Positions 1 to 43,969 of a stretch of 43,969 bases of DNA are shown in pieces. The DNA lies in assembly GCA_021845725.1 (NCBI GenBank), contig JAJZVL010000021.1, positions 1 to 43,969 on the forward strand, in the 5' to 3' direction. The DNA is from Actinomycetes bacterium. GTDB taxonomy: Bacteria; Actinomycetota; Acidimicrobiia; Acidimicrobiales; RAAP-2. The notes below the pieces were generated by a model. The model made no database searches and was not told the DNA's origin. It worked only from the letters and a program-made list of their open reading frames with translations. A program made the translations under genes and the position numbers. The first letter of the stretch is position 1. Each line of letters begins with the position of its first letter.

Positions 1-1995
1 GGGGTCATCACCGGCAAGCTCAGCAACGGGCAGAGCTACTCGGTGACCGGCCCGCACCCGGCGAGCCAGCAGACAGTCTCGCTCATGCGCAGGGACGGGG
101 TGTCCGTCGACTACTCGAACCCGCCGTCGAACATCTGGGGAAGCCTGCTCCCCTACATCCTCTTCATCGGCATCGCCATCGTGCTGATGGTCTTCATCAG
201 CCGTCAGGCGCGAGGCCAGATGTCCGGCATCATGTCGATCGGCCGTTCCAAGGCGCGACTGTTCAGCAGCGACCGCCCGAGCACCACGTTCCAAGACGTC
301 GCGGGCTACAACGGCGTCAAACAGGAGATCAGCGAAGTCGTCGACTTCCTTCGTACCCCGGCGCGCTTTCGCGACATCGGGGCAAAGATCCCCAAGGGCG
401 TCCTCCTGGTCGGACCCCCGGGAACCGGAAAGACGCTCCTCGCGCGGGCCGTCGCGGGGGAGGCCGGCGTCCCGTTCCTCTCGGTCAGCGGGTCGGACTT
501 CATGGAGATGTTCGTCGGCGTCGGCGCGAGCCGGGTGCGTGACCTGTTCCAGACGGCACGCAAGCAGGCGCCCGCCATCATCTTCGTCGACGAGATCGAC
601 TCCATCGGCCGCAAGCGCGGGGCAGGCCTCGGCGGCGGGCACGACGAGCGGGAGCAGACGCTCAACCAGATGCTGAGCGAGATGGACGGGTTCGATCCGG
701 CCGAGGGCGTGGTGATCATCGCAGCGACCAACCGGCCCGACATCCTCGATCCCGCATTGCTGCGACCCGGACGCTTCGACCGCCAGATCGTGGTCCCCCT
801 GCCCGACCTCGACGAGCGCCTCCCAATCTTGCAGGTGCACTGCCGGGGAAAGCGGATCGGACCGGACGTCGACCTCGACCTGGTCGCCCGAGGCACGCCG
901 GGCATGAGTGGCGCCGACCTCGCCAACCTCGTCAACGAGGCCGCTCTGCACGCGGTACGACGCGGCAGCCCGACGATCGAGATGGTCGACTTCGAGTCCT
1001 CACGCGACCGCGTGCTCATGGGGCAGCGCCGCGAGAGCCTCGTCCTCTCCGACGAAGAGAAGGAGCGCGTCGCGTACCACGAAGGCGGCCACGCGGTGCT
1101 TGCGTACGTGCTCGAGCACGCCGACCCCGTGCACAAGGTCACCATCCTGCCGACCGGCATGGCACTCGGCGTGACCATGCAGCTTCCGGTGGAGGAGCGC
1201 CACATCCATCCGCGAGCCGACATCGAGGACTCCCTCTGCGTGCGCATGGGGGGCAGGGTCGCCGAGATGCTCGTCTACGGCGACCTGTCGACCGGTGCGG
1301 CGAACGATCTCGTGGGCAACACCGAGCTCGCCCGCAAGATGGTCCGGGAATGGGGCATGAGCGAAGAGATCGGCCCCATGGCATGGGGTTCCCAAGGACA
1401 GGTCTTCCTCGGCGAGGACCTGATGCACACCCGCGACTACTCGGAGGACACCAGCCGGGTCATCGACGACGAGGTAGAGCGGATCCTGCGCACCCAGGAG
1501 GAGCGCGCGATGGAGCTCCTCACCCGTCACCGCGGTGGGCTCGACAACGTTGCTCATGCCCTCCTCGAGCAGGAGAGCATCGACGGTGCCGAGGTGTCCC
1601 GCCTCGTTGACGCGGCGTACGGCGGCCCTGTCCATACCGACGGGGCCAAGGCGACCACGGTCAAGTTCGACGTGAACGGGGCGAAGTCGAACGGCACCAA
1701 CGGGTCGAACGGTGCCAGCGGGTCGAACGGGCGCCAGCCTTCGGCGCTGCCATCCGCTGGGCCCGACGTCGAGACCGTGCCCTCGCAGCGGGACCGATCG
1801 TCGGCGGGCATCCCCCTACGCGGTCCGCAAGCCCCCCCGGAGGGATGGCCACCTCCATGGCCACAGGCTCCCGGCTGGAACCCGCCGCCCGCGTACCCGA
1901 CGCCGCCCGCGTACCCGACGCCGCCTCCAGGGCCGAATGCCACACAGGGAAGGGCTCCCGAGGAGCCTGGCGACCACCCCGAGCTCCCGTCGTAG
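1..1995 (+). CDS. ftsH: ATP-dependent zinc metalloprotease FtsH, 5' end cut by window
   Basis: Membrane-anchored AAA+ protease that degrades misfolded or short-lived membrane and cytosolic proteins. The frame is open to base 1, so the true start lies upstream. The first residues belong to the extracytoplasmic N-terminal domain, followed by a transmembrane segment (about bases 150-205, rich in I/L/V). Visible signatures are Walker A GPPGTGKT (412-435), the DEID Walker B region (about 589-600), the second region of homology ending in LRPGRFDRQ, and the zinc motif HEGGH (1078-1092), so ATPase and peptidase centres both look intact. The C-terminal roughly 110 residues are low complexity: an N/G/S-rich stretch, then a Pro/Tyr-rich tail with a repeated AYPTPP unit. 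That tail goes beyond the catalytic core and is probably disordered. It is followed by a convergent minus-strand gene. Confidence 0.97.
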
Positions 1996-2040
1996 ATCGC
2001 TCCTCGCGCTCGTCGCGGCATCCGCCGCCACTCGTTCCCC

Positions 2041-3519
2041 TCAGCGCAGCGGCACCGCAGGGATCCCGACCACCCCGACGACGCCACCGGGCGACGCATC
2101 GCCCATGACCGCGACCGGGCGGCCTGCACGCACAACGGCGAGCCCCGCCGGCATGGCGAGCGTCGTACGTGCCATGGCCGGCAGCCGGAGCTCCCGCACG
2201 TGCGAGGTGCCCGACGTCGTGCTCGACCCCGACCACCACGTCACCTCGACACGCACCGGGTGCCGGGACGGGTTGTCCACCACGAGGCTCGACCGTGTCG
2301 AAGGAGCCGCCGTGCGCACCTGCGCGGCCAACGCCGACCCGGCCGGCTGTGCAAGGCCGGGGACGCTTGCGACCATCCACTGGTGCGCCGCGCTCGTCTC
2401 CAGCCATGTCGCGGCAATGTCGTTGGCCCACCACGGCGCAGGGCCGAGGCGACCACCGCTTGCCAACCGGGCAACGACCACGCCGCGCCCGGTCGCCCGC
2501 ACCTCGACGGTGTAGGGCTCCTGGGTGGCGATCCTCAGCTCTTCACTCGTGACCAAGGTCCACACGCTCTGGGGCCCGAGCTCCTGGGTGAACGGCTGCA
2601 CCGGGCCGGCGGGGAGCCGCACCTCGACGACCGCCCTCTCCTGCTGATTCGACGGGTTGAAGACCGTCAGCTCCGACGTACCTCCCGAGGCGTCCTCCAC
2701 GTTCGGCAGGACCCAGCGTGGAGAAGCCGCCGGTGCACCGAGAGTCAGCGCGACCCCTTCACCTCCACCCGATCCGTAGCTCTGGAGCTCGCCGGCGACG
2801 ACCGCCCCAGAGCGCGCCACGACGACGGCCGCAACCGAGCCTTGGTTCTGGACGTAGGCGCCGACTGTCAGCACACGGAGCGACCCTGGCTCGATGACGA
2901 TGCCCTGGAAGGGCGCAGGCGCTACGGATCCCGATGCAGTCACGAACGAAAGGTCGACGACGGCCAGGTCGTGCATGGGGTTGGACACGGTGACGTCGAG
3001 CGTGCTCCCGCCACGGGTGGAGCCGGTTGCGAAGTACCAGCGCGTCGAGACCTCGGACGCGCACTGCGCGACAGCACGCCCGGCGCGACCGTCCACCAGC
3101 TCCGTCGCGCTGACTGCCCCGCCCGCCACCTCTACCCGGCTTGCGAGCCACACGCCGTGGACGAGGCGCCCTGGCGATACCGCGGTCTCCGAATGCGGCT
3201 CGAGCCTCAAGGTGCCCTGACCTTGCGTCCCGCCTGCGTCCACGGCCTGCACGTGGACCCACACCGCTCGTCGCGCCACGTTCGTAAGAAGGAGCTGCGT
3301 CATCGCACCAGCGCGCTCTGGGCTCGCGGGGCAGTACCAGCTGGACGACGTGGATGCTGCCGGTGCGGCTTCAGCCGCGAGCATCGAAGGCTGCAGCGCC
3401 GTCGCTGGACCCCGCCGCGCCGCGACAGTCCCGAGAACGGCCCCGCCGGCGGTCGCACCCGCGAGCAAGGCGACCGCGGCGAGCCGCCGCCCACCAATCC
3501 CTCGGACGGCGCGGGTCAC
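2041..3519 (-). CDS. DUF5719-like exported envelope protein
   Basis: Predicted 492-residue exported or membrane-anchored protein. The N-terminus has a basic cluster (RGIGGRR) followed by an Ala/Val/Gly-rich hydrophobic segment (about residues 11-33), like a signal peptide or anchor. The rest is a long beta-rich region of repeated Ig-like strands with no catalytic motif I can see. Composition and position next to a giant GT2 glycosyltransferase match the actinobacterial DUF5719 family, whose function is unknown. The GTG start overlaps the stop codon of the upstream glycosyltransferase (GTGA at 3516-3519), so the two are probably translationally coupled and act together at the cell envelope. 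The family assignment is from general resemblance, not a search. Confidence 0.7.
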   Translation of the reverse strand: MTRAVRGIGGRRLAAVALLAGATAGGAVLGTVAARRGPATALQPSMLAAEAAPAASTSSSWYCPASPERAGAMTQLLLTNVARRAVWVHVQAVDAGGTQGQGTLRLEPHSETAVSPGRLVHGVWLASRVEVAGGAVSATELVDGRAGRAVAQCASEVSTRWYFATGSTRGGSTLDVTVSNPMHDLAVVDLSFVTASGSVAPAPFQGIVIEPGSLRVLTVGAYVQNQGSVAAVVVARSGAVVAGELQSYGSGGGEGVALTLGAPAASPRWVLPNVEDASGGTSELTVFNPSNQQERAVVEVRLPAGPVQPFTQELGPQSVWTLVTSEELRIATQEPYTVEVRATGRGVVVARLASGGRLGPAPWWANDIAATWLETSAAHQWMVASVPGLAQPAGSALAAQVRTAAPSTRSSLVVDNPSRHPVRVEVTWWSGSSTTSGTSHVRELRLPAMARTTLAMPAGLAVVRAGRPVAVMGDASPGGVVGVVGIPAVPLR

Positions 3520-6500
3520 GCCTCGCTCCGTGATCCCGGTGCACCCCGACCCGAGGCGAGGGTTTCTTCGCCCACCGCCGGGGTGCCCACCGCCGGGGTG
3601 CCAACGAGCTCGGGCACGTCGAGCGCGGGCGTCGAGCGCTCTCCGATCGCCAGACCACCGGCTCCAGTACGCTCAGGCTCCTGGGCGACGTGCCGGCGGC
3701 GCTCACGCCGCGCTCTTCGGGCTCGGACGAAGGGGTGCCACCACCAGTCGAGCCACCGGCGCCGCCCGAGGAGCGCCGCGGCCGCGACCAGCCACGCACA
3801 GAGCTCTGCGGCGGCCCCCAGCGGGTCGAGGACCCCGGCAGCGCCGGCGTCGCCTCTTGCCACGACCGCCGACGCGGGGGCAGCTGAGGACCCGACCACG
3901 GTGTCCTCGAAGACCCTCAGACCACTGGTGCTGACCGGGACTGTGCGGAGATCCTCTTGACGCGAGAGTGCGGCAACGAGGCCGGCAGGCACGGCGGATG
4001 TGGGCGCCACAGCTGTGCCCGGCGCCCGCGGCGCGAACGCGGTGAGCACGACCACGTAGCGGACGCGTGCGGCAGCAAGCACCCGGCCGAGCTGGACCGT
4101 CTCACCACCCATCGCGACACGCAGCGCCTCAGCCAATCGGCCTGCAGGTCCTGGTGATGCCGGCGGCCAGACATCCAGAAGGGTCGGGGGACCGTCGCTC
4201 GACGTCGCATAGGCGAGGCCGGGGCCGACCGACCATCCCCCCGAGGGAAGGACCCGGGGGTCGCTCAGCCACAGCACCCGGTAGCCGGGAGACCTCGGGG
4301 ATGCGACCGGAAGGGCGACGGCAGCCCGGTAGCCCGACGAGGGGAGCCCCCACCTGCCACCGGCTGCCTCGGCGACCACGGGGAGCACGCCCAGGGCGAT
4401 CGCGCCGATCGACAGAGCAGCCACACCCTGACGCCATCCGAACCCGTACCCGGCGAGGTCGCGCTCGAATGCGGCAACACTGAGGCCGATGCCAGCCGCC
4501 ACCGCGACCGCGGCCGGCGCGAGAAGCACGTCCACGGACGGGGCGAACGGCACCGCCCATCCTTTCTCGGCGACGAGTGCGAGGAACCACGCCGGCAGCG
4601 CGATCGCCCACATGCGGACGGCCCACGCCAGACGAGGGCCGCGTGCCAGCAGCAGCGCGGGGAGCGCGGCGGCAACGAGGAGCCATCCGAACGGGGAGCC
4701 GCCGACGGGCCCGACGGCCATGCGCAGCAGCCCCCCCCAGCCAGGCGCCGACGCGCCCGAGCCGGCGAGGCCGAGGGTGCCGAAGGCTGCGCCTCCCGCC
4801 ATCAGCGTCGCGACCACCCACGGCGCGCACAGGACGGCGGCGACCAGCGTTCCCCCGCCGGCAGCGGTGAGAGCGCGCGCCCCTCGGCGTGCGCCGCCGG
4901 TGGCGAGCGATCCAGCCGAGATCCCGAGCCCCGCGACCAGGACGACGACGACCATCGCAGGCGCGAACGACATCGCGACCGCCTCGATCACGCCGAGCGC
5001 GAGCACGCTGCCGACGAGGGAACTGCGCCATGACCAGGAGGCCGACGCCGCCGAGTCCCCGACCGCCAGGGTGGACCCCGGTACGGTGGGACCGGCCGTG
5101 GACGTGGCGAAGGGGGACGTGGCGAAGGGTTCGAGCCCCGAAGCCTTCGCCAGCGCCAGAACGACCCACGGCGTCGCCGCATACGCCACGAGACCGTCCC
5201 AGCGACCGCGTGCCAGCGCGTCGACCGCGAGAGGCAGCGCAAGGTACGCGATCGTCGCGACGAGCCGGGCGCGCGCGGAACCGAAGGGCCGCACGAGGCG
5301 AGACATCCCCCACGCCCCCACCGGGACACATCCGAGCACGACGACCTGCTGGAGCAGACCGCTGCGCCCGAAGAGCACGGTGCCCGCGATGGCGAGGAAG
5401 CCGAACGCCGGGCTCGACGGCGCGTGGGAGCCGGTGCCCGCCGGCTGCCACGACGAGACGAACTGGTGCCACAGCGCCGTCCAGCTCGGGAACGCTGCGA
5501 ACTGCCCGATGAGCGGCATCCTCGCCCCGAGGAGGCCGCGCGAGCCGACAACGAGCACAGCGGCAGCGACGACCCCGACTGCGAGGCGCGAGCGGCGCGA
5601 CGTGAGCAAGCCTGCCCTCGCCGGATCACGTGGCGTCGTGCCCCGGCTGTCCGCGTCGCCGGGGCGATCGACCTCGGCCTCGTCGGCGAACCCACGCTCC
5701 CCCGAGTCGGCGGCGCCCCGTCTGCCGGGCGGAGCCACGTGGGCGCCGTGCGCGACGTCGACGCCTTGGTGGGTGAGCCGCGACAGGTACGTGGAGAGGC
5801 GCGCGCTCCCCCGCACCTGCAAGCTCCTGACCTCGGCGTCACCGAGCACCCGCAGCGATGCGAGTGCCGAGCGCCGTCGCCGCAGGTCCTTGCGCCGCGC
5901 GAGGTTCCAACGCCAGGCATGCAGCACTGCGCGTGCCCTGGGCCGGTCACCGACGAGGGTCGCGACAAGGACCTCGCCAAAGGCGAGCGCGAACGCCTGG
6001 GGCACGACCCGCAGAAGGTGTGGCCACGAGTAGCAGGTGAGCACGGTCGCGAGCTCGTGACGCCGCTGGAGGGCCTGTAGGGACGGTGCATCGGACGGCG
6101 GGGGTGGCCGCCGGCCGGACGCGAGCAGCTCGAGGTGTCGCACCGTCGCGGCCGGTGCCACGACGACGCGCGCGCCCGCGACGTGGGCACGCCAGGAAAG
6201 GTCGAGGTCCTCCCCCATGGCGACAATGCCGCGGTCGTACCCGCCGAGTGCGCGGAACAGGTCGCCACGGACGAGGGTGAACCCCCCTGGCGCAACGAAG
6301 ACGTCGCGCACAGCGTCGTGCTGGCCGGCGTCGATCTCCCCGTCGTGCACCCTCTCGACGACCGCACCGGTCTTGTCCACCCTCTGGCCGACGTGGAGCA
6401 GGGCCCTCGGGTCGTCCCAGTGGAGCATCTTCGGACAGACGACCCCGGCATTCGACCGGAACGACTCCTCGACCATGAGGTGGGTGGCATCGGGAGCCGG

Positions 6501-6788
6501 GGCGCAGTCGTCGTGACAGAGGAGGAAGAAGGAGGCGCCGTCGACCATCGTGAGTGCCTCGCCGATCGCTTCGGCGAGGCCGCCGCCGTCGGGCAGCCGA
6601 CGCACGAACGCCTCAGGCAGGTAGCGCGCGACCGTCTCCGTCGGGTCCACGGTCCCGCCCGAGACCAGCACGAGCACCGAGAGGTTGTCGTAGTCCTGCG
6701 CGGCGAGCGAGCGGAGAACGTCGTCGAACCAGGGACCGGGGTCCGTCGTCACGACGACCGCCACAACCGACGGGGCGCGCGCCCTCAT
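3516..6788 (-). CDS. Large GT2 glycosyltransferase with multi-pass membrane domain
   Basis: About 1090 residues. The N-terminal ~250 residues form a family 2 glycosyltransferase (GT-A): an AVVVTTDPGPW start, a CHDD acidic motif for metal and nucleotide-sugar binding, a GGYD segment, and an MGEDLDLSWR motif typical of GT2 enzymes. The C-terminal two thirds contain many hydrophobic helices and resemble polyprenol-dependent envelope glycosyltransferases. The likely role is assembly of a cell-wall or surface polysaccharide. I choose the ATG at 6788 rather than 6806 because an AAGGAGGGG Shine-Dalgarno sequence sits just upstream of 6788, inside the longer frame. There are short in-frame duplications (FATSPFATS; VGTPAVGTPAVG), probably slippage. 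Substrate cannot be told from sequence. Confidence 0.85.
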   Translation of the reverse strand: MRARAPSVVAVVVTTDPGPWFDDVLRSLAAQDYDNLSVLVLVSGGTVDPTETVARYLPEAFVRRLPDGGGLAEAIGEALTMVDGASFFLLCHDDCAPAPDATHLMVEESFRSNAGVVCPKMLHWDDPRALLHVGQRVDKTGAVVERVHDGEIDAGQHDAVRDVFVAPGGFTLVRGDLFRALGGYDRGIVAMGEDLDLSWRAHVAGARVVVAPAATVRHLELLASGRRPPPPSDAPSLQALQRRHELATVLTCYSWPHLLRVVPQAFALAFGEVLVATLVGDRPRARAVLHAWRWNLARRKDLRRRRSALASLRVLGDAEVRSLQVRGSARLSTYLSRLTHQGVDVAHGAHVAPPGRRGAADSGERGFADEAEVDRPGDADSRGTTPRDPARAGLLTSRRSRLAVGVVAAAVLVVGSRGLLGARMPLIGQFAAFPSWTALWHQFVSSWQPAGTGSHAPSSPAFGFLAIAGTVLFGRSGLLQQVVVLGCVPVGAWGMSRLVRPFGSARARLVATIAYLALPLAVDALARGRWDGLVAYAATPWVVLALAKASGLEPFATSPFATSTAGPTVPGSTLAVGDSAASASWSWRSSLVGSVLALGVIEAVAMSFAPAMVVVVLVAGLGISAGSLATGGARRGARALTAAGGGTLVAAVLCAPWVVATLMAGGAAFGTLGLAGSGASAPGWGGLLRMAVGPVGGSPFGWLLVAAALPALLLARGPRLAWAVRMWAIALPAWFLALVAEKGWAVPFAPSVDVLLAPAAVAVAAGIGLSVAAFERDLAGYGFGWRQGVAALSIGAIALGVLPVVAEAAGGRWGLPSSGYRAAVALPVASPRSPGYRVLWLSDPRVLPSGGWSVGPGLAYATSSDGPPTLLDVWPPASPGPAGRLAEALRVAMGGETVQLGRVLAAARVRYVVVLTAFAPRAPGTAVAPTSAVPAGLVAALSRQEDLRTVPVSTSGLRVFEDTVVGSSAAPASAVVARGDAGAAGVLDPLGAAAELCAWLVAAAALLGRRRWLDWWWHPFVRARRARRERRRHVAQEPERTGAGGLAIGERSTPALDVPELVGTPAVGTPAVGEETLASGRGAPGSRSEA

Positions 6789-6874
6789 CGCCGACCCCTC
6801 CTTCATCAGGAAAGGCAGGCTAGTCCCCGAGCGTCACCTCCGCCTTCGCCGTGCTGCGGACCCCGACCGAATGC

Positions 6875-6903
6875 TTGCAACTGTTTATCACATAGGATAC
6901 AAT
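6875..6903 (+). promoter_or_regulatory. Sigma-70-like promoter for the 6955 gene
   Basis: TTGCAA (6875-6880) and TACAAT (6898-6903) are separated by exactly 17 bases in a locally AT-rich patch. They lie 51 bases upstream of the ATG at 6955. The fit to -35/-10 consensus is good, and unusual in such GC-rich DNA. A GGAAGGAG ribosome binding site follows at about 6941-6948. Confidence 0.6.
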
Positions 6904-6954
6904 TGTTGGCTGGACGGACCCACGGTCTCGACAGCTCGATGGAAGGAGCCCTCC

Positions 6955-7314
6955 ATGGCTGAGACGAACGACACCCACGACATCACCGCCGAGCTGGTGC
7001 GCAGGGCGCGCGACGCGGCGTACGTCGCCATCGGCCTGGGAGTCCTCGGGCTCCAGCGCGCTCAGGTCGCCAGACGCGAGATCCTGCGAGAGGACCACAT
7101 CGACGAGGGGGTGGCACTGGCGCGTCAGGGGATCGCCACCGGCACCGAGCGTATGGGCGAGCTGCTGGACAGCACGCTGGCTCTCGTCTCCTCGGAGCTC
7201 GCCCCGCTGGGCCGGCAGCTGCCCGAGCCCGCTCGGGGCCTCGCCTCCAAGGCATGCGCCGGTCTCACGGCGCTCGGCGAGCAGCTGCGTCAGATCGTCA
7301 CTCCCGGAGGCTGA
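6955..7314 (+). CDS. Small helical protein of unknown function
   Basis: A 119-residue protein I do not recognise. Start ATG 6955 is preceded by GGAAGGAG with good spacing and by a strong promoter; an upstream in-frame ATG (6871) lies inside the promoter and is not used. The sequence is predicted alpha-helical and rich in Ala, Leu, Arg and Glu, with a mildly hydrophobic stretch AYVAIGLGVLGL (about residues 22-33). The composition resembles small surface-associated or phasin-like helical proteins, but there is no diagnostic motif. Its 3' end overlaps the convergent dehydrogenase gene by 25 bases, so the two transcripts are antisense there. Confidence 0.7.
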   Translation: MAETNDTHDITAELVRRARDAAYVAIGLGVLGLQRAQVARREILREDHIDEGVALARQGIATGTERMGELLDSTLALVSSELAPLGRQLPEPARGLASKACAGLTALGEQLRQIVTPGG

Positions 7315-8207
7315 GCAGCCTCCTCGTCGAGGTGCCGGAGCACGTCGCGCAGCGTGGCCTCGAGCGCAATGCGCGGAGCCCATCCCGTCGTCTCGAAGAG
7401 GAGTGACGGGTCGCCTCGTACGACGGGACTGTCGACCGGTCTCACGAGCTCGGGATCGGTGACCAGACGAAGCTCGACGCCGGCCAGTCCCATGAGCAGG
7501 TGCGCGATATCGGCGATCGAGACGTCGCGCCCCGAGCAGACGTTGTAGACGGTGCCGGGTGCCGCGTGCACGACGATCAGGCGGTAGGCGCGCACGACGT
7601 CTCGGACGTCGGTGAAGTCCCGCCTGGTCGTCACCGTGCCCACGGCGAGCTCCTCGCGCCCATCGCGGCGCGCGTCGAGCACACGGCGGGCGAGGGCCGG
7701 GACTGCGAAGCTCGTGGCCTGCCCGGGCCCCACATGGTTGAAGGGCCGCACGACGACGACGCGCTGCCCGTATCCACGCCACGCCTGGAGCGCAACCTGC
7801 TCCGCCGCCGCCTTCGACGCGGCATACGGCGTCACAGGGCGCAACGGAGCGCTCTCGCCGAGCGGAAGCTCCTCGGGCACGACCGAGCCGTAGACCTCCG
7901 AGGAGCTCACCACGAGCACCGTCGCCTCCGCCGCCGCGCGTCGAACCGCGTCGAGGACCGACGCGGTGCCGAGCACGTTGACGCGCAGGACTTCGAGCGG
8001 GTCTCGCCACGACTCCCCGACGTGGCTGCGAGCGGCCAGGTGGTACACCGCGTCGGGACGCGCCGCCTCGATCGCCGCCTCGATCGCCTGCTCGTCGGTG
8101 ACGTCCGTCTCGGTGTCGACGACCGTGACCTCGTCACCCTCGCTGGCGAGGTGCTCGAGGAGCCAGCGGCCGACGAAGCCCCGGCCACCGGTGACGAGTG
8201 CGCGCAC
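7290..8207 (-). CDS. NAD(P)-dependent sugar dehydratase/reductase (Rmd/GMD-like SDR)
   Basis: Extended short-chain dehydrogenase of 305 residues. Evidence is the N-terminal dinucleotide-binding motif TGGRGFVG (residues 6-13), the SSSEVYG strand carrying the active-site Ser, and the catalytic YxxxK (Y128, K132). RPFNHVGPGQ, RRDFTDVRDVVRAY and YNVCSGR are characteristic of the GDP-mannose 4,6-dehydratase / GDP-4-keto-6-deoxymannose reductase branch. The likely role is making a 6-deoxy-hexose nucleotide sugar for the glycosyltransferases encoded just upstream on the same strand. The start is an ATG at 8207, 21 bases after the end of the neighbouring GT4 gene, so it could be the last gene of that operon. 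Reductase versus dehydratase cannot be settled by eye; length favours the reductase. Confidence 0.85.
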   Translation of the reverse strand: MRALVTGGRGFVGRWLLEHLASEGDEVTVVDTETDVTDEQAIEAAIEAARPDAVYHLAARSHVGESWRDPLEVLRVNVLGTASVLDAVRRAAAEATVLVVSSSEVYGSVVPEELPLGESAPLRPVTPYAASKAAAEQVALQAWRGYGQRVVVVRPFNHVGPGQATSFAVPALARRVLDARRDGREELAVGTVTTRRDFTDVRDVVRAYRLIVVHAAPGTVYNVCSGRDVSIADIAHLLMGLAGVELRLVTDPELVRPVDSPVVRGDPSLLFETTGWAPRIALEATLRDVLRHLDEEAAQPPGVTI

Positions 8208-8228
8208 GAACGCTGACCCTACGCTCGC

Positions 8229-9365
8229 CTACAGGCCCGCAGCGACCCGGTATGCCTCGACGTGACGGTCCGCGCTCGCCTCCCAGGTGCAGGCCGCCGC
8301 GCGGGCGAACCCTTCCTCACGTCGACGGACGGCTGCCGGCCCGTCCGCATCCGACAGCACCTCGGCCAGCGCGTCGGCGAGACCTTCGGGGTCGCCGGGC
8401 GTGACAAGGGTCGCCGCATCCCCCGCGAGCTCTTCCATGGCCGTTCCCCTGGTCGTCACGAGCGGCGCGCCGCACGCAAGCGCCTCGAGCGCAGGCAGGC
8501 CGTACCCCTCGGCAAGCGAGGGGTACGCCACGACCGCCGCCATGCGCAGCAGCGCAGGGACCGCGTCGTCGGGGACGTACCCGGTCCACTTGATCCGGTC
8601 ACGGTGCCGCGACGCCCCGAGCGCATCGTCGACCGGGCCGGTCCTCCACCCGCGTCGTCCGGCGATGACCAGCACCACGTCGCGATCGTCGTCCGCGAGC
8701 AGCGAAAAGGCGCGGACGAGCGTCGGCACGTCCTTCCTCGGCTCCACCGTCCCGAGGAACAGGACGAAACGCAGTCCTGGATCGATCCCCAGCCGGCGCA
8801 ACGCCTCCTGGTCCGACCCCACTGCGGGGGGACTCGGCGAGAAGCGCAGGTGGTCGACGCCGTGGGGCGCGACGACGACCGGCACGGCCACCGAGCACGC
8901 CGTCTCCAGGTCGCGGGCAGTCGTGGCGCTCACGCAGACGAGCGCACCCGCGCGCTGCGCAGCCACACGAATCGCCCTGCGGAAGAACTGCACCTTGACC
9001 GGCTCGTGCCACTCGGGATGGTCGAAGAAGGTGCAGTCGTGGATGGTCACGACGGCGGGCACGGGACAGCGCTCGGGCATGGTGTAGTGCGGACCGTGGT
9101 GCACGTCGGGGCGGGCGCGCCGCAGCAGTGCGGGCAGGGCGAGCTGCTCCCAGGCAAGTCGGAGCGGTCTCGAGGAGGGGGCCGATGCCACCAGGTCCAT
9201 ACGTCCCACGGCAAGCCGCCTCCATCGTTCCGCGTCCGCGCGCCGCGCGACGGCGACGAGGCGCGGGTCGTCCCGCACGGCGAGCGCGGCGGCGAGCTCC
9301 AAGGTGTAGCGCCCGGCGCCTGCCGGAGACGGCGGGACGGCCGTGACGTCGAGGGTCACCCTCAT
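8229..9365 (-). CDS. GT4-family glycosyltransferase
   Basis: GT-B fold glycosyltransferase, 378 residues. It has the N-terminal glycine-rich turn AGAGRYTLEL, the FLGTVEPRKDVPTLVRAF hinge motif and the C-terminal donor-binding segment PSLAEGYGLPALEALACGAPLVTT, whose acidic pattern is the E-x7-E signature of GT4. The start is taken at 9365, where its ATG overlaps the TGA of the upstream glycosyltransferase (ATGA); the longer reading adds a non-conserved leader. It is one of three consecutive paralogous GT4 genes, which suggests stepwise assembly of one oligosaccharide. Donor and acceptor are unknown. Confidence 0.88.
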   Translation of the reverse strand: MRVTLDVTAVPPSPAGAGRYTLELAAALAVRDDPRLVAVARRADAERWRRLAVGRMDLVASAPSSRPLRLAWEQLALPALLRRARPDVHHGPHYTMPERCPVPAVVTIHDCTFFDHPEWHEPVKVQFFRRAIRVAAQRAGALVCVSATTARDLETACSVAVPVVVAPHGVDHLRFSPSPPAVGSDQEALRRLGIDPGLRFVLFLGTVEPRKDVPTLVRAFSLLADDDRDVVLVIAGRRGWRTGPVDDALGASRHRDRIKWTGYVPDDAVPALLRMAAVVAYPSLAEGYGLPALEALACGAPLVTTRGTAMEELAGDAATLVTPGDPEGLADALAEVLSDADGPAAVRRREEGFARAAACTWEASADRHVEAYRVAAGL

Positions 9366-10486
9366 CCGACGTGCTCCCACCACTCGACATGAGCCCGTGC
9401 TGACGCCCTCCACGTCAACGGCGCCACGAGCGCCCGCCCGCCCGCCACGAGCGAGGCCCGCAGCGGCTCGTCACTCGACGCTCGCACCAGCGCGTCGGCG
9501 ATGCCCTCGACTGTGGTGGGTCGGACTCGGAGCGCCGCCTCGAGCATGCCGGCACCTTCGCCCGAGGCCGTGCTCGGGACCGTCGTGCTCACCACCACCG
9601 GGGCGCCGCACGCCATCGCCTCGAGCGGAGGGATTCCGAAGCCCTCGTCGAGCGGCACGTAGGCGAACGCGCGGGCCCTGGCATAGAGCCCGGCCAGGAC
9701 GCCGTCGTCGACCGGGCCGGCCGCGACCACTCCCGCCCGCCCTGCGTGCTCGAGCCCTGCGTCCCCCCAGCCTCTGGGTCCGACGACCAGGAGCGGCCAC
9801 GCCTCGGGCAGTGAGGGGCGGGCAAGCTCGAACGCCGCCACGAGGCGGCGCAGGTTCTTCCTCGGCTCGAGCGTCGCGACGCTGAGCAGGTACCCCTCGG
9901 CCACACCCAAGTGCCGCAAGAGCCTGCCGGCGCCTGCGGTGTCGGCCACGGGCAGGTGGTCCACGCCGTGTGCGATCGCCCGTACACGTGCACGGTCCGC
10001 GCCGGCAGCCACGAGCGCGTCGGCGACCACATCGGAGGGGACGACAAAGGCGTCCGCCTTCTCGAGCGCCCTTCGGAGCGCCGTCTCGTGCCAGCGCCGG
10101 CCGCGGGCGGTGGTCGCCTCGGGGTACGCGCGCCAGGCGAGGTCGTGGACCGTGACGACCAGCGCCGCACCCCCGCGCGGGTGTGCCGGCCGCACGGGCG
10201 GTGCGGCCAGCGAGACCGAGTGGACGAGGCCCGCTCGCCGCACCGGCGCGAGTCCCCGATCCCACGCCGCCGTGAGGAGCGGCGCCGGGAGCACGGAGGC
10301 GCGCACGGGGAAGCCCCATGCAGCCAGCGGATCGGGTCCTGCGCCAAGGTGACGGCTCGCGACCAGCTCGACCGGCTGTCCCCCGAGCTCACGGAGCCCT
10401 CGGAGCAGGCCCAGGGCGTAGCGCCCGACGCCGCCGGGGACCCGGCGGCGGAGCTGCTCCGCCGCGACCACCACCGGGTCGCTCAT
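9362..10486 (-). CDS. GT4-family glycosyltransferase
   Basis: A 374-residue GT-B glycosyltransferase, second of the three-gene run. Motifs are GGVGRYALGLL near the N-terminus, VTVHDLAWRAYPE, LSVATLEPRKNLRRLVAAF at the interdomain region and PLDEGFGIPPLEAMACGAPVVV for donor binding. The start at 10486 is chosen because this ATG overlaps the stop of the upstream gene in an ATGA; an upstream in-frame extension to 10531 would overlap that gene more. Coupling by 4-base overlaps on both sides points to one transcript. Confidence 0.88.
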   Translation of the reverse strand: MSDPVVVAAEQLRRRVPGGVGRYALGLLRGLRELGGQPVELVASRHLGAGPDPLAAWGFPVRASVLPAPLLTAAWDRGLAPVRRAGLVHSVSLAAPPVRPAHPRGGAALVVTVHDLAWRAYPEATTARGRRWHETALRRALEKADAFVVPSDVVADALVAAGADRARVRAIAHGVDHLPVADTAGAGRLLRHLGVAEGYLLSVATLEPRKNLRRLVAAFELARPSLPEAWPLLVVGPRGWGDAGLEHAGRAGVVAAGPVDDGVLAGLYARARAFAYVPLDEGFGIPPLEAMACGAPVVVSTTVPSTASGEGAGMLEAALRVRPTTVEGIADALVRASSDEPLRASLVAGGRALVAPLTWRASARAHVEWWEHVG

Positions 10487-11607
10487 CTGCCTGAGGCGTC
10501 CCGGTAGAGGGCCATCAGGCCGGCGGCGCACGTGTCCCAGTCGAACGCCGCCGCCCGCACATGCCCTCGGGCACGGAGCGCGGCGCCAACGTCATCGGAG
10601 TCGAGGACCGACGAGAGCGCCTGCGCCAGCGCCTCGGGATCACGGGGAGCGACGAGCAACGCTGCGTCACCGACGACCTCTTCGACCGCGCCCGCGCGCG
10701 TGGCCACCACCGGCGTGCCCAGCGCCATGGCCTGGAGCGGCGGATAGCCGAACCCCTCGTAGAGCGACGGGTAGGCGAGCACGCTCGCACCGCGCAGCAG
10801 GCCCGCGAGCGTCGCGCCGTCGACCCATCCCGTGATCACGACCCTCGACTTCGCCGATGCCGCGTCGATGGCGCGGTGGAGGTCTGCGCTCCCCCAGCCC
10901 TCCGGCCCCGCGAGGACGAGGCCGAGGTCACCCCTGGTCCCTGCGAGAAGGTCGAAGGCGGCGACCAGCCCAGGCAGGTCCTTGCGGGGCTCGGCGGTCC
11001 CGACCGCCAGCACGTAGCGCGTCACCCCAGTGGGGAGGTATCGCAGGGGGGCGCGCTCGTCGGGGTCGTCGAGCCGCGGGACGCCCGACGCGACGGCCCG
11101 CACCCGCTCGGGGTCGGCTCCGAACGTCTCGACCACCTCGCGGGCCACCCACGCCGAGTGGGTGTGCACCCACGCCCCGCGCGCCAGCGCGCGGCGGACG
11201 AGCGCAGGGAAGGCGAGCGTCGAGCGATCGCACAGCTCGGGGTAGCGCACCGTCGTGAGGTCGTGGACGGTGACGACGCGAGCGGCCCTGCGGGTCGGTG
11301 GCACGACGTAGTTCGTGCCATGGACCACGTCGGCCGCACCCACGAACCATTCGAGCGGAGGCGCTTCCACCAGCCGCCACGCCGCATGGAGCGGTCGCGC
11401 CGGCATCGCTCGGGTGCAGCGTGCGACGCCAGGAGGGACGTGGCCGTCGATGGCGTGCCTCCGCCGCCAGCTCACCACGAACGCGCTCGCGGCGACGTCC
11501 TGGCGCCGCGACAACCCCTCGAGCACGCCCGCGCAGAAGGCGCCCACGCCGGTCGGCCTGCCGAGGAGCGGCGTGGCATCGAGCGCGACGCGTAGCGGCT
11601 CACCCAT
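10483..11607 (-). CDS. GT4-family glycosyltransferase
   Basis: A 374-residue GT-B enzyme, first of the three GT4 genes in the transcript. Motifs are RPTGVGAFCAGVLEGL, VVTVHDLTTVRYPEL, LAVGTAEPRKDLPGLVAAF and YPSLYEGFGYPPLQAMALGTPVVAT. The start is ATG 11607, giving MGEPLRVALDATP, the usual GT4 beginning. It overlaps the 3' end of the serine-hydrolase gene by 8 bases. The open frame runs further upstream only because it is antisense-like reading through the hydrolase. Confidence 0.88.
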   Translation of the reverse strand: MGEPLRVALDATPLLGRPTGVGAFCAGVLEGLSRRQDVAASAFVVSWRRRHAIDGHVPPGVARCTRAMPARPLHAAWRLVEAPPLEWFVGAADVVHGTNYVVPPTRRAARVVTVHDLTTVRYPELCDRSTLAFPALVRRALARGAWVHTHSAWVAREVVETFGADPERVRAVASGVPRLDDPDERAPLRYLPTGVTRYVLAVGTAEPRKDLPGLVAAFDLLAGTRGDLGLVLAGPEGWGSADLHRAIDAASAKSRVVITGWVDGATLAGLLRGASVLAYPSLYEGFGYPPLQAMALGTPVVATRAGAVEEVVGDAALLVAPRDPEALAQALSSVLDSDDVGAALRARGHVRAAAFDWDTCAAGLMALYRDASGR

Positions 11608-12499
11608 CCTTTGACGCTCCTGCACATGCGCCCAATGTGCGCATGACCGCGTCGGAGAGCACGGGCCATGCGCCCGCAGCCCACGACCCGAAGTCGAGGT
11701 CGCAGAGCGCGCCGCACGCGATCCGCGCCTCCGGGTCGACCCAGAGGAACGAGCCCGAGCGCCCGAAGTGGCCAAAGGTCGCGGGGCTGTTGCACGACCC
11801 CGTCCAGTGGGGACGCTTGCGGTCCCGGATCTCGAAGCCGAGCCCCCAGTCGTTCGGGTCCTGGCGGCCGAAGCCGGGAAGCACGCCCGGGAGATTCGGG
11901 AACGCCACCCGGGTCGCCGCAGCGAACGTCTCTGGGGACACCAGCCGCGGCGAGAGGAGCTCGGCGCCCAGCGCGAGGAGGTCGCAAAGCGTGCCCTCGG
12001 CGCCGTGGGCCGGCGACGCCCCGGGCGCCAGCTGAGCGCCGGACATCCCGAGGGGGACGAAGACCGCCTCGGTGACGTACTCATGGACGGGGATGCCGGC
12101 GCGATCCGCGAGCAGCTCGCCAAGGACCTCGTAGCCGGCGTTCGAGTAGATCCGCCTCGTCGCCGGTGGCGCGATCGGCTCCGGGTGATCGGGTGCGAGG
12201 CCCGACGCGTGCGCGAGCAGGTGCGCGACCGTCGCACCCGGAGCTCCCGCCGGGTCCGACAGCGCGATGGTCCCTTCCTCCACGGCAACGAGCACGGCGA
12301 GTGCGGTGCACAGCTTCGTCACCGAGGCCCAGGGGAACGAGCGGTCTGCGTCACCCGTCGTACCGGCGAGCCGTACTCCCCTGCGGATCTCTCGACCCGA
12401 GGGGCCGTCTCCTCTCTCACCGTCTCCTCGGCGCCCGGAAAGAACGCCTGCGACTGCGAAGCGCGCCGGCCAGTCTGCGACGAGGTCGAGGGCCCGCAT
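11600..12499 (-). CDS. Serine hydrolase of the beta-lactamase / class C PBP family
   Basis: A 299-residue protein with the three expected motifs: SxxK as SVTK (S59-K62), YxN as YSN (Y118-N120), and a C-terminal HFGRSG in place of KTG. No signal peptide is visible at the N-terminus, so it may be cytoplasmic and act as an esterase or amidase rather than a secreted penicillin-binding enzyme. It is the first gene of the glycosyltransferase transcript. The substrate is unknown; true beta-lactamase activity is not implied. Confidence 0.82.
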   Translation of the reverse strand: MRALDLVADWPARFAVAGVLSGRRGDGERGDGPSGREIRRGVRLAGTTGDADRSFPWASVTKLCTALAVLVAVEEGTIALSDPAGAPGATVAHLLAHASGLAPDHPEPIAPPATRRIYSNAGYEVLGELLADRAGIPVHEYVTEAVFVPLGMSGAQLAPGASPAHGAEGTLCDLLALGAELLSPRLVSPETFAAATRVAFPNLPGVLPGFGRQDPNDWGLGFEIRDRKRPHWTGSCNSPATFGHFGRSGSFLWVDPEARIACGALCDLDFGSWAAGAWPVLSDAVMRTLGACAGASKDG

Positions 12500-12584
12500 G
12501 GACAGGCGAGCGTACCGCCGGGGGCCGTCCCGTCATCGCACCCGGGCTCCGCCGCCTCGTGCCGGGCCCGTCGGCTCGCTCGAG

Positions 12585-13817
12585 CTACGGCGCCGATGAT
12601 GTGTCCTTCGAGGATGTGACGCCGTATGTCGGCCCCTGGACGGTCACGAGGGTCCCGATCGGGGTGTTCGGCCATAGCGCCTGGGCTGTCGCCAGCTGCA
12701 TCTCGACGCACCCATTGCTCTGAGGAAACCCATACGCGGCGCGCGGGTAGTAATGCAGCGCGTCCCCCCCGTTGAAGTAGCTGACCCAGGGCACTGTCGG
12801 GATTGTGTAGTGCGTGCCTGTCACGTCGGTGCCCGACATGTGCGACGTCCGCACGTGCTCGAACACCTGGTACGTGCCGTTGTGCGTTGTGGCGCCGCGT
12901 ACGCCCGTGTTGACGGTGACGTCGTGGAACTCGAGCGAGCCGTTGACCCATGCTGTGAGGTGCTCGACGGGGGCGAGGTTCTTTGTGACGAGCACGTAGG
13001 TCACCGGCTCGGTGTTCACCTTGCCGGAGGCGACGTCGTTGAGCAGCGCTGTCCACACGACCGGACCGGGGATGCCGTCGACGGTCAAGCCATTCTCTGT
13101 CTCGAACATCATCACTGCACCCTTTGTCAGGGCGTTCGGGATCCCCGGCGTCCACTGGCCGGTGAGCGCGCTCGGAAGCCCGCTCCACCTCCAGGTCAGT
13201 GTGCCCGGTTGAGGCATCGCCATGTCCTGGGGTGCTGGGGTCGGGCCGGCGTAGGAGAGCGGGAGGTAGCCCAGCATGGCGAGCAGCTGCTGGAGGCGCT
13301 CCGTGCTACCCGGTGCGATCGTGAAGGAGACCGTCGTGCTCGAGCGCAGATACGCACCATCCTTCGACGTGACGCCCTCTTGTCCACCGGGGACGGTCAC
13401 CGTGTACTTCGTGTACGGGATGAACGGCGCTGAGGGCGAGAAACGGAGCTCGTCGGGGCGCGGCTGGCTCCAGCTTCCTGCGACCGAGGGGGTGATCGTC
13501 GGCAGCACCCCGGTCTTCACTGCCGCGGTGAACCTGACCGAGATGGTCGTGTCGGACTTCACGCTTGTGGCTCCTGTCGACGGCGACGTCGACACCACGC
13601 GGAGCGTGCCGGTGGACACGGCGACCGCGGGAGCCTTCGCGCTCGTCGAGCACGACACGCCGTGTGCGCACACCACGCCGGTCGCGCGGTTGCCCGTACG
13701 CGCCGCGTAGACGACCCCGCCCACGACCGCCAAAGCCGCGACGACGAGGAGCGCGAACACGAGCGGCTTCCAGCGCCGCCTCCTCGGACCACCGCTATGC
13801 GCCTGGAGTGCCTGCAT
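12585..13817 (-). CDS. L,D-transpeptidase (YkuD domain) with Ig-like and peptidoglycan-binding-like region
   Basis: Cell-wall cross-linking enzyme of about 410 residues. It has a basic N-terminus (RRRRWK), a transmembrane anchor (about residues 20-42), then an Ig-like domain of the actinobacterial L,D-transpeptidase type. A middle region follows (LQQLLAMLGYLPL, and later NGLTVDGIPGPVVW, resembling a peptidoglycan-binding repeat). The C-terminal YkuD domain has the catalytic H...SNGC: H355 in LHYYP and C370 in SNGCVEM, where the usual motif is SHGC, so His is replaced by Asn. Expected to form 3-3 links outside the membrane. It is monocistronic. The start is ATG 13817, with a GTG directly before it at 13820. 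Confidence 0.88.
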   Translation of the reverse strand: MQALQAHSGGPRRRRWKPLVFALLVVAALAVVGGVVYAARTGNRATGVVCAHGVSCSTSAKAPAVAVSTGTLRVVSTSPSTGATSVKSDTTISVRFTAAVKTGVLPTITPSVAGSWSQPRPDELRFSPSAPFIPYTKYTVTVPGGQEGVTSKDGAYLRSSTTVSFTIAPGSTERLQQLLAMLGYLPLSYAGPTPAPQDMAMPQPGTLTWRWSGLPSALTGQWTPGIPNALTKGAVMMFETENGLTVDGIPGPVVWTALLNDVASGKVNTEPVTYVLVTKNLAPVEHLTAWVNGSLEFHDVTVNTGVRGATTHNGTYQVFEHVRTSHMSGTDVTGTHYTIPTVPWVSYFNGGDALHYYPRAAYGFPQSNGCVEMQLATAQALWPNTPIGTLVTVQGPTYGVTSSKDTSSAP

Positions 13818-13851
13818 CACCGCTCCCCGTGCTCAGACGACGTACATGGTC

Positions 13852-13889
13852 GAACGTCGCCAACGTGGTGGAACGTCGCCAACGTGGTG
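13852..13889. repeat. Two perfect tandem 19-bp repeats between ldt and glpK
   Basis: The unit GAACGTCGCCAACGTGGTG occurs at 13852-13870 and again at 13871-13889. A degenerate third start (GAACCTCTCCACGTGG) follows. The repeats sit 35 bases upstream of the L,D-transpeptidase start and about 180 bases upstream of glpK, so they could be an operator array for either gene. Confidence 0.6.
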
Positions 13890-14068
13890 GAACCTCTCCA
13901 CGTGGGCGTCGCCGCCGCACATTCGTGCGTGCAACGCCGACACGACCTTATCGGGCCCCGTGCCGCCATCCTCGTCAGCCCAGTCGTGATTCGCGCGCCG
14001 AGCGGTGAGTCCGCACACCGCTGGTGCGCAACGACCGCCAACGGGCTCGGCGAGTAGCGTGCGGTGCC

Positions 14069-15610
14069 GTGGCCGCCGTGCTCGCCATCGACGCCGGCAC
14101 GACCGGCGTTCGCACTGTCGCATTCGACGAGTCCGCTGCCACCCTCGTCGAGGCGTACCGGCCCCTCACCCAGTCGTTCCCCCGCCCCGGATGGGTCGAG
14201 CACGACCCCGACGAGATCTGGTCCCTCGTGACGGCGACGCTCGCCGAGGTCGTCGGTGCGCTCGGAGCCCGGGGCGAGAGCGTTGCCGCGATCGGCGTAG
14301 CGAACCAACGCGAGACCGCGCTCGCGTGGAACCGCGTCACCGGCCGCCCGCTGCACGCTGCGCTCGTCTGGCAGGACCGCAGGACCTCCGAGCGCTGCGA
14401 GGAACTCGCGGAGGCCGGCATGCTCCCGCTCATCCGCGAGCGCACGGGGCTCGTGCTCGATCCGTACTTCTCCGCGACGAAGTTCGAGTGGATGCTCCGC
14501 AACGCGAAGCTCGACCCCCGCGACCTTGCGCTCGGCACCGTGGACGCATGGCTCCTCTTCCGGCTCACGGGAGGCGAGACGTTCGTGACCGACGTCTCGA
14601 ATGCGTCCCGCACGATGCTCTTCGACATCCGTACGCGCGCGTGGACACCGGAGCTGTGCGCGCTGTTCGGCGTCCCGATCGCCGCCCTGCCCGAGGTCCG
14701 CCCTTCGTGCGGACGCGTCGGCAACGTCTCCGCTCGACCCGGCCCTGCGCGCCGCGACATGGACGTCGCAGCTCCCGCATGCCTCGATGCGTTGTCGGGC
14801 GTCCCGATCAGCGGGATCGCCGGCGACCAGCAGGCGGCGCTCTTCGGTCAGGGATGTCTCGAGCGCGGCATGGCGAAGGTGACGTACGGAACCGGAAGCT
14901 TCCTCCTCGTGCACGCCGGATCCTCATGCCCGCCCCCGCACGACGGCCTGCTCACCACCATCGCATGGGACCTCGGGGGCCACGAGACCCGGTCGTCGGA
15001 ATCCGACGTCGCGTACGCCCTCGAGGCCTCCACCTTCGTGGCCGGCGCCGCCATCCAGTGGCTGCGCGACGGTCTGGGGCTGATCGAGCGCTCCGAGGAC
15101 CTGGCACCGCTCGCCGCGTCCGTGGCCGACACCGGCGGCGTGGTCGTGGTCCCCGCGTTCACCGGGCTCGGGAGCCCGTGGTGGGACCCCCGCGCGCGTG
15201 GCACCGTGATCGGCATCACCCGCGGCGTGGGCCGCGCACAGTTCGCGCGCGCGATCGTCGAGGCGATGGCGTTCGGCGTGCGCGACATGGTGGACGCGGT
15301 GACCAACGCGCTCGGGGCAGCGATCCCCGCCCTGCGGACCGACGGCGGGGCGTCAGCAATGGAGCTCCTGCTCCAGCTTCAAGCGGACCAGCTGCAGATG
15401 CCGGTCGTGCGACCGCGCTGCATCGAGTCGACCGCGCTCGGCGCCGCAATGCTCGCAGGCCTCGCCGAAGGGGTGTGGGGAAGCGTGGAAGAGCTGGCCG
15501 GTCGCTGGCAGCCCGATGTCGAGCACGTGCCGAAGGTCGACCGCACCACCGGCGATCTGTCGTACGCGACGTGGCTTCGCGCCGTCGAACGTGCGAGAGG
15601 CTGGGTCTGA
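14069..15610 (+). CDS. glpK: Glycerol kinase
   Basis: ATP-dependent phosphorylation of glycerol to sn-glycerol-3-phosphate; FGGY family, 513 residues from a GTG start. Visible signatures are the N-terminal phosphate-binding loop IDAGTTGVRTVAFD, the GVANQRET and WQDRRT substrate segments, TYGTGSFLLVH in the hinge, GITRGVGRAQFARAIVEAMAFG, and the C-terminal adenosine-binding LRTDGGASAMELLLQLQADQLQMPV. The GTG at 14069 gives the family-typical beginning (AAVLAIDAGTT); upstream in-frame codons are not conserved-looking. It is followed 244 bases later by glpD in the same orientation, so the two form a glycerol utilisation pair. I see no clear gene in that gap. Confidence 0.95.
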   Translation: MAAVLAIDAGTTGVRTVAFDESAATLVEAYRPLTQSFPRPGWVEHDPDEIWSLVTATLAEVVGALGARGESVAAIGVANQRETALAWNRVTGRPLHAALVWQDRRTSERCEELAEAGMLPLIRERTGLVLDPYFSATKFEWMLRNAKLDPRDLALGTVDAWLLFRLTGGETFVTDVSNASRTMLFDIRTRAWTPELCALFGVPIAALPEVRPSCGRVGNVSARPGPARRDMDVAAPACLDALSGVPISGIAGDQQAALFGQGCLERGMAKVTYGTGSFLLVHAGSSCPPPHDGLLTTIAWDLGGHETRSSESDVAYALEASTFVAGAAIQWLRDGLGLIERSEDLAPLAASVADTGGVVVVPAFTGLGSPWWDPRARGTVIGITRGVGRAQFARAIVEAMAFGVRDMVDAVTNALGAAIPALRTDGGASAMELLLQLQADQLQMPVVRPRCIESTALGAAMLAGLAEGVWGSVEELAGRWQPDVEHVPKVDRTTGDLSYATWLRAVERARGWV

Positions 15611-15854
15611 CGAAGAGTACGATCGGGCCGCCTTCCTGGGGTCCCCTCGCGCTCGGCCCGCTCCCGTCTCGCTGGAGAGCCCGATGTGACCGACGGCCCT
15701 GGGAGCGACGCCCCGGCGCGGTCACACTGGAGCGCACGAACATCGACCAGGACATGCACGCAACGTCGAGGCTCCCAGACGGGGGACGCCCCGGACCAGG
15801 CCGCGTTCCTCTCGTCCGATCGGACGCGTGGCAGCGGCGACAGCGAGGTGGACC

Positions 15855-17636
15855 ATGACGATCGCGGCTCTTTCCCCCGAGCGGCGCATCGAGGACGTTC
15901 GGCGGCTCGGTGGCGAGAAGTTCGACGTGCTCGTGGTCGGCGGGGGCGTCACGGGCGCCGGTGCAGCGCTCGACGCGGCAACTCGCGGGCTGCGCGTCGC
16001 CGTCGTCGAAGCGCAGGACTGGGCATCGGGAACCTCGAGCCGCTCGACCAAGCTCATCCACGGCGGGCTGCGCTACCTCGAGATGCTCGACTTCCACCTG
16101 GTCCACCAGGCGCTGGTCGAGCGCGGGCTCCTGCTGCAGGTCGTCGCTCCCCACCTCGTGCGCCCGGTGCCGATCCTCTACCCGCTGCGCACTCCCGTCG
16201 TCGAGCGTGCGTACGTCGGTGCCGGCATCGCCCTCTACGACGCTCTGGGGTGGTCGACGGGGACCAGTCGCGGCCTCCCGTTGCATCGCCACCTCTCCAG
16301 GCGCGCGGCGCTCGCGCTCGCACCGGGGCTGCGGCGTGACAGCCTCGCCGGAGCCATCGAGTACTACGACGCGCAGGTGGACGACGCGCGCTTCGTCGCG
16401 GAGCTGGTGAGGACCGCTGCGACCTACGGCGCCGCGGCGGTCAGCAGGGCGGCCGTGGTCGACGTCCGCCGAGAAGGAGAACGGATCACCGGGGTGCTGG
16501 TGCGGGATGCCGAGACGGGCACCGACATCGAGGTGGCAGCCGCGGTCACGCTGCTCGCCACTGGCCCGTGGACCGAGGACACCGAGGCCCTCACCGGCCG
16601 CAGCCGCGCGGTCAAGGTCCGGCCGTCCAAAGGGGTGCACCTGGTCGTCGACCGGTCGAAGATCGACTCGGCAGCCGGCCTCGTGGTGCGAACGGAGAAG
16701 AGCGTGCTCTTCGCGCTGCCGTGGCACCGGCATTGGCTCATCGGGACGACCGACACCGACTGGGATCACGAGAAGGCTCGCCCGGTGGCCACCTCCGTCG
16801 ACGTCGAGTACCTGCTCGAGCATGTGAACCGCGTGCTCGAGCGGCCGCTCGGCACCGACGACGTGGAGGCCGTCTACGCGGGCCTGCGTCCGCTGGTCGC
16901 AGGCATCGGCGTCGTCCGAGGTCCGGGCGAGCAGGGAGCCGAGCGTCTCGATCGGGTGTCCAGCGCAGAACCGCCGACGACCAAGGTCTCGCGCGAGCAC
17001 GCCGTGGCTCGACCTGCGCCCGGATTGGTGGTGGTCTCGGGAGGCAAGTACACCACCTACCGGGTGATGGCCGCCGACGCCGTCGACGCTGCCGTGGAGG
17101 ACCTGGGAAGGTCCGACTGCTCGAGCGTCACCCGCCGGGTTCGGCTCGTGGGGGCCGAGCAGTACGAGGCACGTCGTGCACAACGCGGGCTCCTCGCGCA
17201 GCGCTACCGCACCCCGGTCGAGAAGGTCGACCATCTCCTGGACCGCTACGGCGGGCTCGTCGACCAGGTGCTCGACCTCGTCGCAGGGACTCCGACCCTG
17301 GGAACAGAGGTTGCCGACGGCGCAGGGTACCTCCAGGCCGAAGTGGTCTACGCGGTGACCCACGAAGGCGCCCGGCACCTCGACGACATCCTCCTTCGGC
17401 GCACCCGGATCGGGATCGAGACCGAGGACGCGGGGCTCGCAGCCGCCAAGGCGGTCGCCGATCTCGTCGGCCCGCTTCTCGGCTGGGACGGCGCGACCGC
17501 CGACGCCGAGGTCGACGCGTACCGGCGTACGGCGGAGCTCGAGTACCTGGGAGCCGGCCGGCCGGCGGACGACGAGCAGGCCGTCGCGCGGACGGCAGAC
17601 GCAGCGCCCCTCTTCAGTTCATCCCCGTCTTCGTGA
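15855..17636 (+). CDS. glpD: Aerobic glycerol-3-phosphate dehydrogenase (FAD)
   Basis: Membrane-associated flavoenzyme oxidising glycerol-3-phosphate to dihydroxyacetone phosphate and feeding electrons to quinone; 593 residues. Evidence is the FAD-binding VLVVGGGVTGAGAALDAATRG with the downstream acidic residue, the GTSSRSTKLIHGGLRYLE signature of GlpD, WLIGTTDTDW, and GGKYTTYRVMA near the C-terminal domain. The start is ATG 15855, preceded by GAGGTGG; an earlier in-frame ATG at 15828 has no such site. It works directly on the product of GlpK upstream. Confidence 0.95.
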   Translation: MTIAALSPERRIEDVRRLGGEKFDVLVVGGGVTGAGAALDAATRGLRVAVVEAQDWASGTSSRSTKLIHGGLRYLEMLDFHLVHQALVERGLLLQVVAPHLVRPVPILYPLRTPVVERAYVGAGIALYDALGWSTGTSRGLPLHRHLSRRAALALAPGLRRDSLAGAIEYYDAQVDDARFVAELVRTAATYGAAAVSRAAVVDVRREGERITGVLVRDAETGTDIEVAAAVTLLATGPWTEDTEALTGRSRAVKVRPSKGVHLVVDRSKIDSAAGLVVRTEKSVLFALPWHRHWLIGTTDTDWDHEKARPVATSVDVEYLLEHVNRVLERPLGTDDVEAVYAGLRPLVAGIGVVRGPGEQGAERLDRVSSAEPPTTKVSREHAVARPAPGLVVVSGGKYTTYRVMAADAVDAAVEDLGRSDCSSVTRRVRLVGAEQYEARRAQRGLLAQRYRTPVEKVDHLLDRYGGLVDQVLDLVAGTPTLGTEVADGAGYLQAEVVYAVTHEGARHLDDILLRRTRIGIETEDAGLAAAKAVADLVGPLLGWDGATADAEVDAYRRTAELEYLGAGRPADDEQAVARTADAAPLFSSSPSS

Positions 17637-17764
17637 TCGTCGGGACCCTGCTCAGCTACTTCTTCTGGAAGACGGGCCGGATCTGGACTGGGGTCTTCGT
17701 CAGCACGCTGCTCATCACCGGCATGCTCATCGCCAACACGGCGCTGCAGTCACCACCATGGTGA
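17612..17764 (+). pseudogene. Remnant of a membrane protein C-terminus after glpD
   Basis: Overlapping the last 25 bases of glpD in another frame and running on to TGA at 17762-17764 is an open stretch reading FIPVFVIVGTLLSYFFWKTG and onward, with two hydrophobic helices. It has no start codon or ribosome binding site of its own. The pattern recalls the C-terminal membrane tail of larger actinobacterial proteins. I read it as the surviving end of a gene whose front part was lost when glpD came to lie beside it. It could instead be a tiny leaderless membrane peptide. Confidence 0.35.
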
Positions 17765-17816
17765 CCGAGGGGCAGAGGCGCTGGCCGGATCCCACCCACG
17801 CTTCTAGCATGGCGCC

Positions 17817-18764
17817 GTGCTGGTCGCCCTTGCTGGAGGCGTAGGTGGGGCGCGTCTTTTGAGCGGGCTCGTGCAGGTCGCAGACCCTGGGGACGTCGTC
17901 GCCGTGGTGAACACCGGGGACGACCTGACCCTTCACGGGCTCCACATCAGCCCGGACATCGACACGGTCGTGTACACGCTTGCGGGCCTCCACAATCGCG
18001 CCACGGGCTGGGGGGTCGCGACAGAGAGCTGGACCGTGATGGCCGAGCTCGAGACGCTTGGCGGCGAGACCTGGTTCCGTCTCGGCGACCGAGACCTCGC
18101 CACCCATCTCTACCGCACCCAGCGACTCGGTGAGGGCGTCCCGCTGCACCAGGTGACCGCGGAGATCGCACGCGCCCGAGGCATCGGCGTGCGGATCCTG
18201 CCCATGTCCGACGACCCGGTGCGCACCCACTTGGTCCTCGCCGAGGACGCGGGCGACCTACCCGCCGGCACCGAGGTGCCCTTCCAGACCTACTTCGTCA
18301 GTCTCCGCCACGCCGTCCCCGTCCGCTCCGTGCGCTTCGACGGGGCGACGCGCGCGCGACCCGCGCCCGGGGTGCTCGAAGCGATCGGCGAGGCGGAGAC
18401 GGTCATCGTCTGCCCCTCCAACCCGGTGGTCTCCGTCGGGCCCATCCTGGCGGTGCCCGGCGTGCGAGACGCGCTCATCGCACGCCGCGAGCAGGTGGTC
18501 GCCGTGTCACCCATCGTCGCAGGTGCAGCCCTCAAGGGGCCGGCAGACCGGCTCCTCGAGGAGCTCGGCCATACGTCCTCGGTGGTCGGCGTCGCTCGGG
18601 TGTACGCCGAATGGGTGGGGACGCTCGTGATCGACGAGCAGGACGCTGACGTCGCGGACGCCGTCGAGGCCGAGGGCGTGCACGCCGTCGTCGCACCGGC
18701 CGTCATGACGAACCCCGAGATCGCCGCCTCCCTCGCTGCGGTGGTGCTCGATGCCCCTCGATGA
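17817..18764 (+). CDS. cofD: 2-phospho-L-lactate (phosphoenolpyruvyl) transferase, F420 biosynthesis
   Basis: Transfers the lactyl/enolpyruvyl phosphate moiety onto FO to make (dehydro) F420-0. The 315-residue protein matches CofD/FbiA throughout: ALAGGVGGARLLSGL at the N-terminus, NTGDDLTLHGLHISPDIDTVVYTLAG, RLGDRDLATHLYRT, and CPSNPVVSVGPILAVPGV. The start is GTG 17817; the ATG eight bases earlier is out of frame. It overlaps cofE by 14 bases, so the two F420 genes are coupled. In actinobacteria the homologue is called fbiA. Confidence 0.95.
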   Translation: MLVALAGGVGGARLLSGLVQVADPGDVVAVVNTGDDLTLHGLHISPDIDTVVYTLAGLHNRATGWGVATESWTVMAELETLGGETWFRLGDRDLATHLYRTQRLGEGVPLHQVTAEIARARGIGVRILPMSDDPVRTHLVLAEDAGDLPAGTEVPFQTYFVSLRHAVPVRSVRFDGATRARPAPGVLEAIGEAETVIVCPSNPVVSVGPILAVPGVRDALIARREQVVAVSPIVAGAALKGPADRLLEELGHTSSVVGVARVYAEWVGTLVIDEQDADVADAVEAEGVHAVVAPAVMTNPEIAASLAAVVLDAPR

Positions 18765-19482
18765 CTCGGGCGCACTCCATGCGTACGGGGTGCTCGGCAT
18801 CGGCGAGGTGCGCCCCGGCGACGACGTCGGGCGCGTGCTGGCGGAGGCACTCGCCGCTCGAGGGACCTCGGAGCTTCACGACGGGGACGTCGTGGTCGTC
18901 ACCCAGAAGATCGTGTCGAAGGCCGAGGGCCGCCTCATCCCCGTCGACCATGCCGACCCCGCTGCCAAGCGGGCGGTCGTCGAAGCGGAGTCCGTGCGCG
19001 TGCTGCGGCGCCGCGGCGACCTGCTGATCAGCGAGACCACCCACGGATTCGTCTGCGCCAACGCGGGTGTCGACCTCTCGAACGTCGAGGACGGCTGGGC
19101 AGCGCTGCTCCCCGTCGACCCGGACCGGTCGGCGAGGCGGATCCGAGCCGAACTGCGGCGCCGGCTCTCGGTGCTCGTCGGGGTGGTGATCTCAGACACG
19201 TTCGGGCGCCCATGGCGCCAAGGGGTCACGGACATCGCGATCGGGGTCGCAGGGGTTGCCGCCGTCGTGGACCTTCGTGGCACGCTCGACGCGGGAGGAC
19301 GAGAGCTCGTCGCCACCCAGGTCTGCGTCGCAGACGAGCTCGCCGCCGCCGCGGAGCTCGTCATGGGAAAGGACCGGGGGGTCCCCGCTGCGGTCATCCG
19401 GGGCGTGCCCACCGGGTGGCTCCGGGACGGATCGGTGCGCGAGGAGGTGGTGCGCGGGCACGCAGCGGACCTCTTCCGCTGA
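18751..19482 (+). CDS. cofE: Coenzyme F420-0:L-glutamate ligase
   Basis: Adds gamma-linked glutamates to F420-0. The 243-residue protein has the CofE/FbiB-N signatures: DGDVVVVTQKIVSKAEGR, the HGFVCANAGVDLSNV core, VVISDTFGRPWRQGVTDIAIGVAG and DELAAAAELVMGK. It is only the ligase domain. The C-terminal nitroreductase-like domain that actinobacterial FbiB carries is absent, so F420 reduction (if it happens) must be encoded elsewhere. Start ATG 18751 lies inside the end of cofD. Confidence 0.94.
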   Translation: MPLDDSGALHAYGVLGIGEVRPGDDVGRVLAEALAARGTSELHDGDVVVVTQKIVSKAEGRLIPVDHADPAAKRAVVEAESVRVLRRRGDLLISETTHGFVCANAGVDLSNVEDGWAALLPVDPDRSARRIRAELRRRLSVLVGVVISDTFGRPWRQGVTDIAIGVAGVAAVVDLRGTLDAGGRELVATQVCVADELAAAAELVMGKDRGVPAAVIRGVPTGWLRDGSVREEVVRGHAADLFR

Positions 19483-19554
19483 TCGGAGCCCTCGTTCGTC
19501 TCAGCGGCGCTGCTGCGGCCAGGGGCCTCCCAGAGCGCTCTGCCCGAACGCTCT

Positions 19555-19575
19555 CCCCGCGTGCTCAGCGCGGGG
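19555..19575. terminator. Hairpin between convergent cofE and epimerase genes
   Basis: CCCCGCG (19555-19561) pairs with CGCGGGG (19569-19575) around a 7-base loop containing the epimerase stop codon. There is no clear U-tract on either side, so termination is plausible but not certain. Confidence 0.35.
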
Positions 19576-20533
19576 CGCTCGCCACTCCGGCCCGGCGCTT
19601 CGCCTCTTCGACGACCAGCGCGCTTCCGACTTCCAGCGTGGTCCACGAGCGCCATCCGAGGTGGATCGACGCTCGCGTCGGGTCGAGCACGCTGCGCCGG
19701 AGCTCGCCTTGGCGGACAGGGGCCTGCCGTATCTCGGGATCGACGCCCGCCAGCGCGGACATCGTGCGAAGCAGCACGTTGACCGACGTCTCCGTGCCGG
19801 TTCCCACGTTGCAGACGAGCCCTCCCCCTCTCGTCGCAGCCCGCGCGAGCGCATCGACCACGTCGTCGACGTAGACGTAGTCGCGGGTCTGCTCGCCGTC
19901 GCCGAAGACCGTGACGGGACCGCCGGTCACCAGCGCGTGGGCGAAGACGGCGACCACGCCAGCCTCAGCGCGCGGGGGCTGGCGCGGCCCGTAGACGTTG
20001 CCGAGCGCCAGCGCCGAGAACTCGAGCGCGTGCAGCTCTCTGTAGGCGACGAGGTAGTCGATGACCGCCTTCTTCGAGACGCCGTAGGGCGAGACCGGCC
20101 GGTAGGGGTGCGACTCGCGAATCGGCAGGTCCGCAGGGTCGGGCTCTCCATACAGGGTGCTGCCGCTCGCTGCGTACACGACCCTGTCCGTCCCCGCTGC
20201 ACGTGCCCCCTCGAGCACTCGCAGGCTCCCGAGGATGTTCACGTCGGCATCTGCCACGGGGTCGGTGACCGATGCCGGCACATCGATCTGGGCCGCGAGG
20301 TGGAAGATCACCGCGGGTCGGCGGCGGACGATGAGGGCGGTGGTCTCAGGGACGCGAACGTCGAGCTGGTGGAAGCTGAGTGCCCGACCGCCGATGGCGC
20401 GGGCTTCCGCGAGGTTCGTGAGCGAACCGCTCGACAGGTCGTCCACCACGTCGACCTCGTGCCCCTCCGCGAGCAACCTGTCGACCAGGGTCGACCCTAT
20501 GAACCCGGCCCCACCGGTAACCATCGTCCTCAT
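19565..20533 (-). CDS. NAD-dependent sugar epimerase/dehydratase (UDP-glucose 4-epimerase-like)
   Basis: A 322-residue extended SDR: VTGGAGFIG at residues 5-13, VVDDLSSG binding the adenine ribose side, FHLAAQ, YAASGSTLYG with the catalytic Ser/Thr region, and YxxxK (Y150, K154). ALGNVYGPRQ and RDYVYVDDVV are shared with GalE-type epimerases and related enzymes. It probably interconverts a nucleotide sugar made by the pyrophosphorylase encoded 20 bases upstream. The start is ATG 20533 (MRTMVTGG); the frame stays open further upstream without a supported start. Confidence 0.88.
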   Translation of the reverse strand: MRTMVTGGAGFIGSTLVDRLLAEGHEVDVVDDLSSGSLTNLAEARAIGGRALSFHQLDVRVPETTALIVRRRPAVIFHLAAQIDVPASVTDPVADADVNILGSLRVLEGARAAGTDRVVYAASGSTLYGEPDPADLPIRESHPYRPVSPYGVSKKAVIDYLVAYRELHALEFSALALGNVYGPRQPPRAEAGVVAVFAHALVTGGPVTVFGDGEQTRDYVYVDDVVDALARAATRGGGLVCNVGTGTETSVNVLLRTMSALAGVDPEIRQAPVRQGELRRSVLDPTRASIHLGWRSWTTLEVGSALVVEEAKRRAGVASAPR

Positions 20534-20553
20534 GGCGCCCACATCTTGCACGG

Positions 20554-21636
20554 TCAGGCCGGGACGCGCGCTCCTGTCACCACCTCTTCGGGTGCGATGA
20601 GGGCACCCGACCCGAGCACGGACAGCGCGCGGACGTCGCTTCGCTCCCCGACGTGCGCGCCAGGTCCGACGATCGAGCCGCACACCGCAGCCCCCGACGC
20701 GACAACCGCGCCAGGGAGCAGCACGGACCGTACGACGCGGGCTCCGGGCTCGACGACACAGTGACGGCCCACGACCGTACGGTCCACCAGCGCACCACGT
20801 CCGACGAACGCGCCGTCGCCGACGAGAGCCGGACCTCGCACCTCGCTGCCCGGCTCGATCTCGGGGGAGCCGAGGAGCCACACCCGGCCTCCCGAATCCC
20901 TGGCACCAGGGGAGGGCAGTCCGGGTCGACGTCCCTCCATGAGGTCGCAGTGCGCAGCGAGGTACGCCTCGGGCGTGCCCGTGTCGAGCCAGTACGAGCT
21001 GTCGGCGAGCGCGTACAGGGAGCCGTCGGCGACCATCGCGGGGAACGTCTCGCGCTCGATGGAGACCCGTCGCCCGGCGGGGATCCGCTCGAGCACCGAC
21101 GGCTCGAGAACGTAGCTTCCGGCATTGATGAGGTTCGTGGGCGCGGCGTCCCTCGGAGGCTTCTCCACGAACGCGAGCACGCGCCCATCGTCGTCGGTGG
21201 GGACGACACCGAAGGCGGACGGATCCTCGACGGCGTGGAGAGCGATCGTTCCTTCGGCGCCGCGTGCGCGGTGGAACGCGACGAGCGCCCCTAGGTCCAT
21301 GTCGGTCAGCACGTCGCCGTTCACGACGACGAACGTGTCGTCCACGCGAGCACAGAGGGCTGCGAACCTGATCGCGCCAGCGGTGTCGAGCGGTTCGGGC
21401 TCGACCGCGTAGGAGAGCCGAACGCCCGCTGCGACGCCACCGGGGTATGCCTCGAGGAAGGCATCGGGGAGGTACCCGAGCGAGAGAATCGCCTCGTCGA
21501 TGCCGTAGCGCCCGAGCCGGCCAAGCACACGTTCGATCATCGGCTGCTCCACGATCGGCAGCATCTGCTTGGGGACCGACAGCGTGAGCGGACGCAGGCG
21601 CGTCCCTTCCCCCCCCACGAGCACGACCGCCTTCAC
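20554..21636 (-). CDS. Sugar-1-phosphate nucleotidylyltransferase (NDP-sugar pyrophosphorylase)
   Basis: A 360-residue enzyme making an NDP-sugar. The N-terminal nucleotidyltransferase domain has GGEGTRLRPLT (residues 8-18) with catalytic-type K23 in VPKQMLP, VVNGDVLTDMD for metal and base contacts, and FVEKP. The C-terminal roughly 120 residues have the hexapeptide-repeat pattern of a left-handed beta-helix (GDGAFVGRGALV, GPGAHVGERSDV). The closest type is the mannose-1-phosphate guanylyltransferase / glucose-1-phosphate thymidylyltransferase group; the nucleotide cannot be told by eye. GTG start, 10 bases after the stop of the upstream membrane-protein gene; part of a minus-strand operon. 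Confidence 0.88.
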   Translation of the reverse strand: MKAVVLVGGEGTRLRPLTLSVPKQMLPIVEQPMIERVLGRLGRYGIDEAILSLGYLPDAFLEAYPGGVAAGVRLSYAVEPEPLDTAGAIRFAALCARVDDTFVVVNGDVLTDMDLGALVAFHRARGAEGTIALHAVEDPSAFGVVPTDDDGRVLAFVEKPPRDAAPTNLINAGSYVLEPSVLERIPAGRRVSIERETFPAMVADGSLYALADSSYWLDTGTPEAYLAAHCDLMEGRRPGLPSPGARDSGGRVWLLGSPEIEPGSEVRGPALVGDGAFVGRGALVDRTVVGRHCVVEPGARVVRSVLLPGAVVASGAAVCGSIVGPGAHVGERSDVRALSVLGSGALIAPEEVVTGARVPA

Positions 21637-21646
21637 GGCGCCGCTC

Positions 21647-22546
21647 CTACCCCGCCTTCGTTGTATGGGTCGTTGTGTGGGTCGTTGTATGGGTCGCCTT
21701 GGAAGGGGTCGGCGCGGTGGGAGACGTCGAGCCGCTCGCCGTCGTGGGCGTGGTGGACGGCACCGAGGTCGGCGGGGCCGTCGGGGCCGTCGGGGCCGAC
21801 GACGATCCCGCCGACGCGTCGAGGAGCGCCGTCACGATCGTGCCGTTGGGCTTCGGCAGCTTCGTGCCGTGGGGCACGAAGCCGACCGTGATGAGCTGGT
21901 CGTTGGTGAAGCGCAGCGTCGAAGGGCTCCCGCTGACGGTCAAAGGCTTCGCCTTGGAGGAGAACGCGTTCGGCCAGTAGCTCACGGTCACGAACGCTTT
22001 CTTCCCCGCGTCCTTGCTCCCTGCGGGGCATCGCTGCCCATTGTGGAAGGTGGTGCCGGAGGAGGCCACTGTCTTGTGCTTCTTCGAGCTCTTCGAGCTC
22101 GCGGACGACGATGCCGAGACCGGCAGACGGAGCGCTGTCGAGCTCAGCACGAGGCCTTTGTACGACGAGACGAACTTCCCGAGCACCGCGTTGTGCCCCG
22201 CTGCGCTTGTCGTCTTCGGCGAGATCGTGATCACGCCGTTCCCGGTGGTGTAAAAGGACTGCCTGGCCGTGTCCAGGGCGTTCGAGGGAAGCGGAGCGCG
22301 CTGAGTGCCACAAACGTCGAAGGTGATGGCGGCGAACCACGGCGCGCCGCCTTTCACGGGAGGGACCGTGCTCGCCACCGCTCCGCGCTGGTAGTCCATG
22401 CGCGCGAACGCGATCGAGACCAAGCCGGCGATCACGATGAGCACGAGCGCGGCATACCAATTGATCGGCGCCTGTCCGCGATACGTGCGACCACCGCCGG
22501 TCGCCCCGGCGCGCGCGACCCACTTCCCCGTCGAGCTCCTCGGCAT
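21647..22546 (-). CDS. Single-pass membrane protein with Thr/Pro-rich tail
   Basis: A 299-residue protein: basic N-terminus, one transmembrane helix (about residues 32-48, YAALVLIVIAGLVSIAFA), then an extracytoplasmic domain with two cysteines (in FDVCGTQRAP and NGQRCPAG). The C-terminus is low complexity, Ser/Thr/Pro-rich, ending in a His-Thr repeat (THTT units) that is a three-fold 12-base tandem repeat at about 21661-21696. The ATG at 22546 is preferred over the ORF's upstream start because it directly precedes the conserved-looking part. Conserved domain unknown. It lies between a BTAD regulator and sugar-nucleotide genes, so an envelope role is likely. Confidence 0.7.
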   Translation of the reverse strand: MPRSSTGKWVARAGATGGGRTYRGQAPINWYAALVLIVIAGLVSIAFARMDYQRGAVASTVPPVKGGAPWFAAITFDVCGTQRAPLPSNALDTARQSFYTTGNGVITISPKTTSAAGHNAVLGKFVSSYKGLVLSSTALRLPVSASSSASSKSSKKHKTVASSGTTFHNGQRCPAGSKDAGKKAFVTVSYWPNAFSSKAKPLTVSGSPSTLRFTNDQLITVGFVPHGTKLPKPNGTIVTALLDASAGSSSAPTAPTAPPTSVPSTTPTTASGSTSPTAPTPSKATHTTTHTTTHTTKAG

Positions 22547-22613
22547 GGCGGGGGAGACCTTAGCAACACCCCCGCGCCCGGACCCCGCGCCCGTTGCGTT
22601 CGATCCGTCGCTG

Positions 22614-23492
22614 TCAGCCTGCAGAGCGCATCCGGGCATCCGAGGAAGACGACTGGACCAGGGGATCGGGCGAGCAGCGCCGGCTCACGGAGCGATAAAC
22701 GGCCAGGGTGTCGGGGTGCACCCACCGAGCGGGGTCCTCTGGGCCGCAGGGCATCTGCGCATGCCCGTCACCCCCCCCTGACACGAGCCTGACGAGCTCG
22801 CACATCGCCGACTCGACCCCCGAGGGATTGCCTTGGCAGTCGGCGGCGAGGAAGAGGAGCCGGTACAGCCGCTCGTCGTAAGGCGAAGCGCGAAGGCCGC
22901 GTCGCAGTGCTCGTTCGGCGCTTTGCCCGTCTCTCCTGGCGAGGTGGTGCTCCGCAGCGTCCAGCGCCAGCTGCACGATCGCGCTTTCCATCTCTGCGAC
23001 CAGCCCTTCGAGCACTGCCCAGTCGCTCGAGCGAAGCCCGCCGAGGAGTGGCCCGCGGACGAGATCGAGTGCGGCCGCCCATGCCACCGGAGCATCCGGG
23101 CCGCGCGCGCCAGCAAGCGATCGAAACTGCGCCCAGTCGGTCGTCACACTGGTCGCGAGCTCGAGCCGACCCACCGAACGGGGAAGGTGATCCGCCCCGT
23201 CGGCGGCGCGCCCAAGAGCGCGGCGCGCGTCGGAGATCGTCGAGAACCGCGTCGCATCGGGAGGCATCCGGTCCGGCCACAGAGCCGTCACCCAGGCGTC
23301 CGCACGTGCGCCTTCAGGGTGCAGCGCCAGATAGGCGACCAGGTCGAGACACCAGGCCCTCCGAAACGGGCGCGCCGTCCCGACCACTTCGACGGGACCG
23401 AGCACGCGCACGACGACCTCGGGAAGCACCGGCGGCGCGATCTGATCCTGCCGATGGCCGTGCACATGCTCCTGCAGAAGTGCTCGCGTCAT
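22614..23492 (-). CDS. BTAD-domain (SARP-like) regulator
   Basis: About 292 residues. An N-terminal winged-helix-like region (VRVLGPVEVVG through LWPDRMPPDA...TISDARRALG) is followed by a TPR-like bacterial transcriptional activator domain (FRSLAG... LVRGPLLGG... AEHHLARRDGQSAERALRRGLRASPYDERLYRLLFLAA). This is the fold of SARP/AfsR regulators. It lacks the usual N-terminal membrane/LysM part seen in many actinobacterial BTAD proteins. The start is uncertain: ATG 23492 is used here, a TTG at 23531 is in frame. It heads the sugar-nucleotide cluster and may regulate it. No gene is visible in the 250 bases before the tRNA. Confidence 0.75.
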   Translation of the reverse strand: MTRALLQEHVHGHRQDQIAPPVLPEVVVRVLGPVEVVGTARPFRRAWCLDLVAYLALHPEGARADAWVTALWPDRMPPDATRFSTISDARRALGRAADGADHLPRSVGRLELATSVTTDWAQFRSLAGARGPDAPVAWAAALDLVRGPLLGGLRSSDWAVLEGLVAEMESAIVQLALDAAEHHLARRDGQSAERALRRGLRASPYDERLYRLLFLAADCQGNPSGVESAMCELVRLVSGGGDGHAQMPCGPEDPARWVHPDTLAVYRSVSRRCSPDPLVQSSSSDARMRSAG

Positions 23493-23743
23493 GCGCTGAA
23501 CGGTCCCGGCCGCACGGTCATCCGCGCCCAAGAAGGCCGTGTGGTCGCATCAGGCGTCCAGAGGCGTCCAGAGACCTCCGGCAGACCGACCGGGACGGGT
23601 GGGGCGGGAAGGGGTACCTGTCGTCCCGGCCAGGTCCGCCGGAAGACCTCGCTGTGAGAGGCGCACAGCCATTCTGCAGGCAGGAGCTTGCCGACGACTC
23701 TGCAGTCGACCTTGCACATCGAGCAAGACTGTGGGCCAGGCCA

Positions 23744-23817
23744 GGGGACGTAGCCCAACCGGCAGAGGCAGGGCGCTTAAACCGCCTTCAGTGAGGGTTC
23801 GAATCCCTCCGTCCCCA
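23744..23817 (+). tRNA. tRNA with UAA anticodon and short variable loop
   Basis: Cloverleaf of 74 bases. Acceptor GGGGACG/CGTCCCC and discriminator A; D arm GCC/GGC with GG in the loop; anticodon stem GGGCG/CGCCT around CTTAAAC; variable loop TCAGT (5 bases); T arm GAGGG-TTCGAAT-CCCTC. CCA is not encoded. The anticodon at loop positions 3-5 is TAA, which reads UUA (Leu), but bacterial tRNA-Leu normally has a long variable arm, so the identity is uncertain. The 3' end is the landing area of the mobile element. Confidence 0.85.
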
Positions 23818-23819
23818 CT

Positions 23820-23834
23820 CGAGTTCCGTATTCG
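23820..23834 (+). repeat. Left target-site duplication of the casposon
   Basis: CGAGTTCCGTATTCG, identical and in the same orientation to 43763-43777. Three bases separate it from the tRNA 3' end. Because the outer bases can also pair as part of the inverted repeat, the duplication is 13, 14 or 15 bp. Casposases are known to make 14-15 bp duplications. Confidence 0.9.
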
Positions 23835-23909
23835 GAGAAAGCCAGGACCACCGCCCACGGCGACGCCAGAACCGCCGCGCAGGGCCGGCGCGCGGCAGGC
23901 CGCCGGGGC
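23834..23909 (+). repeat. Left terminal inverted repeat
   Basis: 76 bases matching the reverse complement of 43687-43763 with a single 1-base gap (one G fewer after position 23888). Weaker similarity, with the same CGCCAGCCGGG block, continues to about 23980. The remaining stretch to the first gene at 24137 is GC-rich and purine-biased, with no gene seen. Confidence 0.95.
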
Positions 23910-24136
23910 GAGGGACGCGCGGACACGACGGCGCCAGCCGGGGCGCGGAAGGCGAGGGACAGCGGGGCGGGCGAGGGCCCAAGACACGGGGGGCAGCGCG
24001 GGCGCCCGCGCCAGCGGACCCAACCCGGCACGGCCCGGAGAACGCCCGCGGGGCGCCGACAAGCCGGGGCGACGGCCCCTTTCCCGGGAGAACGAACACC
24101 GTCATCCCAGGACATCTGGCGTTACCATGCGGCTCC

Positions 24137-24829
24137 GTGGGCACTGTGTTCGGATTGACGTGCACTCAGCTGGACACGCTTGCAGCGAAGTGGTCGGACG
24201 ATGGTCTGTGGAATGACATTCTGGCGTTGGCTCGCCGCTTCTGGGAAGCGGAGGACGAGGGGAGCAGGCGTGCCGCGTGGCATCACTTGGTAATGGCAGT
24301 CGGTAACTTCAAACGACCAGCAGGGCGCCGCCTATACCCCGAATCGATCTCTCCCCTCGCTGAGGGACACCGCGTTGGCCGCAGGTCCTTCGTCGTCCCG
24401 GGAAGCTCTCATCGGGTTACACGGGATGACCCAGCGACGTGGTGGAACTGGGAGCTTCGACACGCCGCCGTACCTACGCGCACGGCGCTCTTCGCGGCGC
24501 TGTGGCCGAAAGATCACCACGTTCTCGACTGGCGCGTGCGAGCGGCTGTAGTGGCGCTCACGCTGACAACAGGCGCGAGACGTGCGAGCTTGCCTGCTCA
24601 TATCCGAGTCGAGCCGACCACCACGAGAGGGCTCCCGAGTCAAGACAATCACGAATACGCGCCCATTCGCGACATGCTCCGAGACGCCGCGAAGCACTGC
24701 AAGCTATCGCTCGTGACCGTAGAAAGAGCTCTCTACATGCTCACCAAGGAGAAGTCCGTTGGGCGCGTCCCGGGCCGCACGTGGAGTCAGTACCAGCAGG
24801 ATCTGCTTGCTGCCGCCGCAGCAGCGTGA
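24137..24829 (+). CDS. Uncharacterised protein at the left end of the casposon
   Basis: A 230-residue protein from a GTG start; I do not recognise it. It is visibly less GC-rich than the neighbouring casposon genes, which suggests separate acquisition. A segment around residues 113-137 (RTALFAALWPKDHHVLDWRVRAA) has the look of the helical region in some helix-hairpin-helix glycosylase-fold proteins, where a conserved D-x-R follows, but this is a weak impression. The C-terminus is basic and helical (KHCKLSLVTVERALYMLTKEK). Convergent with cas1 and separated from it by a strong hairpin. It may be cargo rather than core. Confidence 0.6.
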   Translation: MGTVFGLTCTQLDTLAAKWSDDGLWNDILALARRFWEAEDEGSRRAAWHHLVMAVGNFKRPAGRRLYPESISPLAEGHRVGRRSFVVPGSSHRVTRDDPATWWNWELRHAAVPTRTALFAALWPKDHHVLDWRVRAAVVALTLTTGARRASLPAHIRVEPTTTRGLPSQDNHEYAPIRDMLRDAAKHCKLSLVTVERALYMLTKEKSVGRVPGRTWSQYQQDLLAAAAAA

Positions 24830-24857
24830 CGAGACCGTGGAACGACCGGGCGTCGTG

Positions 24858-24886
24858 CGAACGATCGTGTTGGGAACGGTCGTTCG
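24858..24886. terminator. Bidirectional hairpin terminator between 24137 gene and cas1
   Basis: CGAACGATCGT (24858-24868) pairs with ACGGTCGTTCG (24876-24886), an 11-bp stem with one G-U pair and a 7-base loop. It lies between the two convergent stop codons (24829 and 24905). There is no long U-tract, but position and symmetry fit a shared terminator. Confidence 0.55.
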
Positions 24887-24904
24887 AGGGCGGAGCTCAC
24901 GCGG

Positions 24905-26683
24905 TCAATTGATCATCTTGCGGGTCGAGGGATCGCGCGCAGGGGAACCGGAGAGGTCCACGCCCGCCAGCTGCGCGAGCGCTCCCCAGTGCCTCGGGTG
25001 CGGCACCGCCCGCCCGGCCCGCCACTTGCTCGCCGCCGACGTCGAGACCCCGGTCCCCCTGGCGATGGCCGGCAGGCTGAGCGTGGCCAGTCGGGGGGCA
25101 ACCTGCTCGTGGTACCAGGCCTCGTCGAGGGCTCCGGAGGCCTCACGGTCCCAGGCTCGCTGGGCAAGCGCCTGTTCGCGGTTGCGAGCCTTTCGAGCAG
25201 CAGCCGCCTCGGGGGTGTGTGAGGGTCGGGAGCCCGTCGCCTTCGCAAACGCCGCCGCGTGGGCCAGGCTGGCACGCTGCATCGGGCGGTCGACCTCGGC
25301 CCTGCGCTCTGGCAGACAGGTGTCGCACCACCCACGCCGCGAGCGTGCCCGGTCGGGCTCGACCGGGAGCGCCGCTCCGCAACCCTGACAGGAAGCCGCT
25401 GGAAGAGGCGGCGTCGTGACCCGCGTGCGCCGCCGCCCTCGTGGTGCGATGCCCCCGGGGTTGGGGCCTTGGCGGCTGCGGGTCTCCGCGGATGCCCCAT
25501 GTTCGGCTGCGACCCGGCGCCTGGCAGCGGCCTTGTGCTTGGCCCCCGAGAGGACCGTCGGCACCGTGACGTCGTAGGGGGAGCTCGCCGCGAGCAGGCT
25601 GGCGACGTGCTCCACCACCGGGCCGAGAGCATGGGCGTAAGCCGGCATCGCCTCGGCGAGCTGATGGGTGAGCGGCGCCACGCAGCGCACGACCCCCCGA
25701 GCGTCTTCGACGAACATGCGCTTTTGGAGCGGTCCCTTCACGATGTCGAGCACGTGGTCGTCGACGATGGGGCGGATCGCCTCCATCACGTCGCAGCTGA
25801 AGCTCGGACGCCCTGCCATGTCCGCGTGGAGCACGCCGATCGACTCTGAGAGCCCGATGCGACGCAGTGCGAGCGTCGACTCGACCTCGGCCAGCTTGTA
25901 CGCGTAGTTGAGCGCTGCTCCACAGGGATCGGTGGCAGAGCGTGGGCTCCCGGGGTTGACCGACGAGCGCCTGCCGTTGAAGCTCCGCCAGTGCGCAGGC
26001 ATCCTGGAGACGTCCCTTCTCGTGAAGACGACCTCGACGCTTCGCTCCCACGCCGCCCAGTAGACGTTGGCTCCTGCGGCCTCAGCCTGGCGGATCTCTT
26101 CGATGGAGCCGGCCTGGTTGACGGTCTCTGCCAGCTCCAGGAGCGTGCTGGCGGCGTCTTCGTCGTCGAGCCTGGCGCTGAGCACCCGTGCCTGGCCGGA
26201 GAGCTTGGTGGTGATGAGGTACCTGCTGACCTCGACGCCCGCGAGCGCGTAGAGGGCGAGCGCCTGGGCACGGAGCAAGCGGGCGTCGTCTCGGCCCGGA
26301 GGACCTGCTGCCAGGGCTGCCCCATCGGCATCCAACACGGCAACGGGAACCCCCACCTTCGTGCACCAGCGCAGCGCGTCGAAGCTCACGATCCCCTCGG
26401 TGCCCGAGGCGACCACGAGCCGGCTCGGAGCGTCGATCTTCGTGAACCGGCGGACCCTGCGGTGCTCTCCGAGCCCGTCTGCGAGCTCGAGGTGCCCTCG
26501 CTCCACGACTACCCGCGCGCCGTAACCGTCGACGACGGCGACCTCGCCGGGGTGGGATCCATAGGTGTCGGCTACAGCACTGAGCCGGTCGACAACGTCT
26601 TCGGCGGTGAGCGCCGGCCCCAGAGCAATGACGTGGGGCACATGAGCTGGCGGCGCGGCGGCGATAGCGTGCGCTTCGTCCAC
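24905..26683 (-). CDS. cas1: Cas1 integrase (casposase) with C-terminal zinc and HTH extension
   Basis: A 592-residue protein. Residues about 15-120 are the Cas1 N-terminal beta domain (SRLVVASGTEGIVSFDALRWC, GVPVAVLDADG). Residues about 135-380 are the alpha-helical catalytic domain with the metal-binding set E266 (in YKLAEVE), H286 (VLHAD) and D298/E301 (SFSCDVMEAIRP), equivalent to the Glu-His-Asp/Glu triad of Cas1. An extension adds a CxxC-x17-CxxC zinc motif (C432, C435, C453, C456) and a helix-turn-helix (about 535-573). Ordinary CRISPR Cas1 is about 300-350 residues, so this extension, probably for recognising the element's ends, fits a casposase. The GTG start has GGAGG five bases upstream. 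It stands alone on the minus strand with no cas2. Confidence 0.95.
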   Translation of the reverse strand: MDEAHAIAAAPPAHVPHVIALGPALTAEDVVDRLSAVADTYGSHPGEVAVVDGYGARVVVERGHLELADGLGEHRRVRRFTKIDAPSRLVVASGTEGIVSFDALRWCTKVGVPVAVLDADGAALAAGPPGRDDARLLRAQALALYALAGVEVSRYLITTKLSGQARVLSARLDDEDAASTLLELAETVNQAGSIEEIRQAEAAGANVYWAAWERSVEVVFTRRDVSRMPAHWRSFNGRRSSVNPGSPRSATDPCGAALNYAYKLAEVESTLALRRIGLSESIGVLHADMAGRPSFSCDVMEAIRPIVDDHVLDIVKGPLQKRMFVEDARGVVRCVAPLTHQLAEAMPAYAHALGPVVEHVASLLAASSPYDVTVPTVLSGAKHKAAARRRVAAEHGASAETRSRQGPNPGGIAPRGRRRTRVTTPPLPAASCQGCGAALPVEPDRARSRRGWCDTCLPERRAEVDRPMQRASLAHAAAFAKATGSRPSHTPEAAAARKARNREQALAQRAWDREASGALDEAWYHEQVAPRLATLSLPAIARGTGVSTSAASKWRAGRAVPHPRHWGALAQLAGVDLSGSPARDPSTRKMIN

Positions 26684-26709
26684 GGTGCCTCCTTGGTGAC
26701 GTGGACCAC

Positions 26710-26740
26710 GCCCCGGGGGTGTTCGAGCACCGCCCGGGGC
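26710..26740. promoter_or_regulatory. Large hairpin in the cas1 leader
   Basis: GCCCCGGG (26710-26717) and GGTG (26718-26721) pair with CACC (26728-26731) and CCCGGGGC (26733-26740): a 12-bp stem with one bulged G and a 6-base loop. It ends 27 bases upstream of the cas1 GTG, on the transcribed side. It may terminate the upstream minus-strand gene or throttle cas1 expression. Confidence 0.5.
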
Positions 26741-26832
26741 CTCTTCTTGTCACCCGGACCGTACCGCTGAACGGCAACCAGCAGCCAGCGCCCCGACAGG
26801 CCAGGAACCAGGTCAGGAGTCGATTGGCGCTG

Positions 26833-27597
26833 TCACTTCGATCGCCGCCGGCGCTTCGCGGCGCTGCTCGACCATGCGAGCGCGGACCCCCGGCTCTCGA
26901 CGCGCACCGCACGGAGTGGAGCAGGGTTCCGCGTACCGGGGCTCTCCCCGAGGACGATGACCCTTTCGTTCACGACGATGGTCCGGAGCCAGGATCGGAG
27001 GAGGGAGACGTGTCGAACGCTGTGGCGGCGGGTGCACTTCGAGCACGCATAGTCGGCGAAGAGGCCGTCCACATCTCCGTAGGCGCCGTTGCGGCGAGGC
27101 TGCGCCGGCTCCGATGTCCTGATCGCGCGGACCCGTGGTTCGAAGTCGTCATCGAACTCCACGTCGTAGTCGAACTGTCGAGCGACGCCGGGCACCACTC
27201 GCCAACCGTCTCCGAGCGACGATGGTGTTCCGAGTTCCAGCTCTGCGTGGTACTTGTCCAAGATGTAGGACTTCGTGTCGAGGAGAGACGTGTCGGGTGC
27301 TCGCTCGTGTTGGTGCGGCAGCCGGGGAAGGTGGATCAGGCGGAGCTCGGTGTCGGGCAGTGGTGTGACCGTCACCCAGTCGAGATGGTGGCCCCCACCG
27401 CACCGCACACGAACATAGGGATAGAAGAACAGCACCCGCTTCGCGCTGCGCAAGCGCTCGTCGTCAAGGGCCCGAGCCGGCAGTTCGCGTGACTTGCCTG
27501 GCTCGATGTCGAACGCTGCTTCCAGCTCTCCGAGAACCTCGAGGGCGCGCGTAGCGGTCGCAATCTCTACGGACCTGTCCCGGCGGGTGGCAGTCAT
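26833..27597 (-). CDS. Uncharacterised protein upstream of cas1
   Basis: A 254-residue protein, not recognised. I place the start at ATG 27597 (MTATRRDRSVEIATATRALEVL), preceded by AGGGAAG. The open frame runs on to 27936, but that part is antisense to the HTH gene. The sequence is mixed alpha/beta with acidic and Tyr-rich central parts. It has a C-x2-C (YACSKCTRRH) and a CGGGHH cluster that could bind zinc, and a very basic C-terminus (AAKRRRRSK) suggesting nucleic-acid binding. It is co-oriented with cas1 and may share a transcript. It is divergent from the replication operon across a 181-base control region. Confidence 0.6.
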   Translation of the reverse strand: MTATRRDRSVEIATATRALEVLGELEAAFDIEPGKSRELPARALDDERLRSAKRVLFFYPYVRVRCGGGHHLDWVTVTPLPDTELRLIHLPRLPHQHERAPDTSLLDTKSYILDKYHAELELGTPSSLGDGWRVVPGVARQFDYDVEFDDDFEPRVRAIRTSEPAQPRRNGAYGDVDGLFADYACSKCTRRHSVRHVSLLRSWLRTIVVNERVIVLGESPGTRNPAPLRAVRVESRGSALAWSSSAAKRRRRSK

Positions 27598-27778
27598 CTT
27601 CCCTGCGCTTCTGTCGTCGGGCGTCGACGGCGGACATCCGCGCTCACGCACAACCACGAGGCTACTATTGGACAGGTTTGCTCCACGGGAGACTCCGTGG
27701 GCGACGTGCAATAGGACCAGAGGCGACCTGCGAAGAGCCTCTGTTGGCACCGCCGGAAAGCGGGAGCCGGGAGTCAGC
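27598..27778. promoter_or_regulatory. Divergent control region of the casposon
   Basis: 181 bases between the divergently transcribed minus-strand gene and the plus-strand replication operon. TACTAT at 27663-27668 is a possible -10 box in a local AT-richer patch. Just downstream is a perfect inverted repeat CCACGG (27683-27688) / CCGTGG (27695-27700) with a 6-base loop. These are plausible promoter and operator elements for the small HTH protein encoded next. Confidence 0.4.
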
Positions 27779-27973
27779 ATGCCCGGAACCCCATCCGACG
27801 AGCCGATCGCCGTCAGCATCGCGGAGGCCGCCGCGCGTCTCGGCATCCACCGCCAGACGCTCCGTGCCGCGATCGAGCGCGGTGACGTCCGAGCCATCCG
27901 CATTGGCCGGCGCTGGCTCGTCCCGATCGCTGCCATCGACGAGCTGCTCGAGGGCCGTCGTGCCCGCCCATAG
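27779..27973 (+). CDS. Excisionase-type small HTH DNA-binding protein
   Basis: A 64-residue protein with the MerR/excisionase-like helix-turn-helix signature: VSIAEAAARLGIHRQTLRAAIERGDVRAIRIGRRWLVPIAAIDELL. This pattern (HTH followed by a wing G-D-V...R-I-G-R-R-W-x-V-P) is typical of Xis/AlpA-like regulators and recombination directionality factors. It opens the replication operon and is preceded by a GGGAG ribosome binding site. Probably autoregulator of the operon or an architectural factor. HTH proteins are common companions of cas1/polB in casposons. Confidence 0.82.
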   Translation: MPGTPSDEPIAVSIAEAAARLGIHRQTLRAAIERGDVRAIRIGRRWLVPIAAIDELLEGRRARP

Positions 27974-28502
27974 GCCCGTCGACCCGAACCTGCTTGCGCG
28001 TGCCCGGCGAGGCGAGCTCACCCGGGCGACCGCTCGCAGTGCCGAGGAACGCCGCGCCGTCTATCGGAGTCAGTACCTCTCGCGCCGAGCTGCAGCAGCC
28101 GATCTTTCGGCCCGAGAGGCCCTCGGCCACTACGGACCCCTGGAGCGCCCACGGGTCGCCACGTTCTTCGCCCGGACGCCCGATGGCGCCCGACTTGTCA
28201 CGGTCGAGCACGTCTCGGCCGCCGACCAGCGCCGCGCCGGCCGCTACATGCGCGCCTGCCAGGGCCTTGCTCGCGGCACCTACCGCACGCCTTCGGGCGT
28301 CCAGCTCACCGGCGCCGCCGCAGATCGCCACTTCGCACAGCGCTTCTCGCGCTGGAAGCCGATCGCCGGCATGGAGGTGGTGAGCGACCCCACAACCGTG
28401 AAGGCGCTCGTCGTCGTCGGCCGGGAGACCGGCACAGAAGTGCTGTTCGACTCGGGGCGCGCACGCCCAGGTCGGCGCCGCAGGACCGGAGGCAGGCGAT
28501 GA
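27960..28502 (+). CDS. Uncharacterised basic protein in the replication operon
   Basis: A 180-residue protein from a GTG start at 27960, overlapping the HTH gene by 14 bases and the next gene by 4 (ATGA). The N-terminal third is a highly charged helix (LLARARRGELTRATARSAEERRAVYRSQ). A mixed middle with several Thr/Tyr/Arg follows, then a very basic tail (RPGRRRRTGGRR). No catalytic motif is evident. A role bound to DNA, for instance with the polymerase or as a priming or end-binding factor, is possible from context only. The frame extends further upstream antisense to nothing real. Confidence 0.55.
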   Translation: MPAHRPVDPNLLARARRGELTRATARSAEERRAVYRSQYLSRRAAAADLSAREALGHYGPLERPRVATFFARTPDGARLVTVEHVSAADQRRAGRYMRACQGLARGTYRTPSGVQLTGAAADRHFAQRFSRWKPIAGMEVVSDPTTVKALVVVGRETGTEVLFDSGRARPGRRRRTGGRR

Positions 28503-28858
28503 GCCGGGTGCTCGGACCGTGCCTGTTCTGCGGTGCGCCAGCAGCAGAGCTGCACCACTGGACTGCGGCACTCATCCCAGACGGCGAGTACCTCGATCCC
28601 GTTTCGACCATCCCGCTCTGCATCTCCTGCCATCACGCCGAGCACGCCGCCTGGCGTGAGCAGGGCATCGAGTCCTTCCGCGACCCACTGGAAGCCCGCC
28701 TGGTTCGCCTCTCGTGGCTCTGGCAGCGCCTGGCCGACCTGGCCGAGCACGGTGAGCCGCGCACCCTCGACGCTGCGAGCCAGCGCGGCGTCCACCTCGT
28801 CGTCCTGGCGATCACCGAGGAGCTTGGTCGCCGGTGCAGTTGGGAAGCGGTGCCATGA
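28499..28858 (+). CDS. HNH-like zinc-binding protein
   Basis: A 119-residue protein with two Cys pairs, C8-x2-C11 and C41-x2-C44, framing a His-His (H19, H20) and followed by H45, H46 and H49. The order CxxC...HH...CxxCHxxxH is that of HNH/zinc-ribbon nucleases, though the central Asn is not obvious and activity is unsure. HNH nucleases are recurrent casposon genes. The start overlaps the upstream stop (ATGA) and its TGA overlaps the next ATG, so translation is coupled on both sides. Confidence 0.65.
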   Translation: MSRVLGPCLFCGAPAAELHHWTAALIPDGEYLDPVSTIPLCISCHHAEHAAWREQGIESFRDPLEARLVRLSWLWQRLADLAEHGEPRTLDAASQRGVHLVVLAITEELGRRCSWEAVP

Positions 28859-29763
28859 CCCTCGGCGTCGTGAACCTGCGCGCCTGGCCCGGGCGCCCCG
28901 AGCCGAAAGACATCCAGCCGTCTTCGACGACGCATGCCCCCGAGCGCATCGTCCATCACGGCGCGCTCGTGCTCGTCCTCGTCGCAGAACGTGGCGCCGT
29001 TCCAGAGCGCGTCGGGCTCGGGATGTGCCTCTCCACCCTCGGACCGAGCGTCAAGCGGGCGGCCCTCATCGTCGACGACGACCTGGCACACCACCATCGG
29101 GATGCGCTCGCTGAGCTCCAGGCCTGGGCAGGGGCGACGAGCTACGTGACGCCCAGGGGTCATGGGCACCTGGCGGTCGTGACCCGCTCCGGGTTCTGCG
29201 ACCCCGACGACGGCATGCTCCTTCGGGCCTACACCGGTGGCGCGTTCCTCCTCACGGCCGACGAAGGGAGGAGCCTGGGGCTCTTGGCCGAGCACACCGG
29301 AGCTGCGGCCGGCCGGTTCTGTGGCGGGTTCTCCCTGGGGATCGCGGGCTGGGGCCATGTCGGCGAGTGGGTGGAGCGTTCGGGACGACCCCGCCGAGGG
29401 TGGCGGGCACTAGCCCATCGCCCGGTGCTGCGTGTGAAGGCCCTGGGCGGGCACGGGCTCATGGCCGAGTGGGGCCGGGCCAGTCGAGGCGGGCGCCTCC
29501 CCGACGGGTCGCCAGCAGGTCGCTGGGAGCAGGGCCGGCCCTTCCTCGGGCGCGTCGTCGACCTCGTCGGCCCGGCGTTCGCGCTCGACGGCATCGATAC
29601 GGGGGACCTGGCCGAGCACCTCTGTGCCTTCGGGCTCCCGGCCCTCTCGGTGCCAGCCGCCCTCCCGGTCACCTCCGATTCGGCGGCGTCCCTCTTCGCG
29701 CTCGCCCACTCCATCCACGCGTTGGCCCTGGCACTCGACGAGGAGGCCTCCAGATGGTGGTGA
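28855..29763 (+). CDS. Exonuclease-domain-like partner of the PolB
   Basis: A 302-residue protein directly upstream of the polymerase, overlapping it by 10 bases. Its second half reads like the 3'-5' exonuclease region of family B polymerases: GRFCGGFSLGI, then RPVLRVKALGGHGLMAEWGR, then GRPFLGRVVDLVGPAFALDG with an Exo III-like Asp, then LAEHLCAFGLP. A clear Exo I D-x-E is not visible and the Exo II Asn/Asp are not obvious, so the domain may be structural rather than proofreading. The polymerase that follows lacks this N-terminal portion, so together they look like one PolB split into two genes. The start is ATG 28855 within ATGA; the longer frame from 28834 is not needed. Confidence 0.55.
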   Translation: MTLGVVNLRAWPGRPEPKDIQPSSTTHAPERIVHHGALVLVLVAERGAVPERVGLGMCLSTLGPSVKRAALIVDDDLAHHHRDALAELQAWAGATSYVTPRGHGHLAVVTRSGFCDPDDGMLLRAYTGGAFLLTADEGRSLGLLAEHTGAAAGRFCGGFSLGIAGWGHVGEWVERSGRPRRGWRALAHRPVLRVKALGGHGLMAEWGRASRGGRLPDGSPAGRWEQGRPFLGRVVDLVGPAFALDGIDTGDLAEHLCAFGLPALSVPAALPVTSDSAASLFALAHSIHALALALDEEASRWW

Positions 29764-31856
29764 GCCCGGCCCGTTCGGCACGTGTCGGCCCCTGTGCGCC
29801 GCGTGTGGGCCGTGGGGTTGACCTTGGCAACCTCTACTCGCCGGGGTCGATGGCAAGCGCCCTCTGGCGGCAGACGGGCCTCACGGCGCCCCTTTCGAAG
29901 TTCGCCGTCCCAGACGACGCCGCACTCGGCATCTGGATCGAGGCTGCCCACGGCGGCCGGGTGACCGCAGAGCTGACCGGCGTCCTCGTCCCTGTCATAG
30001 ACGCAGACGTCCGAAGTGCCTACCCGGCTTCTTGGTGCCTGGCGCGCTGGTGGACAGTGCTTCGTGCCGAGTCGCTCGTCGAGACCGACGTCGTTGCTGA
30101 AATCCGAGCCCTGTGCCGGAGGGCCGCCGAAGGCGACCTCGGCGTCGTGCTCGGTCGGGAGAACTATCCCTTCTTCGGAAGGACGATCTGCGCCGTGCGG
30201 CCCGCCGGCGAACCCTGGCCGACCGAACGGCCCGGGCCCTCGGGATCACGTCTCGTGGTGGCACCGGTCACCGGCGACGTCCTCCATGTGAGCGGCCCCG
30301 ACGCGGTGGCCGCCTCGTACCTGTCTCGCCGGGTGCCCGAGGTCATCTGGGCGCACAGGCTCGATCCCTTGGGCGTCGAGGAGTCCGAGCCGCTTCGGCT
30401 TCGTGACGAAGTGGTGGTCCCCTCGGGGAGAGACCCGATCCCCGCCCTCGTGCGCATGCGCCCGGCAGAAGGTGGCGACCCTCGCATGCGCTCGGTCGTC
30501 CGAGTGATCGCGAATGCTGCGGCGTCGGGGTGCTTCGCCCAGTTGAACCCCGATCACGACGGCACCACGCTCTCGGAGACCCCGGCCGCCTGGACCTGGC
30601 CACCTGTGGCAGCCGGCGTCCCGGCCCTCCCCAGGCTCTGGCTCGCCGCGATCGAGCGCGCCGTTACCGACCGAGGCGGTGCGGTCGTCGCCATGGACAC
30701 CGACGGCATGGCGATCGTGGCGCTCCCCTCGGGCGGGACCGTGCAGCTTCCAGACGGCAGGAGTGTGCACGCGCTCTCGTGGACGGAGATCGACGAGGTC
30801 TTCTCGGGCTTCGACGTGCTCGACCCGTTCGGTGACGGCGGGGCCTTCTGGAGCATCGAGCGCGCCGGGAAAGAGCTCCCTCTCCACCTCCTGAGCATCG
30901 CCCCCAAGCGCTACGTGAAGGCGCAGGAGACCATGGACGGCTGGGTTGTGATCGAGAGCACCGAGCACGCCCTGGGTGGTGGCCTCGCAGACCCTCCAGG
31001 GCTCAGGGGACGGGACCCCGAGCGTCGCCGTCACTGGGTCGCACCCGTGGCTCGCCACGCGCTTGATCGTGTGGTGACGGCCGATATCCCGGGCTTCGTC
31101 GCACCGTGGGACTGCGATCCCGAGCCCTTCCCTGCACTGGCGCGCTGGAGCGCAGGCAGCCCTCGAGCGCTTGGAAACGTCTCGGCCGTGCTCGGCGCCC
31201 ATGCGTTCGCCCCGCTCCTCGAGGCTCGGGTCGACAGGCTGCTCGCGCCGAGTGTCCGAGCACCCATCGCGCTCGATCCCGGAGACGATCTCTCGGGTTG
31301 GTCGACGCTCCGGTGGGTCGGCCCGGACGGTGCCGCATGTGCGGTCAGCACCGGTGACGATCCCGGCATCGCCGTGCCGCTCGTGCGCCTCGCAGACGCA
31401 GCGTCCGACTGGTGCAATCCTGTGCCAGCGCACGAGCCCGAGCTGTTGCACTTCGACCGGCGTCTGGCTCGTCGCGTCGGGCGCGCCGGCGCGCTCGTCG
31501 ACGCACAGCTGGCCGACCCCGAGGCGTCGGCGGAGGAGCACCAGGTGCTCTACACACAAGGCGACGCTGTCGGTGTCGTGATCGAGCTTGCGCGCTCGAT
31601 GGGGAAGCGCCCTTTCGCCCGACGCTTCGGGATCCCGCTCAAGACCGCAGAACGCCTCGCCCGTGGCGCAAAACCCTCGCAGGCAACCGTCGCCCGGGTC
31701 CTCGCCATGCTCGCCCAGGAGGCCACCCGCCCCTCGTGCACGCTTTCGGGTTGCGATCTCCCGCTCGCGCGACCGAACGCCCGGTACTGCTCGAAGGCCC
31801 ACGCCGATCGTGCCTATCGAGCCCGTCGACGCGCTCGGATCGAGGCGGCGCAATGA
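29754..31856 (+). CDS. polB: Family B DNA polymerase catalytic subunit with C-terminal HTH and zinc motif
   Basis: A 700-residue protein replicating the element. Motif A is DADVRSAYP with catalytic D85 (PolB DxxSLYP). The motif B region is R250-x3-N254 in RVIANAAASGCFAQLNP, with the usual YG replaced by SG. Motif C is AMDTDGMAIV, giving catalytic D315 and D317 (YGDTDS in most PolBs). After the palm and thumb, the last ~100 residues add an HTH-like segment (ARRFGIPLKTAERLARGAKPS) and a C-x4-C...C zinc cluster (CTLSGC...RYCSKAHADRAYRARRR). This layout echoes the C-terminus of the Cas1 here. The start is ATG 29754. The N-terminal exonuclease part is encoded separately upstream; the next gene overlaps by ATGA. 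Assignment rests on motifs A and C and context. Confidence 0.85.
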   Translation: MVVSPARSARVGPCAPRVGRGVDLGNLYSPGSMASALWRQTGLTAPLSKFAVPDDAALGIWIEAAHGGRVTAELTGVLVPVIDADVRSAYPASWCLARWWTVLRAESLVETDVVAEIRALCRRAAEGDLGVVLGRENYPFFGRTICAVRPAGEPWPTERPGPSGSRLVVAPVTGDVLHVSGPDAVAASYLSRRVPEVIWAHRLDPLGVEESEPLRLRDEVVVPSGRDPIPALVRMRPAEGGDPRMRSVVRVIANAAASGCFAQLNPDHDGTTLSETPAAWTWPPVAAGVPALPRLWLAAIERAVTDRGGAVVAMDTDGMAIVALPSGGTVQLPDGRSVHALSWTEIDEVFSGFDVLDPFGDGGAFWSIERAGKELPLHLLSIAPKRYVKAQETMDGWVVIESTEHALGGGLADPPGLRGRDPERRRHWVAPVARHALDRVVTADIPGFVAPWDCDPEPFPALARWSAGSPRALGNVSAVLGAHAFAPLLEARVDRLLAPSVRAPIALDPGDDLSGWSTLRWVGPDGAACAVSTGDDPGIAVPLVRLADAASDWCNPVPAHEPELLHFDRRLARRVGRAGALVDAQLADPEASAEEHQVLYTQGDAVGVVIELARSMGKRPFARRFGIPLKTAERLARGAKPSQATVARVLAMLAQEATRPSCTLSGCDLPLARPNARYCSKAHADRAYRARRRARIEAAQ

Positions 31857-33088
31857 CGGCTCGGCGCGCGTCGCGTCCCCTGCCCTATGACGATGCCGCC
31901 GAGGCCGCGCTGATCGGCGGTGCGCTCGTCTGGCCCGATCGGATCGAGGCCGTCGCTGGAGACCTCTTACCCGAGGACTTCTTCGTGCCGGTGCACGCGG
32001 TGATCTGGGCCGCGATCAGAGAGCTCATGGTCGAAGGGGTGAAGCCCGACGCGGCGGTCGTCTGCGATCGGGCACGTCGGAATGGCGCCAGTGTCGACGC
32101 CGCCGACGTCGTGAGGCTCATGGCCGACGCGCTCTCGCCCCAGCGAGAGCACGCGCGCATCGTGTTGCGTCATGCAGCCGCACGCAGGGCCCTCGGTGCA
32201 GCAACCGAGCTGCACGCGGCGATCGAGGCTGGGACCGACCCCTGGGCTGTCTGCACCGAGGCAGCCCGTGCCCTCGACGAGGTGGCAACCGGAACTGCAG
32301 ACTCCCGCCCCGAGGCTCTCACGATGCCTGCGCTCGTCGCCCACGCAGAAGAGGCGGCCCCTTGGGTGATCCCCGGTCTCGTGCGCCAGGACTGGCGGGT
32401 CGTCGTCGTGGCCGCAGAAGGCGTGGGCAAGTCGACGCTGCTTCGCCAGCTGGGTCTGTGCGCTGCCCAGGGCATCCACCCGCTGCGCTTCTCGCCGATC
32501 GAGCCCGTCCGGGTGCTGATCGTCGACGCCGAGAACTCGATGGCCGCGATCGCAGAGACCGGTGCTCGCCTCGACGACCACGCAAGGGCCGTGACCACCC
32601 ATGGGTACGACCCCGAACGCGCCAGGGTGTGGTGTCGCCCAGGGGGCCTGGACCTTCGCAACCCCAAGGTGCGCGGCGCGTTCGTGAGGGAGCTGCGCCA
32701 CCAGCGACCCCAGCTCGTCTGCGCAGGTCCCCTCTACAAGCTCGGCCGTCGCCGGGATCACGAGTCCTACGAGGACGCGGCCGAGGCCGTCCAGCAGGTC
32801 TTCGACGACCTCAGGACGCGCTTTGGCTTCGGGCTCGTCCTGGAGCACCACGCCCCCAAGGGCGAGGCCGGCGCACGACGTGACATGGCGCCCTTTGGCT
32901 CCCAGCGCTGGCTCGCCTGGCCCGAGATCGGGCTCGGCCTCTACGCCGAGAGGGACGGCTCCGGCCTGCGGGTCCAGCGCTTTCGAGGGGACCGGATGGC
33001 CTCGTCGTGGCCCGATCGGCTCGTGCGCGACGACGCCTGGCCGTTCTGTGGTGTCTGGGAGCGCGCCGTGAAGAGGGTCGAGCGATGA
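31853..33088 (+). CDS. DnaB-like replicative helicase (DnaB-N plus RecA-like ATPase)
   Basis: A 411-residue protein. Residues about 10-100 match the DnaB N-terminal domain (LPYDDAAEAALIGGALVWPD, EDFFVPVHAVIWAAIRELM). Residues about 165-400 are a RecA-like ATPase with Walker A AAEGVGKST (187-195), Walker B RVLIVDAEN (220-228) and a later LEHHAPKGE, as in RepA/DnaB-type hexameric helicases. It is translationally coupled to PolB (ATGA at 31853-31856) and to the next gene. Expected to unwind DNA for the element's polymerase. It is shorter than chromosomal DnaB (about 450 residues). No separate primase gene is visible. Confidence 0.82.
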   Translation: MTARRASRPLPYDDAAEAALIGGALVWPDRIEAVAGDLLPEDFFVPVHAVIWAAIRELMVEGVKPDAAVVCDRARRNGASVDAADVVRLMADALSPQREHARIVLRHAAARRALGAATELHAAIEAGTDPWAVCTEAARALDEVATGTADSRPEALTMPALVAHAEEAAPWVIPGLVRQDWRVVVVAAEGVGKSTLLRQLGLCAAQGIHPLRFSPIEPVRVLIVDAENSMAAIAETGARLDDHARAVTTHGYDPERARVWCRPGGLDLRNPKVRGAFVRELRHQRPQLVCAGPLYKLGRRRDHESYEDAAEAVQQVFDDLRTRFGFGLVLEHHAPKGEAGARRDMAPFGSQRWLAWPEIGLGLYAERDGSGLRVQRFRGDRMASSWPDRLVRDDAWPFCGVWERAVKRVER

Positions 33089-34512
33089 GACGTACCCGAC
33101 CGGCCCACGGATCGAAGGAAGAGAACCCCATGCAGAAGGGACCCGTGATGGACGAGACCCGAGGACCGAGCGCGCCGGCGGTCGGCACCGCGGCGTCCGG
33201 CCCGGCGCCCTGGCAGCTCCTTCCCCCGCTCAGCGCCGAGGAGTACCAGGCCCTCAAAGCCGACATCGCCATGGTCGGCGTACGGCTTCCGATCGTCGTC
33301 GACGCAGCGACCGGCGCAGTCTTGGACGGCCACCATCGCCTTCGTGCCGTCGAGGAGCTACGTGCAGAAGGACACAAGGTCGCGGACTTCCCTCGTCAGG
33401 TCGTGCGCCTCGCCTCCGACGAGGACAGAGTCGACCTCGTCCTCGCTGCCAACCTGTTCCGCAGGCATCTCACGCGTGCCCAGCGCCAGAAGCTGGTGGC
33501 AGACCTCCGGGAGAAGGGCTGGAGCGTGCGGCGGATCGCCGACGTCCTCGGTGCGTCGAAGTCCACGGTGGCCGACGACGTGGCAGGTGTCCAGAACCGG
33601 ACACCAAGCGCCGGGCACCCGCAGTCGGCGGTGATCGGCAGGGACCAAAAGACCTATCCGGCGAACCGCCCGCCATCGCTCTTCGTCACCGGCCGCCGTG
33701 ACGAGCACCGTGCCCGGGCCGCGCTCGTGGCGTTGCCAGAGGGTGCCCGGCCCACGAGCCTGCTTCGGGCAGAAGAGCGCGCCCGGGAGGCCGGGTACCG
33801 CGCCAGGAGGGAGGCGGCCGACGTCGCTGCCCGGCTGGCCGGACCCTCCTACGAGCTGCGCGTCGGCGACCTGCGCGAGATCTGGGACGACGTCCCCGAC
33901 GCCACCATCGACGCAGCCGTTGTCGACCCGCCCTATGCCGAGGAGTTCATCTCCTTGTTCGAGGAGCTGGCACGCCTGCTCGCCAGGGTCTTGAAGCCCG
34001 GGCGTTTGGCGGCCATCTACTGCGGCCACCTGCACTTGGACGACGAGATCCGGCTCCTCCAGGACGGCGGGCTCAGCTACTGCTGGCACGGGGTGAACGT
34101 CCTACCGGGACGCCACACGAAGATCCGCACCCGCATGGTGAACGGGAAGCACCGCTCAGTCGTCCTCATGAGCGCGGGCACCTACGAGCCGCGCAAGTGG
34201 CTGCACGACACCTTCGTCGCCGAGGGCCGCGGTGGTCCCGAGGCTCGGCCACTGCACCCCTGGCAGCAGGCTCTCGATCCCGTCTGCCACTGGGTAAAGA
34301 TGGTCTCCGAGCCCGACGAGGTGGTCTTCGACCCGTGCTGCGGTTCTGGGACGACTGCGGTGGCGGCAGTCGGTGCCGGGCGGAGGTTCCTCGGTGGTGA
34401 CATCGAGGCGGGGAACGTGGCCACGACGCGGGAGCGCCTGGACGCGCTCGGCATCGGGTCCGACCGGCTGGCGCAACCTGACCACGCCGACGACGAGGAC
34501 GAGCCGGTATGA
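33085..34512 (+). CDS. ParB-domain / HTH / beta-class DNA methyltransferase fusion
   Basis: About 475 residues. The N-terminal ParB-like nuclease/CTPase fold is seen as LPIVVDAATGAVLDGHHRLRAVEEL (residues 68-92, GHHR at 82-85). An HTH follows (WSVRRIADVLGASKSTVADDV, 146-166). The C-terminal half is an N6-adenine/N4-cytosine methyltransferase with motif IV DPPY (281-284) before motif I DPCCGSG (416-422), the beta-class order. The start is ATG 33085, overlapping the helicase stop in ATGA; a second ATG at 33130 has the better ribosome site (GGAAGGAAGAG). It may modify the element's own DNA or mark its ends, and the ParB part could aid segregation. It belongs to the replication operon. Confidence 0.85.
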   Translation: MRRTRPAHGSKEENPMQKGPVMDETRGPSAPAVGTAASGPAPWQLLPPLSAEEYQALKADIAMVGVRLPIVVDAATGAVLDGHHRLRAVEELRAEGHKVADFPRQVVRLASDEDRVDLVLAANLFRRHLTRAQRQKLVADLREKGWSVRRIADVLGASKSTVADDVAGVQNRTPSAGHPQSAVIGRDQKTYPANRPPSLFVTGRRDEHRARAALVALPEGARPTSLLRAEERAREAGYRARREAADVAARLAGPSYELRVGDLREIWDDVPDATIDAAVVDPPYAEEFISLFEELARLLARVLKPGRLAAIYCGHLHLDDEIRLLQDGGLSYCWHGVNVLPGRHTKIRTRMVNGKHRSVVLMSAGTYEPRKWLHDTFVAEGRGGPEARPLHPWQQALDPVCHWVKMVSEPDEVVFDPCCGSGTTAVAAVGAGRRFLGGDIEAGNVATTRERLDALGIGSDRLAQPDHADDEDEPV

Positions 34513-34781
34513 GCCGATCTCAGCGCTGGTGCGATCCCATCCTCGACGCCCTTGACGCCCTCGATGGCCCGACGTCGACGTATCGGACCCTCTGCGGGAA
34601 CCGACGGCACCGAGCGCACCACGACGAAGCTGCTCGCCGACGATGTGGGTACCTCGCTCCGCTTCTCCACGGCCACGCTGGACCGGACCGAGCGCCAGTC
34701 GCCTGCCGACGACAGCGACACCTCCAGCGAGGAACCGTTCTGATGAGGACCTCCGGGCAGGTCGACCCGGGAACCGCGTGA
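34509..34781 (+). CDS. Small ORF at the end of the replication operon, doubtful
   Basis: Ninety codons starting in ATGA overlap with the methyltransferase stop. The first ~30 residues (MSRSQRWCDPILDALDALD) look like a real helical protein. After about 34570 another plus-strand frame, ending at 34743 with an acidic Ser/Thr tail, looks more protein-like. A frameshift inside a roughly 75-residue gene is likely, or the ORF is only partly translated. No function is assigned. Confidence 0.3.
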   Translation: MSRSQRWCDPILDALDALDGPTSTYRTLCGNRRHRAHHDEAARRRCGYLAPLLHGHAGPDRAPVACRRQRHLQRGTVLMRTSGQVDPGTA

Positions 34782-34786
34782 TGACA

Positions 34787-35568
34787 TCACTCCGGCCATA
34801 TCGACTCCGCAATCGTGCCCAACGCAGCCTCACTTCGACCTTGATCTCGTTGAGGATCCCCACGCAGCCGCGCCCGCGGCACAGAGCGTGGTCGACGCCT
34901 ACCATCACGGCCACGCCGGAGCGCACCTTCGGCTCCATGCCCTTCGGCGCAACGGCCATAAAGCGTATGATTTCCTGGCCGTCTTCGAGCGGGCCGCTGT
35001 AGATGACCTCCATGTCGAGCAGCTCGGTTGTTGTATCGGTGAACAGGGAGTGCCCGGCGTCGAACGTCGACACCCGTGCTGGATGGATCAGCCGATGGCG
35101 GTTGACACGCGCCAGCTCGTACAACAGCCAGAGACCTTCGCGCTGTCCGTCGTACGGCTGTACCGATTCGAACAAGACCCGGTGCTCGTCGGAGAGCTTC
35201 TTGACCCGGTTCTGCTGTCGGAACAGATCAGGCTCACGGAAGATCGGGAACTCGACGGTCTCTGGTTTGAGCGTTGGGAACGTTGGCGCGTCGAGCAGGG
35301 CAACCTGGTACGTCATGTAGTGAAGCGCGGCCTGGACGCAGTCGAGGTAGGAGCTGAAGAGTCGGGAGAAGCGATCGAAAGCTTCAGCCTCGGCGGTTGG
35401 ATCGATGAGTCGGCGAAAGACCGCTGCCCCTTTCCTGCCCTTCATCTCTATCCGGATTCCGTACGGGTGCGTTTCCATGAACGTTCGGATCTCGTGTGTA
35501 AGGGCTTGAGCGTCAGCATTCGCCCAGCGAAGGCGCGTGTAGCAATCGGTCAAGGGGTGGAGAGTCAT
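34787..35568 (-). pseudogene. Conserved-looking gene coupled to the restriction enzyme, probable frameshift near its end
   Basis: The ATG at 35568 overlaps the TGA of the restriction enzyme gene (35565-35568), so the two are translationally coupled. About 245 residues are convincing: mixed helical protein beginning MTLHPLTDCYTRLRWANADA, with charged helices and a late VEVIYSGPL-like strand region. The same frame then runs to 34156, but that tail is antisense to the methyltransferase and has no natural composition. Shifting by one base near 34830 gives a helix RSEAALGTIAESIWPE and a stop at 34787-34789, which looks like the true end. So this is a single-base frameshift, natural or from sequencing. 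Function unknown; it may be an accessory to the restriction system. Confidence 0.5.
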
Positions 35569-38500
35569 CCGCTCGCCGAGACGAACCCTGCGAAGTCAGA
35601 ACCCGAGCGCGGGGAGTGAATCCACGATCGCCACGCTCTCCACCGACACCCGCACGATCCGGGCCAGGAGGTCGACGGCGGGTCCTTCGACCACGTGTTC
35701 GGGTCGTTCACGATGCCAGAGGCCTTGTCGATCTTCACCTGGTAGCGGTCGAGGATCCACTCGACGGCAGAGCGCCCGTTCACCTGGTATCGGTGGGCGT
35801 CCTCGGGTATGCCCGAGAGCGTGACGTAGTGGTTCACGACCACGGTGCTCCGATCGGCCTTACTGGCGAAGCGCATCTTCTCCACCCGGAGGATCTTCGG
35901 ATCGGCGCCTTGGTCAGGAAGCCCGTCGAGCGGCCAGGGCTCCACCGTCTCGTAGCCGAGGTGCCAGCGGGCGAGCGCTGCACCGGCGTCGGCGAACGCC
36001 CAGAAATCCTCGACCATGGGGATCCTCGGGATCATCTTCCCGAGCTCAGCGGCGAAGCGGCTCGTGTACTCAGGCGAGTGCAGCAGGCCGTAGACGTAGT
36101 CGAAGACGTCGTCGGCCGAGACGTCGTCGCCGTAGCGCTCCCGGTAGCGGTCGAGGGTGCGAACCGCGATGGCGTCGTGGCGCTCGAACCCCGCAAACTC
36201 ACCGACCCACGCTACGTTCATGCCATCGTCGGTCGCCTGGGTGTAGCGGCAGCGGGGAAAGCACTGGGACTTGTCGAAAATGTTTAGATTCGGGACAACA
36301 TCGCAGACGAGTGCAGAGAATCCGTTGCGATCGCCGACCCCAGACACGACGATTACTCGGTTCTCATGCGCCGGCGTCGGGAAGAGCGAGGGCGTGAGGT
36401 AGACGCTGTTGTTCCACTGGCGGTCGAAGTAGAGCCACTGCTTGCAGAACGGTCGGTACATGGAGGGGACGGCGTGCTCGGGTTCGAGCGCACCGGTTTT
36501 GTTCTTGCGAAGATCGCTCTTCAAGGTGCCATCCCAGCTCACCCGGGTGGGATCGGGGTCGACGAAACCGTTCACTGCGTCGTCGGTCGCCTTGACCAGG
36601 CCTTCGCGGACCGCAGCATGGAACCGCTCGCGCTCGTCGTTGTAGGCATCGATCGTCCGCTCCATGTTTGCGATGACCACCGCCTGCGAGAAGTTGTAGG
36701 TCCAGGCGTCCCGGTTCGTCTTCACGCCGTTGGAGTACGTCTCGAAGATCGCGTCGCGTGCAGCACCGCCCTTGTCCCCGAGCGGTGCGAAGGTCTCGAA
36801 GATCTCGCTGCGCTGGTTGATCCAGTCGCCCGCAGCGTTGGGGGTGATCGCCTGCCAGTCCCCGCCGGTGACGTCCCCGAAGCCCACGAGCTTTGCGAGC
36901 TTGTCCTCTCGGGTGAGGTAGTCGCCGATGTCGTGGTAGTGGATCGTCGCGGGGCCCGAGTGTGCAGGGTTCTTCACGAGCAACGTGATGGCGACCGGAG
37001 TCCGGCTGCCCGATCCGAAGATCTTCCCCCCTTCCCTTCGCGACACGTCTCCTTGGGTCCGCTGGTTGCCGCGCAGGTTGAGGCACCAGATGGAGGAGAA
37101 CTCCTCGGCGAGCGCCTTGCGGAAACCGTCGTGAGAGCCCGAGTCGATGAAGGCGCCGTTGGTGACGAAGCAGACGACGCCGCGCTCGCCGATGCGGTCC
37201 GAGGCCCAGCGGAAGGCCCGGATGTAGGAATCGTAGAGACTGTTCTTGAGCCTCGCAGTGGACCGAGCGGCATAGGTGCTGCGGATCCGCTCGTCGAGCT
37301 TGGGGTAGCGCAGGTTCTTGTTGTTGTCGTTCTCCGAGTCCTGGCCAACCGAGTAGGGGGGGTTCCCGATGACAACGGTGATCGGGAGTCCCTGCTGGTG
37401 TCGTGCCCGCTCGGAGTTGGGGCGCAGGAACTCGGGCAGCAGCTCGCCGGTGCCCTCGCCGAGCTGGAAGGTGTCGGTGAGCACGATGCCGGGGAACGAC
37501 TCGTAGTCGCCGTCGCCACGCAGCGCGTGGTAGGTCTGCTCGATGTTGACGGCTGCGACGTAGTAGGCGAGGAGCACGATCTCGTTGGCGTGGAGGAGGC
37601 TCTTGTAGGTGGGTTCCAGGTCTGCGGGATCGAGCATGGCGAGGAGCCTCGCGACGAAGGTGCCGGTGCCGCAGAAGGGCTCGAGGACATGGACACCGTC
37701 GGCTCCGAGGTGGCTGTGGAACTCTGAGCGCAAGACGTGCTCCACGCTCCTCAGCATGAAGTCGACGATCTCGATCGGGGTGTAGACGATGCCGAGGCGC
37801 TCCGCGACCTTGGGGAAGGCCCGGCGGAAGAAGGTCTCGTAGAGGTCCTTCACCACCTTCTGGCGTGCGGCCAGGTTGTCGAGGTTCTCCACGCGCATGC
37901 GCACCGAGGCGTAGAAGGAGGAGAGCTGCTCGCGCTCTTGGTCGATCGCCTCTTCTTCGTGCAGCGCCGTGAGCACGTCTGCCATCGAGACCGAGACCGG
38001 GTTGGTCCTCGTGAAGGTGGCATCCCCGAAGAGCGCCTCAAACACCGGGGCGGTCACCAGGTGCTCGGCCAGCATCTCGACGGCTTCGTCCTTCGTCACG
38101 GCGGGGTTGATCACCTGGCGCAGGCCTTCGAGGTAGCGCTCGAAGGCGTCTGCGACGGTGCCCGGGGCGCCGATCGCGGTCGTGATCCGGGTGATGTGGG
38201 CCTGGGCGATGCGGGCCACGTCCTCAGCCCACGACTCCCAGTAGACGCGGCTCCCCACGTGGCGGACGATCCGGGCGTAGACCTTGTCCTCGAGCCCCTG
38301 CCAGGCGAGGGTGAGCTGTTCGACCTTGGCGCCGCGGCTCGTCGACGCCTCGGTCCCGGTGCCGACCCCCACGACCCGGATGCGCTCGGAGCGGCGCTCT
38401 TGGAGGTCGAGGCGGTTCACCTCGGCCTCGAAGCGGTCGTCGTGGGCACGGAGCGCCTGGAGCACCTGCCAGACGACCTTGTAGGCCTTGTGGTCGTCCA

Positions 38501-40622
38501 AGACCTGCTCGGGGTCTTGGTCCGAGGGGACGGGGACCGGGATGATCACATAGCCGTAGCGCTTCTCCTCGGCCCTGCGCATCACCCTGCCCACGGCCTG
38601 GACGACGTCGATCTGGGAGGCCCGTGGGTTCGTGAAGATGACGGCGTCCAAGGCCGGGACGTCGACGCCTTCGGTGAGGCACTTGGCGTTCGTGAGCACC
38701 CGGCAGGTGCCCTCCGGGTGGTCCTCACGGAGCCAGGCGAGGGCCTGGTCGCGCACGAGCGCCCCCATCGTGCCGTCGACGTGGCGAGCTTCGCAGACCA
38801 CACCCTCTTCTCCGCGTTCGACCATGGCGTCGACGACCTTTGGCAGACCGCCCGCGACCCGCTTCGAGTAGGCGATCGTGGTCGAGAAGGCGACCGCCCG
38901 GCGCATCGGCTGAGCATCGGCACCGAAGTCCCCTTCGTCCGCGCTCTGTTTGGAGAGGCCCCGCCAGATGCCGGCCAGGCGTGCGGCGTCGGCGAGCATG
39001 AGGTCGAGGCTCCGGTCGGTGATCGGGCCGTGGGCGACCTCGTTCACCCAGGCCTCGTCGACCATCAAGACCACGACCTTGTAGTCGCTGAGCAGGTCCT
39101 GGTCGACCGCCTCGCCGAAGCCGAGGGTGTGGAAGGTGGGGCCGTAGAGGCGCGCTGTGTCCATGGAGCAGAGCACGACGTCCTGCTCTTTCGCCTTCTC
39201 CTTCACCGCGTCGGAGTAGAGGCGGGGGGTGGCGGTCATGTAGAGCCGGCGCCGTGCGCGGAAGCGCTCCTCGTCGTGGACGGCGGTGAAGCCGCTGAAG
39301 CCCTTGTCCTCGGAGAAGGCCCCGGTCGTCCGGTGCGCCTCGTCGCAGATCACGAGGTCGAAGCTGGGCGCACCGAGCGCCTGGGCAGCTGCGACGCGGT
39401 CGAGGGACTGGTAGGTGGAAAACACGCAGATGAGCGGGTTCTCCTCGCCCTCTACCTCCTTCTGAGCGAGGGCGAGGTGCTCTGCGATCCGCTCGGGGTC
39501 CGTCGTCGCGGGGAGCGCCAGGTCGTAGACGTGGAGGTCCTCTGTGTCCTTCGTCACCTGGGCGTCGGAGCACACCGCCATCGCGTGCAGCGGCCGGGCG
39601 GCGTCGGCCGACCAGGCCCGGAGGCTCTGGGCGAGAAGCGAGATCGAGGGCACGCAGAAGCAGACGACCCCGCCTGCGGGCACCGTCTCTTCTGCGAGCT
39701 TCAAGGCGGTGAAGGTCTTCCCCGTCCCACAGGCCATGACGAGCTTGCCCCGGTCTGAGGATGAGAACCCCTCGATGCAGTCGTCGATCGCCCGTCGCTG
39801 GTGGGGGCGCAGCTCGTGGCGCTCCCGGCGGAAGAGCTGCTCGGGGTTCGTGGGCTCGAAGCGGCTCCAGTCGAAGGGGCTCGTGGCCAGCTCTGCGATG
39901 CCGATGCGCTGGACCGGGACCGCCTGGTCGGCGAGGACCTTCTCTGCGTAGCGGCCCCAGCGCTCGGTCGTCGAGACGAAGAGGCGCGAGCTGAACGGAC
40001 GCTTCCCCGAGGCGACCAGGAACCGGTCGATGTCGTCTCGGCCGATCGTGGTCGAAGGCGCGTAGAACTTGCACTGGATCGCGCAGAGCCCGCCCTCGCG
40101 CTCCTCTGCGACGAGGTCGATGCCGGTGTCGCCTTCGTCGGGAGGACGACCGGGCCACTCCGACCACTGCCAGACCCGGGAGAACCGTTCGGCGAAGAGC
40201 GGGTCCTCGGTCAAGAAGGCCTTCATGAGGCGCTGGAACACGAGGCCGCGCCCCACGTCGGTCGAGACGTGCGCCCGGATCTTCTCGAACAGGCCCCCGG
40301 GACCCGCCAGCGCCCCAGGGTCGAAGGCCGGTGTCGCCTCGTCGGGTGTCGCCGGACTCCGACGGGCGGATCGCTCGGGTGGGCGGGGTTCGGCGAGGGG
40401 GCGCCGAGATCCGTTCGCGCCCTGTGGCTCGTCTGCGAGGGCGAGGCTGCCACCCCGGCCACGGCCTCTGCGGACGAGCCCTTCAGCGACCAGCTCGTCG
40501 ACCGCTGCCCTGTAGGTCGCTTCGTCCAGCGGCGTCGTGGCCCGCAGGCGACCGTTGCCGATCGAGGCGCCGTCTGGCGGGATGGCCGAAAGCACCATCT
40601 GGGCAGCCGGAGACAGACCCAT
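35565..40622 (-). CDS. Single-chain type ISP-like restriction-modification enzyme
   Basis: A 1685-residue fusion that cuts unmodified DNA and methylates self. Order: N-terminal winged-helix-like region (residues about 1-60); Mrr-like nuclease with D169...QCK (Q183, K185); SF2 translocase with Walker A MACGTGKT (297-304), DEAH (427-430), TATP (463-466) and motif VI QAVGRVMRR (675-683); a helical coupler; gamma-type adenine methyltransferase with motif I LEPFCGTG (about 980-987) and NPPY (1087-1090); C-terminal target-recognition region. Size and order match the LlaBIII/BsuBI-like type ISP group. The start is ATG 40622 with GAGGG upstream; the frame extends to 41450 only as antisense to small plus-strand genes. 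Probably cargo that stabilises the casposon or defends the host. Confidence 0.9.
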   Translation of the reverse strand: MGLSPAAQMVLSAIPPDGASIGNGRLRATTPLDEATYRAAVDELVAEGLVRRGRGRGGSLALADEPQGANGSRRPLAEPRPPERSARRSPATPDEATPAFDPGALAGPGGLFEKIRAHVSTDVGRGLVFQRLMKAFLTEDPLFAERFSRVWQWSEWPGRPPDEGDTGIDLVAEEREGGLCAIQCKFYAPSTTIGRDDIDRFLVASGKRPFSSRLFVSTTERWGRYAEKVLADQAVPVQRIGIAELATSPFDWSRFEPTNPEQLFRRERHELRPHQRRAIDDCIEGFSSSDRGKLVMACGTGKTFTALKLAEETVPAGGVVCFCVPSISLLAQSLRAWSADAARPLHAMAVCSDAQVTKDTEDLHVYDLALPATTDPERIAEHLALAQKEVEGEENPLICVFSTYQSLDRVAAAQALGAPSFDLVICDEAHRTTGAFSEDKGFSGFTAVHDEERFRARRRLYMTATPRLYSDAVKEKAKEQDVVLCSMDTARLYGPTFHTLGFGEAVDQDLLSDYKVVVLMVDEAWVNEVAHGPITDRSLDLMLADAARLAGIWRGLSKQSADEGDFGADAQPMRRAVAFSTTIAYSKRVAGGLPKVVDAMVERGEEGVVCEARHVDGTMGALVRDQALAWLREDHPEGTCRVLTNAKCLTEGVDVPALDAVIFTNPRASQIDVVQAVGRVMRRAEEKRYGYVIIPVPVPSDQDPEQVLDDHKAYKVVWQVLQALRAHDDRFEAEVNRLDLQERRSERIRVVGVGTGTEASTSRGAKVEQLTLAWQGLEDKVYARIVRHVGSRVYWESWAEDVARIAQAHITRITTAIGAPGTVADAFERYLEGLRQVINPAVTKDEAVEMLAEHLVTAPVFEALFGDATFTRTNPVSVSMADVLTALHEEEAIDQEREQLSSFYASVRMRVENLDNLAARQKVVKDLYETFFRRAFPKVAERLGIVYTPIEIVDFMLRSVEHVLRSEFHSHLGADGVHVLEPFCGTGTFVARLLAMLDPADLEPTYKSLLHANEIVLLAYYVAAVNIEQTYHALRGDGDYESFPGIVLTDTFQLGEGTGELLPEFLRPNSERARHQQGLPITVVIGNPPYSVGQDSENDNNKNLRYPKLDERIRSTYAARSTARLKNSLYDSYIRAFRWASDRIGERGVVCFVTNGAFIDSGSHDGFRKALAEEFSSIWCLNLRGNQRTQGDVSRREGGKIFGSGSRTPVAITLLVKNPAHSGPATIHYHDIGDYLTREDKLAKLVGFGDVTGGDWQAITPNAAGDWINQRSEIFETFAPLGDKGGAARDAIFETYSNGVKTNRDAWTYNFSQAVVIANMERTIDAYNDERERFHAAVREGLVKATDDAVNGFVDPDPTRVSWDGTLKSDLRKNKTGALEPEHAVPSMYRPFCKQWLYFDRQWNNSVYLTPSLFPTPAHENRVIVVSGVGDRNGFSALVCDVVPNLNIFDKSQCFPRCRYTQATDDGMNVAWVGEFAGFERHDAIAVRTLDRYRERYGDDVSADDVFDYVYGLLHSPEYTSRFAAELGKMIPRIPMVEDFWAFADAGAALARWHLGYETVEPWPLDGLPDQGADPKILRVEKMRFASKADRSTVVVNHYVTLSGIPEDAHRYQVNGRSAVEWILDRYQVKIDKASGIVNDPNTWSKDPPSTSWPGSCGCRWRAWRSWIHSPRSGSDFAGFVSASG

Positions 40623-40858
40623 CGAGCCCTCACGCCCCTCCGTGTCCACCGCCGCTATCGTGCCACGTCCTGGGCCACCGAGCGCGTTTGTCCCTGGCTG
40701 TGGGCACCGGTCGCCCACGAGCGACCCCTGTGTGCGCCCGTGTGGCGGCGAGCGTGCCATCGGCAGTGACCCCCCACACAGAAGAGGCGCCATCCTGGGG
40801 ACGGAGAGACGCTGTCCGGCCCTCCGAGACGCTCGACGGCGACCTACAGGCTTGGCGC

Positions 40859-40877
40859 CGGGGCTGCGACAGCCCCG
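40859..40877. promoter_or_regulatory. Hairpin upstream of the 40893 gene
   Basis: CGGGGCT (40859-40865) and AGCCCCG (40871-40877) form a perfect 7-bp stem with a 5-base loop, 15 bases before the GTG/ATG start at 40893/40896. It lies in the 270-base divergent region between the restriction gene and the small membrane gene. Possible operator or 5' leader structure. Confidence 0.35.
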
Positions 40878-40892
40878 CCATAGGGTGGAGTC

Positions 40893-41276
40893 GTGATGGT
40901 GACCGAGCGGCCAGGAGACCGAAGAGGTGTGCGCTGGTGGCGCTCGCGCGCTCCGTTGGAGCGGCGCCTCATCGTGCTCGCCGGCGCCGCCGTGCTCGTC
41001 GTCGCCGTCCCAGGGCTCCGAGCGGCCGTAGTCGAGCTGGCCGTCGCCGTGGTGACGTTGGGTGTCGTACTCGGGCTCGTAGGTCTGTTTGCCCTGGTCA
41101 TCGCGTGGCGGGTGGTTCGCCGCCACCCACTTGGCGACCTGCTCCTCGGCGCCTGGCTCCTCCGCCGCCACGAGCGGCGTCAGCAGCGGCACGTGGATGC
41201 TCGGAGCTGGTACGTCGCACGCCAGCCCTACGAGGCCCGGAGCTGGGAGACGGGCACACGCAGACGGGGCTGGTAG
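40893..41276 (+). CDS. Small two-helix membrane protein
   Basis: 127 residues. Two hydrophobic segments (about residues 26-44 LIVLAGAAVLVVAVPGLRAAV and 48-72 LAVAVVTLGVVLGLVGLFALVIAW) are followed by a strongly basic cytoplasmic-type tail rich in Arg and Trp. Start GTG 40893 or ATG 40896, with GGGTGGAG upstream. I do not recognise a family. It is in a pair with the next gene, 60 bases apart. Confidence 0.6.
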   Translation: MMVTERPGDRRGVRWWRSRAPLERRLIVLAGAAVLVVAVPGLRAAVVELAVAVVTLGVVLGLVGLFALVIAWRVVRRHPLGDLLLGAWLLRRHERRQQRHVDARSWYVARQPYEARSWETGTRRRGW

Positions 41277-41336
41277 ACGGGCCGAGCGGAGTCGTCCCTC
41301 CACCTGCTCCGTCACCCCCAGAGCGATGCTGGGTCC

Positions 41337-41750
41337 ATGGCCATCATCGAGTGCCCACGCTGCGAGACGACGTTCGAGACCCAGGCCACGACGGCCACGC
41401 GGTGCCGCTCGTGCCGGAGCGTGGTGCACGTCGGGCGAGGAGCGGCACATGGCTCTCTTCGTACGTCACGACCCGCGCGTGCCACACGGAGCACAGACGA
41501 GATCGATGGAGAGGCAGCTCAGCCAGGAGCGATCGTCGTCGTGTTCGTGATCGCAGGGATCGCCATCGTCGGGTACCTCTTCGTGCAAGCGTGGCGGCGT
41601 CGGAAGGCATCGGGGTCAGCATCGAGCGTGTCCGGCGTCGAGCCAGGGGGTGCCGTGTACCGGCCCTCGGAGCCACTCGCCGCCACCTGCCCTCTCTGTC
41701 AGACCGGTGTGGCCCGGTGCGCCGTCGTCGGCTGTCCGATGCCTGGGTGA
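41337..41750 (+). CDS. Zinc-ribbon plus transmembrane protein
   Basis: 137 residues. The N-terminal zinc ribbon is CPRC (C6, C9) ... CRSC (C23, C26). One transmembrane helix lies at about residues 67-85 (IVVVFVIAGIAIVGYLFVQAW). The C-terminal Cys motif is CPLC...CAVVGCP. It resembles the small prokaryotic proteins with an MJ0042-like N-terminal zinc finger and a single membrane pass. ATG start at 41337. No function can be given; it may be cargo or a membrane sensor. Confidence 0.65.
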   Translation: MAIIECPRCETTFETQATTATRCRSCRSVVHVGRGAAHGSLRTSRPARATRSTDEIDGEAAQPGAIVVVFVIAGIAIVGYLFVQAWRRRKASGSASSVSGVEPGGAVYRPSEPLAATCPLCQTGVARCAVVGCPMPG

Positions 41751-42052
41751 GCCGTTGCCAGGCGCACACATGTTGGGTCCGCCCCAAGTCGCCTCAGACG
41801 TGGACATGCCCGTCCACGCCAGGGCCGGTCCACGCCCTTCCGGGTTCTGAGCTGTGCAGTGGAGTCACGAGCATGCGAAAGTCAGCGTTGTGGCTGTCGA
41901 TCCAGCCTTGACCGGGTTTGTCGCCGTCGCACTCTTGGTGTCAACGCTGTGTGCAGCGAGAACGTTGGGGAAACGCCGGCGTGCCGGACCGGGTCTCCCG
42001 AGAGGCCCGCGTTGCGGTTCGATAGACTCATTGCAACTAGCAATGGAGACCA
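41751..42052. other. Gap between the zinc-ribbon gene and the AT-rich cassette
   Basis: About 300 bases in which base composition falls from GC-rich to more AT-rich near 41860-42050, marking the left edge of the following cassette. Short ORFs exist on both strands but none has a convincing start or composition. A GGAGA ribosome binding site (42045-42049) precedes the next ATG. No promoter boxes with good spacing seen. Confidence 0.5.
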
Positions 42053-42895
42053 ATGGAAATACGGGGATCTGGCCATTTGGAATTCGACAAGTCGATACAC
42101 TCTCGCGCCCATCGTCGACTGGTAGTCGACTTGTCACGCGTCGAACACTTGAACGTATACGGGCTAGTCGCGATTGCGTGTGCGATTCTGCACTCGGCAC
42201 AAGAGACACTCCCGATAGAGATTCACTCGCCCAGAGCCGCGGCAGCGTCCAACTTCATGTCAAGTCTTGGTTTCGATCAGTTTAGCCGTAATGTGGGCGG
42301 AGTAACATGCTCACTACCAGTAACGACCTCAGCTAAGTCAGGTGACGTAATTGTAGGACTACAGACGTTCTCGTCATCCGGGGAGCTTCAACCTCTGCAG
42401 GATCTCTTATGGGATCGTTTGGAAGGTGCTCGCATCTCGAACATACGGACTGCATTGGTTGAAGCCCTTTGGGAACTCGGAGCTAACGTAACGGAGCACT
42501 CAGGATCCATAGGAATCGTCGCTGCCTGTGTGCAACGCCCAAACCGAAAGGATGCCCATGTTGCGTTAGCCATAGGTGATGCTGGGAAGGGGTTGCGACG
42601 TTCCTTTCTTGAGGGGGCAAGGCGACAGCACCCAGCGTCCGATCATGAGGCCATCACCCTCGCATTGACGTACCTCGTCAGCTCGCTTGCAGACTCTGGT
42701 AGGGGCCAAGGTCTTACCACAACGGTTAAACAGGCACTCTCGCTGCAAGGACGAGTCACGATACGGAGCGGAAATGCCCGTCGAACCATTACACATTCTC
42801 GATGGGATCCTGACAACTTGCATCAATCGGGCACCGCGGCATCGGTACCGACGCTGCCAGGTACGCTGGTCGCTGCTGATCTTCCGTGCCGCTAG
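42053..42895 (+). CDS. STAS-like plus HATPase-domain protein
   Basis: A 280-residue protein of unusual composition: clearly lower GC and different codon use from the rest of the window. The N-terminal ~75 residues resemble a STAS domain (LVVDLSRVEHLNVYGLVAIACAIL). Residues about 115-230 look like a GHKL/HATPase: N-box EALWELGANVTEHS (E141, N145), G1 box IGDAGKG (D176, G178, G180) and G2 region GRGQGLTTT (217-225). This fits anti-sigma-factor-like serine kinases. It is followed 33 bases later by another STAS-like gene, so the two probably form a partner-switching pair. Whether it belongs to the casposon's original gene set is doubtful. Confidence 0.7.
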   Translation: MEIRGSGHLEFDKSIHSRAHRRLVVDLSRVEHLNVYGLVAIACAILHSAQETLPIEIHSPRAAAASNFMSSLGFDQFSRNVGGVTCSLPVTTSAKSGDVIVGLQTFSSSGELQPLQDLLWDRLEGARISNIRTALVEALWELGANVTEHSGSIGIVAACVQRPNRKDAHVALAIGDAGKGLRRSFLEGARRQHPASDHEAITLALTYLVSSLADSGRGQGLTTTVKQALSLQGRVTIRSGNARRTITHSRWDPDNLHQSGTAASVPTLPGTLVAADLPCR

Positions 42896-42928
42896 AATCG
42901 CAATCAGATAGGTTCGGAGAACCCATAA

Positions 42929-43264
42929 ATGACATCCGTGTCACTCAGAACGCCGCAAAACGTTGGCACCCGGGACCTCGTGCGTGAGTGGCTGCTGCGC
43001 GATGCTCCCACTGACCTGAGCGGTAGGCTCGTTGAGGTCGATTGCTCCCCCCTCCGGGCACCAACCCCTTCGTTCCTGGACGAAATGCTGAAGGTCCTTG
43101 TCCTGGAGCGCTATGCGTCTCGCGTTGAGCTGCGGCACGCTTCGGATCGCGCGAAAGCTCTTGCCACCCGCTCAGCTCAGAACCGCAGGATAGACGCGAG
43201 GCTTGGCTTTGTGGAGGACGCGCCGCGAACCTGGCTTCACCGGCTCCGCGGAGTCAGTCGGTAG
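42929..43264 (+). CDS. STAS-like (DUF4325-type) small protein
   Basis: A 111-residue protein. The core (GRLVEVDCSPLRAPTPSFLDEMLKVLV) has the beta-loop-helix of STAS-like DUF4325 proteins, with Pro-Ser-Phe-hydrophobic after the strand where anti-sigma antagonists carry the phosphorylated Ser region. It pairs with the upstream HATPase protein. ATG start 42929; composition intermediate between the AT-richer neighbour and the GC-rich right end. The likely job is a phospho-switch partner. Target and trigger are unknown. Confidence 0.6.
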   Translation: MTSVSLRTPQNVGTRDLVREWLLRDAPTDLSGRLVEVDCSPLRAPTPSFLDEMLKVLVLERYASRVELRHASDRAKALATRSAQNRRIDARLGFVEDAPRTWLHRLRGVSR

Positions 43265-43686
43265 CGCAACGGCGCCTCAAGCCGGTTCCGGCCAGGCGCG
43301 CTTTGCTCCGTCCGTCTCTGGCCCCGCCGGTGCGTCGGTCCTCCCCGCCCGGCTCCGGTCCCTGCTCCCCGTGGCCTCCGTTATCCCCTGCGGTTCCCTC
43401 GCTCCGGCGGTTGTTCCCGGCTCCCTGCCTGCGGTTCGGTTCTGGCTCTCTCGGGGCCCGCGCCTCCGTGGGTCAGTGAGCTGAGACCGGCCGTTCGGCT
43501 GGGCCTCTCAAGTCTGCTGTTCCCTCCCCGGCCCCGTGGTCCGTGCCCCGTCCCGGGGGGTCCCCGTCGCCCCCTCGCTGTCGCCGTTGGGGGGGGTCCG
43601 CCCGGTTGGCCCCTCTCTCCCGCCTCCCCCCGCGGTCCCCCGCCTCCCGCGCCCGGCTGGCGTCGTCGGGTCGGGCGGTCCCCGTT
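43265..43686. other. Gene-free pyrimidine-rich right subterminal region
   Basis: About 420 bases without a plausible gene. On the plus strand it is extremely rich in C and T with few A, the mirror of the purine-rich left subterminal stretch. Imperfect inverted similarity to the left end continues inward from the TIR to about 43615. It may hold casposase- or replication-related binding sites. Long ORFs here are composition artefacts. Confidence 0.6.
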
Positions 43687-43763
43687 GCCCCGGCGGCCTG
43701 CCGCGCGCCCGGCCCTGCGCGGCGGTTCTGGCGTCGCCGTGGGCGGTGGTCCTGGCTTTCTCC
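43687..43763 (-). repeat. Right terminal inverted repeat
   Basis: 77 bases whose reverse complement begins GGAGAAAGCCAGGACCACCG and matches 23834-23909 with one extra G. The outermost base is 43763, directly before the right target-site copy. Confidence 0.95.
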
Positions 43764-43777
43764 GAGTTCCGTATTCG
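43763..43777 (+). repeat. Right target-site duplication
   Basis: CGAGTTCCGTATTCG, identical to 23820-23834. It is followed by AACTCGG, so in the empty site the sequence forms CGAGTTC-CGTATTC-GAACTCG, a 7-bp inverted repeat with a 7-base loop. The casposon separated the left arm from the right arm. Confidence 0.9.
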
Positions 43778-43969
43778 AACTCGGACACGCTGAAGATGTC
43801 GTCGAAGGGCGACCGGTATGCCTCATGGCAGAGCCGGCCGTGTTTCGTCGAGGCGCTCGAACACCGCGGCGTTGAACTGCTTGCGGGTGCGGTCGCTGGC
43901 CTTGCGGTAGGCGTCGGCGCAGCGAGTGGCGAAGGTGGCCGCCAGCTCCAGGATCTCCTGCCACTCGCC
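43764..43969 (-). pseudogene. Large serine recombinase C-terminus, frameshifted and cut off by the casposon
   Basis: Entering from the right edge, the minus strand encodes ILELAATFATRCADAYRKASD and TRKQFNAAVFERLD, the helical C-terminal region of large serine recombinases. That frame stops at 43823-43825. One base over, the frame continues CHEAYRSPFDDIFSVSEFEY and reaches the casposon end, so the gene carries a frameshift before the insertion point. Across the insertion, the left flank continues this second frame (EYGT, then RVGTEGFEPSLKAV) to a stop inside the antisense of the tRNA. It is the integrase-like gene of an older element next to the tRNA, now doubly inactivated. Confidence 0.75.

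Follow-up and report, generated by a model that had tools for sequence, protein, structure and literature searches.

The window, i.e., the whole 43,969-nucleotide stretch of DNA from an uncultured actinobacterium that was analysed, contains a 19,928-bp element at positions 23835–43762 that we consider, with a probability of roughly 85%, to be a recently inserted and apparently intact bacterial casposon, presumably guided to its site by a tRNA T-arm and carrying its own genes for DNA synthesis. The termini of this element and of its close relatives possess strands of approximately 75 to 250 nt that are devoid of thymine, a feature that is new here; no prior description of T-free terminal strands in casposons or close relatives was found in the literature. 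CRISPR adaptation has been proposed to descend from casposons, yet to our knowledge few tests have been made of how they copy themselves. Many precisely bounded copies are available in this lineage, and its terminal strand free of one base is probably a trace of replication, transposition or transcription taking place at the ends.

Element boundaries and thymine-free ends

The initial annotation of this DNA had placed a complete casposon at 23834–43763; the element was found to be real, with its coordinates moving by one base. The left terminal inverted repeat (TIR; 23835–23910, + strand) begins with GAGAAAGCC, and the right TIR (43686–43762, − strand) ends at the opposite terminus, position 43762. 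Alignment of these 76- and 77-bp repeats, correctly described earlier as near-perfect, gave 75 identical positions, a single one-base gap, and a mismatch in the final column on comparison within the existing assembly, and a weaker similarity extends beyond this core to approximately 130 bp. The target-site duplication (TSD), CGAGTTCCGTATTCG, at 23820–23834 and 43763–43777, previously estimated at 13–15 bp, is exactly 15 bp long (15/15 identical) and lies beside the 3′ end of the tRNA gene. The source genome is a draft of 3.05 Mb in 150 contigs (92.5% complete), and the right TIR stands 207 bp from a contig end. Among relatives, further elements were delimited by TIR and TSD in G053, G018:C61, and G112, with the TSDs read by eye, as was an exact 15-bp TSD split over two contigs of G077. 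A 653-bp TIR pair in G059:C203 was rejected as a miniature casposon, its flanks being without a duplication.

At both ends of the element, the strand reading inward is T-free, over 245 nt at the left (23835–24079, + strand) and 251 nt at the right (43512–43762, − strand), and just inside the right tract, T is lacking from two more runs, of 88 and 91 nt. The longest T-free run in 200 Markov copies of the window was 85 nt at most. Within the clade, 16 of 20 ends have no T in their first 75 nt, whereas all five ends of three elements outside the clade have 5–10 T in the first 60 nt. A survey of 806 kb of sequence, in which casposons are overrepresented, yielded 19 T-free runs of at least 90 nt, and 17 of these, by inspection of their positions, begin at a casposon end or no more than approximately 300 nt inside one. 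The T-free search also flagged two ends, in G076 and G037, that TIR patterns had missed, and such tracts thus provide a simple sequence signature for casposon ends in draft genomes. The edges of the tracts are sharp at the left end in the window and in G053, and gradual in G059:C97 and G059:C271.

Pairwise comparison of seven ends revealed 143 A/G differences versus 4 C/T. Over nt 1–60, A and G take the place of T, and over nt 61–100 G does so; the G content of these intervals is 40 and 51%, respectively, compared to 34% inside, while the C content (35 and 31% vs. 34% inside) is unchanged or lower. A G-quadruplex motif is present on the T-free strand of 12 of 16 ends, against 4.7 expected by shuffling.

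DNA synthesis genes and readings of the termini

The + strand encodes a conserved casposon protein of no assigned function (27678–28502; homologous stretches within amino acids 23–258 in three relatives), followed by a 119-aa HNH-endonuclease-like protein (28499–28858; PHROGs HNH, 1.7e-4; no match in Pfam). A family B DNA polymerase (PolB) is split over two genes that overlap within ATGGTGGTGA: an N-terminal part (28834–29763), in which exonuclease motifs I and II are absent, and a palm part (29757–31856; 829-aa ORF) with the motifs DVRSAYP, DTDG, and KRY. Profile matches and relatives identified a DnaB-like helicase/ATPase (31853–33088) and a fusion of a ParB-like/HTH protein with a DNA methyltransferase (33085–34512). 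The restriction system recognized initially is a single-chain type ISP (IIG-like) restriction-modification enzyme (35565–41450, − strand; profile match).

The earlier assignment of the polymerase to family B was borne out by way of its relatives. The 829-aa ORF gave no direct match in Pfam, PHROGs, or NCBIfam scans, and by itself it returned nothing useful from the PDB. Single-ORF relatives matched PHROGs “DNA polymerase” in four of five cases (best, 1e-7), the palm motifs are conserved between them and the split polymerase, and weak PDB matches were named DNA polymerase in 9 of 11 and 13 of 14 instances. Homology to the single-ORF relatives supports the two-gene product as a family B DNA polymerase, and such a polymerase without proofreading motifs is new here.

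In the mechanism that we propose, the Cas1 casposase would recognize a tRNA gene by its T-arm. A set number of nucleotides further downstream, it would join the 3′ ends of the element to target DNA with staggered breaks, where gap fill-in would leave the 15-bp duplication; this chemistry is presumed by analogy with the enzymes of Aciduliprofundum boonei and Methanosarcina mazei. DNA synthesis would be supplied by the element itself through the overlapping genes for its two-gene, proofreading-less polymerase, DnaB-like helicase, and ParB-methyltransferase, with the type ISP enzyme presumably representing cargo. For the tracts themselves, we tentatively favor, at a little under even odds, the view that selection maintains a 5′ strand rich in G and without T, which would act as a single strand or as part of an RNA:DNA hybrid while DNA is being synthesized at the termini. 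Transcription running on from the tRNA promoter would give a U-free RNA at the end nearest the tRNA; however, the distal end is likewise T-free although no tRNA promoter reads into it, which counts against the read-through view. A more far-reaching proposal, possible but with the odds clearly against it, is that of a new type of transposon terminus, in which a three-base (A, C, G) strand of 75–250 nt, kept across several dissimilar TIRs, would serve as an origin that is fed by transcription, based on an RNA hybrid, or folded as a G-quadruplex, and where the split, proofreading-less PolB starts copying from the element end.

Alternatively, and in our estimation unlikely, the tracts may be a functionless mutational footprint, in which PolB, making errors without proofreading as it synthesizes the ends, strips every A from the template and T from its partner. 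The exonuclease motifs are indeed lost in the four T-free elements with a polymerase and a T-free end on one contig (that in the window, G059:C29, G053, and G076) and intact in two elements with T-containing ends (G112 and G018:C66), and four ends with one or two T in the first 60 nt appear decayed. Loss of the exonuclease motifs nevertheless does not go strictly with T-free ends, and a simple link was rejected on account of G018:C61, which has lost the motifs and has T-containing ends. Furthermore, C should become more frequent under a drive towards A-to-G transitions on the partner strand, contrary to the values above, and since the T-free elements with a Cas1 in the tree described below form one subclade (support 87/82), the association may represent a single event. 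Less probable still is that the tracts hide the ends from something. Both ends in the window have zero stop codons in six frames, and within tracts lacking such stops or sites holding A and T, some promoters, terminators, and restriction sites cannot form; tRNA-adjacent casposon ends also abut host genes. Yet the avoidance of particular sites needs no loss of every T over 75–250 nt, and the feature is missing from the three outside elements.

Cas1, insertion site, and flanking element

An HMM search identified the product of 24905–26683 (− strand) as a Cas1 (Pfam, 1.7e-32; NCBIfam, 3e-28) with a C-terminal CxxC..CxxC and HTH (Zn-finger/HTH) tail. Residues E201, H286, and D298, which we take to be the catalytic residues of Cas1, are invariant across 14 aligned Cas1s. 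As had been claimed, this Cas1 stands without CRISPR partners: it is the only one found in the genome, and a scan of the window and 19 further stretches with relatives found no CRISPR-like arrays in these 20 casposon-bearing stretches, coverage of cas2 in the window being that of the proteins run through the Pfam, PHROGs, and NCBIfam scans. In contrast, an array lies near 12 of the 18 other Cas1 loci of the class, and 16 of the 18 have an array-like repeat or a Cas2-like ORF in flanks of up to 1.5 kb. Phylogeny did not place the protein inside a CRISPR-associated clade; the 14 casposon Cas1s form one clade (support 100/100) separate from 18 other Cas1s of the class, in a tree limited to hits that scored 40 or more against the casposon profile and to rows longer than 180 aa, cut-offs that leave out weakly matching Cas1s (e.g., L128–L131, L133, L135, and L136); nor does the tree hold G425 or the fragments from G068, G059:C24, and G035. 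The A. boonei casposase fragment 6opm (family 2) was placed outside the 14-member clade, and in a PDB search it ranked (9.7e-12) behind the CRISPR Cas1 4n06 (3.6e-17). A Cas1 that stands alone and outside the CRISPR-type Cas1s of its class, the polymerase (through its relatives), the TIRs, and the 15-bp TSD beside a tRNA 3′ end together bear out the identity of the element as a casposon.

The target, tRNA-Leu(TAA) (23744–23818, + strand), has a T-arm motif, TTCGAATC, that ends 29 nt before the TIR. Among the 22 ends shown, insertion lies 29, 25, or 24 nt past the motif in all 16 that have one upstream, while there is no T-arm beside the insertions of G112 and G018:C66. This fixed spacing is new here; recognition of the T-arm itself by Cas1 is probable, and the clade-specific spacing would predict the cut position of each casposase. 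The tRNA locus is present in 12 of 13 genus genomes, the same TIR type occurs at other tRNA genes in relatives, and the casposon is presumably mobile. That the Cas1 is a remnant of CRISPR adaptation, or the boundaries an assembly artefact, is most improbable: the draft state of the genome, the nearness of the right TIR to a contig end, and the top PDB match speak for it, but the distinct Cas1 clade, the array counts, the perfect TSD, and the recurrence of the TIR type at other tRNA genes do not.

The right flank (43778–43969, − strand) holds the terminal portion of a gene for a large serine recombinase, as known from relatives, and the casposon appears to have inserted at its boundary; in three of these relatives (G051, G059, and G071) the junction is uncut, with contiguous target sequence, which is new here. 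It is scarcely credible that the island is no casposon but an integrative element of the serine-recombinase type merely carrying Cas1; such an element adjoins it and is located at tRNA/tmRNA ends in three relatives, but the casposon TIRs and duplication fall inside the junction that is uninterrupted in relatives, TIR and TSD mark the limits of G053 and G018:C61, and the compared part of these two has no match to any of the flank. The flanking element, the T-free tracts, and the split polymerase are all absent from the initial annotation.

Comparison with known casposons

The rarity in bacteria implied initially was overstated; an actinobacterial casposon, that of Streptomyces albulus, was already included in the founding paper (PMC4046053), and matches to the casposon Cas1 at E ≤ 1e-3 were found in 15 of 100 family genomes, own genome included, several being fragments. 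Cas1 searches of phages and of viral contigs, and PolB searches of phages and plasmids, gave no match; a Cas1 scan of the genome contigs gave one locus, and plasmids gave 33 matches at <60% identity, with Cas1 annotation on 29 of the 30 matches listed.

The casposase of A. boonei, only distantly related to the Cas1 in the window by PDB search and tree, targets tRNA-Pro with a similar duplication of 14–15 bp (PMC6614799). Its target determinant, TCAAATC, lies upstream of the TSD and, in our reading, resembles a tRNA T-loop; the distance from motif to TSD is 8 bp there (PMC6614799), compared to 14 bp in the type found in the window and approximately 10 bp in a second type. MetMaz-C1 of M. mazei is an archaeal casposon of approximately 10 kb, unlike the bacterial element of 19,928 bp described here, with a tRNA-Leu-like secondary site; its excision leaves a single clean target copy, and the available part of the account makes no mention of base-free ends (PMC10359463). 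In the founding description, as far as it was available, casposon TSDs have a median of 15 bp, and tRNA targets were reported for five euryarchaeal casposons (PMC4046053). The Cas1 of the Streptomyces casposon is described there as having no added domains, in contrast to that in the window, whereas the Cas1 of AceAut-C1 likewise carries a C-terminal zinc-binding region and HTH (PMC4046053). Family 3 casposons, known here by description and including that of S. albulus, share the bacterial host, solo Cas1, PolB, TIR, and TSD, and perhaps the HNH-like gene (PMC4046053); the casposon in the window differs from them in its T-free termini, its two overlapping polymerase genes without exonuclease motifs, its insertion at a tRNA 3′ end, its DnaB-like helicase, and its type ISP enzyme.

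Boundaries and insertion site

The window makes up the whole of contig C19, part of a draft genome of 3.05 Mb, and the casposon occupies 23835-43762 (19,928 bp), bounded by terminal inverted repeats (TIRs). The near-perfect 76/77-bp repeats claimed in the initial annotation were borne out, the two agreeing over 76/77 bp with a single 1-base gap and a mismatch in the last column. The target duplication of 13-15 bp beside a tRNA gene is also present, its length now set at 15 bp: an identical sequence lies on either side of the element, with tRNA-Leu(TAA) to the left. Only one Cas1 was found in the draft genome, and the TIR-end pattern (20 bases, at most 3 mismatches) matched genome-wide at the element's two ends only. 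Within window positions 42001-43000 the G+C content falls to 0.55, the rest of the element being mostly at 0.63-0.73; a 280-aa ORF of this stretch (42053-42895) had no match in Pfam or NCBIfam.

The 207 bp to the right of the casposon match DNA of three genus relatives (G051, G059 and G071) at 84-89%, and there the sequence runs continuously from the 3' end of a tRNA or tmRNA through the target sequence to the end of a large serine recombinase gene. G059 carries an exact copy of the 15-bp target, from which G051 and G071 each depart at one base. The tmRNA assignment is suggested by the adjoining smpB gene, a tRNA search of these junctions having recovered only the tRNA-Ala of stretch L053; the recombinase gene of L052, which SmpB adjoins, carries Pfam Resolvase, Recombinase and Zn ribbon domains. 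The casposon thus inserted where tRNA-Leu meets a resident serine-recombinase element. The search for empty sites proposed in the initial annotation yielded an uninterrupted target in three relatives; tRNA-Leu is joined directly to the recombinase flank in no relative, and the precise empty site was therefore not observed. Twelve of the 13 genus genomes, that of the window among them, yielded tRNA-Leu(TAA); by inspection up to 150 nt, a casposon-type TIR follows it directly in five (G000, G077, G080, G035 and G059) and is absent in seven.

The serine-recombinase family was observed at tmRNA-like (L052, L049) and tRNA-Ala (L053) 3' ends, where the junction is conserved, near-palindromic and similar to CGAGTTTCGTATTCGAACTCG. 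Stretch L101 (G077:C210) holds two casposon-like, T-poor ends that point the same way (12652-13007 and 13744-13966), about 1.1 kb apart, one of them abutting a serine-recombinase element end; from sequence, the pair would represent nested or tandem insertions. In G018:C61 (L029, L017 and L018 joined), a 2.2-kb inverted-repeat unit at 21677-23893 lies beside a complete casposon (23908-43407) whose TIR its own resembles, and is possibly a non-autonomous copy at the same site.

Thymine-free ends

On the strand read inward, the casposon's termini begin with 245 and 251 bases without T. Elsewhere in the window the longest T-free run on either strand is 59, besides two (88 and 91) that adjoin the right tract on its inner side, and first-order Markov copies of the window (n = 200) reached a maximum of 85. 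Among 20 ends of the related clade, most of them located via a TIR pattern itself T-free over 18-24 nt, which biases the selection, 16 are free of T over the first 75 nt; 15 of these were long enough to follow further, and 11/15 lack T for 100 nt and 9/15 for 120 nt. The ends of G076 and G037 were located by scanning for T-poor stretches, and then fitted the tRNA spacing rule. The remaining four (G059:C24, G035:C176, G035:C83 and G023:C112) contain 1-2 T within 60 nt and look decayed, a clearly broken Cas1 fragment accompanying G059:C24 only. Five ends of three elements outside the clade contain 5-10 T within their first 60 nt. Several weaker TIR matches were left out of the set. In L100 (G059:C12) the first T falls at position 5; two matches in L099 (G059:C203) contain 4-6 T within the leading 50 nt; and those in L064 and L082, with 3 T over the same length, are probably due to chance.

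The fetched sequence, a casposon-rich sample of 806 kb, contains 19 T-free runs of at least 90 nt. Inspection placed the start of 13 at a TIR or at most 13 nt outside one; another 4 fall inside an end, within about 300 nt of it, and 1 is a tandem repeat. The last, left unassigned, is a 256-nt run reaching the contig end (L039, G051:C6, 1966-2221); it lies downstream of tRNA-Leu, at about 220 bp, lacks an adjoining T-arm, and is perhaps another casposon end with a different, unrecognised TIR.

Pairwise differences among seven ends with related TIRs, the pairs not being independent, were A/G 143, C/G 182 and A/C 88, and those involving T were C/T 4, G/T 6 and A/T 3. T is replaced by A and G in nt 1-60 and by G in nt 61-100; the edges of the tracts vary between elements from sharp to gradual. 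A G-quadruplex motif occurs on the T-free strand of 12/16 ends (4.7 expected from shuffles; background 1.3% of strand-windows) and on the opposite strand of 0/16, and, the ends being related to one another, these are not 16 independent cases. T-free casposon ends appear neither among the matches listed for casposons, casposases and thymine-lacking transposon ends, from which most subscription papers were outside, nor in the available portions of PMC4046053, PMC6614799, PMC9939771, PMC9966878 and PMC10359463; such silence is no proof of absence.

Polymerase and the origin of the tracts

Beyond the observed boundaries, duplication, spacing, gene order and composition, Cas1 would, by analogy with Aciduliprofundum boonei and Methanosarcina mazei, join the element's 3' ends to the target, and the element would be copied by its own polymerase and helicase. 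We favour the reading that selection keeps the strand T-free because it works, during synthesis at the ends, as a single strand or hybridised to RNA: the strand is G-rich, it runs in the direction of tRNA transcription at the tRNA-proximal end, and an RNA copy of the tract would be without rU:dA pairs, which are weak.

Alternatively, the tracts may reflect mutational erosion by a polymerase devoid of proofreading. The PolB ORFs (28834-29763 and 29757-31856) overlap in ATGGTGGTGA, and the homologue is a single ORF of about 1000 aa in G112, G018:C66, G152 and G077. The palm motifs of family B are conserved among the polymerase proteins; of five full-length members aligned, four matched PHROGs DNA polymerases (best 1e-7), and PDB profile matches were weak (best 0.0023, a DNA polymerase). 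Read by eye from alignments, the exonuclease motifs DTET/DCET and NLPFD are kept in G112, G018:C66 and G152, and the second in G216; both are absent from the window, G059:C29, G053, G077, G076 and G039, the second from the N-terminally truncated G023, and those of G049:C131 and G018:C61 are also altered. The link between exonuclease loss and T-free ends is imperfect and may go back to a single event. The polymerase of G053 is split at the window's position and that of G059:C29 some 60-70 residues later, translations giving an ATG overlapping the stop in each. Lastly, the tracts may represent avoidance of signals.

Casposase, target spacing and known casposons

As the initial annotation had it, Cas1 stands apart from CRISPR partners. 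E201, H286 and D298 are invariant in 14 aligned casposon Cas1s, which have two CxxC pairs in common, and a C-terminal HTH region is present in that of the window (Pfam 0.0044, PHROGs 7e-4) and nearly all others. In a tree of the Cas1 core these 14 form one clade (100/100), within which G059:C97 and G076 are closest to the window (100/100), followed by a group of G053, G077 and G059:C29, which joins them at 87/82. Outside it fall 18 other Cas1s of the host's class, 16 in one group with L127 and L134 apart; within flanks of up to 1.5 kb, array-like repeats were found at 12/18, Cas2-like ORFs at 13/18 and at least one of these at 16/18. Such loci (L121, L109, L115 and others) are of the ordinary CRISPR type and offer useful controls; no CRISPR-like array was detected in the 20 casposon-bearing stretches scanned.

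The T-arm motif TTCRANTC was sought within 60 nt upstream of each end, 20 of 21 TIR queries having been located, at 22 ends; this set did not include G035:C83 or the distal casposon ends in the window, G053 and G077. The motif-to-TIR distance at 16 ends is 29 nt in five, 25 in seven and 24 in four. No motif was found at G059:C97, G065 (where the contig starts too close for the scan), or both ends of G112 and of G018:C66.

The casposon as a kind of element is already known. The A. boonei casposase fragment falls outside the clade of 14, and the best PDB match of the window's Cas1 is a CRISPR Cas1, two observations that speak against a close relationship to family 2 casposases. Family 3, as described in the accessible part of PMC4046053, is a separate bacterial clade; Streptomyces albulus is listed there, with a Cas1 to which no domains are added, as is a second member whose C-terminus bears zinc-binding and HTH domains. 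According to the portion available of PMC6614799, the A. boonei enzyme, which targets tRNA-Pro, requires TCAAATC 8 bp before the target site duplication; a rule of the same kind, with a spacer that is longer and clade-specific, fits 16/16 motif-bearing ends here.
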